64,000 nt of DNA, taken from contig CP136065.1 of the NCBI GenBank assembly GCA_032622095.1, positions 246,635,474-246,699,473 of the forward strand, in the 5' to 3' direction. The translations under genes and the position numbers were made by a program. Positions 1 through 64,000 of the stretch are shown in pieces. Source of the stretch: Siphonodentalium dalli. Lineage: Eukaryota > Mollusca > Scaphopoda > Gadilida > Siphonodentaliidae. Below the pieces are notes generated by a model that saw nothing but the letters and a program-made list of their open reading frames with translations, was not told the origin of the DNA and did no database searches. The stretch's first letter is position 1. Every line of letters begins with the position of its first letter.

Positions 1-1383
1 TGGCTTGGTATCCGTCGTGCGTGTGTGTGTGTGCGTGATTCGTCAACAATTTCCTTTAGCACGGGCTACAGTTCGTACCTTTGGTCCGATTATTATGAAA
101 TTTGTCATGGATGTTGACATTGACATGTAGATGGGAACGAGTCATTTTGGGGTCATTCGGAAAAAAAACATGGTCGCCAGTGGCCATCTTGGATTTCAAA
201 ATGCAATCCATTAGCACGGGCTACAGGCCGTACATTTCGTCTTATTGTCATGAAATTTGTCATGGATGTTAATATTGACATGTAGATGGGAACTAGTAAT
301 TTTGGGGTCATTCGGCCAAAAAACATGGCCGCCGGCAGCCATCTTAGATTTTAATCTTTGCATGACTAAATCTTTTGACACGGGCTACAGGTCGTACCTT
401 TGGTCGGATCATCATAAAATTTGTCGTGGATGTTAACAATGACATGTAGATGGGAACGAGTCATTTTTGGGTCATTCGGCCAAAAAACATGACCGACAGC
501 TGCCATCTTGGATTTTACTCTTTGTATGACTAAATCCTTTAGCACGGGCTACAGGTCGTATCTTTAGTCTGATCATCATGAAATTTGTCATGGCTGTTGA
601 AATTGGAATTTAGATGGGAACGAGTGATTTTGGGGTCATTAGAACAAAAAACATGGCCGCCAGTGGCCATCTTTGATTTCAAAATTTAATCCATTAGCAC
701 GGGCCACAGGTTGTACTCTTCGCCTGATCATCATGAAATTTGTCATGGGTGTTAATATAGACATGTAGATCGGAACGAGTAATTTTGGGGTCATTCGGCC
801 AAAAAACATGGCCGCCAGCAGCCATCTTGGATTTTACTCTTTGTATGACTAAATTCTTTAGCACGGGCTACAGGTCATACCTTTAGTCTGATCATCATAA
901 AATTTGTGATGGATGTTAATATTGACATGTAGATGGGAACGATTAATTTTGGGGTCATTCAGCCAAAAAACATGACCGCTGGCAGCCAACTTAGATTTTA
1001 CTCTTTGTATGACTAAATCCTTTAGCACGGACTACAGGTCGTACCTTTAGTCTGATCATCATAAAATTTGTCATGGCTGTTGAAATTGACATGTAGATGG
1101 GAACTAGTCATTTTGGGGTTATTCGGCATTAAAACATGGCTGCCAGTGGCCATTTTGGATTCTACTCTTTGCATGACTAAAGCTATCAAATGTTGGAAAA
1201 CATAGCCGCCAGCAACCATCTTAGATTTTACTTTTATATACATGTATATATATATATCTCTTCATTTTGATAAACTAGTATTAGACATTCAACTTTCCAC
1301 ATTCCTAATCACTCCATCGACAGTAACACATTAAATTATTCCCTTTCCAAGTTGAGTTACAGTGTCATTGACACTTTCATTGT
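1..1383 (+). repeat. Pearl-like tandem element with 483-bp three-monomer periodicity
   Basis: Seven monomers share the phrase CACGGGCTACAG, starting near 60, 215, 379, 543, 698, 862 and 1026. Spacings are 155, 164, 164, 155, 164, 164, so every third monomer lies exactly 483 bp apart, which makes a trimeric higher-order repeat. The array decays at about 1180-1240. The element appears to end at 1352-1383 with GAGTTACAGTGTCATTGACA followed by CTTTCATT, a small hairpin (AGTGTCA/TGACACT) that also ends the related copy at 36918-37446. Its head is probably left of the window. Resemblance to bivalve pearl/Helitron-associated elements is inference from architecture. Confidence 0.75.
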
Positions 1384-1506
1384 AATACTTCTTGGAAGTA
1401 TAATCGGATTCCCTGTTATTCAGTTAAGACTACAGATTGTGAAGCTTTTTCAATATTCTGATTTTAATAAGACTGACCTGTATCTAACCTTATTCTGTTA
1501 TTTTAG

Positions 1507-1662
1507 TGCTCCTTACCTGTCAATTAATGAGGACTCCTCCTGTCTCAAAGGAAACTACGAGAAAGTGAAAGTGTTGGAAGAGAAGAAAGTGAAGAATGTG
1601 ATTCAGGCGGTAATCAGCTTTGACAACCTTGTCTGTGTCATCCACTTCCAGTATGAAACGAG
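1507..1662 (+). CDS. Gene 1, internal exon (unrecognised protein)
   Basis: This is an internal coding exon of a gene whose 5' part lies left of the window. It is bounded by acceptor ATTTTAG|TG and donor CGAG|GTAGGT. Read from the third base of a split codon it encodes about 51 residues beginning APYLSINEDSSC and ending IHFQYE, with alternating hydrophobic residues suggesting beta strands. It ends with two bases (AG) of a codon that the next exon completes to AGT (Ser), so the phases agree. I do not recognise the family. It lies only 124 bp downstream of a pearl-like element terminus. Confidence 0.65.
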
Positions 1663-2202
1663 GTAGGTTCATGTAAACACTTTCGATACTAGATGGATTC
1701 TTTCATCCAGCTATAAATAGATAGAGCCGTACAGTTTTGGGACGGGAAGTGATTATCGCACTCTAGATTTTTTGTTAATTATGAGAAGTTTTTTTGATGG
1801 AAATTAATTCATTATTTTGCAGCAATGTTGGAATCGCAAAAATAAGATATTCTTGTTATGTTGCCTGTAGTAACGCCATGATATAGCTTGCCGCAATAAA
1901 ACATCAGGATCGCTCTAGCCTCGTCGTTCGAGGAATGAAATCTGAATTCTGTTGAAAATTACCACACAGTTGAAAGTCATTGCTTTTAGTGAGAATACAA
2001 CAATGGGTATATAATAAAAGTATACATCATCTCGGGAAAGCCTCGTCGTCCTAGGAATGAAATCTGAATCACAGTTCCGGAGAAGTAAATCTGATAAGAA
2101 TATCATCTGCTTTTAAAAGAGACCAGCTGAAGCCATCTGGGTCACTGTAACAGTCAAAATCGACACATTCTCTACCTATCAATTATCTAGCAGTCATCTA
2201 TA
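1663..2202. other. Intron sequence, nothing recognised
   Basis: AT-rich intron of gene 1. A motif CCTCGTCGTTCGAGGAATGA near 1919 recurs as CCTCGTCGTCCTAGGAATGA near 2041, a two-copy direct repeat about 122 bp apart. No coding or RNA signal seen. Confidence 0.5.
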
Positions 2203-2411
2203 CAAGCTTTGAAATAGTGTGTCTGACATTTGCAGAATGAGGTCATCAGAGGGTGAATTTAGCGACGATATCACGCACGATGGACTAGCATCACCAAAAT
2301 CACCCTCTGGGAACCTCATTCTGCTTAGTTACCTCAATTCAGGGTAGTATCACGAAATTCACCCTGTGGAGACCTCTTTCTGCAAATCTCAGACAACACT
2401 TTATTCAGGGT
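2203..2411. mobile_element. Palindromic MITE of the GAATGAGGTCCCC family
   Basis: The left arm starts near TTTGAAATAGTGTGTCTGAC, and the right end carries the diverged inverse ending in ACAACACTTTATTCAGG. Internally CAGAATGAGG and CCTCATTCTG bracket an imperfect palindrome with GGGTGAATTTAG/TCACCCTCTGGG arms. It is a diverged copy of the full element at 51068-51319. There is no coding capacity. Its mobility is inferred from multiple dispersed copies with inverted ends. Confidence 0.65.
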
Positions 2412-2743
2412 TTAGTGACACTATCCTGTGAAGTACCTTGAGCCAACTGGGATTTGGCGCTGTATAAGAAACCTGTTTATTATTTTCCTGCACTGTAGGC
2501 TATCATCACTAAATTCACCTCCTGGGGACTTCATGCTGCTCAGGCCTCAACTGTGGAAACCTAGGATCAGATTGAAGTTTCCCAGTTCAAGTTGGTGATG
2601 TTCACCCATTGGTCACCTCAATTAGTATGCAAATTATCCTCTGAAAATTAGGGTATATAGAAACTGAACAGTAGGGGAAAAGTAACTAAAAGCAATATTA
2701 ACTGGTTCACCCTCTTGGGACCTCATTCATTTTGTTTGATTGC

Positions 2744-3064
2744 AGTGTATTTGAGGCTCAGGTATATGATTGGTTGTTTTTGTTTGAATGCAGTGAATTT
2801 GAAGCTCAGGTATATGATTGGTTGTTTTTGTTTGAATGCAGTGTATTTGAAGCTCAGGTATATGATTGGTTGTTTTTGTGATTGCAGTGAATTTGAAGCT
2901 CAGGTATATGATTGGTTGTTTTTGTTTGATTGCAGAGTATTTGAGGCTCAGCTATATGATTGTGGTTCTTGCTGTGTATTTGAGGCTCAGGTATATGATT
3001 GGTTGTGGTTCTTGCAGTGTATTTGAGGCTCAGGTATATGATTGGTTGTTTTCATTTCTTGCAG
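2744..3064 (+). repeat. Tandem array of the gene 1 splice-acceptor and exon edge
   Basis: Seven units of about 42-48 bp stand directly upstream of the true acceptor at 3064. Each contains a version of TGCAG|TGTATTTGAGGCTCAG|GTATATG, that is, an acceptor, the first 15-16 nt of the exon and a donor-like GTATATG. The real exon begins TGTATATGAGGCTCCTG. The unit near 2974 has lost its CAG and another reads CAGCTATATG instead of CAGGTATATG. Each intact unit is a potential 16-nt microexon, and including one would shift the frame. Confidence 0.85.
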
Positions 3065-3144
3065 TGTATATGAGGCTCCTGTTACTGTCAAATGGTGTGG
3101 TGTCGTTCCGGGTAAACCGACTGAGGCTCTAGCTATAGAAGCTG
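3065..3144 (+). CDS. Gene 1, 80-nt internal exon
   Basis: The exon is bounded by TTTCTTGCAG|TGTATATG and AAGCTG|GTATGT. Its first base completes the AG left by the exon at 1507-1662 to give Ser, followed by VYEAPVTVKWCGVVPGKPTE and ALAIEA. It ends with one base, G, which the last exon completes to GTG (Val). The phase agreement on both sides is the main evidence. The exon's own first bases are copied seven times upstream. No family recognised. Confidence 0.75.
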
Positions 3145-3305
3145 GTATGTAACTAAATCTACAATCTATGATATTCAAAACTCATCATAGAAAGAGCGTA
3201 GCATGAAACATGGAATCATCGATCACCTTCATAATTAAAAACTTCCACAAGTTAAAATTCATCCTAAAGTCGGTCTTTAAATGTTTTGTTTGTTTTATCT
3301 ACTCT

Positions 3306-3770
3306 TTAACCCTTTACCCAACAGAACGGCCCTGTGCCAATGCATTCTCTTATATATGCGAGCCGACCATAGGTCGCCTCGCATATATAAGAGAATGCAT
3401 TGGCTTAACACATATTAAAAATGATAAAATTGTCAAAGAATATAGAAAAATATTATAAAAATTGTTAAAAAATGTAAGAAAAAATTAAAAAATTGTTAAA
3501 GAATGTAAGAAAAAATGGTAAAAAGTGTTTAAAAAAAGAATTTTTTAGGCCAATGCATTCTCTTATATATGCGAGGCGACCTATGGTCGACTCGCATATA
3601 TAAGAGAATGCATTGGCACAGGGCATAACTGTAACCATCACAATGTGGTCAATGAACCGGTTCCAATGATATCCATATTTGTATGGTGTTATTGAGACAG
3701 ACCGAAGATATTTTAGGCTGTTGAAGCTTTATTTGGCCGGTTTTGGCCGTTTTGTTGGGTAAAGGGTTAA
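3306..3770. mobile_element. piggyBac-like TTAA MITE, 465 bp, two hairpins
   Basis: The ends are TTAACCCTTTACCCAACA and TGTTGGGTAAAGGGTTAA, matching the TTAA target and CCC-starting inverted ends known for piggyBac transposons. Inside are two near-perfect hairpins, each CAATGCATTCTCTTATATAT followed by GCGAG with its complement, around the loop CGACCATAGGTCG. An A/T-rich spacer of degenerate AAAATTGTTAAAGAATGTAAG units separates them. There is no transposase, so it is non-autonomous. It sits in the last intron of gene 1. Confidence 0.85.
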
Positions 3771-3933
3771 ACCAAAGACCTCTCTAAATAAAAATAAAAG
3801 GGTGTTCGGTTTGGAGAGGTTTTGCTGTATCTGTACATTCCCCAATTAACTTAATCGTCAGTGAGTATTTAGTCACCATCAAATTTTCTATGTCTGTTTC
3901 ATTTTCGCAATCAGTATTTCATTTATTTTCCAG

Positions 3934-4190
3934 TGGGACTCGTTGTTTCTGCCAATGTGAAAAAAATGGACAAGAATTATCGGGAGAACGTTTATTACTT
4001 CAAGGACAGAGGATCATTAGCGGGCGTGTTACCGATGGTCGGGCCGGGTCCCCGATCATTCTGTGTGAAGCACCTCAACGAAAACAAAGACGTTAACATT
4101 AAGAACAAAGATTTTGGATTAGCGGGACTGTATTTATTCATGAATGACGGACATGGATGCATTGTGGGAGTTTTACTCCATGCTGATTGA
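3934..4190 (+). CDS. Gene 1, terminal exon with stop
   Basis: Acceptor ATTTATTTTCCAG is followed by TGGGACTCG. With the G carried over from the previous exon it reads VGLVVSANVKKMDKNYREN and continues for about 85 residues to GCIVGVLLHAD and TGA at 4188-4190. Notable segments are a YYFKDRGSLAG stretch, a GPGPRSF turn and a glycine-rich hydrophobic end GLAGLYLFMNDGHG. Codon use and the uninterrupted frame support a real exon. The partial protein of three exons (about 164 residues) is not recognised. A polyadenylation signal is not certain; AATAAA clusters occur at 4984-4996. Confidence 0.75.
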
Positions 4191-4273
4191 CATCATTTTA
4201 CAGTTGATCAGGGTAGTTGGCCTCCATGGTAGAGCACACATTAACTGGTGTTTTACGGAACATCAGGCCAGTT

Positions 4274-4890
4274 TTGCCTTAATTAATACTCATTGATGAA
4301 CGATATTGGCTGGCACTTTACTGATGTTTGCAGCGGCTGACGTTCATTCATGACCGACATTAGCTGGAATTCTATTTTTGGTAAGATTCTCAATGGAAAC
4401 AGAACATAATTCCACCATTTATTAAAAATTTTGAAGAAGCAGAAACTTCCTTTGAAATAAGTAAAAACGAACCCATGTTACACAGGTTACAACCGGACAT
4501 GTATGCGTGAAACCGAAAGTACAAAATCATTGAACTTAAGCCAAGCCTTGAAATAGTGTGTCTGTCATTTGCAGAATGAGGTTCCCAGAGGGTGAATTTA
4601 GTGATGCTACCCCGCATAGCGGGCTAGCATCACCAAATTCACCCTCTAGGAACCTCATTCTACTGAGGTGTAAGCAGAATGAGGTCCCCAGAGGGTGAAT
4701 TTGGTGATGCTAGCCCGCAGTTTTGCCTTAATTAATACTCATTGATGAACGATATTGGCTGGCACTTTACTGATGGTTGCAGCGGCTGACCTTCATTCAT
4801 GACCGACATTAGCTGGAATTCTATTGTTGGTAAGATTCTCAATGGAAACAGAACAGAATTCCACCGTTTATTAAAAAAATTTAAGAGGCA
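4274..4890. repeat. Direct duplication flanking a truncated MITE
   Basis: About 165 bp at 4274-4440 (TTTTGCCTTAATTAATACTC onward) is repeated at 4722-4890 with few differences, an offset of 448 bp. Between the copies lies a truncated palindromic MITE. The second copy joins the MITE abruptly at GCTAGCCCGCAG|TTTTGCC. This looks like a tandem duplication with a breakpoint inside the MITE. Confidence 0.8.
4543..4721. mobile_element. Palindromic MITE, right end truncated
   Basis: It begins AAGCCTTGAAATAGTGTGTC like the full copies at 51068 and 57701. It has one complete palindromic half (GAATGAGG...CCTCATTC) and most of the second, then breaks off at 4721. It has no coding capacity. Confidence 0.8.
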
Positions 4891-5964
4891 GACAGAACAT
4901 TTAACTTGTAAATTGGCAATTTTTGAGAATTTTTTTCTGGAATTACAACACGACCTAGTTTAAAAAAATCAATATAAAATAAAAAATAAAATAAACCAAC
5001 TTTCTAATGGAATATATTCCAAGCCGACCTGCCAGATAAATATGTATTGTTTTCAATACCGCACAAAGTCACTTCCAGAAATATTTGCAACTCTCTAACT
5101 TTTGCTGTGGAGATTTGCATGGATATGCCCATTCAAAATTGGTCACTTGACCTCCTACTTATCATAAAGTATCCGTTAATTAGAAATGTTCACCAATGGG
5201 GCCTTACAATAAAGCTGCATGCTTGTGATTATACTTCTTTTATACTATAACATCAGCCTTTATAGTAAGGTTCACCAGAGTGTGAAAATAAATTAATATC
5301 AGTCACAGTTCACCACTGATCAGTCTTCAATCAGAGGGAACATCAAAAGTTACGGATGGTACATTCTGTGAATGTTAATGTGTGGGTATTTACGGTACCG
5401 GAAATAAGGAAATGCATGACATGGAGAAATCCCCACAAAGCACGAATATTCAAAAAATTAAATAAGATCATTTTTTTTATTATTTTGAACGCCCGGTTTT
5501 GCTGAATCCGGGAGAAATTGGGTGTTATCTTTATTTGCGGAATTGTCGTGGCTATCTGGGAGTCTCTAACAGCTCTGATATTTATGCACATTCCTGGCAA
5601 TTTTTCTAACAAATCAATAATTATAATGTCTCGGGACTGCAATCCCATGCACATTTATTCAGGTCTGCACAGTTGGTCTGCACATTCAATTTTATCAGGA
5701 TTTCCACCCTGCATGTTTATTTGGAAAATTAGAGTACCTTAATGTTATCTGACTGCAGCAATTAAGCCATAAAATAGTTGAAAAAATTAATTGTTTGCTA
5801 CATTATCTTGGTCATCTAATATAATTTCATGACATAATTAAATACAATTCATTTCCATGTTAATGCCACATAGTTTTGCTTTGTTGAGAAGTATCGTCAT
5901 TTCAACCACTGCCATATCACATCAGTTTTATTAGTAGATTTATGAAATGAGTCATGGTGTCTTC
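4891..5964. other. No gene recognised
   Basis: AT-rich sequence downstream of gene 1. AATAAA-type signals at 4984-4996, 5208 and 5286 could serve gene 1 polyadenylation. Short open frames on both strands here have no recognisable motif. Confidence 0.4.
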
Positions 5965-6236
5965 GGAGGTCGGTAGTCCAGTGGTTAGAGGTTTTAGCTC
6001 GTAGCGCTGTGAACACAGTAATATGAATTTGCCGCCCACTGGTGGACTACTGAGTTTCTCAACAGTGGATTGGTTAGATTAAACTGAGTGTGACTGTCGA
6101 GTCTTATGTAATCAATCTTTATATGGAAATAAAATTTGGAACATACTTCAGAGATATTAACCTGAAAGATTATGTTCAGCTTTTCAAACATTCTAGAATG
6201 ATTTGTGAGTGTGAAGAAGGGTTGAATCACATTTAG
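5965..6236 (+). mobile_element. tRNA-like SINE copy
   Basis: It starts GGTCGGTAGTCCAGTGGTTA, a tRNA-type A-box region, and continues through a degenerate promoter into GCCGCCCACTGGTGGACTAC and a tail. The same modules occur at 47069-47470 (TGGTCTAGTGGTTAGAG, GCCTCCCGCCAGTGGATTAA, GGCTTTCGAGTCATACGCTC). The tRNA-like head with a non-tRNA tail fits a SINE, not a functional tRNA gene: no intact cloverleaf is visible. Confidence 0.55.
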
Positions 6237-6866
6237 TCTATAATAAATAAACTACTAGATTATCATCCACTTTTTTATTTTGGAAAATTTTAGTCAGCAA
6301 TACCAGCAGGCAAATTTTATTTGTTATATTTATTTCATGCCAATAGCCATGGACACTTCTAGAAACTGAAGCAGTCTGCTTCTTTATATTATACCATGTT
6401 CTTTGAAACTGACAAATTTAACCAAGTTTGAGTGGTTGATGAGTTATTATAATGGTACTTGAAGATGATCATCTTTTCCTGGCATCACTTCCAGCAACTA
6501 TAAAATTTCTATGAAACTTGTTTTGAAGGCATGTTTGCACTGCTGTTCCAAAACAAACACACAAGAAACATCTGGTGTTAGAAATAGTTTGTAACGTTCT
6601 AAATATAGCCACAGTTCATAGAAAATATATCAGAAAAAATATTCCTAGTGAGAGAATATCCTCTGACTCAAAATTATTATTTTACCCCCCCCCCTCCAAT
6701 ACAGAAAGTCAAGGGAAGAGATATTCCATATTCCAAGTTTAACACTAATGAATGAGAAAACAAATTAACATCAAAGTTATCCAAATAAAAAAAATTGAGG
6801 ATGGAGTGAGATAGGGTCAGGAGATGATCAGGATCTAGTAATTTTTTATATTTTCCTGTGTTTGCC
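6237..6866. other. No gene recognised
   Basis: AT-rich sequence with a C tract near 6686. No coding, RNA or repeat structure identified. Confidence 0.4.
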
Positions 6867-7204
6867 TTAACCCTTTACCCAACAGAACGGCCCTGTGCCA
6901 ATGCATTCTCTTATATATGCGAGTCGACCATAGGTCGCCTCGCATATATAAGAGAATGCATTGGCTTAACACATTAAAAATTATAAAATTGTTAAATGCA
7001 TTCTCTTATATATGCGAGGCGACCTATGGTCGACTCGCATATATAAGAGAATGCATTGGCACAGGGCATAACTGTAACTATCACAATGTGGTCAAGGAGC
7101 CGGTTCCAATGATATCCATATTTGTATGGTTCTATTGAGACAGACCGAAGATATTTTAGGCTGTTGAAGCTTTATTTGGCCGGTTTTGTTGGGTAAAGGG
7201 TTAA
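6867..7204. mobile_element. piggyBac-like TTAA MITE, 338 bp
   Basis: Same family as 3306-3770: TTAACCCTTTACCCAACAGA left end and TTGTTGGGTAAAGGGTTAA right end, with the two CATTCTCTTATATATGCGAG hairpins. The spacer between hairpins is shortened, which accounts for the smaller size. Confidence 0.85.
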
Positions 7205-7491
7205 CATTATTCATAAAAAGCTAATTAAGGCTTTTTAGGCAAAATAGAACATAGACTGCTACCAGTTCAAGTTTAAATTTTATTTCTATCTATTTTAAAT
7301 GTTAGTGATTTCATTAATGCAGTAACGAACTATTTAAATGTTAGATATTTAATTAGTTTTTGTACTAACTGTGATTAATTGATTCTGATATCAGTGTTTT
7401 TTGAAGAATTTTACATTTATATTTTTTATTCAAATTTAAAAGAATATCAAACACCAGAACCTTGTTGACTTTGTTTTGTATTCCCCCAATA

Positions 7492-7610
7492 TACAGTAAT
7501 GCCCTAAATAATCGACTCCTTAACCACAGCAGAATTATGGGTAACTTTTCAGGATTTAGTCGGAAATATGGCTTGTTGCCATTCATCGGAAAGCTCTCAC
7601 TAATGAAGTC
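7492..7610 (+). mobile_element. Single arm of a mariner-like palindromic MITE
   Basis: TACAGTAATGCCCTAAATAA begins one arm of the palindrome complete at 46516-46732. The sequence matches to GGAAAGCTCTCACT and then stops. The second arm is missing. Confidence 0.7.
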
Positions 7611-8194
7611 TTGTTTCCAATCAGTTATAACCGATAACTTTGAGATAGCTGATTTCCATGTGATTTATGAAAATAGTTATAATAATTATTACTGTAGGTT
7701 TTGATTTAAAAATTTCTAAATGGGTTGCAAATGAAAGCTGGAAATTAGGGGATCATTCCATGGATGGGTATGTTTGCAGGAATCAATTTCTAAAATCACA
7801 TGTCTCCCTGGGATAGTAATATAACTTCCATCTTTGTATTAATTCCTGAGTTCTACTTTTGAGGCTAAACAATGATTCATACACGTTACACAACTTCAGA
7901 ATAACGGAAAGTTTTTGAGTTTTACAATACATGTACCATCTCCATTTATATGGAAAAAGGCACATTTTTACCTGATAATGGAAAAAGTTATGGAAGTATC
8001 CACCCTTCACTGCTGGTAAGGAAGATCCATAGAATTACAACATTATCATTGAATTATCTTGATGTTGAAGCAAAACCAAACACTATTCGGACCGACCCTT
8101 CTGTTCGGTTTATAGAGGTGTTCTGTTTATAGAAAATTGCACTATGATCGGAATACTAAGTATTGTCGAATGCGTTTACTGAATTGAAACAAGA
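7611..8194. other. No gene recognised
   Basis: The 7205-7490 and 7611-8194 flanks hold no recognisable gene. Near 8075-8135 there is a repeat-like phrase (CTGTTCGGTTTATAGAGGTG) echoed at 9980-10110 and 3790-3825 as variants of 'TTCGGTTTAGAGAGGT'. Confidence 0.35.
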
Positions 8195-9175
8195 CATTAC
8201 TTTTTATACGCCCGTTTGAAAAAACGGCCGTATTCAGTATAGTATTGGTCTGTCCGTCGTGCCGTCCGGGTGTCCGTCTGTTAACCTGGTTTCCGGATGA
8301 TAACTTTAGTTAGAGTGAACCAAATTTAATAAAATTTAGTATGTGGGTTTATTAGCCGAAAATTAAGTTCAAGTTCGAATTTGGGTTCCGCCCGCCAATT
8401 TTCACCGGAGTTATGCCCCTTATATGACGTTTTTTGACTTAGAAAATCCTTGAAATTTGTTGTCCGGATGATAACTTTAGTATAGTTTATCGGAATGAAT
8501 CCAAATTTGGTATATTACTTTCTCCCACCAAAACACAGGTCAAGTTCGAACTTGGGTTCTGTCCGACCATTTTTGGCAGAGTTATGCCCCTTTTTCGACT
8601 CAGAAAATTCAGTTTTTCTTATGTTTTTTGGTTTCCGGATGATAACTCGATTTTGGAATGTTTATATGCAAAACCCGTTTTTTTGTGGATTACATATATC
8701 GAAATACAGCTCAAGTCCGAATTTCGTTTTAATCCGAAAATTTTTGCGAGAGTTATGGCCCCTTTTTTGACGTAATTTGACTTAGAAAATCCCTGAAATT
8801 TGTTGTCCGGATGATAACTTTAGTTAGAGTGAACCGATTTCAATCAAATTTGGTATGTGGGTTTATTAGGAGAAAAGACAGCTCAAGTTCGAATTTGGGT
8901 TCCGTCCGCCAATTTTCACCGGAGTTATGCCCCTTATTTGACGTAATTTGACTTAGAAAATCCCTGAAATTTGTTGTCCGGATGATAACTTTACTAGAGC
9001 TTATCGGATTCAATGATAATTTGGTATATTACTTTCTCCCACCAAAACACAGGTCAAGTTCAAATTTGAGTTCCGTCCGCCAATTTTTACCAGAGTTATG
9101 CCCCTTTTTTACCAGTTTCCGCCGACCCAAGAGAGGGCGTATTTTGCACGCCCAGCGTAGCTCTTGTTTTGCTAT
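8195..9175 (+). repeat. Pearl-like element, five ~171-bp core units
   Basis: The head ATACGCCCGTTTGAAAAAAC followed by GGCCGTATTC is a small inverted repeat, followed by TCCGTC-rich simple sequence. Five tandem cores follow, marked by GTTATGCCCC near 8411, 8581, 8754, 8926 and 9097. The tail GAGGGCGTATTTTGCACGCC is followed by CAGCGTAGCTCTTG. Open frames across it are repeat artefacts. The same head/tail logic recurs at 20815-21995 and 56262-56517. Confidence 0.75.
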
Positions 9176-10600
9176 GTTCATTGTTTTAAAGTGGTTACTG
9201 AGTGAGTGAATGTGAGTGCAAGAGAATGTGAGAAAGTGAATGATAGAATATATTTTTTTGTTGAGTGTGAGGCAAACGGGTACGTTCGTTGTGATTATTA
9301 TATTGTTCATATTATAATTAATTTTCTAATAAAAAAAAGTATTGTCGAAGCACAACCAACACATTAAGATTAAACTTCATTCAATAAAGTACCAAATAAA
9401 ATATTAATAACAGTTAAAACATGGTACAATCAGGTTTAATAAGAATTAAAACATAGTATAATAAGGCATAATGCAAGCATAGATAAGACAGGAAACATGG
9501 AAGCAATAAATTTTATGGTGATTCACGGTTTTTGAAAAGTGTCACTGCATGATAAAGTAGCATATGTTTTGTATACCCTTGTATATGCATTTCGATTTAA
9601 TTAGCGGTCTTTTGTTCGGCAAACGAATGATAACAGCAGGTGTCTCATTAGATAACTTTATGCTTATTTCACACATTGATTGAACAAAGGTGACCTCGAC
9701 ACAGAGAATTAGAGAACTAACATTTTTTTTACATCAATCATTGCACTGAGTTGGACTCTTGATTTTGCAACCACTGTCAACAACCGCTCCGAGATGAATG
9801 TAGATCAGAAATTTAAACTTATAAAAGATCCCCAGTCTACATCAAAGTCAACAATTTAAGAGCTCAGCATCAAGTATGTCAAATCTACCGCACGTCGTTC
9901 GGTTGGTATCACTTTCCGTGTTCGGATTTCGGAGGTAAATTTAATGTATTTGTTCACTTATGGACTAAAAATTCCATCCGATGTTCGGAATAGAGAGGTT
10001 CCGGTTTACAGCTTGGCAAATTTTAGTGTGAATGCACTTGGGTGAATTTGGGACTGGACAATTTGTGCGGTATGGAGAGGGATTCAGTTTATAGAGGGTC
10101 CAGTTTGGACGGGTTTCAATAGCTGTATAAAAGACATGTGTCGATGATATCATGGGATACAACCAATTTTTATCACACGCTTGTTCCTAGAATTGCAGTG
10201 TTATTGCTGTTAATCCTTTGTAAACGACGTTCACCTCAATCATGAAACTGGAACTATAAAATAAAAGCACCATCACACATGTCAAGACAAGCCCTATATG
10301 TACCTAAATAAACCTTGCAATCCTGTGTTTTTTAATTCACGGATTCAAGGACGGTGATGTGTATAATAAACACAGAATGACACATGTGTCAATGAGTTTT
10401 TTTTTATACGGCCATCGCGGAAGGATAGAAATTGAGGCTGTACCTCTCATTCTATCCTTCTGTGCTAACACTCGTGCCGTATCAACAAACACATTAACGT
10501 ACTTGTGTTTTTTGTTTGTTTTAATATTATTTATTCGGAATGACATGAGAACAAAACATGACAGACATGAATTAATATGAAAATATGGATTAACAATTTT
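9176..10600. other. No gene recognised
   Basis: AT-rich sequence. The variants of the TTCGGTTTATAGAGG phrase at 9895-10110 suggest an old dispersed repeat. A hairpin-like stretch (AAGGATAGAAATTGAGGCTG/TCTATCCTT) lies at 10420-10460. Confidence 0.35.
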
Positions 10601-10604
10601 CACT

Positions 10605-11580
10605 GGTTTGTTTAGTTAGATCATTTGATTAATATTTTGGGGTATCTGGTAATCTCTTCCTTGTGGGAGTAGTTAATTTGATGTAAAGAGTTATATGCAA
10701 TCATGAGATTGGTGTCAATGCTTAAGTGTAAAACTGTCTCTCTTTCTGTATGACAAAGAAAGCAGGCTTCTGTTTCAGACATTTTGCAATTAAACAACTT
10801 AGAGTTAGTATAAAGGATATTATGAGATATTTTGAATTGAAATGAAAGTAGACTAGTATCATTTGTGATGTTACTTGTTTGCCTATAAATTAATTTCCAA
10901 TCATCTGGTGAAAAGTATCTGTTGAGCCTGTCCTCCCATTTCTTTTGTGAAAGGTGTGGAATCAAAGCGATTTTTCTACAAACAATGGGTAAAAGCTTTT
11001 GCAAGCTTTAATTCTCACAATTTTTCAATTATTCAAGATTGTGAGTGGCCACTGCATATCCCACTGTTCTGCCTAACATATGACTTCCAAGTTTGTGGAA
11101 GAGCAGTCAACAGACCTTGATAAATGGTGAATGGAGTGTTTATGTCTTACCTTAGGCAAAACCCATTGTATCCTAACAGTCCTGTATTTTCATGAACAAT
11201 TTAAGGTCATTAAGAAAGTAAATTCCCTTTCTGATCCATAGTATACAATAGAACATAACATATGTCGGTTTAAATACCAGGGTGTTTTTATATTAAAGCA
11301 GAGTAGTTCACTCAGTATATCTGATGAGGTTGGGATAGTACCCTGATCGAAGTGAGCCCATGCATTGAAAACATCTTTCCGGAAGTAATTCACTTTGTTG
11401 CCAATAAATTTGATACCATCTTGTGGAGATGCCATATTTGATGTCCTCCAATGGCTCTAAGTCGTCAACTAATAGGGTTTTCCATCTTGCCTCCCAATTA
11501 GGGTCAATTAATTTTTTCAAGTCATTTTTAAGGCTTTCGTAAAAGAATCTAGATGGGGGAATTTTAGTCCCATACCTCTA
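10605..11580 (-). pseudogene. Decayed LINE ORF2 C-terminal end
   Basis: Reading the minus strand, three frame-shifted blocks line up as the end of a non-LTR retrotransposon ORF2. The first, about 11520-11308, contains DPNWEARWKTLL. The second, 11435-11190, contains FIGNKVNYFRKDVFNAW and TPWYLNRHML. The third, 11004-10621, contains WEDRLNRYF, LLSFQFKISHNILYTNSKLF and the Cys/His segment CFLCHTERETVLHL. The order and the C-x2-C...H motif match the zinc-binding region after the reverse transcriptase. Frame changes mark it as dead. Clade not assigned. Confidence 0.75.
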
Positions 11581-11732
11581 AATTATTAATAATTACATTT
11601 CGTTTTATCTTGTCTGGTTTTCCTGATTTTTTCGAAAAACAATTTTGGATTGTGTCTGAAATTTGGTTTGAATGAGCTGGGAGCACTGTGAGGCAGTTAG
11701 TCAATGCTAGAGTCTTAATAACTTATTTTTAG

Positions 11733-12320
11733 CTCACTTGTGACGAAGTCATCCGTCTGTCCATCCATCCATCCATCTGTCCACCCGTCTGTCCACAATG
11801 TTTTAAACATCTTCTTCTCCAGAACCATAAGACTGAATGGGTTCATATTTGGTGTGGATGTTCCCCAGGTGACTCACATTCAGATTCGTTCAAATGAGGT
11901 CACTGGGTCAAATAGTTGCGAAGCCAGGGCCATAACTCTTTCCCTCCATAGTTAATTCTTAAAACGAATTCTTCTCAAGTACCATTAGGCCAAATGGGTT
12001 CATATTTGAAATGAAGGTTCTTGGGTGACTGGGGACATAACTACAAATTATTTTTTTTTAGATTTAACTCCTTGCTAAATTTCACCAAAAAAAAAAAACA
12101 TTAAAAGAGAAAAAAATTCTATTTAAATCAGATCCAATTGTCACCAAACTTCATATGGATCTTCGAGGTGACCTCTACATGGGGGCCTCCATTTTTCCCC
12201 AAATTTTTTTTAAAACAAAGATGGCCACCAGCAGACATTTCAAATGTCAATCCATCAGCACACCCTACATCCCACATTTATTGCAGAATTGTTTTGAAAC
12301 TGTACAGTCTTGATGGTAAA
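11733..12320 (+). repeat. Pearl-like element fragment
   Basis: The head TAGCTCACTTGTGACGAAGT is followed by TCCATCCATCCATC simple sequence and diverged core units (GGGTTCATATTTGGTGTGGA near 11839, repeated near 11997). The distal part shares GATGGCCACCAGCAGACATT with the family of the 1-1383 and 36918 copies. Confidence 0.6.
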
Positions 12321-15030
12321 TAAAAAGTAGGAATGCTTCTATAGTCATGATACGGAACATTGATCAGATATGATCAGTAAAACTGAGTAAAACAGTCATT
12401 TGAAGCAGTTTGGAGGGGGTGGGTCCCTATTCCAGAATCGGAGGGGGTGGTTGGTACCCAGGCGGTAAAAATGTTTTTGCGCCTAGCGTCTGGAAATTTT
12501 TTCCTGACCCCTCCCTCCTCAGGCCAAACAAGGAATTACTTGGAATCATAACCAATCATTTTTGGTATTGAATTTAATCTTTCAATGAAAATCATATTTA
12601 AAACAATTATAAAACCAAACTGGAGAAAATATATAATTTAATTAATGATTGGTCTTTTATAAACCTTAGCCTCTTTGAACAAGACTGTCAATGACTGTGG
12701 GTCGCCCACCAGACTGTAAAGACGGAGAACACTGGGACTCTGAAGACTACAATAGTCAGTACTTGGCAAATCATTTTGAAAACAAGTAGTTCTAAACAGG
12801 GACACATATAGAGGGTCTTTGTTGAACGGTGGGAGGGGATGAAATTTCTAACAGCACATCCATTACCCTCCCCCAATAGATCATTGCCCTTTACCTCCCA
12901 ACTGGACCAAACTAAATTACAACTGGTACTTCAAGATCTCTAACTGTTGGAAATTTATCAAAACCTTACTGATAATAGCGGTACATATCAAATTATTACA
13001 TGTATTATAGGAATCTATATACAAGTACCAACATGAATTCATAGCATAGACAGGGTGGGTGCGAGAGTGTTAAATCTCATATATTTGCCCCTATTTGAAC
13101 CAAATTTAAATCCCGATATATGAGCTCCATTGATCTAGTAATCTCAAATGGTATATTATAGAAGTTGAAGTGAGTTCATTAAAATAAATTATCAAATTAA
13201 GGGAAGGGTTAACAAAATGGCACCTCTGATAATTGTTCCTTGAAATCATCAGCATAATAAATAAGACACATCATTATCACAGATTATCACATAAGTCAAT
13301 AGCCTATACAAACATATTATAACACTTGCCTGTACAACTGCATAGAACACACACAGTACATGGGAATTAAAGTTACTGAAACCGATCAGAGGGTCCCCAT
13401 ATCATCAAGATACAACAACATTTCAAAATACGCTTTAGTTATCAGAATCAATTAATTGCAACAAAATAATGCTAACCACTGTTAACTATGGTATAAAATT
13501 TCAAAAAAAACGTGTTATTTATCAATATTTTGATCAACGAAATATGGCTGTATTATCACTCGAGTATTCACGAAATTTGGCCGTATTAACACTTGTTTTT
13601 AGAGTTATCCATCTTCATCCGCAATTTTTGACCGAGACCATCCATTCGAAGGCGTGTTTCTGGGCCACTAATAATTGAAATAACAAACTTCAAAAATCAA
13701 TATCTGATCACTCTGAGCTTTGATGGGTGGGTTCCTCTACTCGAATAAAATATTTTATACCCCCCCCCCCCCCCGAACCAAAGAAATAGTAATTTAGGAG
13801 CGTTAAATCGGATTGAGTACCTTTAAATATCCGACGATTGTGATCGGCCTCTCGTTCAGTTATATTATGACACAATCGAAACTTCTCGGATAATCGTTCT
13901 TGGCACAATAGCCAATAGATATTTGTGTAGAAAATCGCTGAGGCATGCCGATTGTTATAATGATGATGGTAGTCTGAGAAATGAGAGAATTGTGACGTTG
14001 GGAGAGCATGCAAACAGCCAACCGGATGGCGGTCCGGCATCTAGTGCAAACCGAAGTTTTTACCACACTTCCGGGAAAGTTACGTTCCGGCCACTTATTT
14101 TTTTTTTTGCGTTATTGCATAACAACACGCAAACAAAACCGTGATAATCCCAGAATTAAAGCTTTTCTGTTCGCCATAAATTGAAATTTGGGTGTTTATA
14201 CTGTTCTTGGAAGGTTAGTTCAGGTGATTTTTACGTTATCGGTTCTGAACGTAACGTTTTATCGTTCCGAAAAAGTAAATTTCCTAATTTCGATGGGGGT
14301 GCTTCCGGTGTCGGCCGTACTCGTACCGAGTCGTGGCGTCTGTAGTGACTTCTTCACTCATTCTTGCAGTTGCTACCATGTAGAACGAGTATAACCGTAC
14401 GGCAACCCGCCCGTTTTGCTGTGGGCCAACACGTCTGCCTAAAAATAGTAACATTTAGTCAAAATCTAAATATTCATAATAGTAAATTAGGAGTTGTGAC
14501 TGTGAGCACAGTTGTTGGTCATTATAAATAAATATTAGCCCTAGAATATATACTAGTAGAAAAAGTTTTGAAGCAACATATTCAAGCTACCCTCCCACAC
14601 TCCCTTTTTGCACTCGAAATATCAAAACAAATCCGCTTTGGACATAAACACCTACACACACTTACCAAACAATGATACGTACATTCCTTGACAGGTTAAA
14701 AAATTTTCCTCAATTTACAAATTTTCTCAGCTGAAAGCCTAAATATAATATAAAACACAACAAAATTGTCACGCAGACATGAGGATCGATATCTCTTTCG
14801 GTTTGCGATTATCGCAATACATTAAGAGAACACTTTGGCGTTCACAGGAAAATTGCTAATTTGAATCATATGTGTCATTCTAATATGATTACGTCAGTAC
14901 GTATGGACAACCCAAAAACACGTACTTCGATCTATAAAATGGTAAATGTATATGTTTCATGGGAGTGCCTGTATTTCCGTCCAACTTGGGTCAATACGTC
15001 AGTACGTATGGACAGAAACATGTCTCGAGA
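12321..15030. other. No gene recognised
   Basis: There is a poly-C tract at 13761-13774. At 13420-13460 about 45 bp (ACGCTTTAGTTATCAGAATC and flanks) resemble 43825-43870 inside the CACTA-like element, suggesting a related mobile fragment. CGATTGTGATCGGCCTCTCG at 13836-13855 recurs near 63372. TACGTCAGTACGTATGGACA occurs at 14892 and again at 14996. No exon supported. Confidence 0.35.
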
Positions 15031-15034
15031 TCTA

Positions 15035-15310
15035 TTCCGAAGGTTCGCTATTCCGAATATTCACTATTCTATTCCGAATAATTATGTGAATACTAGCGTA
15101 ATAGCATTTTTCATTCCTCGTGTGGTTTTTATGGGGGGGGGGGTGCACATGGGGCTGCAAATTTCAATTCATTTCTGTTTAAATACGCCCAGAATAGAAA
15201 ACCTTCAGAATAACGAATCTTCGGAATAACGAATCTTCGGAATAACAAACATTTGGAATAGCGAACCTTCGGAATAATGAATCTTCGGAATATATGGAAC
15301 CATTCGGAAT
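15035..15310. repeat. 17-bp minisatellite present in both orientations
   Basis: At 15035-15080 the phrase CTATTCCGAAGGTTCGCTAT occurs. At 15205-15310 its reverse complement recurs as tandem CTTCGGAATAACGAAT units with single-base variants, ending at about 15310. The inverted arrangement could fold into a long stem. Confidence 0.7.
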
Positions 15311-17030
15311 AATGAACCAGATCCTGTATGAACATACCACGACACGTTCATCAATAAATGTATAAATGTTTCGTGGGACTGTTTATATATATACATATAG
15401 GACTGGAGTAAAGTTGACACCATCGCGTCTTTGTTAATTTTGGTGCCCGGATTTCAACGAAATTTGGTGTGGTGACTCGGGGTGCCCTGGCAGAGTGGCA
15501 TGGTCTAAGAAAATGCTATCAGATTAAACATTTATATGACCATCTGCGATTGCCCCATGAACTAAAAGGTCATGGCAGTTGGAACATCTTGGCCTGGAAT
15601 TATTATGTTTAGCATACAGATTATTCCAATCCCAATGTGTCAGGTCAACAATAGCAAGTATGCAGGGCTATATTTAATAATTTTTCCACAAATAGCCACT
15701 AACTACAGTCATGAATTCCAGCGTGACGGAATCACCAAATTTTACGGAATTTCACTTTTCTGTGGCCTATAAAATCTAAAATTATGACCAGTAGGGTACC
15801 GCTTAAAATGAAAAACATTGTACATACTATACTAAGTTGTTTAGTTATATACAATTATATGTGTATTTAAGTATCATCTCACTCTGGGTCAAATTGTGTC
15901 CGTGACGGAATCACCAAAAAAGTGCCATCAATATGAGGGTAGGTCCGTACTATTGAAGAACCCTGCTCATTCAGCCAAGCTGACCTGGAAAAAGTTCTCA
16001 ATGAGCAAAGTAGATACATTATACTTGCAGAAAAAAAGCTGCATTGTCACACACTTGTGTGTATATTACTAGTTAACTCGGTTTGTTCGCCGTGACGGAA
16101 TCACACAACGGGCGTGACGGAATCACCATGTGATTTTTTTTAGGTACAGTTTTTTGTGTAACAAGTGCGGACATTGTCATAAAAGCATAAAACTTGGCAC
16201 ATGTGTATATTAGGTCCCACGTATTATTTTCAGATATGGGGGGCAATCACGAAAATACTTTCCATGGCAACGGTTGCTATGCGACTGTTTTTACCTTAGA
16301 CACAGGTTATTGGTAGGGGTTAAACCGTCATTTTACTAAAATATATGTGCAAAAAGTGGATACTATGGTAATTGAGGCAGATTGTGATATGGGAAATGTG
16401 ACAAAAATAACATTTCCACACATGCCTCACTATTAACCTAGAATGACCCTTGAGCTGCTTGAAAATGATATTTTGGTTCATTTGACCTTATTTGGCAAAA
16501 TATGAAAATATGCGTTGACTGCGCATGCGTGCATCATTGATCCCCAGTCACACAATATCTGGTGTTTAAGAGATTGTATAGTGAGGGCAATGACCATTCC
16601 GAAATATATTCATTGGATAGTAATAATGAAATACAGAAGAAGCAACAACATTCCCCGATGACATGCTTATGATGCAAATACCCATTATCGGTATCCATGG
16701 CCGCTTTTTCTTGGAATTCACGTAGTATATATGCTAGCCATGCTGGCCGAGCTCCCGGTTAATACTTAAGGTTTAAACCGAGAACACAGTGTTAAAATCA
16801 TGAAATATTTAATATATGAGAATGCTGAAACAAATCACCTTTAACTTAATGGCGTTATTAACGGTGCATTATTATTATAATTATTATATTTAACTTGATC
16901 TGTCCATCACAGGAAACAGAATTCTTAGATGGAAAGTTGAAAGCATATCCTCTCACCAGTTACTGCACTCTGCAGTGTGCCGAGACCAAATGGGAGATGT
17001 TCTTCTTTTCCTTCACTCACCAAGTTAATT
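15311..17030. other. No gene; recurring GTGACGGAATCACC motif
   Basis: The motif GTGACGGAATCAC occurs four times, near 15724, 15901, 16090 and 16115, three times followed by CA. Its ends (GTGA/TCAC) are inverted. No open frame carries it consistently. The remainder holds no recognised feature. Confidence 0.5.
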
Positions 17031-20000
17031 GACTCACTTTGTCAGTCACCAATTCACTGGGCTTCACGTGCTTGTCACATCTGTGTGTCGACTGCTCTGT
17101 AGTCTGTAACTGGCTAGAATTGTATTTTGACCCGAGTCACACTCACAGTGAGTGGGTGAGACTGAGCCAGAAGTCGTTGAAAACTAAATTTATTAATCTG
17201 TAATCACTAAATTAGTGACTAATACTATCCTAATAGTGTAGTACTAGTAGTAAATGAGTAATTTCAGTAAATCAGTCAGCTCTGAAATGTCCATTTTCTT
17301 ATTTCCTTGACCTGACACTGTCAGCTATTAACAATTAAATTTAGAGAAGTAGATGGAACAATTTACCGCTTGCAACACTAACCTAGTAACCAGTCCAGGT
17401 GAAAACATACTTAAAATTTAACAGAACAAGTCAAATCACCGTGGTGACCACAAACTAGTCCCACGTCCACAGTCAATCCACAGTCCAACGTCCACAGTCC
17501 ACCCCACTGTGACTGTCTCCACTGACCATCATTTTGCATTTCGTTGTTGTTGATTTTCATATTTTTTCAGTCACAGATTCATCATTCAGTTTCTTTCCGA
17601 CTGACTGAGTTTCACTTCCGCTGTTCAACCAAGTCCGGAGACTTCACACACAATGTATGCCCAATCGATTGGCTTATACCAATAACATTCAGCACGAGAA
17701 CAACAACGGAGAATTTCGAATATGCACTCGCCGATAACTTCTTGCACCTAGGCGCACCCATTTTGTAACGAAAATTACGTCACCAATCGCAACGTTACTA
17801 TGGGCCAGGGGACGTAATCTCAAACTGCAACGGTTCGGAATCTGACGAAGTTTGCCGAATGCTATGCGCCTATGTCAACTAAATCCACTTCAATCATTTA
17901 ATTTTGAATAAGGTTGATTTTGTTTTTCAAATTTAACAGGGAGGCTGATCGAAGAAGATAAATAAATTCGTTTTGTTAATTTGTCAAGGTTATTCCAACA
18001 TGGCGGCCACCATAAAGCCCCATAGGTCCGAATCGCCCGGATGTAAAAAACTAATTTTGAGGTTGATAGAGTATAGAAATTAGTGACGTCACAACTATAC
18101 TTGCGTCGCTTACGCAATACCGTAAAACAACCCTTTTGGGTTGTGATTAGTGGAAGGTTGTGGAATTTATGTTTCGGTTTAGTTTTTTTTGGGGTGAAAA
18201 ACTTGGGTCTCGGTTTCGGTGTCGGTTTTAGTACGGTATGCATTCACTTAACATATAGCAATTAGTCCCACATAACTGGACAAAACAGGCACTACCAGTT
18301 ACAGAGGGTTGGTGTAAGTTGGGGAACAGCTTGCTGTATTGCTAAACTCATGAACTATAGTGAGAATGTGAGATAATAGTCATACAGAACAATAAAGTTT
18401 AGCCACACATAAAATAGTTGTGTTTCTGGTTGCCCGACCGACCTTATTTCTTGATGCCGACCCTAAACTTTTTTCGGACTATACACAAATATTTTCCCCT
18501 TACCAAAATAAAAAAATAAAACTGAAACGCAATACAGCGACATTTCGTACATAAAAGATGAAGTCCTGTGTGACTGATAGTGATACCGATATCATTTACA
18601 ATCAATACTGCATTATGACTTTTGAATAGTTTAAAGACAAGGCCGCGGTAATCAATCAGTTACGATGTAGCACGTGCCCAATTCCTGGACAATGCTGACG
18701 TAATTACGTGTTTGATGCTCCCGCTCCCGCGCAAAAATAACTGCCACGATCAACAAGACGCAAAATAAGTGCAAGTTCGTGTACACGGCAATTGGCCGGC
18801 TCAAATTCATAATATTTCGTTAAAAGTTATAGATAAAAGTTCAATTTTATTGACCAATTAGTCTGGAGAATGAAGTTTCAGAAATTGCAGTTCAATTAAA
18901 CTACCGACTTTATTTCCGCACAGAACGAAATGTTTCGTCATTCACTTTTAACCCACATCAATTCAAATAAAATGCACACTTATTCTAAGACAGTTGACAA
19001 TAAAGGTGACAAAAGTCAACGACCTACTGGTGTAGTTCGTGTTGTCTGTTTAGCCACTCATCAATCCGTAGGTTCCAGAACAAAAAGCTTCTGGACCATT
19101 TTCCCCATGTGGTATAACATTTCTTTTCGGTTCGCATTCCCATTTTTGCAACAACATACTTTCTCATTTCAGTTTCGTTTGGCAACGCAAACACATTCAC
19201 TGTAAAATTCTAGGCTAATTCCCTCTTGTGTTTGGCCATCAGATGCAAAATACGAATTGTGGAACGGACTTTACCAAGCACCGAGAGCGTGGTTTTTTGT
19301 ATTTTGCTCGGTGCTGTTTCTCGGTGTTGTCTCAACACCGAAACCTCGGTGTTAAAACCAACACCGTTACAACTCTACATTCTATATATGTATTTATCAA
19401 TTATTTATTATTCATTTTCATGAAAATAAAATAAAACAACTCGAATATGATATATGTTTAAGATTTCTTATGCATGAAATTGGCGATAGGTTGTTCCCAG
19501 AGTACATTATAATTTATATCTTGTGATAGTTATGTTACGCATACAGTGTTCCCCTATTGTATCATATTGCGATAATCTCTGACCTGCAGGCTAATGGTGT
19601 TGCATTGTCTTAATTTTGTTGTGTTTTTTTTTACACGTGAAATAGCAATTAATAGATACAAACGAACACATGTCCAAAAAGTGGAATATGAGGGTGGAAT
19701 TGGGTATGTGGGTGCGCAGCGGTCCATTCTATATGTATATTATATAAAATATTAATTTCTACCTTTGATTACTTATTTTTTACTTTATGCCGTTTCAAGA
19801 TCATCTTAGTTTTTTACGTTATAAAAAACACTCTGATAAAAGCCATGGTAAAGTCAGGTAAACAATGCTCGGGTATATCGAGTTAAATTACCCTGGTATA
19901 ATTACTCTAGTAGAACCACCAGGTTCACCACATACTTACATCCCGGTAATAATACCTTTGTGAAATACATGGATGGGTCCATTTCACTGGAGTAAAATTA

Positions 20001-20814
20001 CATGGGTGGGTCTACATTTGTGTGTATAATATGGTGATGATTCACAGACAAATTTTTATCAGAGTAACATTAGTCCAAGTCTGCTCGTGCTGGTAGCCTG
20101 GTAAAATTACATAACTTGAGTAAAGCTGATAGTGATCAATCTGTCAATACGATAGTTGGAAAGGTCTTTAATAGCGTGAGTGGCTTGGCCACAATAGAAA
20201 ACAAAATCATTTATGATGAAATACAGACAGACAAAATTGATAAATACAACAGACGATACCTGACAGCATTATGGGAAGACTAAAATTTGTCCCAGTAAGT
20301 TTGGAATGTACTATCTCAATATGTGCAGATAAAGAGGTCCATGCAAGCAGAATAGGCATTTCATTTGAACATCGATGTATATTTGTATAGGTCAATGATT
20401 TGAATTAGATTTCCTTAAATTATTTAGATTTTTAAAACAAATGCCATGTATGTTAAATATGGAGCCACTAAGAATAGATGATTTATGTAGAGCCATTTGT
20501 GTGCATAATAACTGAGGTTGGTTCTGATGTTTCCCATTGTGTTAAAGTCATCACTGACAATCACCTTACTGTGAAAACAATTCATTGATGTGTAATTAAG
20601 ACATTATTGAAGTATATGCCGTATGTGTAATTAACAAAGAGACAGAGCAAGCCATAGTTAATTAATATCTGGCCGTGGTGTTAACCTTTGAACCACCGTC
20701 AATCATTTGTGAACTAAAAAATATGTAATCAAAGCTGGAAGTAATATTAAATATGCATAGAATAGACCTCTATGCACCCACAAATTCAATTCCACTCTTA
20801 TAATCTTTTTTGAA
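17031..20814. other. No gene recognised
   Basis: 17030-17600 is rich in short CAGTCAC/GACTGACTGAG phrases. 19270-19370 carries a repeated CACCGAG/CTCGGTGTT phrase in both orientations. Short open frames on either strand lack splice-compatible partners or motifs. Confidence 0.35.
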
Positions 20815-21995
20815 AAAAGGTAGTATTTTGTAATCAGTCTGTTCATCCGTCCGTCTGTTAACATTTTTTGTTTCTGATTGATAACTCGATCCAGTTTGGA
20901 ATATTTGATTAGAACCAAAGTTGGTATGTGTATTTCCCAGCTAAAAATACAGGCCAAGTTCAAATATGGGCTTTGTCCAATTATTTTTACATGAGTTACG
21001 GCCCTTTTTCGACTTAGAATTTGGCCGTCCGTTAACATTTTTGGTTTCTGACTGATAACTCCAGTTTGGATTATTTGATCTGAACCAAAGTTGGTATGTG
21101 TATTTCCCAGCTAAAGATATAGATGAAGTTCCAATGTGGGATCCGTCGAATTATTTTCACATGAATTACAGCCCTTTTCTACTTAGAATTTGACCGATTT
21201 CATAACATTTCGGTTTCCAAGTTTCCAACAGATAACTCCTGTTGGATTATTTTATCTGAACCAACGCTGGTATGTGTATTTCCCAGCTAAAACTACAGAC
21301 CAAGTTTGAATATGGGTTCTGTCCAATTAGTTTTACATGAGTTATGGCCATTTTTCCACTTAGAATTTTATTTCATTTTGGCATTGAAATTAGGGGTATA
21401 TCGGGGGGATTTTTTCCGGGCAGGTATGCCGGGGTGGATGGGTGGTCGATGGGACTAAATTTTTTTTTTTCCTGCAAGTTTTTTCACTGTTTTTGCAATG
21501 AGTTTGGCTTAAAACACCTTAGAATAAGTGAAATAATGTAATTCTAACTGCTAAACTGACTGCAGGCAGTTATCGTGTTGTATTTTGTTGCAAATTTTTA
21601 AATCCAAGGGCAGCCATGTTTTTTTGGCCGAATTACCCCAAAATGACTCGTTCCTATTTACATGTCAATGTTAACATCCATGACAAATAGTATGCACAGA
21701 AATTCATATACAGCTGTTTACAGTGAATTCCCCCCCCCCCCCCCGCAAATATCTGTTTTAGTGTTAAAAAGGGGGGGGGGGGTGTCCAAAAATGGTCAGA
21801 AAAAATTTTGGACACAGGGGTGGGTGGGTCCCAAACAAGGGTCGAAAGGTAAAAATCAGCATACGTGCCTGAATAAAATTTCCGACCCCCCCCCTCGGGT
21901 ATATCAGATATTCTTTGTAAGCTCAAATAATTATTTTATTTTGCAGTTGTACAATTCAAAATAGCTAAAGGGCGTATTTTGCTGCGCGTTAGCGA
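20815..21995 (+). repeat. Diverged pearl-like element with C/G tract pair
   Basis: The head has TTTTTTGAAAAAAGGTAGTA and CCGTCCGTCTGTTAAC. Three cores of about 172 bp are marked by GAGTTACGGCCC near 20993, 21166 and 21341. The tail is GGGCGTATTTTGCTGCGCGT followed by GATGCTCTTGTT. Nested near 21590-21690 is a reverse-orientation fragment of the 1-1383 family (ATGACTCGTTCC, ACATCCATGACAAAT). It is followed by a C run at 21731-21744 and a G run at 21771-21782 that could pair. Confidence 0.65.
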
Positions 21996-22129
21996 TGCTC
22001 TTGTTGGACCTGTGTTTGTTTATGTTCGTTTGTGTTTGTTGTTTAGTAGGACCACTTGGTTGCTATGATTACCAGTGAACAGAATCCTTTACTGACTCTG
22101 ATTTTGGAAAAATTGGGTCCACAAAGCCT

Positions 22130-22324
22130 TTAACTCTTTCAGTGCCAAGTCCGTTTTTTGTATCAACCCATATTTCCTTGATCATTTAAAAAAAAATTTG
22201 ATTATAATAATGTGATACATTGATGGAAAGAGCTCTTAGAGCTCTTTCCATCAATGTATCACATTATTATAATCAATAAATTTTGGGTTGATACAAAAAT
22301 CGGACTTGGCACTGAAAGGGTTAA
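22130..22324. mobile_element. piggyBac-like TTAA MITE, 195-bp palindrome
   Basis: TTAACTCTTTCAGTGCCAAG at the left pairs with CTTGGCACTGAAAGGGTTAA at the right. The interior is one long palindrome around AGAGCTCTTAGAGCTCT. It shares the CCCTTT/AAAGGG ends and the TTAA border with the 3306 family but has a different interior. Copies also lie at 47817-47944 and 58233-58379. Confidence 0.85.
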
Positions 22325-23134
22325 CTAACCAACTATTCATTTAGTTCTTGATTCACATGTAGCCAGTTAGTGAAAGGAGCCAGAAGCCACAGAAGATTGT
22401 TTCATCCCCATGGGATTTCCGAAGGAAATCAGGAAGAGTTTTATAGTAGATGATTCAGTTGATTGTTAATGTTAGATTTCATAAATTGCATAAAGGCGTT
22501 AATAATTAGGTAATATTCATACTGTATCCCACTGGGCCAGTGCATTGTGTGGAATGTATGCTTTGAAAATGATTTACGATATACGAATTTGACACATATT
22601 AAAAGGTACAATACTGGACACATTTCATACTTTGGCTCCGCTCCTCCCATAATGTCATGACCAGGGATATGACACTATGCTAGGCCATCATTGAAACGGC
22701 ATCATTGTTACATGTATGCATGGTATATCAACCAATTCACGAAAAAAGATTTCACAATTACAATTTTTAATCCTATTAAGCAGCATTGATTCAATAATTC
22801 AATACATATTATACATCAATCGGGCCGAATTCTCAGGACCAACCTTGCACCTTGCATAGTGGGGGGTGGGTGTGTGGTGGGAACATCTATTGTATTCCTC
22901 TATAGTGAATAAACTACTTCCTGGTTTGAAACTACAACAGTACCGGAGGGTAATAACCCAGCCCTCGAAATTCAGAAAAATGTCCCACACCATATTTAAT
23001 GCTCTGGCATCTTCGATTCCACATGTTGCCACAGTGTTTCCCACAGCATTGCTTATTGCCATGGCCAATTTTGAGGACTGGTAACCTGACCACATCATGG
23101 CCATTATCATATGGTATGTGTTTTATATTTCCAG
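22325..23134. other. Region upstream of gene 2 first coding exon
   Basis: No promoter can be identified. The coding exon at 23135 is preceded by an acceptor, so an untranslated first exon should lie upstream but was not located. A minus-strand frame at 23110-22799 reads smoothly (NMVWDIFLNFEGWVITLRYC) but has no recognised family and no splice partners. Confidence 0.4.
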
Positions 23135-24132
23135 GCTGATATTCTTAACAATGGGAGAGTGCACTGACGGAATTGATGCCCTTATTAGGCATCGGAGCCA
23201 GAGACCAACTTTTGTTCGAATGATTTCATGGGAAATGAGCAAAGATGTCATACCAAGAAAGCGGCATAGTTCTAAAACATCAAAGAAGCGACATCCATCT
23301 GCTGTCGGGGAGGTGACAAATGAAGAGGAGGATGAAATTCCAGATGACGATTTATCTGATTCGTATTCTGATGATAGCGTTTATTTAACAGCTGATGAGA
23401 GCCCCAATGAACATAGTGATGATGATTCTACAAGTGTCGGAACCGAGAGTGTTTCTGAATCGATAACATCATCTGTTAGTGCAGCCTCCACTGGCTGTGA
23501 CTCAACACCTTCAAAGGGACGTCAAAGGCGTTTGAGTAAGAAACAAAGAAAGGGCAAACGCAAACAATTTGAATTATTCTATTGTGATAGCTTATTTGTT
23601 AATGAAGATTTTTTTAATATCACTGGACTCAATGAATTAACGCTCAATGTTGATGAGTTACTGAATGAATCGCAGAGAGTTTCTGTGCATAAAAGTGTGC
23701 CTAGTCTTCTGGAAATTTGTTTGCAAGTAGCATGGAAAAGTGGATTGAAATTTGAGGAAACTCCACCTGGCTTGATGCCCCTTATACATTCTCATCGACA
23801 CAGTGGTAAATTCTCGTCCATGCAGCTGAAGACATTGCAAAATTATTTCAAAGATAAAGATGAGGACAATTTACTAACTGAAACCTGGCAAATGAACATT
23901 AACGGCAATTCTGAGAAAGAGAAGAAAATTCTGTGGAGAGCAAAAAGAAATGTATGGAACGAGCATGATATAGACTGTCCCTGGAGGTCGGGGTCAGAAC
24001 AAAACCTTCCATATCATGGTTCACTGATGACTTCATTTCTCCGATGGACATCAGAGCAAGCCTTGTTTATAAATTTAAATGTTAATGATACATCTTGTCA
24101 GGATTGGCATGTAACCATGGCAGCACTGTCAG
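23135..24132 (+). CDS. Gene 2, first coding exon (start ATG 23151)
   Basis: Acceptor TTTATATTTCCAG precedes 16 nt of leader and ATG in ACAATGGGAG. The exon encodes 327 complete codons and ends CTGTCAG|GTCAGT with one base of the next codon. Residues about 36-48 are basic (RKRHSSKTSKKRH). Residues 55-121 are acidic and serine-rich, probably disordered, and 122-139 form a Lys/Arg cluster that could be a nuclear localisation signal. From about 140 the sequence looks folded (ELFYCDSLFVNEDFF, SLLEICLQVAWKSGLKFEE, SFLRWTSEQALFINLNV). An ATG 54 bp upstream is in frame but would require reading through the acceptor. I do not recognise the family; helical repeats follow in later exons. Confidence 0.8.
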
Positions 24133-24417
24133 GTCAGTATTGTCTCAATGCAACAGATAATTTATTCAATTTGGTTTGAATGTTCTGCATCAGGTATTTA
24201 AATAACATAGCTTATATACTGTCACAAATATTTACTCTTTTTCAATAGTGTTCCTGGGCCTCATTAAAAATATCCTTATTTCCCCTCACCCTTGTTTAAG
24301 AGTGAGTATAGCTGTATGTAGTTAAATAAATTTTCTTTACCTTTACCGATATAGGTTCAATAACTGTTACTTGAGATTTGTCCAGATATAAAAGTGTGTA
24401 TGATATACAGTAGATCT

Positions 24418-24830
24418 CAGAATTGGCATGTTACCATGGCAGCAATGTTAGGTCAGTATTGTCTCAGTGTTAAGTAGCGTTCAGATGACTGCTTTACGTT
24501 CGTTTGTTGCGTTGGATCTGTTGAACCGCTTATACACGTTGCAGGTGCAATTACACCCGTCTTCTGAATTGTGAGAGAAAATAAGTGCTCTCACTGTGTT
24601 TTCCTCGTGGGAAGGAAACCCAATGTGCCAACCCACAACAAATGCTCATCTGAACACTACTAACAAATTGCTTAAATTTGGTTAGAAGGTATCGGATCAG
24701 GTCAAGTTTTCAACTGACATAGTTTATATACAATGTACTCTCACAGATATTTATATCCTTTTGAAACAGTGTTTTTAGGTCACATTAACAGTTATCTTTG
24801 TTTCTCCTCACTTTACCTTATGTTCCAAGG
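24418..24830 (+). repeat. Duplicated end of gene 2 first exon plus donor and intron
   Basis: AATTGGCATGTTACCATGGC then AGCAATGTTAGGTCAGTATT repeats the last ~36 nt of the exon ending at 24132, with its donor and following intron. It is preceded by ATCTCAG, a possible acceptor. After an unrelated insert (about 24475-24660) the similarity to 24165-24300 resumes. The copy has a few substitutions, so it is not recent. Whether it is ever spliced is unknown. Confidence 0.75.
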
Positions 24831-26071
24831 CTGGCGGTCTAGAAAATCCAGGACAGCTATTAATTTTATCTGAGTTACTACTGCCCTTAATTTGTCTATT
24901 TTTGATGTTGTGTAACTAAATTAATTTTGTTATGTGGAAACAAAATGTCCAGAGTTGTGAATGTCAAACCCCCCACAGTATCACCTTGTGAATATTTAAT
25001 TATGTTTTATATGTTATGATAATAATATGAACCACAGACAAAATGTAAGAGTGTTTGTACTCAACAATTTGTCAGTTGGTGTCCAACCCATGCAATGGAA
25101 TTGGGTGAGTACACAATCAAGTAACATATTAAATCCAGTATATTTACACTTGGAATACAAATGACTGCTTTATTTGTCAAAGTAATTCATATTCCATCAC
25201 CGATTACAAGTTGGCATGACCACTTTCGCAGATTGCTGCTTCCAGCGTTCAAGTCGCTCTGCATAGATTTACTGGGTGTTTAATACAATTGGGGACATAG
25301 AGAACAGTTTCTCAACTTTAGTAAGTGAACAACATTGTAAACAAGAATATTCACCACAGTGAATGATAATTTGGAGACATTAGCTCATTATATTAAAAGA
25401 TTGTCAATCGAAGCGAGAAAATGAATGACGGCTACCAATTTCAGTGATATACAATATTCACTGATAGGAACCGGAAACAGAAAGAAAGGTTGAACTCAAT
25501 CAAGACAGTGACGTTTGGTTCTCACTATCCACAAACATAATGTTGATTTTATCCAGTGAAATATATTGAAAGCTCAATCTTATGAAAAGAAATAATTTAT
25601 TTTGTTCTTAAAATGTGTGAGTATCAATCAAAAGATATGATTTATAGAACAGTTCATTCCGGAATTTAATGATTCTGCCATAATGCCCATTTGACATTAC
25701 CATCAGTTGCCGAAGTTACGCATGCGCACATTGTACAATATAATTCTTTACGATTTCGAGGCAGTATTTTTCTCAACACAATAAAATAATAAATAAATTT
25801 CCTATCCCAGACGAGGCGGGCTATAAAAAGCCTGCCTTGGAAAACTCTGGGTGGGCTCTAGACGGACAGCCCGCCTTGAGATTTCCAGGTCTGCTATGCA
25901 CCACCTTGTTTTGCATTAAGTATATCAGTGGAGAGTTATTCAGTCTTATGCAATTTGACATGTATATTAAAGGGATATATGGCGACTCGCAGTGAGTAAA
26001 TGTGAAAATTCATATAAGTTTGTTCAACCATCATCAACAAGAAGAACATTGTAAAATATATAGTTTGACAA
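24831..26071. other. Intron sequence, nothing recognised
   Basis: Part of the first intron of gene 2. Phrases CCAAGGCTGGCGGTCTAGA (24827) and TCTAGACGGACAGCCCGCCT (25857) are loosely inverted and might be ends of an old element. I do not claim it. Confidence 0.35.
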
Positions 26072-26496
26072 GCCTGAGTTTAGTGTGCCTGTCATTTGCA
26101 GAATGAGGTCCCCAGAGGGTGAATTTAATTATGCTAGCATCACTAAATTCACCCTATGGGGACCTCATTCTGCTTAGGCCTCATCTTCTAGAAAGTTTCT
26201 TTATTATCAAATTTCTATAAAAACTTAGATTCTATTTCTTTTTTAGTTTAGTTTCTCTGTATCCCCAAATTGGCAGACGACACATTGCATAATCAAGGTT
26301 CCCAATGGGTGTACATCACACTATTTACCATTTGGGAACTTCAATCTGAGTATGTCTCTCATAGCAGATGAGGCCATGCAGAATGAGGTCCACAGAGGGT
26401 GAATTTGGTGATGCTAGCCTGCTATGCTGGATAGCATCACTAAATTCACCCCCTGGGGACCTCATTCTGTAAATCACAGGCACATTAAACTCAGGC
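26072..26496. mobile_element. Long form of the palindromic MITE, 425 bp
   Basis: Inverted ends are GCCTGAGTTTAGTGTGCCTG and CAGGCACATTAAACTCAGGC. Each end carries a GAATGAGG...CCTCATTC palindrome, and a non-palindromic middle (about 26167-26377) lies between them. The middle matches 52360-52560 and 60010-60240, so this is a distinct long subfamily of the 51068 element. Confidence 0.85.
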
Positions 26497-26670
26497 ATAC
26501 CCCTACCCTCCCCACATGAATCATGAATGTCAGTTAACAGAGGGGGGTGAATCCTGCATACCGGTTAACAGAGAGGGGTGAATGAAATATTGATATTAAT
26601 ATAATGGGTGTTTTATGTTTTCAACAAAGCATTTTTGTATAATTTTTCTACTATTTTTATTTCGACACAG

Positions 26671-26809
26671 CTGTCGGGCATGCCATCGATTTAATGTTGC
26701 CTTCAACCATGTCACACAGAACCAAGAAAATATGTGCCACAGATCAGAACTTACTGGAACAGAATCTGAAAGCTGCTGCATCTCGAGTGAAAACTGCTCT
26801 TAAGGCGAG
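26671..26809 (+). CDS. Gene 2, exon 2
   Basis: Acceptor TTCGACACAG|CTGTCG and donor GGCGAG|GTGCGT. Joined to the carried G it reads AVGHAIDLMLPSTMSHRTKK, then ICATDQNLLEQNLKAAASRV and KTALKA, a largely helical segment. It ends with AG, completed by the next exon to AGG (Arg). Degenerate copies of its donor region (AAGGCAAGGTGTGTAATCC, AAAGCAATGTGCAGAATCC) follow in the intron at about 26855-27180. Confidence 0.8.
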
Positions 26810-27220
26810 GTGCGTAATATGTCTCAAGACAAAACTCCACTCTCAAAGAATTTGTGCGTAATCTAATGGAAAATTGTCACTTAACAAATCTTGTTTGCAA
26901 GGCAAGGTGTGTAATCCAATAGCATGCAATATATCAAAATTAACCTCCACTAACAAAGCAATGTGCAGAATCCAATTTATCAATTTTTGTTGACTCGAAT
27001 ATAGCCGTAAGATCCAATTTCGGTCACCAGTCATCTCTGTATACTGGTTTGTTTCTACCAGTCCAGGGAGTTGGTGTGTGGTATTCATGTACTCTACTTT
27101 GAGTTGTCATATCCCTTTTGCCAAAATGGATATAAACATAAAACAAAAACAAACCTGCACTCCCAAACCAATGGGCGTAATAGTAACTCTATCTTTTGTC
27201 TAACGGTAAGATGCATGTCT

Positions 27221-28745
27221 TAAAGACCCTTCATGTGTGTACCGTTAGACTCTTCATGTGTGTACCGTTACACTCTTCATGTGTGTACTGTTAGACTCTT
27301 CATGTGTGTACCGTTAGACTCTTCATGTGTGTACCGTTAGACACTTCATGTGTGTACCGTTAGACACTTCATGTGTGTACCGTTAGACTCTTCATGTGTG
27401 TACCGTTAGACTCTTCATGTGTGTACCGCAAGCCTGGATATAAGAGGTCGGACACGGTTATTGACCGAGCCAAATAAACCGATGACCGGCACCGCCTTAT
27501 TATCGTCCGTCAGTTTGTCCGGCGCCCATTATCTTCACAAAAAATATATAATTAAGGGGAAAACAACAAGTAGATGTATTATCCGCGGCAAAGACATTCA
27601 ATTACCACTACTGTGCACTAAATATCAAATCCCCCCACCAATACAACGCGTTTTACCGAAAACATGTTAATGATCCATTCCATATACAGGACCTAACCTA
27701 TAAATGTAATTTTAATGCAACCTCTAACCTAAATTGTCCGCAATTGATGATTGCGGTAATGAATGTTAATCACGAATGTTTTGACACGCTTAAAACGCGA
27801 TGAGATGTTCGCATCTGTGTTGTTTCTGACCATCGTGAGTGTCACAAATAAATGTTTTAATTAACTTAAAAGACCGCCGTCCCGCTTTTCAGATATAAAA
27901 CAATTACGACATTATCAGAGTATGTACCAGGCGCTTCGGAAGATCGTTTCGGTAACGCGTCGCACTTTTTGAAGAGACCGCGTCGCACTTTTTGAAGAGA
28001 CCGCTTCCGTAAATAAATGTCAAATTTATTGCTTTAATCGGATTATACCAGTGATGTTGGCATTAATTAAGGGAGGCCATTAATTAATAAAAGCTTTAGC
28101 AATAAAACTAAAAGCTTTTGCAACTCCTTTGTTAGTTAGTCCTTATTGTTTATTTTAGCGGACACCCACATTGGAATGGGCTAAAAAACAACTAATTGCT
28201 GCTATTTATTGATACCAGGTAAATGACAGATACACTTTTCAAATGTCAGACGCCGAATCTTTGGTGCCTGTCATTTTGTCAGACACTCAAAAAAAAATTA
28301 TATCCAGGCTTGGTGTACCGTTGTGTGTTTACTTTATGTGTGTACCGTTAGACTCTTCATGTGTGTACCGTTAGACTCTTCATGTGTGTACCATTGTGTG
28401 TGCTCTTCACATGTGTACCGTTAGACTCTTCATGTGTGTACCATTGTGTGTTCTCTTCATGTGTGTACCGTTAGACTCTTCATGTGTGTACCATTGTGTG
28501 TGCTCTTCACATGTGTACCGTTAGACACTTCATGTGTGTACGATTGTGTGTGCTCTTCACATGTGTGCCGTTAGACACTTCATGTGTGTACCATTGTGTG
28601 TTCTCTTCATGTGTGCACTTTTGTGTGCTCTCTTCATGTATGCACCATTGTGTGTTCTCTTCATGTGTGTACCATTGTGTTCTCTTCATGTGTGTACCGT
28701 TGTGTACACTCTTCATGTGTGCACCGCTGTGTGTTCTCTTCATAA
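27221..28745 (+). repeat. Minisatellite, ~22-24 bp units, split by a hAT-like insertion
   Basis: Tandem CTTCATGTGTGTACCGTTAG units fill 27221-27428 and resume at 28313-28745, where a longer variant with CCATTGTGTGTGCTCTTCAC alternates. The open frames on both strands here are repeat artefacts. The array lies in the intron before exon 3. Confidence 0.85.
27429..28312. mobile_element. hAT-like non-autonomous element, 884 bp, 8-bp target duplication
   Basis: Terminal inverted repeats are CAAGCCTGGATATAA and TTATATCCAGGCTTG. It is flanked by GTGTACCG at 27421-27428 and 28313-28320. Because the target is a minisatellite containing that 8-mer, the duplication is recognisable as a repeated half-unit on the right. 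Length-8 duplication is the hAT hallmark. No transposase is encoded. A direct repeat CGCGTCGCACTTTTTGAAGA lies near 27957 and 27980. Confidence 0.75.
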
Positions 28746-28780
28746 TGTGCTATTTTATTTCAGATCGTCACTTATTATAA

Positions 28781-28836
28781 CATGCTGGGACATTCTGTGG
28801 TGAATTAGAGTCACCTCCCTTACTGTGCTTGAAGAT
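28781..28836 (+). repeat. Isolated copy of the exon 5 donor-edge unit
   Basis: CATGCTGGGACATTCTGTGG then TGAATTAGAGTCACCTCCCT matches the unit tandemly repeated at 33322-33852. It lies 30 bp before the exon 3 acceptor. Confidence 0.65.
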
Positions 28837-28867
28837 GAGGTTGTATGTCATTCCCATTCCATTTCAG

Positions 28868-28986
28868 GTTTTCATTTCTAATTGACAAGTTATTTGATGA
28901 AGCATTAGCATACGTCTGTTGGGCGAGAGGCAATGTCAGCCAAGCCTCGGATATGTTGGTAAAGATCGCGGACAAAGAAGAACTTT
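28868..28986 (+). CDS. Gene 2, exon 3
   Basis: Acceptor CCATTTCAG|GTTTTC and donor GAACTTT|GTGAGT. The first G completes AGG, then FSFLIDKLFDEALAYVCWAR, GNVSQASDMLVKIADKEEL. The alternating helix pattern (FDEALAYVCWARGNVSQASDM) resembles a TPR or TPR-like hairpin. It ends with T, which exon 4 completes to TAT (Tyr). Phase fits on both sides. Confidence 0.8.
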
Positions 28987-29186
28987 GTGAGTATAAAGAG
29001 CTGTTCTGGGATGAAATTTTTCAGAATTTATTTCTGATTTCAGGATTTTCTGTAAAATTTGAAAATTTCAGGATTGTTTTATCTTTTCAGTTCCAATTGC
29101 CTTTTTATTTTGTTATCATTTTGTTATTCTTTCTGGTTTCTCAGGCTGATGAGCGAGTACTCAGCCACCTTGTCAACTAAGATATG

Positions 29187-29640
29187 TTCAGCTAATGTGG
29201 TTGATAGAACATGTTGTGGATGACGATGAGACTGGTATCCATTTGATTTTATTGAGTAGCATACGATTGAACATGCCATATGGTCACCAGGCTTCAAGAT
29301 TATGGCATCTGTCTTGAGTGTTTCTATAGTATGATGGCAGAGTGGTATCGTACCAGGACTTAGAAGGGCACTCCGAGAGTGGATATAATTAGCCTAGGAT
29401 ACTACATCAGATGATAATTATTGCTATCTCTCAGTTTACATCCCTGTATCTTAGTGCATTATTGGATCTAATCTGATGCTGTAATAAGTGCCAGGTATGT
29501 GGTAAAGCATTCTAAATTAAACTATTATGGAAGTTCAGCAGGCAACTTTTCCTGTGCACTGTGGTAAATCCAGCATATGCTGATATAACGCCCTCTCACT
29601 CTTAAAGGCAATAATTCAGCATGCTAAATTCGTCATTTAT
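29187..29640. other. Intron, nothing recognised
   Basis: No coding, repeat or RNA signal supported in this part of the intron after exon 3. Confidence 0.35.
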
Positions 29641-29689
29641 TGCAGATTATAAACCAATTAATATCATTATATTTTTATAGTATACTACT

Positions 29690-30050
29690 GGCGGGATTGG
29701 TCCCATGCTTTCATCCGTCGAAAGGCGCGATTTAACCTTGAATTGACCAATTTGAAGGTGAAGGTCAGGTCGGGGTCACGATTTGACCCGTCTAAAACAC
29801 TCCCCGCAAAAAAGTATCCCTAGGTATTAAATTTCGTCGAAATCCGTCCGTTTTACCCGATTTGACATTGAATTGACCATTTTGAAGGTCAAGGTCAGGT
29901 CGGGGTCATGATTTGACCCGTCCAAAACACTCCCCGAACAAAAGTACCCCTAGGTATCAAATTTTGTCAAAATCCATCTGTTTTACCCGATTTGACCTTG
30001 AATTGACGTCGTGGTCACGAATTGACCCATCCAAAACAAAGCAGCACCCT
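29690..30050 (+). repeat. Tandem repeat, ~140-bp units
   Basis: Phrases CCGATTTGACATTGAATTGA, GGTCAGGTCGGGGTCACGAT and AAAACACTCCCCG recur at about 29730, 29865 and 29990. Unit length is about 140 bp in two full copies and a partial one. It is perhaps a core of another pearl-like element (CCGTCCGTTTTACCC). The simple AT/AC stretch at 30418-30445 follows. Confidence 0.65.
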
Positions 30051-30474
30051 TATGACGTCATACAGATAAAGCCTCTCAGCAATGACGTCAATAACGGTAT
30101 GATTACGGACAAACTCAAAAATGACCAAATTATGCTAGCCCCCCCCTGCTGCTGAAAATTACAATGTGTTTTACATGTCTGGACACAGACATAAGAATCA
30201 CACTAATGTTTCTGTATGATGAAGGCGAAGTAACTCTAAAATTTCAGCAAGTATTTTCATTCAGCAATCCCCGCGTATCCAACGACAGTAGCAGGAAAGG
30301 GTGAAGGAGTGCTCAGACGTTCTCAGAAGCAGTGCGATGACACTTCTTGTGGCTTTTTACCCTTAGATAGGAAGTTTGGGCTCAATAGATCGAGCCGTTT
30401 CGAGTCTATAAAGGATATACACACACATATATATACATATATACGGAAGTCTTAAAATATATAGTAGACTAGAT

Positions 30475-31060
30475 TAACTGTCCATCCGTCCGTTCATCCA
30501 GGGATATATCTCAGCCATGGTTTATTGGATCTGAATGATGGAGGTTTGCCATCACGACTGCTTTCAAAAGAGGATTCAATAACATTATATGCATTTTCCA
30601 TTCTAGAGTTATCGGATATGAATGAAATGTGGTATGGAGGTTTTCAATCTGGGGTGCTTTCAACGTGCCCAATGACCATGTTTGCATTTTCCGTTTTTTG
30701 TTACCCTTCATTGTTTAACTGGAAGTGGTGGTCTTCTGTCTGTCTGTCTGATTATCTCACAGATCTCAGGCATGGGTTATCTGAATGAAATTTGTTTCAA
30801 TTTTCTACTCTGTTTCAATTTTCTATTCTGGAGTTATTCTTCTTCATTTTCTTTAGAAATAATTGCCTTTTGTCTGTCTACCTGAGTATCACAGCCATTG
30901 GTACAGGATCTCAATAAAATTTGCTATGGATATTTACCATTATAAGACCCTTCAATGAAGTGTTAGTGATGTTCACATTTTCTCTTATTTATCCAATGAG
31001 TTCCATCCTGCCCATGTTACAATATTGCACTGTGGTAGCCGGGACCAGCCGAGAGGGTGA
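30475..31060 (+). repeat. Pearl-like element, ~165-bp cores
   Basis: CTGTCCATCCGTCCGTTCAT heads diverged tandem cores marked by GATATATCTCAGCCATGG, CATTTTCC and TCTGGAGTTAT. CTGTCTGTCTGTCTG recurs at 30737. Related to 40665-40890. Confidence 0.55.
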
Positions 31061-31122
31061 CGTGGGCAAAGAAGTCTCCATATTCTTGCTCACTTAGCCC
31101 TAATTTTGCAGCCGGGCGAAGT

Positions 31123-31465
31123 TTAACCCTTTAGCGAGTAGAACGACATATATGTCGTCTATCGGTTGAGGAGTAGAACGACATATATGTCGTTTCAGGA
31201 AGTGTTATTTTATGTAGACATAACTTCAATAAATCATCTGATTTATAAATGATTTGTATAGGAGTTATTTTGATTAATATAATGTCCCAAATGTATAAGT
31301 GCAATCGATTATGATAACACACGTTAACAAAAGATGCGCATAAATTAAAACGAATTATTGAACCCTTTTGACCCGAACTTGTTAATAATTATTGCTATGA
31401 CGTTGACGTTAAATCTACTCATGACGTCATGTATATGACGTCACAGATACTCTCCATAGGGTTAA
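31123..31465. mobile_element. TTAA-bordered MITE-like insertion
   Basis: It is bordered by TTAACCCTTTAGCGAG and CCATAGGGTTAA. It carries duplicated GAGTAGAACGACATATATGT followed by CGT palindromes at 31135-31192. It shares TTAA and CCCT ends with the other piggyBac-like MITEs but has a distinct interior. Confidence 0.6.
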
Positions 31466-31981
31466 GTCACCCTGAAATTTCCAAAGTTGACCAAGGAAAA
31501 TCGGCAAAATATTCATCCTATATATTACTGCCATCATTGATTGAACCCAGTTATCCATTGACACTGTCTTTGATAACACCATAGTTTCTATTGTAAAAAT
31601 GCCGTTCTTCCAAAATTATTATATAAAATGCTACCATTCTCTCACAATTATGTCTGGACATTATTCATAGTTATTAGAGTGATGATTTGAACATAGAGTT
31701 TCCACATTTGAACCATTGTTTCATCATTTTAATTTAAATATGACATATCTCCTATTTTCGTTATATAGGCGACTACAGTGCGGGCCGATTTCAATTTTGC
31801 CAACCCATTTTGCCCTGGAGAATGCCCACTTCACCTTATTTTTGTGACAGGGAGAAGTCACTTCGCCCTGAAAATCAGGTCTAGGTTGGTCCCTGCATGG
31901 TAGTATGAAGCACCAGAGGTTCAACCTCTTGTTTAATCTCAATTGAATGTTGTTCTATCTATGTTTTTTACACATTTACAG
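31466..31981. other. Intron before exon 4, nothing recognised
   Basis: AT-rich. A phrase around 31775-31900 (CGGGCCGATTTCAATTTTGC) may be old repeat tail. Confidence 0.3.
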
Positions 31982-32174
31982 ATCTAGAAAAAGCTTTACT
32001 GCTATCAGAGATTGGTCGAATGTACTCTCAGTTAGATGACTCTCAGTTGGCGACAAAGTTCATCCGTCTGGCATCAGAAGCTGCCCACGAAGCTGGTCGA
32101 GTTGATACAGATAAAGATTTCAATGACATTAATCATCAAATGTTACATCTGCTGGCGAATGTTCATGATCAAGG
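31982..32174 (+). CDS. Gene 2, exon 4
   Basis: Acceptor CACATTTACAG|ATCTAG and donor CAAGG|GTTAGT. T carried from exon 3 gives YLEKALLLSEIGRMYSQLDD, then SQLATKFIRLASEAAHEAGR and a third helix, DINHQMLHLLANVHDQ. The pattern (LEKALLLSEIGRMYSQLDDSQLATKFIRLA) is typical of TPR-like helical hairpins, with conserved-type small and aromatic positions. It ends GG, completed to GGG by exon 5. Confidence 0.85.
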
Positions 32175-33181
32175 GTTAGTGGAAAAATAGTTTTAAAATT
32201 CTGGGGTTATTGGCAAATATGATGTCCATAAAACTGTTATTTTTATGTTATCAGAGGATAATCAGATCAAACCTATGGCCATTCTCATGGGACGTTTTGA
32301 TGGCCCCTTTGTGCTCTTCACACACATTTTGTTTTAAAAAAATTATTAAAAAAAGAAGAAAATTTTAAATAAAAACATAATTACAATTTTTTTATATTGA
32401 ACTCCTTGTTCCAGTTTTGAATATTATTTTAATTTAAAAAAAAAAATCTAAATTCTGAAAAACCAATGCCGATATAACATCTGTCGGGGTACCCCTAGTT
32501 ACCACACAACCTTTGGTTGAAATCGATCCAGGGGTCTGTGAGAAAAATCATGAACAGACATACAGACAGATCCTACTCTTTTATTATATATAAATATCAT
32601 AAGATATTCTGCAATCAGTGTTTAGTACTTTAATTATAGCATGTTTGATAGATAACAATACAAGCACGTGGAGCATTATGATGAAAATCAATAGCAAATC
32701 CATGGAATGATTGTTTATGATTTGAGTTCGCAAGCTCACGTTGGGCATCCAATTCAATCCCTGATTGGTGAAAAAATGTCTTCTCGAGGGATCATTTAGT
32801 TTATAAAGTTTGCTGTCACTCCTACAAGGTATTACAAGTTTTTTTTAAGTAGAATGCAGAATTTCTCAGCCCTGCATAAACAGCGAAACGTGGATGGAAT
32901 GTGCGATAAATTAAAAAAGAATGAGGAGTCCTTTCACGGATAAATTTTGGAGCATGGTATGTAATATAGTGACCGCATACCAGCTGTAGTTCTTGATCAT
33001 GCAAATGATTCCTTTCTGACTATCACAACATTTTGCATGAACCTCAGATGCCACTCCTGCTGCGTACACAGTGTAGAGAGTGACAATGTCACTAGGGTAG
33101 TTATCTTACTTTTACTCCAGAGTTGCTTCCCTTAGAATATGACAGTATTTTTAATGTACATGTATTATGTTTTTACTCTAG
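32175..33181. other. Intron, possible retroelement tail
   Basis: At 32485-32590 the sequence CGGGGTACCCCTAGTTACCA, then GGTTGAAATCGATCCAGGGG, ACAGACATACAGACAG and TTATTATATATA resembles the 3' tail of a dispersed retroelement, but no coding part is visible. Nothing else recognised. Confidence 0.35.
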
Positions 33182-33321
33182 GTTGATGACTGAAACCAAA
33201 TGCAGGGAATCTAAAGCTCTGTGGTCATCAGTAATTAACAGCGGCTACAAACAAATAAGTACCCCCTCATACCTCGCGGCCTTCGATGCTCTGCTGTGCT
33301 TCCATTCTGGGACATTCCCTG
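33182..33321 (+). CDS. Gene 2, exon 5
   Basis: Acceptor TTTTACTCTAG|GTTGAT and donor TCCCTG|GTAAGT. It reads LMTETKCRESKALWSSVINS, then GYKQISTPSYLAAFDALLCF and HSGTFP, and ends with G, completed by exon 6 to GGA. Phase agrees on both sides. The donor end of this exon is the source of the tandem array that follows. Confidence 0.85.
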
Positions 33322-33852
33322 GTAAGTTAGAGTTACCTTCCTTACTATGGGACATTCCCTGATGATTGAGAGTTACCTCCCTTATTGTGCTTCCTTGTTG
33401 GGACATTTCCAGGTGAGATAGAATTACCTCCCATTCTGTGATTCCATGCTGGGACATTCCCTGGTGAGTTACATCTCTTACCGTGCTTTCATGGTGGGAC
33501 AGTCTCGGGTGAGTTAGAGTTACCTCCCTTACTGCTCTTCCATGATGGGACATTCCCTGGTGAGTTACATCTCTTAGCGTGCTTTCATGGTGGGACAGTC
33601 TCAGGTGAGTTAGAGTTACCTCCCTTACTGCTCTTCCATGATGGGACATTCCCTGGTGAGTTAGAGTTACCTCCCTTAGTGTGCTTCCATGCTGTGAAAT
33701 TCCTTGATTAGTTAAGAGTTACATCCCTTACTCTGCTTCCATTCTAGAACATTCCCTGGTGATTTAGAGTTACCTCCCCATATTGTGTTTCCATTATGGG
33801 ACATTCCCTGGTAAGTTAGAGTTACCACCCTTACTGTGATTCCATTCCAATT
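33322..33852 (+). repeat. Tandem array of the exon 5 donor edge, about ten units
   Basis: Units of about 45-58 bp repeat CCATGCTGGGACATTCCCTG|GTGAGTTAGAGTTACCTCCC. That is the last ~20 nt of exon 5, its donor and the start of the intron. Copies are centred near 33350, 33400, 33452, 33497, 33547, 33595, 33642, 33690, 33748 and 33798. Most retain GTGAGT or GTAAGT directly after the exon-like part, so many are strong decoy donors. A 134-codon minus-strand frame across it is an artefact. Confidence 0.9.
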
Positions 33853-34780
33853 CTCATTATTTTTCCTAAACTAAGCAACATTGAGGCCGGTTTCTATTTG
33901 AACGGGTGATCACTGAGGGATTCTGGGTATGTATCTCTAAGCAACATACACAGTGTGTAATGATATTTATTGGCCTCTGGTAGAAATATTCTAGTTGTGT
34001 TTCAAATATTGTGCCGCTAGTGGTATCCATAGGAACAGGACTCAGGTTGAAGTGATCAGTTATCCCCAACACTGTTCACTGTTAATGTTGTAATTTTGAT
34101 AGATATATATTTGTAACTAAATAATAATAATAAATCAATTATAATTTCTGCTAGATCAGTATCCAGTTTGATTGATTGGACGAAATTTTATTGGCTGGTT
34201 TTGCTTGTGATAATAGAAGGTCAAGGCCGCTCTATTCAAGATCGACTTGAACGTAAACAAAATTAAACTGACACAGAGGAACAGCGAACTATTATGTCAT
34301 TAAAAATCACTTTCTGAATTGAAAAATATGAATTAGATACTATATGAATGTGATGTGAATCCGCATGATGCTTTGGCATTCTGCAATTTTACAATATTTA
34401 TGTCTCTGGATATCTCATTCAAAATCAGTTACTGAATTGATGGGATTCCCTCCATCTCATTGGAGAGTGGCGAAGCACGCGCGTGATTGCATTGGCTTAT
34501 GGCATAACAGATCACTTCACAGATCAGAGGTCATTGACCTGTTGACAAGTTTCCCACACATTGTCAAACTCAACTATTGTTGGAAAACTGAATACAGGCA
34601 ATATATCCATAACTCATTTTACTCATCGCAATATAGGAGACATCATCATGACTGATTATTCTTTCGCATCTTGTTGTATTTATAACTATTTCTAAATACT
34701 ACGATTCTCACAAACATTTCCCACACCAGGAATGCACTCCATATGTTGGGAATGCTGCGTCGTTGTAGAAATTAAATTTA
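33853..34780. other. Intron, nothing recognised
   Basis: AT-rich intron sequence before the LINE fragment. No supported feature. Confidence 0.35.
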
Positions 34781-34789
34781 GTGGACACA

Positions 34790-35632
34790 TCTAATTGTTT
34801 TATTATGGGATTTGATGGAAAATGCAGATGGTGCACATCCATTGGTAAAGTACTTGCTGATGTCGATATGACTCAGAATTTTGAATATTTACAAACTTGT
34901 TGTTTGGACGTCTTTCAATGAAGACTCTTACGAGAACACGAAGAGTCCTGGTCACAAAGCCTAAACTTTGTCCCTAAATTACGCACATATAAACTATTTA
35001 AAACCGCATATGAACCTGAGAAATATGTAGACATGAATATACACAAATCACATCGTTCTATCCTGGCACAATTTCGATGTGCTATTCTCCCTTTGAGGAT
35101 TGAAACTGGGTGTTTTAAAAATGAGAAGCTCCATGAACGCATTTGTGTTATATGTAGCTTGAAAGAGATCGAAGATGAGACACATTTCCTCTTGCGTTGC
35201 CCTTATTATCATGATCTCAGAATATCCCTCTTAATATCTCTACCTGAAAGAATTTCTGAATTGGTATCCGAAGGAAAGTATAAAGAAGCACTTATCGAAA
35301 TAATGTCTTACCCACGACAAATATCTAAATACCTCTCTGACGCTTTCAACAAAAGAAAGAACTTTTTATATAGACATTAAACTACTTATTATGGTAATGG
35401 TTAACACACATACATACAACGAATCAGTATGAATGTTTTAATTTTTTATTTTTAGTTTGCAATTTGATTTAGCGGGAATCGTTACGTGAAAACGTATGCG
35501 AAAATATTATATTAAGCGTGACATTTAGGCCTTATAGGCCGGGTGTTTACTGTATACTGTTCTTATTATATTTTGTATTATGTATACACATGTCACGGAA
35601 ATAAATGATATCTCTCTCTCTCTCTCTCTAGA
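34790..35632 (+). pseudogene. 5'-truncated LINE: ORF2 C-terminus, 3' UTR and TC tail
   Basis: From about 34918 the frame reads LLREHEESWSQSLNFVPKLR, TYKLFKTAYEPEKYV, RSILAQFRCAILPLRIETG, then a Cys/His segment (ICVICSLKEIEDETHFLLRC) to a stop at 35380. LAQFRCGxLPLxIETG followed by C-x2-C...H-x4-C is characteristic of the terminal region of animal LINE ORF2 proteins. About 220 bp of 3' UTR follow, ending ATAAATGATATC(TC)n at 35600-35632, a typical LINE-like simple tail. Severe 5' truncation makes it inactive. It lies in the intron between exons 5 and 6. Confidence 0.8.
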
Positions 35633-36086
35633 GACGTACATCCGTCAGGATTATCATCGTTTTTTTAAAGAGACTGACCACAGACATGTTATTTCCACAA
35701 CAATTTGTACAGAAATTATTGTTTGGCATTTTTTACACTTTAACTGAGAAAGCATCAGTAACCAAGGACACACAGTAAACATGGTAAATTTCCGTCTGGG
35801 ATAATCGACTCTCATGATTGTTAACCCTCCCCGTATTCCTACACCAGTGATGCCGCCACATATTTCTTTATACAGAAATATAAGCAACAAGTAACTTACT
35901 ACGGCATTGAGGGGACTTGTCCAATCAGAATGTAGGAAACTGAGAGAGAAAAATATAGGTGTAATTATATGCAGATAAAACATAATAAAATTTGCATAGA
36001 TTTCTACATATAACACATGAAAAAGTCTAGCATTGATATCTAGTCTATGTCTACAAATAATTCATGTATGTTCTTACCTATTACAG
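35633..36086. other. Intron, nothing recognised
   Basis: No supported feature between the LINE tail and exon 6. Confidence 0.35.
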
Positions 36087-36237
36087 GAGGTGACATTGAC
36101 TGGCTGAAGGAAGCGGAAGATAAACTGAATAAAGCCGTTAAAAAGAGGATTCCCCTTAATATGCATTATTCATTCATTCTGGCATGGCTTGGGAAGACAG
36201 AAGAATCTAATTTAGCATTTATAAAGCTCTCTTATGG
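36087..36237 (+). CDS. Gene 2, exon 6
   Basis: Acceptor ACCTATTACAG|GAGGTG and donor TATGG|GTAAGG. G carried from exon 5 gives GGDIDWLKEAEDKLNKAVKK, then RIPLNMHYSFILAWLGKTEE and SNLAFIKLSY. This is strongly helical with a TPR-like spacing. It ends GG, completed to GGT by exon 7. A TTAA MITE is inserted only nine bases after the exon end. Confidence 0.85.
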
Positions 36238-36246
36238 GTAAGGTAT

Positions 36247-36690
36247 TTAACCCTTTCAGTGACAGGTCCGATTTTTGTATCAACCCATATACCCTGTGAC
36301 AATGCATTCTCTTATATATGCGAGTCGACCATAGGTCGCCTCGCATATATAAGAGAATGCATTGGCCTAACAAATTTTCATCATTTGTTATTATTTTTTA
36401 CAATTTTTTTACAATTTTAATAATTTTTACTTATATTCTACTCTCTTTCAGTGCCAGACTTATTTTCTGGGTTTAGTGCCAGGGAATCTTACGTTTTTCA
36501 TGGGCATCAAAATTATTACTATGAATACTTGGTGATAGTTTTGAGTTATAACATATAATATTCAATGGCCAACCGCCTCCCAGTTATATTGAAATAACCC
36601 AACTGGATAAGGAATAGCACACCAATAGTTTGGTTTTGCAATCCAAAATGGCTCCACTTAGCTGTCTAGTCATCTGGCTGATGTGAGATT
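36247..36690. mobile_element. Chimeric TTAA MITE with preserved empty site
   Basis: It begins TTAACCCTTTCAGTGACAGG, like the 58233 subfamily, then switches at ATACCCTGTGACAATGCATT to the hairpin of the 3306 subfamily. From 36362 to about 36668 it matches 42762-42787 plus 45549-45840. At 36377-36395 the sequence TTTTCATCATTTGTTATTAT is uninterrupted, giving the empty site of the CACTA-like element at 42788-45544. Confidence 0.75.
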
Positions 36691-36812
36691 GGAATAATAA
36701 TTGCACTTCAGAGGGTGAATTTAGTGATGCTAGTCCGCTATGTGGGATAGCGTTGCTAAATTCACCCTCTGGGGACCTCATTCTGCAAATGACAGACACA
36801 CTAAACTCAGAC
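36691..36812. mobile_element. Palindromic MITE, right half
   Basis: The AGAGGGTGAATTTAGTGATG palindrome and the right end CTGCAAATGACAGACACACT are present; the left end is missing. It belongs to the 51068 family. Confidence 0.75.
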
Positions 36813-36917
36813 TTGTTGCCCCAATTTTACAAACAAGTTGGATGAGAATCTAGTTATTTGGCCTAAAATGTTTAATATTTTATGTCGATTCACCAAACTC
36901 TTGTGTCGGACTATTTT

Positions 36918-37446
36918 TTAGCTCAACTGTCCGTGTGTGTGTGGAGACATCTGTCAACAATTTCCATTAGCACAGGCTGCAGGTTGTACATTTGATCAGA
37001 GCATTATGAAATTTGTCATGGCTGTTAACATTGACATGTAGATGGGAACGAGTCATTATGGGATCATTCGGCAAAAAAACATGGTGCCAGTGGCCATCTT
37101 GGATTTCAAAATTCGATCCATTAGCACGGGCTACATGCCGTACTGTTTGTCTGATCATCATGAAATTTGTCATGGATGATAATATTGGCATGTAGATGGG
37201 AACTTGTCATTTTGGATTTTACTCTTTGCATGACTAAATACCTTTGGTCTGATCATCATGAAATTTGTCATGAATGTTGACATTAACATGTAGATGGGAA
37301 TGAGTAAGTTTGGGGTCATTCGACAAAAAAACATGGCTGCCAGTGGCCATCTTTGGATTTTAAAATTCAATTCATCATTCCATTCATTGTTCATCACAAA
37401 AATTTAACTTCTTTGTTGAGCTACAGTGTCATGGACACTTTCATTT
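36918..37446 (+). repeat. Pearl-like element of the 1-1383 family
   Basis: The head TAGCTCAACTGTCCGTGTGT is followed by about three monomers (TTAGCACAGGCTGCAGG, TTAGCACGGGCTACATGC, ATGAAATTTGTCATGAATG). The end is GTTGAGCTACAGTGTCATGG then ACACTTTCATT, with hairpin AGTGTCA/TGACACT. It shows the complete head-to-tail form of the family. It ends 140 bp before exon 7. Confidence 0.75.
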
Positions 37447-37586
37447 ACTTAGTTTTAAATTCATGCAAATAATAATACTGCATAAATTTAACTACAAGTA
37501 AGGCAATCAAGTCCTTATTTACAGTACTCAGTGGCAGCTGTCATATCGAAAGTCTGATGTGTGATAAATGTGTCTAATATTTACAG

Positions 37587-37724
37587 TGCTCAAGGGCAGG
37601 CATCCTACAAGATGTCCAGTGTGTGGGATCCATTAATAAATGAGGTGTTTAGGCGGAAGAGTGAAGTGCGGCCACTCAAGGTCATCTGGAGGACACAACT
37701 TCAGCCATATTGTCTGAGTGAAAC
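37587..37724 (+). CDS. Gene 2, exon 7
   Basis: Acceptor AATATTTACAG|TGCTCA and donor GAAAC|GTGAGT. The carried GG plus T gives Gly, then AQGQASYKMSSVWDPLINEV, FRRKSEVRPLKVIWRTQLQP, YCLSE. It ends AC, completed to ACG (Thr) by exon 8. Less regular than the preceding helical exons. Confidence 0.85.
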
Positions 37725-37964
37725 GTGAGTTTTTATTGGTTGAATGATGTCATATAACAAATAGTGATGTTTGTTCACTGTAATGGAGGTATATATAAAA
37801 AAAACTAAATTCCTCGTCGCAACTAATCCCTCAAAAATAACAATTATTAGCAGTGTTAGCAAATTCAGTGAGTTTTGTATCATAGGCAACAGTTCATATT
37901 TCCATAATTCTGCACACAGAATCAACATTTTTCTCACAGGTATCTCTTGTGTTTATATTTCCAG

Positions 37965-38093
37965 GCCAATATCTCTAGCTGATTTGTGTAGCACCCAAAT
38001 TAACCTGCGTTTCACTGTCGACGGATACCTCACTGGGGATATGCAGCAGTTACTTCCTCCGGTCAGGGGAGTGTACCTTGATCCACATACCGG
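37965..38093 (+). CDS. Gene 2, exon 8
   Basis: Acceptor TTATATTTCCAG|GCCAAT and donor ACCGG|GTAAGA. It reads TPISLADLCSTQINLRFTVD, then GYLTGDMQQLLPPVRGVYLD and PHT. It ends GG, completed to GGA by exon 9. Everything from its tenth base falls in a 649-bp duplication, so a near-complete second copy lies at 38628-38742. Confidence 0.85.
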
Positions 38094-39271
38094 GTAAGAA
38101 TTACTTCCCCTGTGAGGGGAGTGTACCTCGATCCACATACCGGTTAAGAATTACTTCCCCTGTCAGGGGAGTGTACCTCTATCCACATACCAGTTGAGAA
38201 TTGTTCCCATGAATCTTGCTGAAACAAAACTGAGCTACAGTGTAATGGACAATTTTCCATGTTACTTCAGCAGGAGAAAAATGGGTGGTATAATGGGTTG
38301 ATCGACTTATTCACAAGTGATGATGTTGAGATTGGTCTAAATTGTATTTGTGAGCTGCAGATGAATTTCTGTCAGTCACCTCACATATATTTCTGTCCAT
38401 TTCTGTCCATCTGTACAATATCATCGAATCAAATTTATTACATTTTCTGCATCCCACAAGTGTGTTTTCTACATATCTGTACCATGTGACACTATTTGAA
38501 CCAATCTTTAAATGTCGACATGATGGGTGCACTATATTTGGCAAGACCGCTTCAATAGTTTGTGTAACCACAGTTTTGACTCGATGCTTATTGATTAACC
38601 ACACTATGTCCAATCTGACAATTCTAGCTGATTTGTGTAGCACCCAAATTAACCTGCGTTTCACTGTCGACGGATACCTCACTGGGGATATGCAGCAGTT
38701 ACTTCCTCCGGTCAGGGGAGTGTACCTTGATCCACATACCGGGTAAGAATTACTTCCCCTGTGAGGGGAGTGTACCTCGATCCACATACCGGTTAAGAAT
38801 TACTTCCCCTGTCAGGGGAGTGTACCTCTATCCACATACCAGTTGAGAATTGTTCCCATGAATCTTGCTGAAACAAAACTGAGCTACAGTGTAATGGACA
38901 ATTTTCCATGTTACTTCAGCAGGAGAAAAATGGGTGGTATAATGGGTTGATCGACTTATTCACAAGTGATGATGTTGAGATTGGTCTAAATTGTATTTGT
39001 GAGCTGCAGATGAATTTCTGTCAGTCACCTCACATATATTTCTGTCCATTTCTGTCCATCTGTACAATATCATCGAATCAAATTTATTACATTTTCTGCA
39101 TCCCACAAGTGTGTTTTCTACATATCTGTACCATGTGACACTATTTGAACCAATCTTTAAATGTCGACATGATGGGTGCACTATATTTGGCAAGACCGCT
39201 TCAATAGTTTGTGTAACCACAGTTTTGACTCGATGCTTATTGATTAACCACACTATGTCCAATCTGACAAT
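37979..39271 (+). repeat. 649-bp near-perfect tandem duplication containing exon 8
   Basis: 37979-38627 and 38628-39271 appear identical wherever compared. The right breakpoint is AATCTGACAAT. The second copy lacks the true acceptor; the junction creates ACAATTCTAG|CTGATTTG. Splicing there after AC or GG would give an immediate TGA in the next codon, so the copied exon cannot replace or follow the original in frame. Inside each copy the exon 8 end plus donor is itself repeated (38060-38206). Confidence 0.9.
38094..38206 (+). repeat. Exon 8 donor-edge repeats, two extra copies
   Basis: CAGGGGAGTGTACCTTGATC then CACATACCGG|GTAAGAATTA is followed by two further ~50-bp versions: CTCGATCCACATACCGG|TTAAGA and CTATCCACATACCAG|TTGAGA. 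Both decoys have lost the GT at the border. The pattern recurs in the second 649-bp copy at 38743-38855. Confidence 0.8.
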
Positions 39272-39340
39272 AAAATTGATGTTTATTAGACTGATACCAT
39301 ATTATAACAAAGATCTCAATATTTTGATATATTGATTTAT

Positions 39341-39976
39341 TATACCCCCCCCCCCCCCCCCCCCCCCGCAACGAAGTTATGGGGGGTATACTGGAGTCAG
39401 CTTGTCCATCCATCCGTCCGTCGTCCGTCCGTCCGTCTATGGACACAAATTTGTCCGGAGTTTTTCTCAGTCGTTTTTTGATCAATTTCCGTGAAACTTG
39501 GCACAGACATCAACTACCATGGGAACCTGTGCACCTGCGATGATGACGTCTGTCCGACATTTTTTGGTGGAGTTATCCCCCCTTTTTCGACTTAGAATTT
39601 TTTTGCAACATGCATAATTTTGTCCGAGCTTTTATTCCTACATTTTTCGGTCAATGTTTTTTAGATCTTGGCACTGATATTTAGTACCATGGGAACCTGT
39701 GCACCTGCGATTATGACGTCTGTCTGACATTTTTTGTGTGGAGTTATTCCCCTTTTTCGACTTAGAATTTTTTTCGCAACATGCATAATTTTGTCCAAGC
39801 TTTTATTCCTACATTTTTCGGTTAATAGGTTTAAGATTAGGGTTATGGTTGTACACCTGCAATGGGAACTGTTATTTTATTATTTTAACTAAATGTTTAC
39901 TGACATGTGAAGCATCTTAGTATTTTAAAAACAGGGGGGTATCCGTAGTCCCATTGGGACAGTCACACCTCTAGTT
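39341..39976 (+). repeat. Pearl-like element, TATACCCCCC family
   Basis: The head is TATACCCCCC...(C run)...CGCAACGAAG then GGGGGGTATA, an inverted pair, followed by TCCATCCATCCGTCCGTCGT. Cores of about 180 bp share CATAATTTTGTCC, ATTTAGTACCATGGGAACCT and CCTTTTTCGACTTAGAATTT. The tail is AGGGGGGTATCCGTAGTCCC then ATTGGGACAGTCACACCTCT. A full sister copy is at 60454-61256. Confidence 0.85.
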
Positions 39977-39984
39977 GACTTTAA

Positions 39985-40580
39985 TATTCCACACCCCACT
40001 AAATTTAACATGCACCCCACTAAATTTAACCTGCACCCAACTAAATTTAACATGCACCCTACTAAATTTAACATGCACCCCCACTAAATTTAACCTGCAC
40101 TAAATTTAACATGCACCCCACTAAATTTAACATGCACCCCACTAAATTTAACCTGCACCCTACTAAATTTAACAATACCCCACTAAATTTAACCTGCACC
40201 CCATTAAATTTAACAATACCCCACTAAATTTTATCTGCACCCCACTAAATTTAACCTGCACCGCACTAAATTTAACCTGCACCCCACTAAATTTAACATG
40301 CACCCCACTAAATTTAACAATACCCCACTAAATTTAACCTGCACCCCACTAAATTTAACAATATCCCACTAAATTTAACCTGCACCCACTAAATTTAACC
40401 TGCACCCCACTATATTTAACCTGCACCCCACTAAATTTAACAATACCCCACTAAATTTAACCTGCACCCCATTAAATTTAACAATACCCCACTAATTTTA
40501 TCTGCACCCCACTAAATTTAACCTGCACCGCACTAAATTTAAACTGCACCCCATTAAATTTAACCTAGACCCACTAAATT
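39985..40580. repeat. ~20-22-bp minisatellite CCCACTAAATTTAACMTGCA
   Basis: About 30 tandem units of ACCCCACTAAATTTAACCTG with CATGCA, CCTGCA and CAATAC variants, and a repeated higher-order block (40170-40290 resembles 40430-40550). It lies in the large intron between exons 8 and 9. Confidence 0.9.
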
Positions 40581-40664
40581 GAATGTGTACTTCACTACTT
40601 CCTGGTCAGGGGATTGTCTGCAACTCACAAGTAGGTCGCCTCACAATTGTATCTGCAGGATAGT

Positions 40665-40890
40665 GCCGTCTGTCTATTTGTACACCTCCGTCTGTCCATC
40701 CGGGCATATATCTCTTGGGTTATCTGAATGAAATTTTGTCTGGAAGTTCACCAGCATGACTGAGGTGAAAACGATGTTCACATTTTTCATTCTGGAGTTA
40801 TCCTTCTTTGTTTGGGTTCTGTCATGCCTATTTTTCAATTTGGCATCGTGCAGATATGCCAACACCAGAGGTGCAAACTTCTTGTTGAGA
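40665..40890 (+). repeat. Short pearl-like element
   Basis: The head is TGTCTATTTGTACACCTCCG followed by TCTGTCCATCC. There is one core (GGGTTATCTGAATGAAATTT, TTCTGGAGTTATCCTTCTTT), then the tail CCAACACCAGAGGTGCAAAC then TTCTTGTTGAGACAG, which runs directly into the exon 9 acceptor array. Confidence 0.65.
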
Positions 40891-41175
40891 CAGAGATGAG
40901 CGACAGTGTTATTGATGCTTGTTCCTTTGCTTTTTTAACCAGGCAGAGAATAGTTCACTCAAATCCCCATGAGAAAAAATGAACTACATTTCTATTGACA
41001 CTTTCATTTGTTTTGACCAGGCAGAGAATAGCTTGATCAACTCCTGGTGATAAAGAAATGAGCTGAATTGTCATTGACACTTTTTTCTTAGGCCAAAGAA
41101 TTATTCAATCAAATCATTTGAGACAGAGATGAGCGACCGTGTTATTGATGCTTGTGCTTTTTTTGTTTTCACCAG
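40885..41175 (+). repeat. Array of pearl-like terminus plus exon 9 acceptor edge
   Basis: Three imperfect units of about 65-85 bp precede the true acceptor. Each unit has a GAGCGACAGTGTTATTGATG or GAGCTGAATTGTCATTGACA terminus-like segment, then a T-rich tract and (in two) ACCAG. A copy of the exon start follows (GCAGAGAATAGTTCACTCAA near 40943, GCAGAGAATAGCTTGATCAA near 41021, AAAGAATTATTCAATCAAAT near 41096). The genuine exon starts ACAGAGAATAGTTCGATCAA. Confidence 0.85.
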
Positions 41176-41258
41176 ACAGAGAATAGTTCGATCAAATCCT
41201 GGTGACACAGAAACATGGTTGGACTCTTATGAATGGCTTCAAAAGGTCATCTCCACAG
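41176..41258 (+). CDS. Gene 2, exon 9
   Basis: Acceptor GTTTTCACCAG|ACAGAG and donor CCACAG|GTTAGA. It reads GQRIVRSNPGDTETWLDSYE, then WLQKVIST, and ends with G. That G fits exon 46837-47036 (GAC, Asp). Reading on without splicing gives Gly then TAG at 41262-41264, or, if 30 nt are skipped, the open frame to 41497. Confidence 0.8.
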
Positions 41259-41288
41259 GTTAGAATCACACCCTGGCATCGATTACAG

Positions 41289-41497
41289 TGTTTGCCCTGC
41301 CGTTGGCCATTTTAGCAAAATGTGGAAAAAAAGACCGCGGACTGAACGACAATTTATTGTTAACAAAAGAAATTAACTGGCTTAGCACAAGACGACTTAA
41401 CATTATTCGCGAGAGCTTACGAGAAGGACGAGATTACGGATGTGTTCGATTAGCTATATTATCGGGTGTCGGTTTCACGCCCTGGGCAATTAGTTAA
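41289..41497 (+). CDS. Possible alternative terminal exon of gene 2
   Basis: Frame continuing exon 9 after a 30-nt GT...AG gap: VFALPLAILAKCGKKDRGLN, DNLLLTKEINWLSTRRLNII, RESLREGRDYGCVRLAILSG, ending at TAA 41495-41497. The same frame is interrupted only by TAG at 41262-41264. Thirty nt is shorter than known animal introns. Alternatives are a nonsense mutation or base error, a retained-intron end, or chance. If chance, exon 9 splices to 46837. Confidence 0.35.
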
Positions 41498-42127
41498 TGA
41501 TCGTTTAGAGGTGGATTCTTCAGATGCTCTCACATATGAGTAAACATAGATTTTTATGAAATGGCTTCTTCTGTAACAAAAGGGCTTTATTTTATGGTGT
41601 TATAAACTGATTGCAAAAGCGTGAAGTCATATATACGCTCAATTCAATAGCTTCTCACTTTTCATGGACGTTAATGCTGTGGACAGTGTTGAATGGGACA
41701 ATGAGACTCACGGACATGACATTATATTAAGATTAAATGGCTACAAAGAATTTCGGGCCAGGGCAAACACTGATCGAATACATCCCTACCTCAGTTAATA
41801 AATGGCTATGTTCTCATCCAACATATTTTTCTAATTTGGATGAATTTTATGGCAAATGGGTGAATTTAATTTTTATATTTTTATTTTTCCAACAGAAATA
41901 GTCATGGTCAGTTCTGGAAATTGAGTCCTGCATATTTCAAAATTTTTCATTGCCTATTTTCCCTGATTGATGCTTCGTTGCCCTAGAATGTTCTGATAAC
42001 TCATAATATGTCCTGTAGGTAACCTAAAAGCTTACGCAAACTGCTTCAATGACTGGAAATTTCCCTCACATACTTGGTTATACCGGTATTAGTGATGAAT
42101 AATGAATAAACAATGAGATATTGATCT
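41498..42127. other. No gene recognised
   Basis: Could hold the 3' UTR of the short gene 2 form. AATAAA-like TTAATAAATGG lies near 41795. Nothing else identified. Confidence 0.35.
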
Positions 42128-42527
42128 TTAACCCTTTACCCAACAGAACGGCCCTGTTCCAATGCATTCTCTTATATATGCGAGTCGACCATAGGTCGCC
42201 TCACATATATAAGAGAATGCATTGGCTTAACACATTAAAAATTATAAAATTGTTAAAGAATGTAAGAAAAAATGGTAAAAAGTGTTAAAAAAAGATTGTT
42301 TTTAGGCCAATGCATTTTCTTATATATGCGAGACGACCTATGGTCGACTCGCATATATAAGAGAATGCATTGGCACAGGGCATAACTGTAACCATCACAA
42401 TGTGGTCAATGAGCCGGTTCCAATGATATCCATATTTGTATGGTTTTATTGAGACAGACCCAAGATAATTTAGGCTGTTGCAGCTTTATTTGGCCGTTTT
42501 TGGCCGGTTTGTTGGGTAAAGGGTTAA
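42128..42527. mobile_element. piggyBac-like TTAA MITE, 400 bp
   Basis: TTAACCCTTTACCCAACAGA to GTTGGGTAAAGGGTTAA, with two TGCATTCTCTTATATATGCG hairpins (one loop change, GAGACGACC). Only 18 bp separate it from the next TTAA element at 42546. Confidence 0.85.
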
Positions 42528-42545
42528 GGAAATAAACATATTTTG

Positions 42546-45500
42546 TTAACCCTTTACCCAACAAACCAGCCAAAAACGCTCAAATAAAGCTTCAACAGCC
42601 TAAAATATCTTCGGTTTGTCTCAATAACACCATACAAATATGGATATCATTGGAACCGGTTCATTGACCACATTGTGATGGTTACAGTTATGCCCTGTGA
42701 CAATGCATTCTCTTATATATGCAAGTCGACCATAGGTCGCCTCGCATATATAAGAGAATGCATTGGCCTAACAAATTTTCATCATTTCACTGGGGGTAAG
42801 CTGCTCCATGGGAAGCGGTTCGCTTGTGATAAAAGCTCCAGTGCGCAGTTTACAATGCGACGGTGCGTCTGTGATTATTTTGTGAAAAAGGAAACCGAAG
42901 TATTGAAAATGGTACGTATTATCTTTATAAACAGCATTATTCTATGGAACGTCGGTCACAAATGACCAACATGCTTCAACTGTGATGTACATATCGCATT
43001 TATTCGAACACATTTCCATACCACGCAAAAGCAGCTGATTTATCACTTCAAAACCTGATTGTGTAACGAGAAAATTCTTAATAACATGATATTTTGTGTA
43101 TGAAAATGAAATAATCTGAATAATGTCCCGTATCAATTGCTATAACAAACATCTCCGCCGTGCGACTGTTGTTGGCTTTGGTGTCTCAAACAATTAAATA
43201 CTGAGAAAAATGCATTTTTACACCACCACGTGGACGTTCCAGTTCGTATTTCCAAAAGCGCCAGCGCGTAGACCGCCTGGATTGGTGGGCTCCAGTGCGC
43301 ATTTTAAAAGAGATTTAGGGAATTGCAAAGGTGAAAACGATCGAAACAAGTTCGTATTTATTATTTCAATCACATTGGCATTATTGGAGCCTAAAACATG
43401 ACAATTATCGTGTGGTGTTTCCGTGAATTATCAGTACTTATATACCAATAGTTTATCCTATTATATACTCCAATCGATATGTATTTGAATGTACATGCAG
43501 TCCTGTGTGATTCACATGTATTTGTACGGATATAATTAAAACTATTCGTTTGTTGTCAGCCTAATTGATTTCGAATACATAGTGGGTTGATCATGTATGC
43601 ATATTACGATGTGAGAGATTGACAATTACATGCATGTATTTGAATAATTAATCTTGCAAAATAATAGTCGATATGTGGCTTGTGTAAGTCATAACACAAT
43701 ATGGATGTGCCATTATATATAAATGGCACGAAAACGGCATGTATGACCTATTAAAGGCAGACAATCTGATCAGGTGGCCCTCGTATAATCAGATTCCAAC
43801 AACAACAAAAACATTTCTCAAAAGACGCTTTAGTTATTATAATCAACTAATTGCAAAAAATAATGCCAAATACATGCAATTATGGATGCATTTTATAACT
43901 TTTCAGAAACAACAAGGTGTTATCACTGCCGAGAAAAACAAGAAAATGGCTGCGGTGCAATTCGGCACACCATGCAAGCGCACCCATGGTATCTGAAGAA
44001 CTTGGCGGTGCTGGTGTTAGAAAATGGCAGGGAAACCACGGGGATCATTGAATCCTCCATTGATATAAGCGACCCTTCCATACCCGCATACATCTGAAAT
44101 GACAATAACGAAATAATAATTAATAAACGCAAGATAATCAGGTATAATTATGGGTGGAGTGTCTTCATTGCTGGTGGGCAATATTGGGCAACTCAATTTG
44201 CAATGCAGGGGTCCAGGAATTTATTGTTTTAATTTATCATATTATTTTCTCAAAATACTATAATAAATTAAAATCATATATATTCCCGGACCCCTGTGAT
44301 TTGCACTCCACCCGGAGTTGAAAGACATTCATATTTACAACATATATTTCAGATACTTTCAAATATATGGGGGTATATCGTTGGAGTTCCAACCAGTTAC
44401 AGACCTGTTTCAGGTAACAGTCAGAATATTCAAGCTCAAGAATGTGCAAAAGGAAAGTCTTTAAGTTGAGAAAAAATGTGCTCCAAAGTGGGGGATACAG
44501 TTGGAAATTTGAAGTTTGACACCCACCCAAACCAAGACCCTCTAGTCACGTCCCTGACATTCCCAATCCTGCATCAAGGTGTGATGAATACAGTGTTTGC
44601 TTTTACTGAAGCAGCACATCGATACGAGTTCAACGTATTCCCAACTAAAATAAATGTCTAATAATCATCATTACATTCGTACTAACGAAGCCATATCACC
44701 ACTATATATATGGTGTTATGATTCTGTGAAGAATGCACTGCAAATGATATGAATATGATTATTATATTATAGTAATTATAATTATTATATATACTAATGT
44801 CTAATTATCGTAATTACATTCATATCATTTGTATTACGAAATTCTTAATTGTCATAATTACATTCGTATTCAGATATTTATAATATAAATGATATATAAT
44901 ATTAATTACAACATAAAACACAAGCTAATTGAAGAAAATGACTCTGAGGAAAGCGCACACCACCTTCTGTAGTTTTCGGTTGTCAGAATGTTGATTATCC
45001 TGTCAAAAATAAGTCAATTACGATTCCATGACACCTACGCACTGGCGCTTTATTTCATCACAACCGCACACGATGTGTAACCTGTTATCGCAATGGCACT
45101 GGGGCTTTTTGTCATGATTTGAAAGCTTTCTGGCATTGTTGTAAATGAGCAGAATACATCGACACTGATTGGGGATTAGTAGATGACGTTTTAGCTTTAT
45201 TGTTCAATATTGTTCACGCTCAAATAAGCTTTTAAATACGCTCTATTCACCAGGTTACTTTCGCTATTTTCCCATAGTAAATGCATAGGGAATGTTTTTC
45301 AACAATGTTAAACGGGTATTGTGAGCAAATATGTGACAAAACGTCTCTGGTTTTGTTATATATGTTATCGCAGAAGGGAGCAGCAGTGGAAATTCTTTTC
45401 TATTCCTTACCTTCAATCTGTGTTCTTTGAATGTTGTAAATAAAATAACTTCTTCTGACCGGATGTGCACTGGAGCTTCTCACATGCGCACTGGAGCTTT

Positions 45501-46181
45501 TATCACAAGCGAACCGCTTCCCACGGAGCAGCTTACCCCCAGTGATTTGTTATTATTTTTTACAATTTTTTACAATTTTAATAATTTTTTCTTATATTCT
45601 ACTCTCTTTCAGTGCCAGACTTATTTTCTGGGTTTAGTGCCAGGGAATCTTACGTTTTTCATGGGCATCAAAATTATTACTATGAATACTTGGTGATAGT
45701 TTTGAGTTATAACATATAATATTCAATGGCCAACCGCCTCCCAGTTATATTGAAATAACCCAACTGGATAAGGAATAGCACACCAATAGTTTGGTTTTGC
45801 AATCCAAAATGGCTCCACTTAGCTGTCTAGTCATCTGGCTGACAAAGGTCGCCTCGCATATATAAGAGAATGCATTGGCCTAAAAAAAAATCTTTTTTTA
45901 ACACTTTTTACCATTTTTTCTTACATTCTTTAACAATTTTATAATTTTTAATGTGTTAAGCCAATGCATTCTCTTATATATGCGAGACGACCTATGGTCG
46001 ACTCGCATATATAAGAGAATGCATTGGCACAGGGCATAACTGTAACCATCACAATGTGGTCAATGAGCCGGTTCCAATGATATCCATATTTGTATGGTTT
46101 TATTGAGACAGACCCAAGATAATTTAGGCTGTTGCAGCTTTATTTGGCCGTTTTTGGCCGTTCTGTTTGGTAAAGGGTTAA
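42546..46181. mobile_element. 3.6-kb foldback piggyBac-like composite
   Basis: Both ends are TTAACCCTTTACC-type. The left end (42546-42770) is the inverse of the usual right end, and the right end (45845-46181) is in normal orientation, giving long inverted arms. The interior contains the unique segment also found at 36372-36668, interrupted by the CACTA-like element. No transposase was recognised. Confidence 0.75.
42788..45544. mobile_element. CACTA/CMC-like element, 2757 bp, ATTT target duplication
   Basis: Inverted ends of about 55 bp begin CACTGGGGGTAAGCTGCTCC and end GGAGCAGCTTACCCCCAGTG, flanked by ATTT on both sides (42784-42787, 45545-45548). The unoccupied sequence CATCATTTGTTATT exists at 36383-36396. 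Motifs like CTCCAGTGCGCA recur near both ends (42838, 43288, 45464, 45484), as subterminal repeats do in CACTA elements. The short frame at 43739-43996 has no transposase motif, so it is non-autonomous or degraded. Confidence 0.85.
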
Positions 46182-46515
46182 GTTGGATATTCGGGGATTC
46201 AAACATGAAAACTGTTTTCATGCTTGTATCCTAAATAGTAAATATCCAATGAAACATGCTACGTTTATCTCCACTCTAATTCAATCTACTAAATAATTTA
46301 AATGGTATTGCACTAATAGTACTTTTTATCGGTGACGGCATTATATGCTACAAAATGATATATGCTTTTTCCTGTGATCAAATCTCTGGGTATGTTCCAT
46401 GCGGTTACTCAGAACAGCACTGGAACAACTTTATAGTAAATAAATGTTGTGGCACTGCTTAATTACATGACTCCTGCTTGCTCGATGATGTTTTTGACAC
46501 AACGTTTTCCATCCA

Positions 46516-46732
46516 TACAGTAATACCCTAAGTAATCGACTCCTTAACCACAGCAGAATTATGGGTAACTTTTCAGGATTTATTCGGAAATATGGCTTGT
46601 TGCCATTCATCGGAAAGCTCTCAGGGAGAGCTTTCGGATGAATGGCAACAAGCAATATTTCCGACTAAATCCTGAAAAGTTACCCATAATTCTGCTGTGG
46701 TTAAGGGGTCGATTACTTAGGGCATTACTGTA
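46516..46732. mobile_element. Mariner-like palindromic MITE, TA-flanked
   Basis: TACAGTAATACCC to GGGCATTACTGTA, a nearly perfect 217-bp palindrome folding at CTCTCAGGGAGAG. TA borders and a CAGT start fit Tc1/mariner MITEs. It lies 105 bp before the acceptor at 46836. Confidence 0.85.
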
Positions 46733-46836
46733 TTTGTTCACCCATCAGCTGGTGAATGAAAAAATAAAGTTATCAACTCTCGACCAATTGAATTACAATG
46801 TAATCTATTGCTGGAATTACCTTCTTACAATTTCAG

Positions 46837-47036
46837 ACACCATGTTCTTGCCCACACCACGGCAGTTATATGCTGATGATGACGGCACGACTGTTCATCT
46901 TCTTTGTGCCACTTCTAAACTACTCACTTGCATCACAAATGTCAATGTCAATATGGCTTCTTTACACTGGCAAGACAGAGAAGGTCATAAGGTCAAGTTG
47001 AATCTTATACCAATCATGAGGAAATTAGCTTACCAG
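46837..47036 (+). CDS. Gene 2, probable exon 10
   Basis: Acceptor TACAATTTCAG|ACACCA and donor TACCAG|GTTAGT. With the G of exon 9 it reads DTMFLPTPRQLYADDDGTTV, HLLCATSKLLTCITNVNVNM, then LHWQDREGHKVKLNLIPIM and RKLAYQ, ending in phase 0. Phase compatibility with exon 9 and with both 48844 and 54557 supports it, and so does coding-like composition. Family unknown. Confidence 0.75.
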
Positions 47037-47068
47037 GTTAGTCAAGAATAATTAACTATTTTAGTTTA

Positions 47069-47470
47069 GGGAACTCCATGGTCTAGTGGTTAGAGTGTCT
47101 GGCTTTTCTTCACTGTCTACAGGAGATGAGTTTGCACACTGTCTACAGGAGATGAGTTTGCCTCCCGCCAGTGGATTAACCCTTTCATGATGGGAGCTGC
47201 ACTGGTGCATACTGCGCAGGGCATACTCTTATATATTCAAGTATCCCATAGGGAGCCTCACATACATAAGAGAATGCACTGGCTTACAAGGTCAATTTAA
47301 ATATTGTTACTAGTTAGGCCAATGCATTCTCTTTATATGCGAGGCTTCCTATGGTAGACTCGCATTTATAAGAGAATGCATTGGCACAGGATTTTCACAA
47401 AATTTCAGGAAGCTCCAGTCATCAAAGGGTTAAGTAACATGTGGCTTTCGAGTCATACGCTCTTCAAAAT
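47069..47470 (+). mobile_element. tRNA-like SINE interrupted by a TTAA MITE
   Basis: The head is TCCATGGTCTAGTGGTTAGA (A-box-like), then a duplicated TACAGGAGATGAGTTTGC, CTCCCGCCAGTGGAT, and after the insertion GTAACATGTGGCTTTCGAGT. Removing the insertion restores an order matching the SINE at 5965. Confidence 0.65.
47176..47433. mobile_element. piggyBac-like MITE inside the SINE
   Basis: TTAACCCTTTCATGATGGGA to TCATCAAAGGGTTAA with two hairpins around CATTCTCTTTATATGCGAGG-like arms. A third subfamily (CATGATGGGAGC ends), related to 54157-54410 and 58460-58717. Confidence 0.8.
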
Positions 47471-47816
47471 TTTGAACCTTGAGCAAGGCTGCTCATAGTG
47501 GGACTGCTTCACACCAATCAAGCGTTAAAATTGTACTGAGTGAGGTGGGATGGGACGTATGGGTCTGGTCACATAAATTACATATCCTAATACAAGGTTC
47601 ACAATACGAATACGCAGTCCTTCCTACGAGAGAAACACAACAAGAGCATTTATTTGCTCCCCCAATTCAGAAGACAGGTGTAATATTGCACCACTAATAA
47701 TAATCGTAAGTTGGGTTTTTCTCAAACAAATTGTTATTGTGGGATAGACATGTTTGTCCAATTACATTTTCATATGCCCATAATTGAACTGACAAGGGAA
47801 ATGATCTAAATAAACC

Positions 47817-47944
47817 TTAACCCTTTCAGTGCCAAGTCCGATTTTTGTATCAACCCATATTTCCTTGATCATTTTTCAAGTTTATTGATTATAATAATGT
47901 GATACATTGATGGAAAAAGCTCTTAGAGGCACTGAAAGGGTTAA
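47817..47944. mobile_element. piggyBac-like MITE, short palindrome
   Basis: TTAACCCTTTCAGTGCCAAG to GGCACTGAAAGGGTTAA; same subfamily as 22130 but with much of the right arm deleted. Confidence 0.8.
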
Positions 47945-48398
47945 AATAGTTCAATATTGAATCAACAATTACAGTCACCTTAAGTCTTTTGACAAGATGG
48001 ACTAGTGCAAATTTTAGATCCAGTGAATTGGAATTGAAAATTACGAGTGTGTACGGGTGCTAGAGCAATCGCTCCCGTCTCCTGGGAAGGACTGAATACG
48101 TATCTAGATATCTCAGGTTAATATACTGAGGCCTTATAGTAGTTAAAATCATCTGTGCCTGGTAGCGTTTCACCTAGTGTAATTTTCCCCCAATTCTGGT
48201 CCCCCCATAAGTCCCAATTCACATATTACCACTACTAGAAACAAAGAAACAAATTTAGTTTGTAGACAAAATATAGGACTCTCCTCCATGTATTTTGAAG
48301 CCAATGAAAGCCCCACATCCCACTTACTGGACGTCGTGAATTGATACAAGTATGAAGGAGAAAGTACACACTGTATGTTGTCATTCTGTTGACCAGAG

Positions 48399-48613
48399 TA
48401 CCGTAATGCCCAAAATAATCGACTCCTTAACCACAGCAGAATATGGGTAACTTTTCAGGATTTAGTCGGAAATATGACTTGTTGCCATTCATTGGAAAGC
48501 TCTCAGTGAGAACTTTCCGATGAATGACAACAAGCCATATTTCCGACTAAATCCTGAAAAATACCCATAATTCTGCTGTGGTTAAGGAGTCAATTATTTA
48601 GGGCATTACTGTA
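48399..48613. mobile_element. Mariner-like palindromic MITE
   Basis: TACCGTAATGCCCAAAATAA to TTATTTAGGGCATTACTGTA, complete with both arms folding at CTCAGTGAGA. Same family as 46516. Confidence 0.85.
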
Positions 48614-48843
48614 CATTTGGGAAAGCAGAGTTATCCGTTCGGTATCATTCATTACATTGTTGTAAACTTTGCCGTGAAGTTTATATCTGTGTGAGGGGAA
48701 GGGGAGGGAGATTGGGGGGGGGGGAATCAAAGTCTTCTGATACATTGAGGAGAAGTAGTATATGTCATCCAAAATTGCCACACAAAGAAAATATTAGTAT
48801 CATTGTTTTCAGAAGTGGTATGTGAATTTGGAATTCATTTCAG

Positions 48844-49083
48844 GGACCAGTATTGGGAAAACTTAGCTATTTACGATCGGGAATGGGGCCCCCTGCCATC
48901 AGTAAGAAAAATAGTTGTGGTTGTATGTTTACTGACAAAAATGTAGCAATAAAAATGTCAAAAAACTTGGAAAGTCCAGAAATTGCTTATATTGGTACTG
49001 GCATACTGGTTGAAAAAAAATTTACTTTATCAAATCAAGAAACTTCAATATTTTATGCTGCGATACAATACACCTATTGCTGA
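48844..49083 (+). CDS. Alternative terminal exon of gene 2
   Basis: Acceptor GAATTCATTTCAG|GGACCA, in phase 0, so directly compatible with the exon ending at 47036. It reads GPVLGKLSYLRSGMGPPAIS, KKNSCGCMFTDKNVAIKMSK, ESPEIAYIGTGILVEKKF and on to TGA at 49081. Another frame (48983 onward) is also open through AYAG to 49207 and would have continued to a TAG at 49907 before the hAT insertion at 49188. The family is unknown, and competition with exon 54557 is unresolved. Confidence 0.45.
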   Translation, partial: GPVLGKLSYLRSGMGPPAISKKNSCGCMFTDKNVAIKMSKNLESPEIAYIGTGILVEKKFTLSNQETSIFYAAIQYTYC

Positions 49084-49187
49084 GTCACATATCACGATTC
49101 ACCGTGCACCGGTTGTATTTCCCATCCCTACAATGGATGTTAATGGATGTTGTCACCGTTATTATAATCCTGATGCACAGGCATATG

Positions 49188-49870
49188 CAGGGTCCGCACT
49201 GGACTGAAATTTACTTTTGCCAAATAGTATCATTTTCTGCATAGCCTATTTCGTTCCCCTGATTGATGCATAAGTAACCCATAGTTCGTTTGCCTGGAAT
49301 GTTCCGATAATCATGGCTAAGTGCTTGGAAATCTTATATTGGGCTGACTTAATGTGCTGCGTGTCTCAAATTCACCACAGATTTTGTGAAAATAAATAAG
49401 CATACACTCAGCTTTTTATGAGAATAAATCATCATTGAGTTTTATGTTTCGACATTCGTGGTTTGAACGATGTTTGATATCGATAGTAAACCAGTTAGTT
49501 AATAATTATGCTCGCATGCATCTCTATTGTGGTTCACCATACAACAATAAACCAATCACCGAACAATAAAATGGTAGAAGAGTTGCTTCATCAGAAGGGA
49601 ACATCACAAGAGGACTACCATCACACTAAATATTGGTAATCCCTCCACCCATAGATAATAAATTTACAAGATTAACTGCATCTTATTGGAGGTGTTAACA
49701 TTCCCGAAAACCATATAAAACACCACCAATATAATTCTATTGTAATAGTTTCCTAAAATGAATGGTATTGATTGACCGATAATTTCAACTTTATTGAGCA
49801 ATTAAAAATTGACTTGCAAAAACTTTTGCCAAATGAAAATATTTTTTGCCAAGTGGCAGCGCGAACCCTG
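49188..49870. mobile_element. hAT-like non-autonomous element, 683 bp, 8-bp duplication
   Basis: Ends CAGGGTCCGCACTGG and GCAGCGCGAACCCTG (imperfect inverted), flanked by GGCATATG at 49180-49187 and 49871-49878. TTTTGCCAAATG-like phrases near both ends match the internal phrases of the 52580 element (TTTAGCCAAATG), so they are relatives. Confidence 0.85.
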
Positions 49871-50099
49871 GGCATATGCCAATGGGCCAATGAAATTGAT
49901 GTCATAGTGCTTTATCAATGGAGGGGAGGGGGGTATTAAGGTATCAGATTTATGGATGCTCAGACTCAGTATTACCGAATATTATTAAGTGTCTTTTGGG
50001 GCGCAAACTGCCATGTGGCTTTAAAGTTTAGCTTTTTCTCAGCAGAAGTTTTACTACCTGCCAAACTGTGATTGATACAAAGGTGTTGTCAGTTTGGAG

Positions 50100-50790
50100 G
50101 AATAAACATCTTTATTCCACACCCATTGACATTAGTCACATGAATTCAAAGGAATCCCAGCCGTTGAATACATATTAGTGTATACCTCTAGTGGAATACA
50201 AGCTGGAACTATTCTTGTTGACGTTGTCGCCAAGAAAGATGATGTACATTACGTCGATCATCTGCTTCCGATGATCCCCCCTTGATTACTGGTTATTTGT
50301 CAGACTTAAATCACAATAAAGGTAGCTATAGTAACAATGGAGGTGACATTCATGGATTGAACTTATCTGACTGAACGGTGTAGAATAAATACAGAACACA
50401 ACTTGAATATCTCAAATCTTTTATCGAACTCGTTGCAGACGGCGCAAAGAAATATATCCTTGCACCATCCACAACTCATTCGATAAAAGAGTCTTGATTA
50501 AGATGCGCATTGTGTTCTGTCTATTTATTCCACAGCCATTGATGTGAGGCACATGTATTCAACGGATTCCCAGCCATTGAATACATAATAGTGTGTACCT
50601 ATTGAACTTATCTGACACAACAGTGCAGAATAATTACAGAACACAATTTGCATCATAATCTCAAATCTTTTATCAAACTCATTGTGGAAGGCGCATAGTT
50701 ACATTTCGCTCTGGCGTCTCACGAAATATATCCTTGCACCATCCGCAACTCATTCGATAAAATATTCTTGATTAAGATGCGCGTTGTGTT
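50100..50790 (+). repeat. Interleaved direct duplications
   Basis: TCCCAGCCGTTGAATACATA (50156) recurs at 50565. GAACTTATCTGACTGAACGG...TTGATTAAGATGCGCATTGT (50358-50515) recurs at 50605-50785 with an extra CGCTCTGGCGTCTCACG. Old diverged tandem duplication. Confidence 0.7.
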
Positions 50791-51067
50791 ATCTATTTCT
50801 TGATGGAATCTCTTGTTTATCTCAACAAACACACCATCAAACTGAGCTTTATTGTCATTGTTGCATCCATTGATTACAGTATATAACAGAAAATATAGCC
50901 AAGAACAAAATATCGCAAAAGAAAAGTGTCAAGTGGAAGGAGCTATTTGATTGGCTGGCTCAGCTTGCATACGAGAGAGGCAAGTCACAATCCTACTGGG
51001 TAAGTGCTCATAGCTTACTAGTCTATTCGCTGTTTCAGCTTGTGTATAAGAGAAGAAAGTCATGATA

Positions 51068-51319
51068 AAGCCTTGAAATAGTGTGTCTGTCATTTGCAGA
51101 ATGAGGTCCCCAGAGGGTGAATTTAGTGATGCTACCCCGCATGGTGGGCTAACATCACCAAATTCACCCTCTGTAAACCTCATTCTGCTGAGGTGTAAGC
51201 AGAATGAGGTCCCCAGAGGGTGAATTTGGTGATGCTAGCCCACTATGCGGGGTAGCATCACTAAATTCACCCTCTGGGGACCTCATTCTGCAAATGACAG
51301 ACACACTATTTCAAGGCTT
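51068..51319. mobile_element. Complete palindrome-of-palindromes MITE, 252 bp
   Basis: Terminal arms AAGCCTTGAAATAGTGTGTC and GACACACTATTTCAAGGCTT are perfect inverses. Inside are two palindromes (51099-51187 and 51200-51292), each GAATGAGG...CCTCATTC, separated by CTGAGGTGTAAG. Thus each half folds on itself and the whole also folds. Confidence 0.9.
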
Positions 51320-52282
51320 GTGGGTGAGTGGTTCTAGCTTTCTAGTCTGCTATTTGTATGGTGTAAGCAAAATATAATTTTTACCACTGTGAGATTCTGC
51401 ATAATGACCACATTACACAAATATTGTGCACTCTGCAAAGAATGAAAGAAACTTATCAAGATTTTCTTTTCCCCACCCCTTTGCAACGAATATATATTGA
51501 TGTAAATTTGTTCAGAAACTAGCAAAAAGCTCCTCTATAGTATAAATAATGGTATATACCATTGGAAAGTGGTCAGTCGTAAATGAATTTCGAAGTACAA
51601 TTGCTAGTCGCGCTCGTACGTCGAACGAAAGAACCCCTCATTTCCGTTTGCACATTCCGGGAAAGCCCTGGGAAATCCTGTCACCTGATTGGCTGGCGTC
51701 TTTAAAAAATGCCAGCTTTTGTATACAAATAAACACGTGGAACATCTAATTTTAGCGTATGGGCGTGGATAATCGATAACATAATTACTTCGCGCACGAG
51801 CAGTCCAAACAGGAATCTCTTCCGCTTTACATGAATGATGAATTCCGGGGATCTTAACAGTCTTTTGAACCGATCTCCGCTCACTGACGTGAAGTTTGTT
51901 CGTAGATTGTCTTTAATTGTACAATTTGGTTTCGTTTCTTGGGTCCAAAATGATTGACGTGCATAAAGTAGTCTATTTTGGGAGTCGCTTGCCAGGATAA
52001 TGACGTCACTCGCTCTGTTGTTTTTCGAGCTCGAGCAAATGACCTTGACTGCCATTTCGATAAGACGTACCGTGCGCGACTCTGGGAGCAAATGTACGCT
52101 AAGTTTACTGGAAAGTGGTCTACTGTTTTAGCGATGCATGTGGTATAACTGTAATGCAAGGAAATACATTAAGAGTTTTGGGAAACACATTCGATCTTAG
52201 GTTTTCTTTGATTGATCAGCATGATACATATTAATTTTGTCTATTGTTTTCGAGGATGCACTGCATCAAATTTTGACATATA
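51320..52282. other. No gene recognised
   Basis: Open frames of 92-129 codons on the minus strand at 51702-52159 have no recognised motif and no splice context. Nothing supported. Confidence 0.35.
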
Positions 52283-54022
52283 CCTGGATATAGTGTGACT
52301 ACCGTTTGCAGAATGAGGTCCCCAGAGGGTGAAATTAGTGATGTTATCCCAGGGACCTCATTCTGTGTAGGCCTCATCTTCTGGGAAGTATCTATAGTCT
52401 CAAATTGTTTTAGTTACTTTTTCCCTTCTGTTCAGTTTCTATATCCCCTAATTTGTAGAAAATAAAATGCATAATGGAGGTGACTAATAGGTGAACATCA
52501 CCAATTTCAACTGAGGAACTTCAATCTGATCCTATGTCTGCCATAGCAGTTGAGACCTAAGCAGAATGAGGTCCCCAGACAGTGTTCACGCTGGACCGAA
52601 AAAAACTTTAGCCAAAAGTTTAGCCAAATGAAAATTTTATTAGCCAAATGAAAAAAACTTTAGCCAAATGTTTTTTGGCCAAATTAAAAAAAACTTTGGC
52701 CAAATTAAATCATCGTTTTCTGGTCGGTTCACAATTAATGACTAAAACGTAAAATCTAACAGACACAGGTAAAATACACAATAATTTAAATAATTTTTAT
52801 GAACTAGAAGTATCATTTATTAAAAATTTATTAATCTTTATGTGAAAGAGTGATTGGGGGGGGGGGGGGGGGGTAACCCGGGATTGTCCTTCTTAATGTC
52901 ATTATTTTTTTGTTTTATATCAATATCTTTTTTTAAATCATTAAATATTTATCCTTGCGAAAATATCTAAGTGACATCTGGAAACTAATAACTTAATATT
53001 GTTACGCCATTATCAAATTACAATCTGTCATAAAAGCATGCATATTATTTTGTCCGTATCGGTATTGACGACAAAGAGCCACAAAATATCTGTCGTGATT
53101 CACATTTGGCTGATTAAGCTATTGTCTTACACTTGGTGCTCATAAACCTCGACCGACATAAATACAATGTCATCATAAACATGCATTGTGCGGGAGTCCC
53201 GTGAGTGACCAGACAGACAATGGGGGATTAGGGGATTAAATGTAAAATAATAACCTTTTGCTGTTTCGTGCAGAATGACATAATTTTTCTCCAGATTAAA
53301 ACAGCCTGTTACGAACAAATTGCTTATATACCAGCGTCAATGCACACTTTACAAAATATTGCTTTCTTCACATTGTCATGATTCAACCACGGTCGGTTTA
53401 ATGTCCATGCGTCTTTGAATGTCCGTCTTGTGAAAACTAAAGATGAGTGCATATCACTGTGTGATCGCTTGGTTGATAGAGTTGTCGATCGGGTTTCCCT
53501 TTGTACTGTCCGCGATCGGGTTTCCCTTTGTACAGTCGGCAATATATTCCCACTTTCGATATTTTCAGACTAGATCGTTCACATCACAGAATTGAAAACC
53601 CACTTGCCCAAATTTATGTTAGATTTGGAAATAAAAATATGTTTACTCTACACTAAATGTTAGAGCTTACCTTTTGCTGTTACGGAACGATATTTCATAA
53701 GTACGAAATTAATGAAATACTTTCGTCACCTAACTTCGTCTTTAATGTCGATCTATTGAGCGCTTTTATGAATTAGCTTTCTGACTCCATACTTTCAGTC
53801 TCCATTTGGGGTAAAAAAAAGTTTAGCCAAAAGTTTAGCCAAATGAAATTTTTATTAGCCAAATTCGAAAAAGATTAGCCATTGGCTAATTTGGCTACCG
53901 ACAGCGTGAACACTGTCCCCAGAGGGTAAATTTGGTATGCTAGCCTGCTGTGCGGGATAGCATCACTAAATTCACCATCTGGGGACCTCATTCTGCAATT
54001 GTCAGACTCACTATATCGAAGG
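52283..54022. mobile_element. Long palindromic MITE carrying a hAT insertion
   Basis: Ends CCTGGATATAGTGTGAC and GACTCACTATATCGAAGG surround two GAATGAGG palindromes and the same middle segment as 26167-26377. The right palindrome is split by the element at 52580-53915. Confidence 0.85.
52580..53915. mobile_element. hAT-like non-autonomous element, 1336 bp, TCCCCAGA duplication
   Basis: Ends CAGTGTTCACGCTG and CAGCGTGAACACTG are perfect inverses, flanked by TCCCCAGA at 52572-52579 and 53916-53923. The host is a known repeat, so the empty site (GAGGTCCCCAGAGGGTG) is visible in every other copy. Repeated TTTAGCCAAATG phrases lie near both ends, and a G run lies at 52856-52873. No transposase. 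Confidence 0.95.
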
Positions 54023-54156
54023 GAAGGGTTAATTTAATTTTAGATATATATTTTCTGTTCAGAAACATGTCACCTAGGTATGAGTTATCTCCCTTTGTAT
54101 CTCAACAGTTCAGAAAATATATCGAGTTTACTATAAACACACACACATCAGTGGCA

Positions 54157-54410
54157 GTAACTCTTTCATGACTGGAGCTTCATGGAATTATGCGAAAACC
54201 CTGTGCCAATGCTTTCTCTTATATATGCGAGTCTCCCATAGGGAACCTTGCATATACATTAACCTAACAATATTTACCTTGACCTTATAAGCCAGTGCAT
54301 TCTCGTATATATGTGAGGCTCCCTATGGGAAACTCGCATATATAAGAGAATGCACTGGCACACGATATTTAATGCTGCTCCAGCTCAGCTCCCATCATGA
54401 AAGGATTTTA
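54157..54410. mobile_element. Diverged TTAA-type MITE
   Basis: TAACTCTTTCATGACTGGAG and CTCCCATCATGAAAGGATTT ends with CTCTTATATATGCGAGTCTC hairpins. Same subfamily as 47176; the TTAA borders have decayed. Confidence 0.65.
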
Positions 54411-54556
54411 AATATTTTGAATTGATAGCTTGGAGGAACTAAGATATCTGTAAAGGTGAAAAAATTGGTCACTTCAGTGTGAACCCTTGTTGGCAATTGG
54501 CCAATTCTGCCTCCAACAGTGCAAAACCCTGTTGAACATATTTTCCAAAATTTCAG

Positions 54557-54757
54557 AGGTTGGAACGTTACGTCAAAGCCTTCCTTCAGAAACTTGAAAG
54601 TAAAAAGGAGAAAGACAAAGTCCCAGATGAGAAGAAATTTTTCCGAGAAAAAATAAAGGATGACTATGATTTTGATGTGACGATTGAAGCCATACAACAA
54701 TATGGCAAAACGCTCTTCATACAACTGTGTGGACTTGACTATGGTCAAGTTAATTTC
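54557..54757 (+). CDS. Gene 2, probable further exon
   Basis: Acceptor CAAAATTTCAG|AGGTTG and donor AATTTC|GTAAGT; 67 codons, phase 0 at both ends. It reads RLERYVKAFLQKLESKKEKD, KVPDEKKFFREKIKDDYDFD, VTIEAIQQYGKTLFIQLCGL and DYGQVNF. Charged helix then mixed. It fits directly after the exon ending 47036 (LAYQ|RLERYV). The following exon was not found; an assembly gap begins 366 bp later. Family unknown; it could belong to a separate gene. Confidence 0.75.
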
Positions 54758-54864
54758 GTAAGTAGAGCACATTTACAATTTCGGAGGAAGTGCATTGTAC
54801 TGTCCCAATATAATGGCAGATCCATTGTATGTCAATATTCAAATCCATTTTTCATTTTTCACAC

Positions 54865-55110
54865 ATTCATTTGACTTGAAAATCTCTCCCAACTTGCATA
54901 ATTTTGTCCCAGCTTGTATTCCTACTTTTTTGTGTCAATTTTTTGAAAACTTGGCACAGATATTTAGTACCATGGGAAACTGTATACTTGTCCGACTTTT
55001 TTTGAGTGGAGTTATCCCCCTTATTCTACTTAGAAACAGTTTGCAACATGCATAATTTTGTCTGAGCTTGTATTCCTTGTTTTTTTTCTCGAAAAACAAG
55101 TTTGTTAATA
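54865..55110 (+). repeat. Pearl-like fragment of the TATACCCCCC family
   Basis: Cores with CATAATTTTGTCCCAGCTTG, ACTTGGCACAGATATTTAGT and ACCATGGGAAACTG, without head or tail. Confidence 0.65.
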
Positions 55111-55123
55111 TAGCCCATTTGGG

Positions 55124-55223
55124 NNNNNNNNNNNNNNNNNNNNNNNNNNNNNNNNNNNNNNNNNNNNNNNNNNNNNNNNNNNNNNNNNNNNNNNNNNNNN
55201 NNNNNNNNNNNNNNNNNNNNNNN
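55124..55223. other. Assembly gap, 100 N
   Basis: Exactly 100 N, a conventional placeholder; true length unknown. The left flank is pearl-like and the right flank is interior of a hAT-like element, so the sequence was probably lost to repeats. Confidence 1.
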
Positions 55224-55819
55224 AAATCATGAAATATTAATTATCCTTGCGAAAATATCTAAGTGACATCTGGAAACTAATAAGTTAATATTGTTACGCC
55301 ATTATCAAATTACAATCTGTCATAAAAAGCATGCATATTATTTTGAATGTATCGGTTTTGACAAATAGCCACAAAATATCTGTCGTGATTCACATTTGTC
55401 TGATTAAGCTATTGTCTTACACTTGGTGCTCATAAACCTTGACCGTCATAAATACAATGCATCATAAACATGCATTGTGCAGGAGCCCCCGTGAGTGACC
55501 AGACAGACAATGGGGGATTAGCGGATTAATTTAAAATAAAGACTTTTGCTGTTTCGTGCAGAGTTAGTGGTTTCCCTTTGTACTGTCCGCGATCGGGTTT
55601 CCCTTTGTACAGTCGGTGATATATTCCCACTTACGATGTTTTTGGACTAGATCGTTCACATCACAGAATTGAAAACCCACTTGCCAAAAATTCATGCTTT
55701 CATTCTCCATTTGGGGTAAAAAAAAAGTTTAGCCAAAAGTTTAGCCAAATGAAATTTTTATTAGCCAAATTCGAAAAAGATTAGCCATTGGCTAATTTGG
55801 CTACCGACAGCGCGAACAC
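55224..55819. mobile_element. Second copy of the 52580 hAT-like element, left end in gap
   Basis: Matches 52940-53915 with internal deletions and ends CTACCGACAGCGCGAACACTG at 55819. Closely similar but not identical (GCGCGAA for GCGTGAA). Confidence 0.85.
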
Positions 55820-56261
55820 TGGTTACGTGTGTGACACAAAAATTGTTATGTGTGTGACCTTCTGAAAAAATCATAAATGGTAACTAGAAAAGCTAGCATT
55901 TATTAATAATCAGGGAGATGCTAATTGTTGCGAGTGAATAAAATCTTGTTCCTTTATATATTGACACATTTTAAACATATGAACCCTGTTATCTCCAGAA
56001 ACTGTTATGTGTGTGACAGATATACGAACGGTATATTATACAATGAGTCAATCTGCATAAAATGTATTCTGAAAAGCACTAGAGTTTACACTTTTATCCA
56101 GATATCAGTTGGTAGGCAAACTGTATAGTACTTCAAGTATTCTTTTACTTGTATCATACTTCATTTATGTTACATCTATATATATATTAAAAACTCCAAT
56201 TCCAACATGCATACAAGTACATGTTTGTGTAAAAATATGATATAATAAATATGGGATCAAT

Positions 56262-56517
56262 TTTGAATGCCCGTTTTTAAAAATGGGACATATTATGTGA
56301 TTTGTCTGCCTGTCTGTCCGTCCATCCCGTTTGCATCTGGCTTCCGTATGATAACTTTAGATAGTCTCACTGAATAACAATTTTGATATGTATGGCAAAA
56401 TACAGGTCAAGTTCAAATTTGTGTCCCCCCCCCACCAATATTCAGACAGTTATTGCCCTTTGTTGGAATTACAATGGGTATTTTCTGCCAAGCCCTATAG
56501 TGATGCTCTTGTAAAAA
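56262..56517 (+). repeat. Pearl-like element, one core
   Basis: Head GAATGCCCGTTTTTAAAAAT then GGGACATATTATG, CTGTCCGTCCATCC, one core (CAGGTCAAGTTCAAATTTGT), tail AGTGATGCTCTTGT. The same head and tail type as 8195-9175. Confidence 0.65.
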
Positions 56518-56778
56518 ATAATTCAATAAACGTTTAGTCTGTTGTGTTGCTTGGAATACAAGCAACCCCCCCCCCCCCCGCCCATATATTAAGGGTGTCA
56601 CATAACTATTGCGCGCTTATCCTGATTATGTTTACATTTGGTCCACAATTTACATGTGAACTACATGACCATATAACAACGGCACTTACAATGGTCACTT
56701 TATACATTGACCAAACCTTAACACAATAATTGTATTAACTAAACTTATTTAAAGAGATACGTACAAATCACTCTTTTA

Positions 56779-57558
56779 GGAGAGACGTGTACCTTGTATG
56801 ATTTAGGAGAGCCGGAGCATTTCTATAACGCATTTGAGGGCAGTGATTGATATTTCAGCTTGTACCGTATATGTTATTAGGAGAGATGTGTACCTTGTAT
56901 GATTTAGGAGAGACGGAGCATTTCTATAACTCATTTGAAGGCAGTGATCGATATTTCAGATTGTACCTTATATGATTTTAGGAGAGATGTGTACCTTGTA
57001 TGATTTAGGAGAGACGGAGCATTTCTATAACACATTGAAGGCAGTGATCGATATTTCAGCTTGTACCTTATATGATTTTAGGAGAGATGTGTACCGTGTA
57101 TGATTTAGGAGAGACGGAGTATTTCTATAAACACATTTGAAGGCAGCGATCGATATTTCAGATTGTATTGTGTATGATTTTAGGAGATACGTTACCATGT
57201 ATGATTTTAGGAGAGACGGTGCATTTCTATAACACATTTGAGGGCAGTGATTGATATTTCAGCTTGTACATTGTATGATTTTAGGAAAGACGGATGGGAG
57301 CATTTCTATACCTCGTTTGTACCGTGTATGTTTTTAGGAGAGATGGAGCATTTCAGTAATGCGTTTGAGGGCAGTGATAGATATTTCAGCTTGTACATTG
57401 TATGATGTTAGGAGAAATGGGCCATTTCTATAACGCATTTGAGGCAGTGATAGATATTTCAGCTTGTACATTGTATGATGTTAGGAGAAATGGGCCATTT
57501 CTATAACGCATTTGAGGCAGTGATAGATATTTCAGCTTGTACCCGTGTATCATTTTAG
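56779..57558 (+). repeat. Tandem array of the SLC7 exon acceptor edge, about eight units
   Basis: Units of about 65-130 bp contain TTTAGGAGAGACGGAGCATT then TCTATAACGCATTTGAGGGC and AGTGAT, followed by TGATATTTCAGCTTGTACC. The first part is an acceptor plus the first ~45 nt of the exon at 57559. Core copies lie near 56832, 56933, 57035, 57137, 57233, 57362, 57440 and 57505. Translated in the exon frame the decoys read ETEHFYNAFEGSD then stop. Confidence 0.9.
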
Positions 57559-57658
57559 GAGAGACAGAGAATTTCCAAAACGCGTTTGAGGGCAGTGATT
57601 ACAGTGCCGGAGCTATAGCATTAGCCTTCTACTCCGGATTCTGGGCGTACTCGGGATG
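57559..57658 (+). CDS. SLC7-family (LAT-type) amino acid transporter, single exon
   Basis: Acceptor CATTTTAG|GAGAGA and donor GGGATG|GTGAGT, phases 1 and 2. It encodes GETENFQNAFEGSDYSAGA then IALAFYSGFWAYSGW. NAFEGS followed by a short linker and ALxFYSGxxAYxGW is the signature of the loop and TM6 of SLC7 light chains, which pair with SLC3 heavy chains and exchange amino acids at the plasma membrane. A Trp (SGFWAY) stands where LAT1 has its gating Phe252; b0,+AT-type members carry Trp there. Sub-family is not assigned. Neighbouring transporter exons were not found in the window, so an isolated or duplicated exon is possible. Confidence 0.75.
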
Positions 57659-57700
57659 GTGAGTCTAGTTGCTAATACGAATTCGTCAGCATTCCTTGAC

Positions 57701-57952
57701 AAGCCTTGAATAGGGTGTCTGTCATTTGCAGAATGAGGTCCCCAAAGGGTGAATTTAGTGATGCTACCCCCGCATAGCGGGCTAGCATCACCAAATTCAC
57801 CCTCTGGGGACCTCATTCTGCTTACATCTCAGCAGAATGAGGTTCCCAGAGGGTGAATTTGGTGATGCTAGCCCGCTATGCGGGGTAGCATCACTAAATT
57901 CACCCTCTGGGGACCTCATTCTGCAAATGACAGACACTCTATTTCGAGGCTT
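57701..57952. mobile_element. Complete palindrome-of-palindromes MITE
   Basis: AAGCCTTGAATAGGGTGTCT to ACACTCTATTTCGAGGCTT, with the same two-palindrome interior as 51068-51319. It begins 42 bp after the SLC7 exon donor. Confidence 0.9.
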
Positions 57953-58232
57953 GTTCCTTGATTACAACAGTAATCGCCAACATTTAAGCCTTTCTTTTCT
58001 GAACACACATTGATGAGTAGTTCCCTTAGGAAATGTTCAGGTAATAAGTTCAACAAACAACCATAGGTCATTAGTTAGTCAGCACACATAATTGAATACG
58101 GCAATCAGCAATGCCGAAGCAAACTGGGCCATTGCAAAGGGTTGCCGTTGGAGATTACCGAAGCCAACCAATCTGAATTAAATTAAGAGACCTGTTGTTA
58201 GTTGAACTTATTATTAGAACATTTCCCTTCAT

Positions 58233-58379
58233 TAACCCTTTCAGTGCCAAGTCCGATTTTTGTATCAACCCATATTTCCTTGATCATTTTTCAAATTTAT
58301 TGATTATAATAATGTGATACATTGATGGAAAGAGCTCTTAGGTTGATACAAAAATCGGACTTGGCACTGAAAGGGTTAA
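58233..58379. mobile_element. piggyBac-like MITE, short palindrome
   Basis: TTAACCCTTTCAGTGCCAAG to CTTGGCACTGAAAGGGTTAA; subfamily of 22130. The arm downstream of AGAGCTCTTAG is shortened. Confidence 0.85.
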
Positions 58380-58459
58380 ATAGGACTCCTTCTGTACTTA
58401 AACAATCTGGGAGGGGGTGGGGGTGACATGTGGCCTGTCAGCCTTTTATTTTCCTTAAA

Positions 58460-58717
58460 ATCCTTCCAGATGAAAAAATTATAAAATTGTTAAAAAATAT
58501 AAGAAAAAATTATAAAAATTGTTATGGAATGTTAGGAAAAATAATAAAGAATGATAAAAATTGTTAAAGAATGTAAGAAAAATTGATAAAAATTGTTTGG
58601 CCAATGCATTCTCTTATATATGCGAGGCGACCTATGGTTGATTCGCATATATAAGAGAATGCATTGGCACAGGGTCTTTAATGTTGCTCCAGTGCAGCTC
58701 CCGTCATGAAAGGGTTA
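58460..58717. mobile_element. TTAA MITE fragment, right end
   Basis: Degenerate AAAATTGTTAAAGAATGTAAG spacer units, one hairpin (GCATTCTCTTATATATGCGA) and the right end GCTCCCGTCATGAAAGGGTT then AA. The left end is not visible. Confidence 0.7.
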
Positions 58718-58808
58718 AGTTTATGACTAGTATCAACCGTAGAATGGGTTAATAGTATAAAAGTTTTTATGTGTAAGCAATATTTGCTAAGTGGGTGTCT
58801 GACCAGGT

Positions 58809-59218
58809 AACACGTTGTCCAGACGTAGTGAACACCAAACCTGGCACACCAGAATGACAAAAACAAGTCAAAGTGAGATGCCGGCAGGTAGACCAGAGGC
58901 CTTTTGGAAAAGTCAAATGAGGATAAGAGCAAAAAACGGCTTAAAACATATTTGTCAAAAGAATCGTTCACGCAATACTGCCGGACACATAATACACGGG
59001 CTATATATGTTGCAATGTCTCCTCTACACAACACTATGCTTGGCAATATTTTAAGTTCCCGTCCCGATGACTCAGTAAGTAAGGCACATGGTACTAAATG
59101 GAGGGGACCTCGATGACCCAGCCAGCAAGGTGCACGAACTCCCACGCGGAAACCCAGATGTCCCAGTCATCAACGTGTATGACCCTCTTACGGGTTGGAT
59201 CCCGGTGCCTCAACCGGT
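58809..59218 (+). pseudogene. Possible broken coding exon(s), unrecognised
   Basis: Three coherent reading blocks follow in different frames: NTLSRRSEHQTWHTRMTKTS to GRPEAF (from 58811); LEKSNEDKSKKRLKTYLSKE to NILSSRPDDS (58904-59068); and GDLDDPASKVHELPRGNPDV to PLTGWIPVPQP (to 59218). The first shift is at a TTTT run (58902-58905). The second is a 46-bp partial duplication (GATGACTCAGTAAGTAAGGC versus GATGACCCAGCCAGCAAGGT). A GTAAGT at 59069 and GTAAGG at 59219 could be donors. It may be a decayed exon, an assembly error or two exons. No family recognised. Confidence 0.4.
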
Positions 59219-59690
59219 AAGGGTTAATAGTAGAAAAGTGTCAAAATACATAGTTTATTCTGAGGCTGACTTTAATATGCTTGTTTAAAACAAATTTACC
59301 TGAAAGATGTCATTGTTTTTATAAAAGTAGCAAATATATATGTATACCCCTAGCACTGCAGCGTTTATCAAAGTATCTCAGAAATGTATGCTGCCTGTCT
59401 TGTCTGTTTGACAGGTATCCCATTCGAGATGTTAGTTATGTAGCTATCGGGTCTGAAATCGCCTGCAGATGTTAGCATTGTAGTTATCGGATCTGACAAT
59501 TATGTAAATAGGCTGTCTCGGTGTAATGTAGTAGCATGTCTGCTAATCAGGTGTACCAGGAAGTCGATCTGAACACCCCTAATTTGCAGTGGAGTGAACT
59601 TCTGAACATGCCTAATTGACAAAAATAGCTTTAATAGTGACTGTGGTTCATTGTCTTTAGCTGTCATATTTCATGTACTAATGCTTCTCG
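59219..59690. other. No gene recognised; small tandem duplication
   Basis: GATGTTAGTTATGTAGCTAT then CGGGTCTGA at 59429 recurs at 59468 as GATGTTAGCATTGTAGTTAT then CGGATCTGA. It follows a possible acceptor (GTTTGACAG). No exon is claimed. Confidence 0.35.
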
Positions 59691-59870
59691 TACAGTAATG
59701 CCCTAAATAATTGACTCCTTAACCACAGCAGAATTATGGGTATTTTTTCAGGATTTAGACGGAAATATGGCTTGTTGCCATTCATCAGAAAGCTCTCACT
59801 TAGAGCTTTCCGATGAATGGCAACAAGCCATATCTCCGACTAAATCCTAAAAAATTACCCATAATTCTTA
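59691..59870. mobile_element. Mariner-like palindromic MITE, right end lost
   Basis: TACAGTAATGCCCTAAATAA begins the left arm; the right arm breaks at TACCCATAATTCTTAGG before the terminal GGGCATTACTGTA. Confidence 0.8.
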
Positions 59871-59900
59871 GGAATATTTACAAGCATCAAACCCATATAC

Positions 59901-60360
59901 AGCCTGAGAATATGGTGTCAGACATTTGCAGACTTAGGTCCCCGGAGGGTGAATTTAGGGATGTTACCCTGCACAGCTGGATAGCATAACCAAATTTATC
60001 CTCTGGGACCTCATTTGGCATGGCTTCATCTTCTGTGGGTGACCTAGATACAGATTTGAGTTCCCAGATGGTGAAGATTGTGATGTGCACACATTGGGCA
60101 CCTTGATTATACATTGTGTCATCTGCCAATTTGGGGATATAGAGAAACTAAACTAAAAAAGAAAAAGAAACTCTCTAAAGAAGTTTCTAAAGAAACTGAA
60201 ATACTTGTTATTTTAATATCTGATAATAAAGATACTTTCCAGAGAAGATGGGGTCCCCAGAGGGATGAATTTAGTTATTCTAGCCCACTGTGTGGTGTTG
60301 CGTAACTAAATTCATCCTATGGGGACCTCATTCTGCAAATATCCAGCACCATATACGCAG
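59901..60360. mobile_element. Long palindromic MITE, diverged
   Basis: GCCTGAGAATATGGTGTCAG to ATATCCAGCACCATAT ends, two imperfect GAATGAGG-type palindromes and the middle segment shared with 26072-26496. Confidence 0.75.
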
Positions 60361-60453
60361 GGGTGCTGGAGCAAGGGGAGGGGCAGATGCACCTCTTGCA
60401 GGGACCAGCCGTGGAGATAACTTGGGAAATGTCTTCTCCCTAAAATGTATCAT

Positions 60454-61256
60454 TATACCCCCCGCAACGAAGTTAGGGGGGGTATACTGGAGTCAGCTTG
60501 TCCGTCCGTCCGTCGTCTGTCCGTGGACACAAATTTGTCCGGAGTTTTTCTAAGTCGTTTTTGGATCAATTTCCGTGAAACTTGGCACAGACATCAACCA
60601 CCATGGGAACCTGTGCACCTGCGATTATGATGTCTGTCGGACTTTTTTTGTGTGGAGTTATTCCCCCTTTTTCGACTTAGAATTGTTTTCGCAACATACA
60701 TAATTTTGTCCAAGCTTTTATTCCTACATTTTTTGGTGGAGTTATCCCCCCTTTTTCGACTTAGAAAATTTTCGCAACATGTATACTTTTGTCCGATCTT
60801 TTAATCCTACATTTTTCGGTCAATTTTTTTAAAACGTGGCACAGATATTTAGTACCATGGGAACTTGTGCACCTGCGATTATGACGTCTGTTCGACATTT
60901 TTTGCTGGAGTTATCCCCCTTTTTCGACTTAGAAACTTTTTTGCAACATGCATAATTTTGTCCGGGCTTTTATTCCTACATTTTTCGGTCAATGTTTTTT
61001 AATCTTGGCACTGATATTTAGTACCATGGGAACCTGTGCACCTGCGATTATGACGTCTGTCCGACATGTTTTGTGTGAAGCTTTTATTCCTACATTTTTT
61101 GGTCAATAGGTTTAAGATTAGGGTTATGGTTGTACACCTGCAATGGGAACTGTTATTTTATTATTTTAACTAAATGTTTACTGACATGTGAAACATCTTA
61201 GTATTTTTAAAACAGGGGGGTATCCGTAGTCCCATTGGGACAGTCACACCTCTAGT
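60454..61256 (+). repeat. Pearl-like element, TATACCCCCC family, complete
   Basis: Head TATACCCCCCGCAACGAAG paired with GGGGGGTATA, CCGTCCGTCCGTCGTCTGTC, about four cores, tail GGTTATGGTTGTACACCTGC, then AGGGGGGTATCCGTAGTCCC and ACACCTCTAGTT. The same head and tail as 39341-39976, but a different number of cores. Confidence 0.85.
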
Positions 61257-61885
61257 TTCTTCCTATTTTTGTCCCTAAGAGAAGTGTCCTCTCTAATATA
61301 GCATTATGCATATGTCCCTGTGGCATATTAGAAGTAAAGGTGTTATTACTCACTATAAATTCTAATGTTTTTATAAATGGGTTCTTAATACTTATTGGAT
61401 CATTGAAGAGTGGTGTAAATTGAACTTCAGCCATTGTTACTTCTCCCTGATAACAGTCCACTTCTCCCTAATAGCCAAATGGGAGAAGTGACTGAAAATA
61501 AATGAATGCGAATCTGGGTGTTTCTCTGCCTATTTCTATACTACCGGTATATACAAATAATCACAGAACTACTAGTAAGTACTTGTGATTAATATTACGA
61601 GTCTTCATTTTATGGCATCATCATTTTTTTATTAGGAGAGACCTGTAGTGAGCTATATCATCCGCTTTGTGGCCGGAAGCATCTTGGGACCACAATTAAG
61701 GAATTAAGCCTTCTATTTCTTTTTGTGCCATCCCCGGTAGCTAGACGTGCATGTACCCTGTATGATTATTCCAAATTTCAACCTCACCATAAATCCTTTG
61801 GTTTTCTTTACAGTCTCATATTTATTTCAAACTGTTTCTATCTATACACAGCTCTATAACTGAAATTATGTTAAAAACTCATTTT
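61257..61885. other. No gene recognised
   Basis: Near 61630-61650 ATTTTTTTATTAG|GAGAGACCTGTAG resembles the acceptor edge of the SLC7 exon array (TTTTAGGAGAGAC), but the similarity ends there. Confidence 0.35.
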
Positions 61886-61966
61886 TATGTTTACCCATAC
61901 CATAGTATGGTAAACATAATGTCGACGTCCGGATTGACCACTCGTCGTGCGTCCGTCCGTCCGTCC

Positions 61967-62001
<35 letters not shown>

Positions 62002-62757
62002 CGTGGACACTTTACGCATGGTGCGATAACTCAAATATTTTCTATCCGATCGGAACTAAATTTTGTATATGAGTTTCTCAGACTGAAATACAGATCGAGT
62101 TCGAATATGGGTTTGATCCGAGTTTTTTTTAACGGAGTTATGACCCTTTTTCAACTTCGAATTCACGCATGCTGTCATAACTCAAACAATTTTTATCTGA
62201 TCGGAACCAAACTTGGTATGCGAGTTTCAGAGCCCAAAATACAGATCGAGTTCGAATATGGGTTTGATCCGAGTTTTTTTTACGGAGTTATGGCCCTTTT
62301 TCGACTTCGAATTCACGCATGCTGTCATAACTCAAACAATTTTTATCTGATCAGAACCAAATTTGGTATGCAAGTTTCAGAGCCCAAAATACAGATCGAG
62401 TTCGAATATGGGTTTGATCCGAGTTTTTTTTACGGAGTTATGGCCCTTTTTCGACTTAGAATTCATGGATGCTACGATAACTAAAAAAAAATTTATCTCA
62501 TAAGAACCAAATTTGGTATGTGAGTTTCTCTATCTAAAATACAATTCGAGTTCGAATATGGGTTTGATCAGATTATTTTTAATGGAGTTATGGCCCTTTG
62601 ATATAGAATTCATCCATGCTTCGATAGCTCAACCAGTTATCGTCTGATAGGAACCAAATTTGGTATGTGAGTTTCTCAACTCAAAATACAGATCAAGTTT
62701 GAATATGGGTTATATCCTGTTTTTTATACCAGAGTTATGGCCCTTTTTAACTAAGGA
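61886..62757 (+). repeat. Pearl-like element, GTTTACCATAC family, five cores
   Basis: Head GTTTACCCATACCATAGTAT then GGTAAACATAATG (inverted), TCCGTCCGTCCG then (TGTC)n to 62000, and five ~150-bp cores marked by GAGTTATGGCCC-type phrases near 62133, 62285, 62435, 62584 and 62731. The central cores are nearly identical. A 125-codon open frame is a product of the repeat. A stray core lies at 63190-63310. Confidence 0.85.
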
Positions 62758-64000
62758 TTGAACAGATTCGATATTTTTATGCTTATCATGTAGAACCATA
62801 GCAGCTAACCCCTGTGATATCAGTTAGCACAGAGAGAGAGAGAGAATAGATTAACTTGTATTATTGGAAATTAGAGTTATTTTTAGCCATCATATTGTCA
62901 AGGCACAGTGGAAGCTGTAATTGGACAGAGAACCATCTGTTGTTTATTGTATTTCCATACAGCTCTCTGGTTTAGGATATCAATGCAGTGTTCCAGTGAC
63001 ATACCTGTACCTAATTTTATTGAGTTAAAATTGTTAACCCTTGTCATCAATTTAATGCTTTTGTATATTTTTCATGTAATCATTCTCCTATTATATCCCT
63101 TTCACTTGTATGGATTTTTGTGGTTAAAATGAACCCTTTATTCTCAACATTCCTTATACTTAGCAGAAATACCTTTCATCTGATATATCTCATTTTATTG
63201 AGATGTATGTAAATTTTGTATGTGAATTTCTCAGCCCAAAATACAGATAGATTTCGAATTTGGGTTTGATCCATTTTTTTATATTTTAAACAGAGTTATG
63301 GCTTATGGATTTTCGTGTCAGAACTGAAAATAGCTGATCACTATCGCCAAGGTATGGGTTAAACATCTGCCGATCGTGATCGGCCTCTCGTTGTAACTAG
63401 TATTCATAATTTTTTAATACATGTATTTCTAGTTATCAAAAATCAATCAATCAATAACTCAGTTCCCTTAGGAAATGTTCAAATAATATGTTCAACAACC
63501 GACCATCTGAACATTTCCCACCATATAATATAAATTCTTCTGCATCTGTATTAGCTTTTGATCTGTCTTCCGTCTGCTTTTATTACCTGTACATCCCTCC
63601 AAATGAATAATAGACCATTCGAATGTATACTTTTCTAACTGGTTGAGAGAATACATTTAGTATAGAAAGGATTGAACGGTGTTTCTATTCTATTCGTCTA
63701 TTCGCATGGTTTACAAACAAAGAATAGACCATCCCATTGTATACTCTGAGAACTGAATTGGTGAATCCATTCCAAAATAAACAATTGAAGAGATACTGCT
63801 TCATTTGATTTCCAGCCATATTCCATCATATTGTTCCAATGGTTAAACAGTGCATGCTATTGATATTGCCTGCTGGCACACTACAAATTGTTTCAGAATG
63901 GGGCAAGTCTGACACTCCTAATTGTTTGGTAAGGGAGTCTTGTTAATGAAGAATGATACCGTTCTATGTCATTCCATGTTATAACCAGCGTGAGACACCC
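62758..64000. other. No gene recognised
   Basis: It contains a pearl-like core fragment (63190-63310). TTCCCTTAGGAAATGTTC at 63470 and GAACATTTCCCACC at 63507 form an inverted pair also seen at 58020-58215, perhaps a small element. GATCGTGATCGGCCTCTCG near 63372 matches 13837. Confidence 0.4.

Follow-up and report, generated by a model that had tools for sequence, protein, structure and literature searches.

Tandem copies of exon borders in a 64-kb window resemble amphioxus mirages

Introduction

Why should several exons of one locus each lie beside a tandem array built from their own splice site? The question is raised by a stretch of 64,000 nucleotides, hereafter the window, in which a preliminary description, made from the letters alone, named five such borders (acceptors at 3065, 41176 and 57559; donors at 33321 and 38093). 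It knew of no named phenomenon of this kind, and it proposed that some process works recurrently on the borders of exons: slippage, transposon-linked duplication or selection for decoy splice sites. A name does exist: minisatellite-like tandem copies of intron/exon boundaries are called 'mirages' in amphioxus (PMC3087553; PMC3902484). Here we examine whether the borders are real, where the copies came from, whether borders attract them, and whether the copied splice sites bear marks of use. The arrays are probably mirages, arising by ordinary local repeat growth that is tolerated at exon edges.

Results

The exon borders under study comprise 29 positions, drawn from a 12-exon gene (gene B), the last two exons of a paralogue (gene A) and one exon resembling SLC7A9 (Table 1). 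We take these borders to be real because the gene B model runs through 870 codons without a stop and with all phases matching, because tblastn yields animal-protein matches for nine of the 12 exons, and because acceptor 57559 lies in a region of SLC7A9 homology; the open reading frame, taken by itself, shows only that normal splicing is possible. Homologues found by tblastn place gene B in a conserved, uncharacterised family of animal proteins, and residue 1 of both P0004 and P0005 aligns at its start codon. The two gene A exons correspond to the C-terminal end of the gene B paralogue. The SLC7 exon stands alone, without neighbouring exons. Models that omitted E1b, E4b and E4c and used a wrong E5 acceptor were dropped on homologue evidence, and counts on the earlier 19- and 23-border sets were not used for the verdict (with 19 borders, P was 0.09 to 0.25 in one test and 0.0009 to 0.10 per border in another). 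Among the exon pieces tested, Pfam gave nothing below E 0.08; four other pieces searched against PDB gave no match, a chance match and, in two cases, mostly designed helical or ankyrin-repeat proteins; E1 queried alone found no homologue, and Rfam searches found nothing.

Table 1. Exons and border copies in the window (TRF, tandem-repeat finder; copies are junction-spanning copies found by BLAST)
Feature	Position	Strand	Evidence and content
Array at acceptor 3065	2730..3078	+	TRF; unit ~48 nt = acceptor plus first 14 exon nt; 6 copies plus a 20-nt piece
Gene A penultimate exon	3065..3144	+	phase fits exon at 3934; alone without significant match
Gene A last exon	3934..4190	+	tblastn E 6e-10 to P0003; matched by 4/5 homologues; acceptor without array
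Gene B exon E1	23135..24132	+	start codon 23151
Diverged copy of E1 end and donor	24417..24469	+	53 nt, 91% identity; 319 nt downstream; single copy only
Exon E1b	26671..26809	+	tblastn, frame and phase
Ectopic E4 donor unit	28781..28827	+	just 5' of E2; 83% over 47 nt, E 4e-9
Exon E2	28868..28986	+	no junction-spanning copy found at either border
Exon E3	31982..32174	+	no junction-spanning copy found
Exon E4	33182..33321	+	tblastn E 0.03; phase; 3' end codes conserved LC[FY]H
E4 donor array	33294..33845	+	units 40-51, 96 and 147 nt; last 27 exon nt, donor and 24 intron nt; 10 copies downstream plus the ectopic one
Exon E4b	36087..36237	+	tblastn E 0.003; phase; no junction-spanning copy found
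Exon E4c	37587..37724	+	frame/phase and homologues
Exon E5	37965..38093	+	tblastn, phase; 3' end codes conserved PPxRxxxLDP
E5 donor array	38050..38202	+	three-copy array; 50-nt unit = 43 exon plus 7 intron nt
Exact second copy of 37974-38622	38623..39271	+	649/649 identical
E6 acceptor array	40885..41199	+	offsets 84 and 233 nt; acceptor plus first 24 exon nt; 2 copies
Exon E6	41176..41258	+	open frame, phase, alignment with homologues
Exon E7	46837..47036	+	tblastn, phase; no junction-spanning copy found
Exon E8	50880..50999	+	frame/phase
Exon E9	54557..54757	+	open frame and phase only; no junction-spanning copy found; 3' flank enters N gap
SLC7A9-like acceptor array	56774..57599	+	TRF, two blocks; units 73-101 nt, nested 27-nt repeat; acceptor plus about 41-46 nt of exon; 13 copies
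SLC7A9 / b(0,+)AT-like exon	57559..57658	+	PDB match 6yup_D, E 7.7e-10

Copies were sought by comparing 80 nt round each of the 29 borders with the window by BLAST, and a match was counted when it extended 6 nt or more past the junction in both directions. Strong local copies that span the junction occur at six borders, three of them acceptors (3065, 41176, 57559) and three donors (24132, 33321, 38093), so that both exon ends are affected; a junction-crossing unit is present at all five borders named in the preliminary description, and the single diverged copy it had placed after the exon 1 donor was recovered at 24132. Two further borders are weak: acceptor 37587 (E4c) has a 22-nt copy at 37516-37537, about 60 nt upstream, and donor 26809 (E1b), which had been credited with a degenerate series, has one 17-nt copy about 90 nt downstream (P 0.012). 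The further look-alikes downstream of the E1b donor were seen by eye only. Donor 50999 (E8) passed the automatic test and is doubtful as an exon-edge copy: its 28-nt match at 51321-51348 comprises 3 exon and 25 intron nucleotides, and lies beyond an inverted-repeat element in whose end the remainder of the alignment falls. A tandem repeat at 47111-47161, considered as an acceptor array, was rejected, as it lies about 75 nt past the E7 donor; the stretch holding it looks tRNA-like by eye, and ARAGORN found no tRNA gene there.

At donor 38093 two copies lie downstream and three more near 38699-38860, within the exact second copy, which carries the array and an E5 that lacks the acceptor and the first 9 nt of the exon. 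This 649-nt exact tandem copy (37974-39271), a 100-N gap (55124-55223) and the lone SLC7 exon would fit an assembly with mis-joined or falsely expanded repeats. The array copies themselves mostly differ from the exon border by 9-25%, so one sequence duplicated at the level of reads does not account for them; we judge an assembly artefact highly improbable. TRF also resolves higher-order nesting (27 within 101 nt in the SLC7 array; 51-, 96- and 147-nt units in the E4 array), which looks like ordinary minisatellite turnover.

Comparison of the 29 border segments (80 nt each) all against all returned one match, a 26-nt similarity between the E1 and E5 acceptors. Since the segments do not otherwise match each other, a single repeat family landing at exons is ruled out, and the earlier view that the source of each array is the border beside it stands; the companion statement that units differ completely between exons holds with the exception of those two acceptors. 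At E4, E5 and SLC7 the array units contain codons for protein motifs that other animals share, which marks the exon as the source and shows copying from exon to intron. The reverse order, in which intronic arrays came first, provided the splice signals and were partly turned into exon ends by exonisation or intron gain, has a related precedent in a model for amphioxus globins (PMC3087553, in its Figure 7 legend), and conservation is low in the exon parts at 3065, 24132 and 41176. The ends of E4, E5 and the SLC7 exon, however, code motifs that recur in bivalves, a hemichordate, a sponge or vertebrates by conservation, and for that reason predate their arrays. Exonisation of pre-existing arrays is thereby contradicted for three of the six strong arrays, and as a general account it is scarcely credible.

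Whether borders attract duplications depends on the measure. Local duplications (offset at most 1000), which take up about 17% of the window, span six of the 29 borders against 4.9 expected (P 0.37); overall coverage revealed no border excess at three offsets (P 0.31 to 0.42). With offsets of at most 400, coverage was 16.4% in noncoding DNA, 15.2% in intron lying no more than 100 nt from a border, 14.5% in the terminal 30 nt of exons and 0.7% in exon interiors; the interior deficit is significant by circular shift (P 0.011), the edge value shows no excess over the circular-shift null (16.0%, P 0.58), and the pattern is unchanged with offsets of at most 150 and 1000. In their load of local duplications, exon edges are comparable to noncoding DNA, and the recurrent border process proposed earlier loses its footing, as duplications meet borders about as they meet other DNA. 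That arrays were always found on the intron side is correct as placement; it is not independent evidence, since any copy that goes unused counts as intron and those that fall within exons are purged.

Other counts lean towards exon borders as preferred birthplaces of tandem duplication, for instance through co-transcriptional RNA-DNA structures or replication stalling at junctions. Arrays with 40-110-nt units, a size class picked after seeing the data, meet five borders against 1.1 expected (P 0.011), and five of nine such arrays touch a border (P 0.0006, likewise post hoc). A sensitive test scored nine of 29 borders and, for comparison, 55 of 508 control points (Fisher P 0.004; circular shift gave P 0.005 when the border's own side was counted and 0.066 when either side was). 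Without the doubtful donor 50999 the count is 8/29, with P 0.019 on the own side but 0.14 on either side, and all of this concerns one window. Association P values thus range with the test from 0.0005 (size class chosen post hoc) to 0.58; a modest excess of arrays at borders is possible, not established, and a process special to borders does not emerge. We regard preferred birth at borders as rather unlikely, and find equally hard to favour the broader proposal that in a spiralian-like lineage, and independently in lancelets, borders are favoured for minisatellite birth and a sizeable share of exon ends carries a mirage, which would make this a general mutational bias of splice junctions.

The copied splice sites could instead be kept by selection, as alternative or poison sites that tune expression. 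Their AG/GT letters were retained in 64 of 68 instances (34 copies) against 1354 of 1563 letters (86.6%) in other columns (Fisher P 0.044, in copies that are not independent and in a count that one AG-less copy near 2970 escaped), and several E4 decoy donors read GTGAGT. Against selection, none of the 34 decoy positions keeps an open frame, and the aligned dinucleotide is lost in four of 34 copies, two at E4 and two at E5; in both extra 38093 donor copies the aligned GT has become TT, with a GT persisting one base upstream. Any of the 10 E4 decoy positions, if used, would run into a stop. The decoys might still serve as poison splice sites; for amphioxus, RT-PCR reported in PMC3087553 suggests undisturbed splicing. 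Selection for decoys, as the preliminary description had entertained, is very unlikely.

Discussion

The reading that we prefer, and consider probable, treats the exon-edge arrays as mirages produced by tolerated local repeat growth. Short tandem duplications would arise throughout the noncoding DNA of a repeat-rich animal genome, presumably by slippage or unequal exchange, and one that happened to cross an exon border would copy both the end of the exon and the splice signal there. The spliceosome would continue to choose the copy next to the exon body, presumably by exon-proximal choice, so the extra copies would become intron and could then multiply and drift like any minisatellite, while duplications falling inside exons would be removed by selection. 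Such arrays may well have no function.

In a six-row gene tree the window falls with Argopecten, Mactra and P0004 (98/96), apart from a hemichordate and a sponge; it is a tree of one gene, with long branches and without an amphioxus row. If the tree is right, the organism is nearer bivalves than hemichordates, and mirages are not confined to lancelets. If the host is not a lancelet, mirages would be what high rates of local duplication generally lead to and not a cephalochordate oddity, and they would display minisatellite birth from exon ends with known direction. They also constitute a hazard for gene annotation, as decoy sites and copied exon ends resemble real ones, and the rate at borders relative to other DNA offers a test of mutational bias tied to splice junctions.

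Several known systems invite comparison. Intron gain by tandem duplication likewise involves a local duplication that includes splice signals (PMC3087553). In the window, unlike that process, introns lack a segment shared by donor and acceptor: among the 29 border segments compared, no intron had matching sequence at its two borders, and intron E5-E6 holds two arrays of unrelated sequence. Repeated splice donors within a minisatellite, as in the window, reportedly also occur in IFI6, one human case in which the unit is 12 nt long and the donors are said to be used in transcripts. For human duplicated genes, PMC2812944 describes variable internal tandem repeats at exon-intron boundaries; these alter gene structure, and some paralogues can remove them by splicing, as novel introns. 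The arrays of the window are alike in position, whereas their exon body is unchanged.

The closest counterparts are the amphioxus mirages, for which PMC3087553 and PMC3902484 list Adh3, TnC, the globins BflGb6 and BflGb9, PGBD5 and further cited loci. In both settings the repeat units span the boundary at either exon end, and AG/GT is kept in many, not all, copies. Amphioxus units measure 10-72 and 150-160 bp, ranges that are descriptive and not defining; those of the window, about 40-101 nt plus higher-order multiples, fall partly between them. Amphioxus mirages are further marked by polymorphic length, by somatic instability and by concerted evolution within the cluster that leaves out the edge copies. 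Amphioxus is a lancelet, whereas the window's gene lies on the bivalve side of its tree rather than with the hemichordate, and, unlike the amphioxus cases, the window gathers six strong instances within 64 kb, at three loci of which two are paralogues. The exon-edge arrays of the window are probably instances of a phenomenon that had been described and named in lancelets.

Results

G+C ranges from 33 to 41% per 2-kb step, and the window derives from an animal genome. Gene B, modelled in 12 exons (E1, 23135-24132, to E9, 54557-54757), comprises 870 codons with no stops and with all phases fitting, and is a member of an uncharacterised animal protein family, also represented in Argopecten, Ptychodera, Dysidea and Mactra and by the homologue designated P0004. 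Matches to these proteins (tblastn) were obtained for nine of the 12 exons (E1, E1b, E2, E3, E4, E4b, E4c, E5 and E7), that to E4 being the weakest (E = 0.03); E6, E8 and E9 were placed by open frame and phase, with homologue alignment additionally for E6. The final ∼400 residues of gene B were not found in the window by tblastn with the homologues.

Exon 3934-4190, which matches the C-termini of four of the five homologues, is in phase with 3065-3144; the two (gene A) form the C-terminal end of a paralogue of gene B if the scaffold order is correct, the alternatives being paralogues in tandem or an error in that order. Exon 57559-57658 is SLC7A9-like, matching a solved b(0,+)AT, and no convincing further SLC7 exon was found in the window by tblastn with a human protein query. 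Since this lone exon lies beyond a 100-N gap (55124-55223), the scaffold order may be wrong. The open codons, fitting phases, homologue matches and SLC7A9 likeness at 57559 establish the exon borders as real; they number 29, and all counts use these.

For each border, the surrounding 80 nt were compared with the window by BLAST, a copy being required to include ≥6 nt of exon and ≥6 nt of intron across the junction. Copies were recovered for all five arrays that a preliminary description had placed beside exon edges (see table), as was the single diverged copy it reported after the E1 donor 24132 (24417-24469, 91% identity); six of the 29 borders are strongly affected.

Genes, border copies and other repeats in the window
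Feature	Position	Description	Method
Gene A C-terminal exons	3065-4190	Member 1 of conserved uncharacterised protein family
Gene B, most of member 2	23135-54757	Same family
Acceptor	3065	6 junction-spanning copies, one 20-nt piece	BLAST
Donor, E4	33321	10 copies downstream, 1 ectopic (28781-28827)	BLAST
Donor, E5	38093	2 copies downstream, 3 further in exact 649-nt second copy	BLAST
Acceptor, E6	41176	2 copies	BLAST
Acceptor, SLC7A9-like exon	57559	13 copies	BLAST
Satellite-like arrays	52-1230, 8292-9110, 20851-21368, 62014-62748	Units of 150-171 nt
Palindromic elements	51096-51291, 57728-57924, 2233-2325	Start with GCAGAATGAGGT; some tandem pairs
Inverted-repeat elements	3330-3620, 36290-36370, 47270-47390	Contain CCAATGCATTCTCTTATATATGCGAG or close variants	By eye

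The ectopic E4 donor unit lies 4.5 kb upstream of its own array, directly before E2. A perfect 649-nt tandem duplication (37974-39271), containing E5 without its acceptor together with the E5 array, probably reflects duplication of a haplotype or in the assembly, or else arose very recently. The E1 and E5 acceptors (23117-23142, 37948-37972) have in common a 26-nt stretch (88% identity, E = 0.003), perhaps a mere shared polypyrimidine pattern. On the minus strand, an open stretch at 10624-11007 with a sub-threshold match to zf-RVT (reverse-transcriptase zinc-binding; 24.7 bits, cut-off 27.5) is probably a LINE remnant.

In a more sensitive test, in which the 70 nt of each border were compared with its own 400 nt of intron against a null of distant noncoding chunks, nine of the 29 borders passed, adding the E1b donor (17 nt), the E4c acceptor (22 nt) and the E8 donor. 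As the E8 copy (51321-51348) is barely exonic (3 exon and 25 intron bases, the other half of the alignment being the end of an inverted-repeat element), we count eight affected borders and one doubtful. A palindromic element sits between E8 and this copy. The E9 donor, whose flank includes part of the N gap, did not pass this test (P = 0.10).

The units at E4, E5 and the SLC7A9-like exon carry codons of LC[FY]H (present in all five aligned homologues), of LPPVRGVYLDPHTG (core PPxRxxxLDP, likewise in five of five) and of NAFEG (aligned to NSFEG of b(0,+)AT), respectively, and the E5 array copies are themselves matched by homologue proteins (tblastn). Because these motifs are conserved, the exon ends predate the arrays, and copying went from exon to intron at these three borders; conservation at 3065, 24132 and 41176 is too low to judge.

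The existence of the arrays is far beyond chance; their placement at borders is less clear. BLAST-defined local duplications contained 3 of the 29 borders at offsets ≤150 (1.9 expected, P = 0.31), 5 at ≤400 (4.1, P = 0.42) and 6 at ≤1000 (4.9, P = 0.37). TRF arrays (that at 41176 entered at its BLAST extent because the TRF call was too short) touched five borders, with 3.5 expected for all 38 arrays (P = 0.29), 3.2 for lengths ≥140 (P = 0.25), and 2.1, 1.7 and 1.1 for units ≤110, 20-110 and 40-110 (P = 0.082, 0.045 and 0.011). Counted per array, five of nine in the 40-110 class, picked post hoc, reach a border, compared with an expectation of 0.85 (P = 0.0006); for all 38, P = 0.11. The sensitive test gave 9/29 borders versus 55/508 control points (Fisher P = 0.004), and in circular shifts the expectation was 3.65 when copies had to lie on the same side as at the border itself (P = 0.005) and 5.21 when either side counted (P = 0.066), the latter control being fairer because a border can show repeats on the intron side alone. 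With eight borders, these P values became 0.019 and 0.14; with the six strong ones, 0.15 and 0.44. Given such split outcomes, a modest excess at borders is possible, not established.

Coverage by local duplications (offset ≤400) is 16.4% for noncoding positions, 15.2% for intronic sequence up to 100 nt from a border and 14.5% for the outermost 30 nt of exons, but 0.7% for exon interiors (deficit P = 0.011, circular shift), with no excess at exon edges (P = 0.58). Exon ends are thus exposed like introns, and interiors alone are protected.

Discussion

The preliminary description noted that the repeats lie consistently on the intron side, and proposed a recurrent process acting at borders. Were a duplication to cross a border, the copy adjoining the exon body would be the splice site and the remaining copies intron by definition; with edge coverage like that of introns, this suffices to explain the pattern, and a border-specific process is unnecessary. 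The likeliest reading is that minisatellites grew here in the ordinary way and that exon edges tolerate them.

Of the decoys (copied splice sites), the 15 in gene B all run into a stop, and among those at 3065 (5) and the SLC7A9-like exon (14), the nine with a multiple-of-three extension hold in-frame stops and ten shift the frame. AG/GT letters are kept in 64 of 68 cases over 34 copies, versus 1354 of 1563 other letters (Fisher P = 0.044, the copies being non-independent). The aligned dinucleotide is absent from four of the 34, two at E5 retaining GT one base upstream, and a copy near 2970, outside this count, is without its AG. As judged from sequence, the decoys fit neutral by-products, a role as poison sites being the less likely reading. 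Human IFI6 reportedly contains a minisatellite with multiple donors.

The arrays are a true feature, already named in another phylum: contrary to the supposition that no named phenomenon existed, tandem copies of intron/exon boundaries have been described in amphioxus as mirages (PMC3087553, PMC3902484). According to PMC3087553, the name follows cited Adh3 work; mirages involve both 5′ and 3′ boundaries, carry AG/GT in many, not all, copies and show length instability, and RT-PCR results suggest that they leave regular splicing undisturbed. PMC3902484 extends the list to PGBD5 and mentions Adh and TnC, and PMC2812944 describes 27 intron modifications through tandem repeats in human genes. In the literature searched, mostly outside subscription journals, we found no report naming a mirage outside cephalochordates. 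In a six-row tree of one gene, with long branches, a tool warning on Dysidea and Argopecten and rows without amphioxus, the window groups with Argopecten, Mactra and P0004 apart from Ptychodera and Dysidea (support 98/96). With the sponge as outgroup, this grouping offers a lead towards a spiralian identity for the organism, as against a lancelet or other deuterostome; if so, mirages occur outside lancelets.
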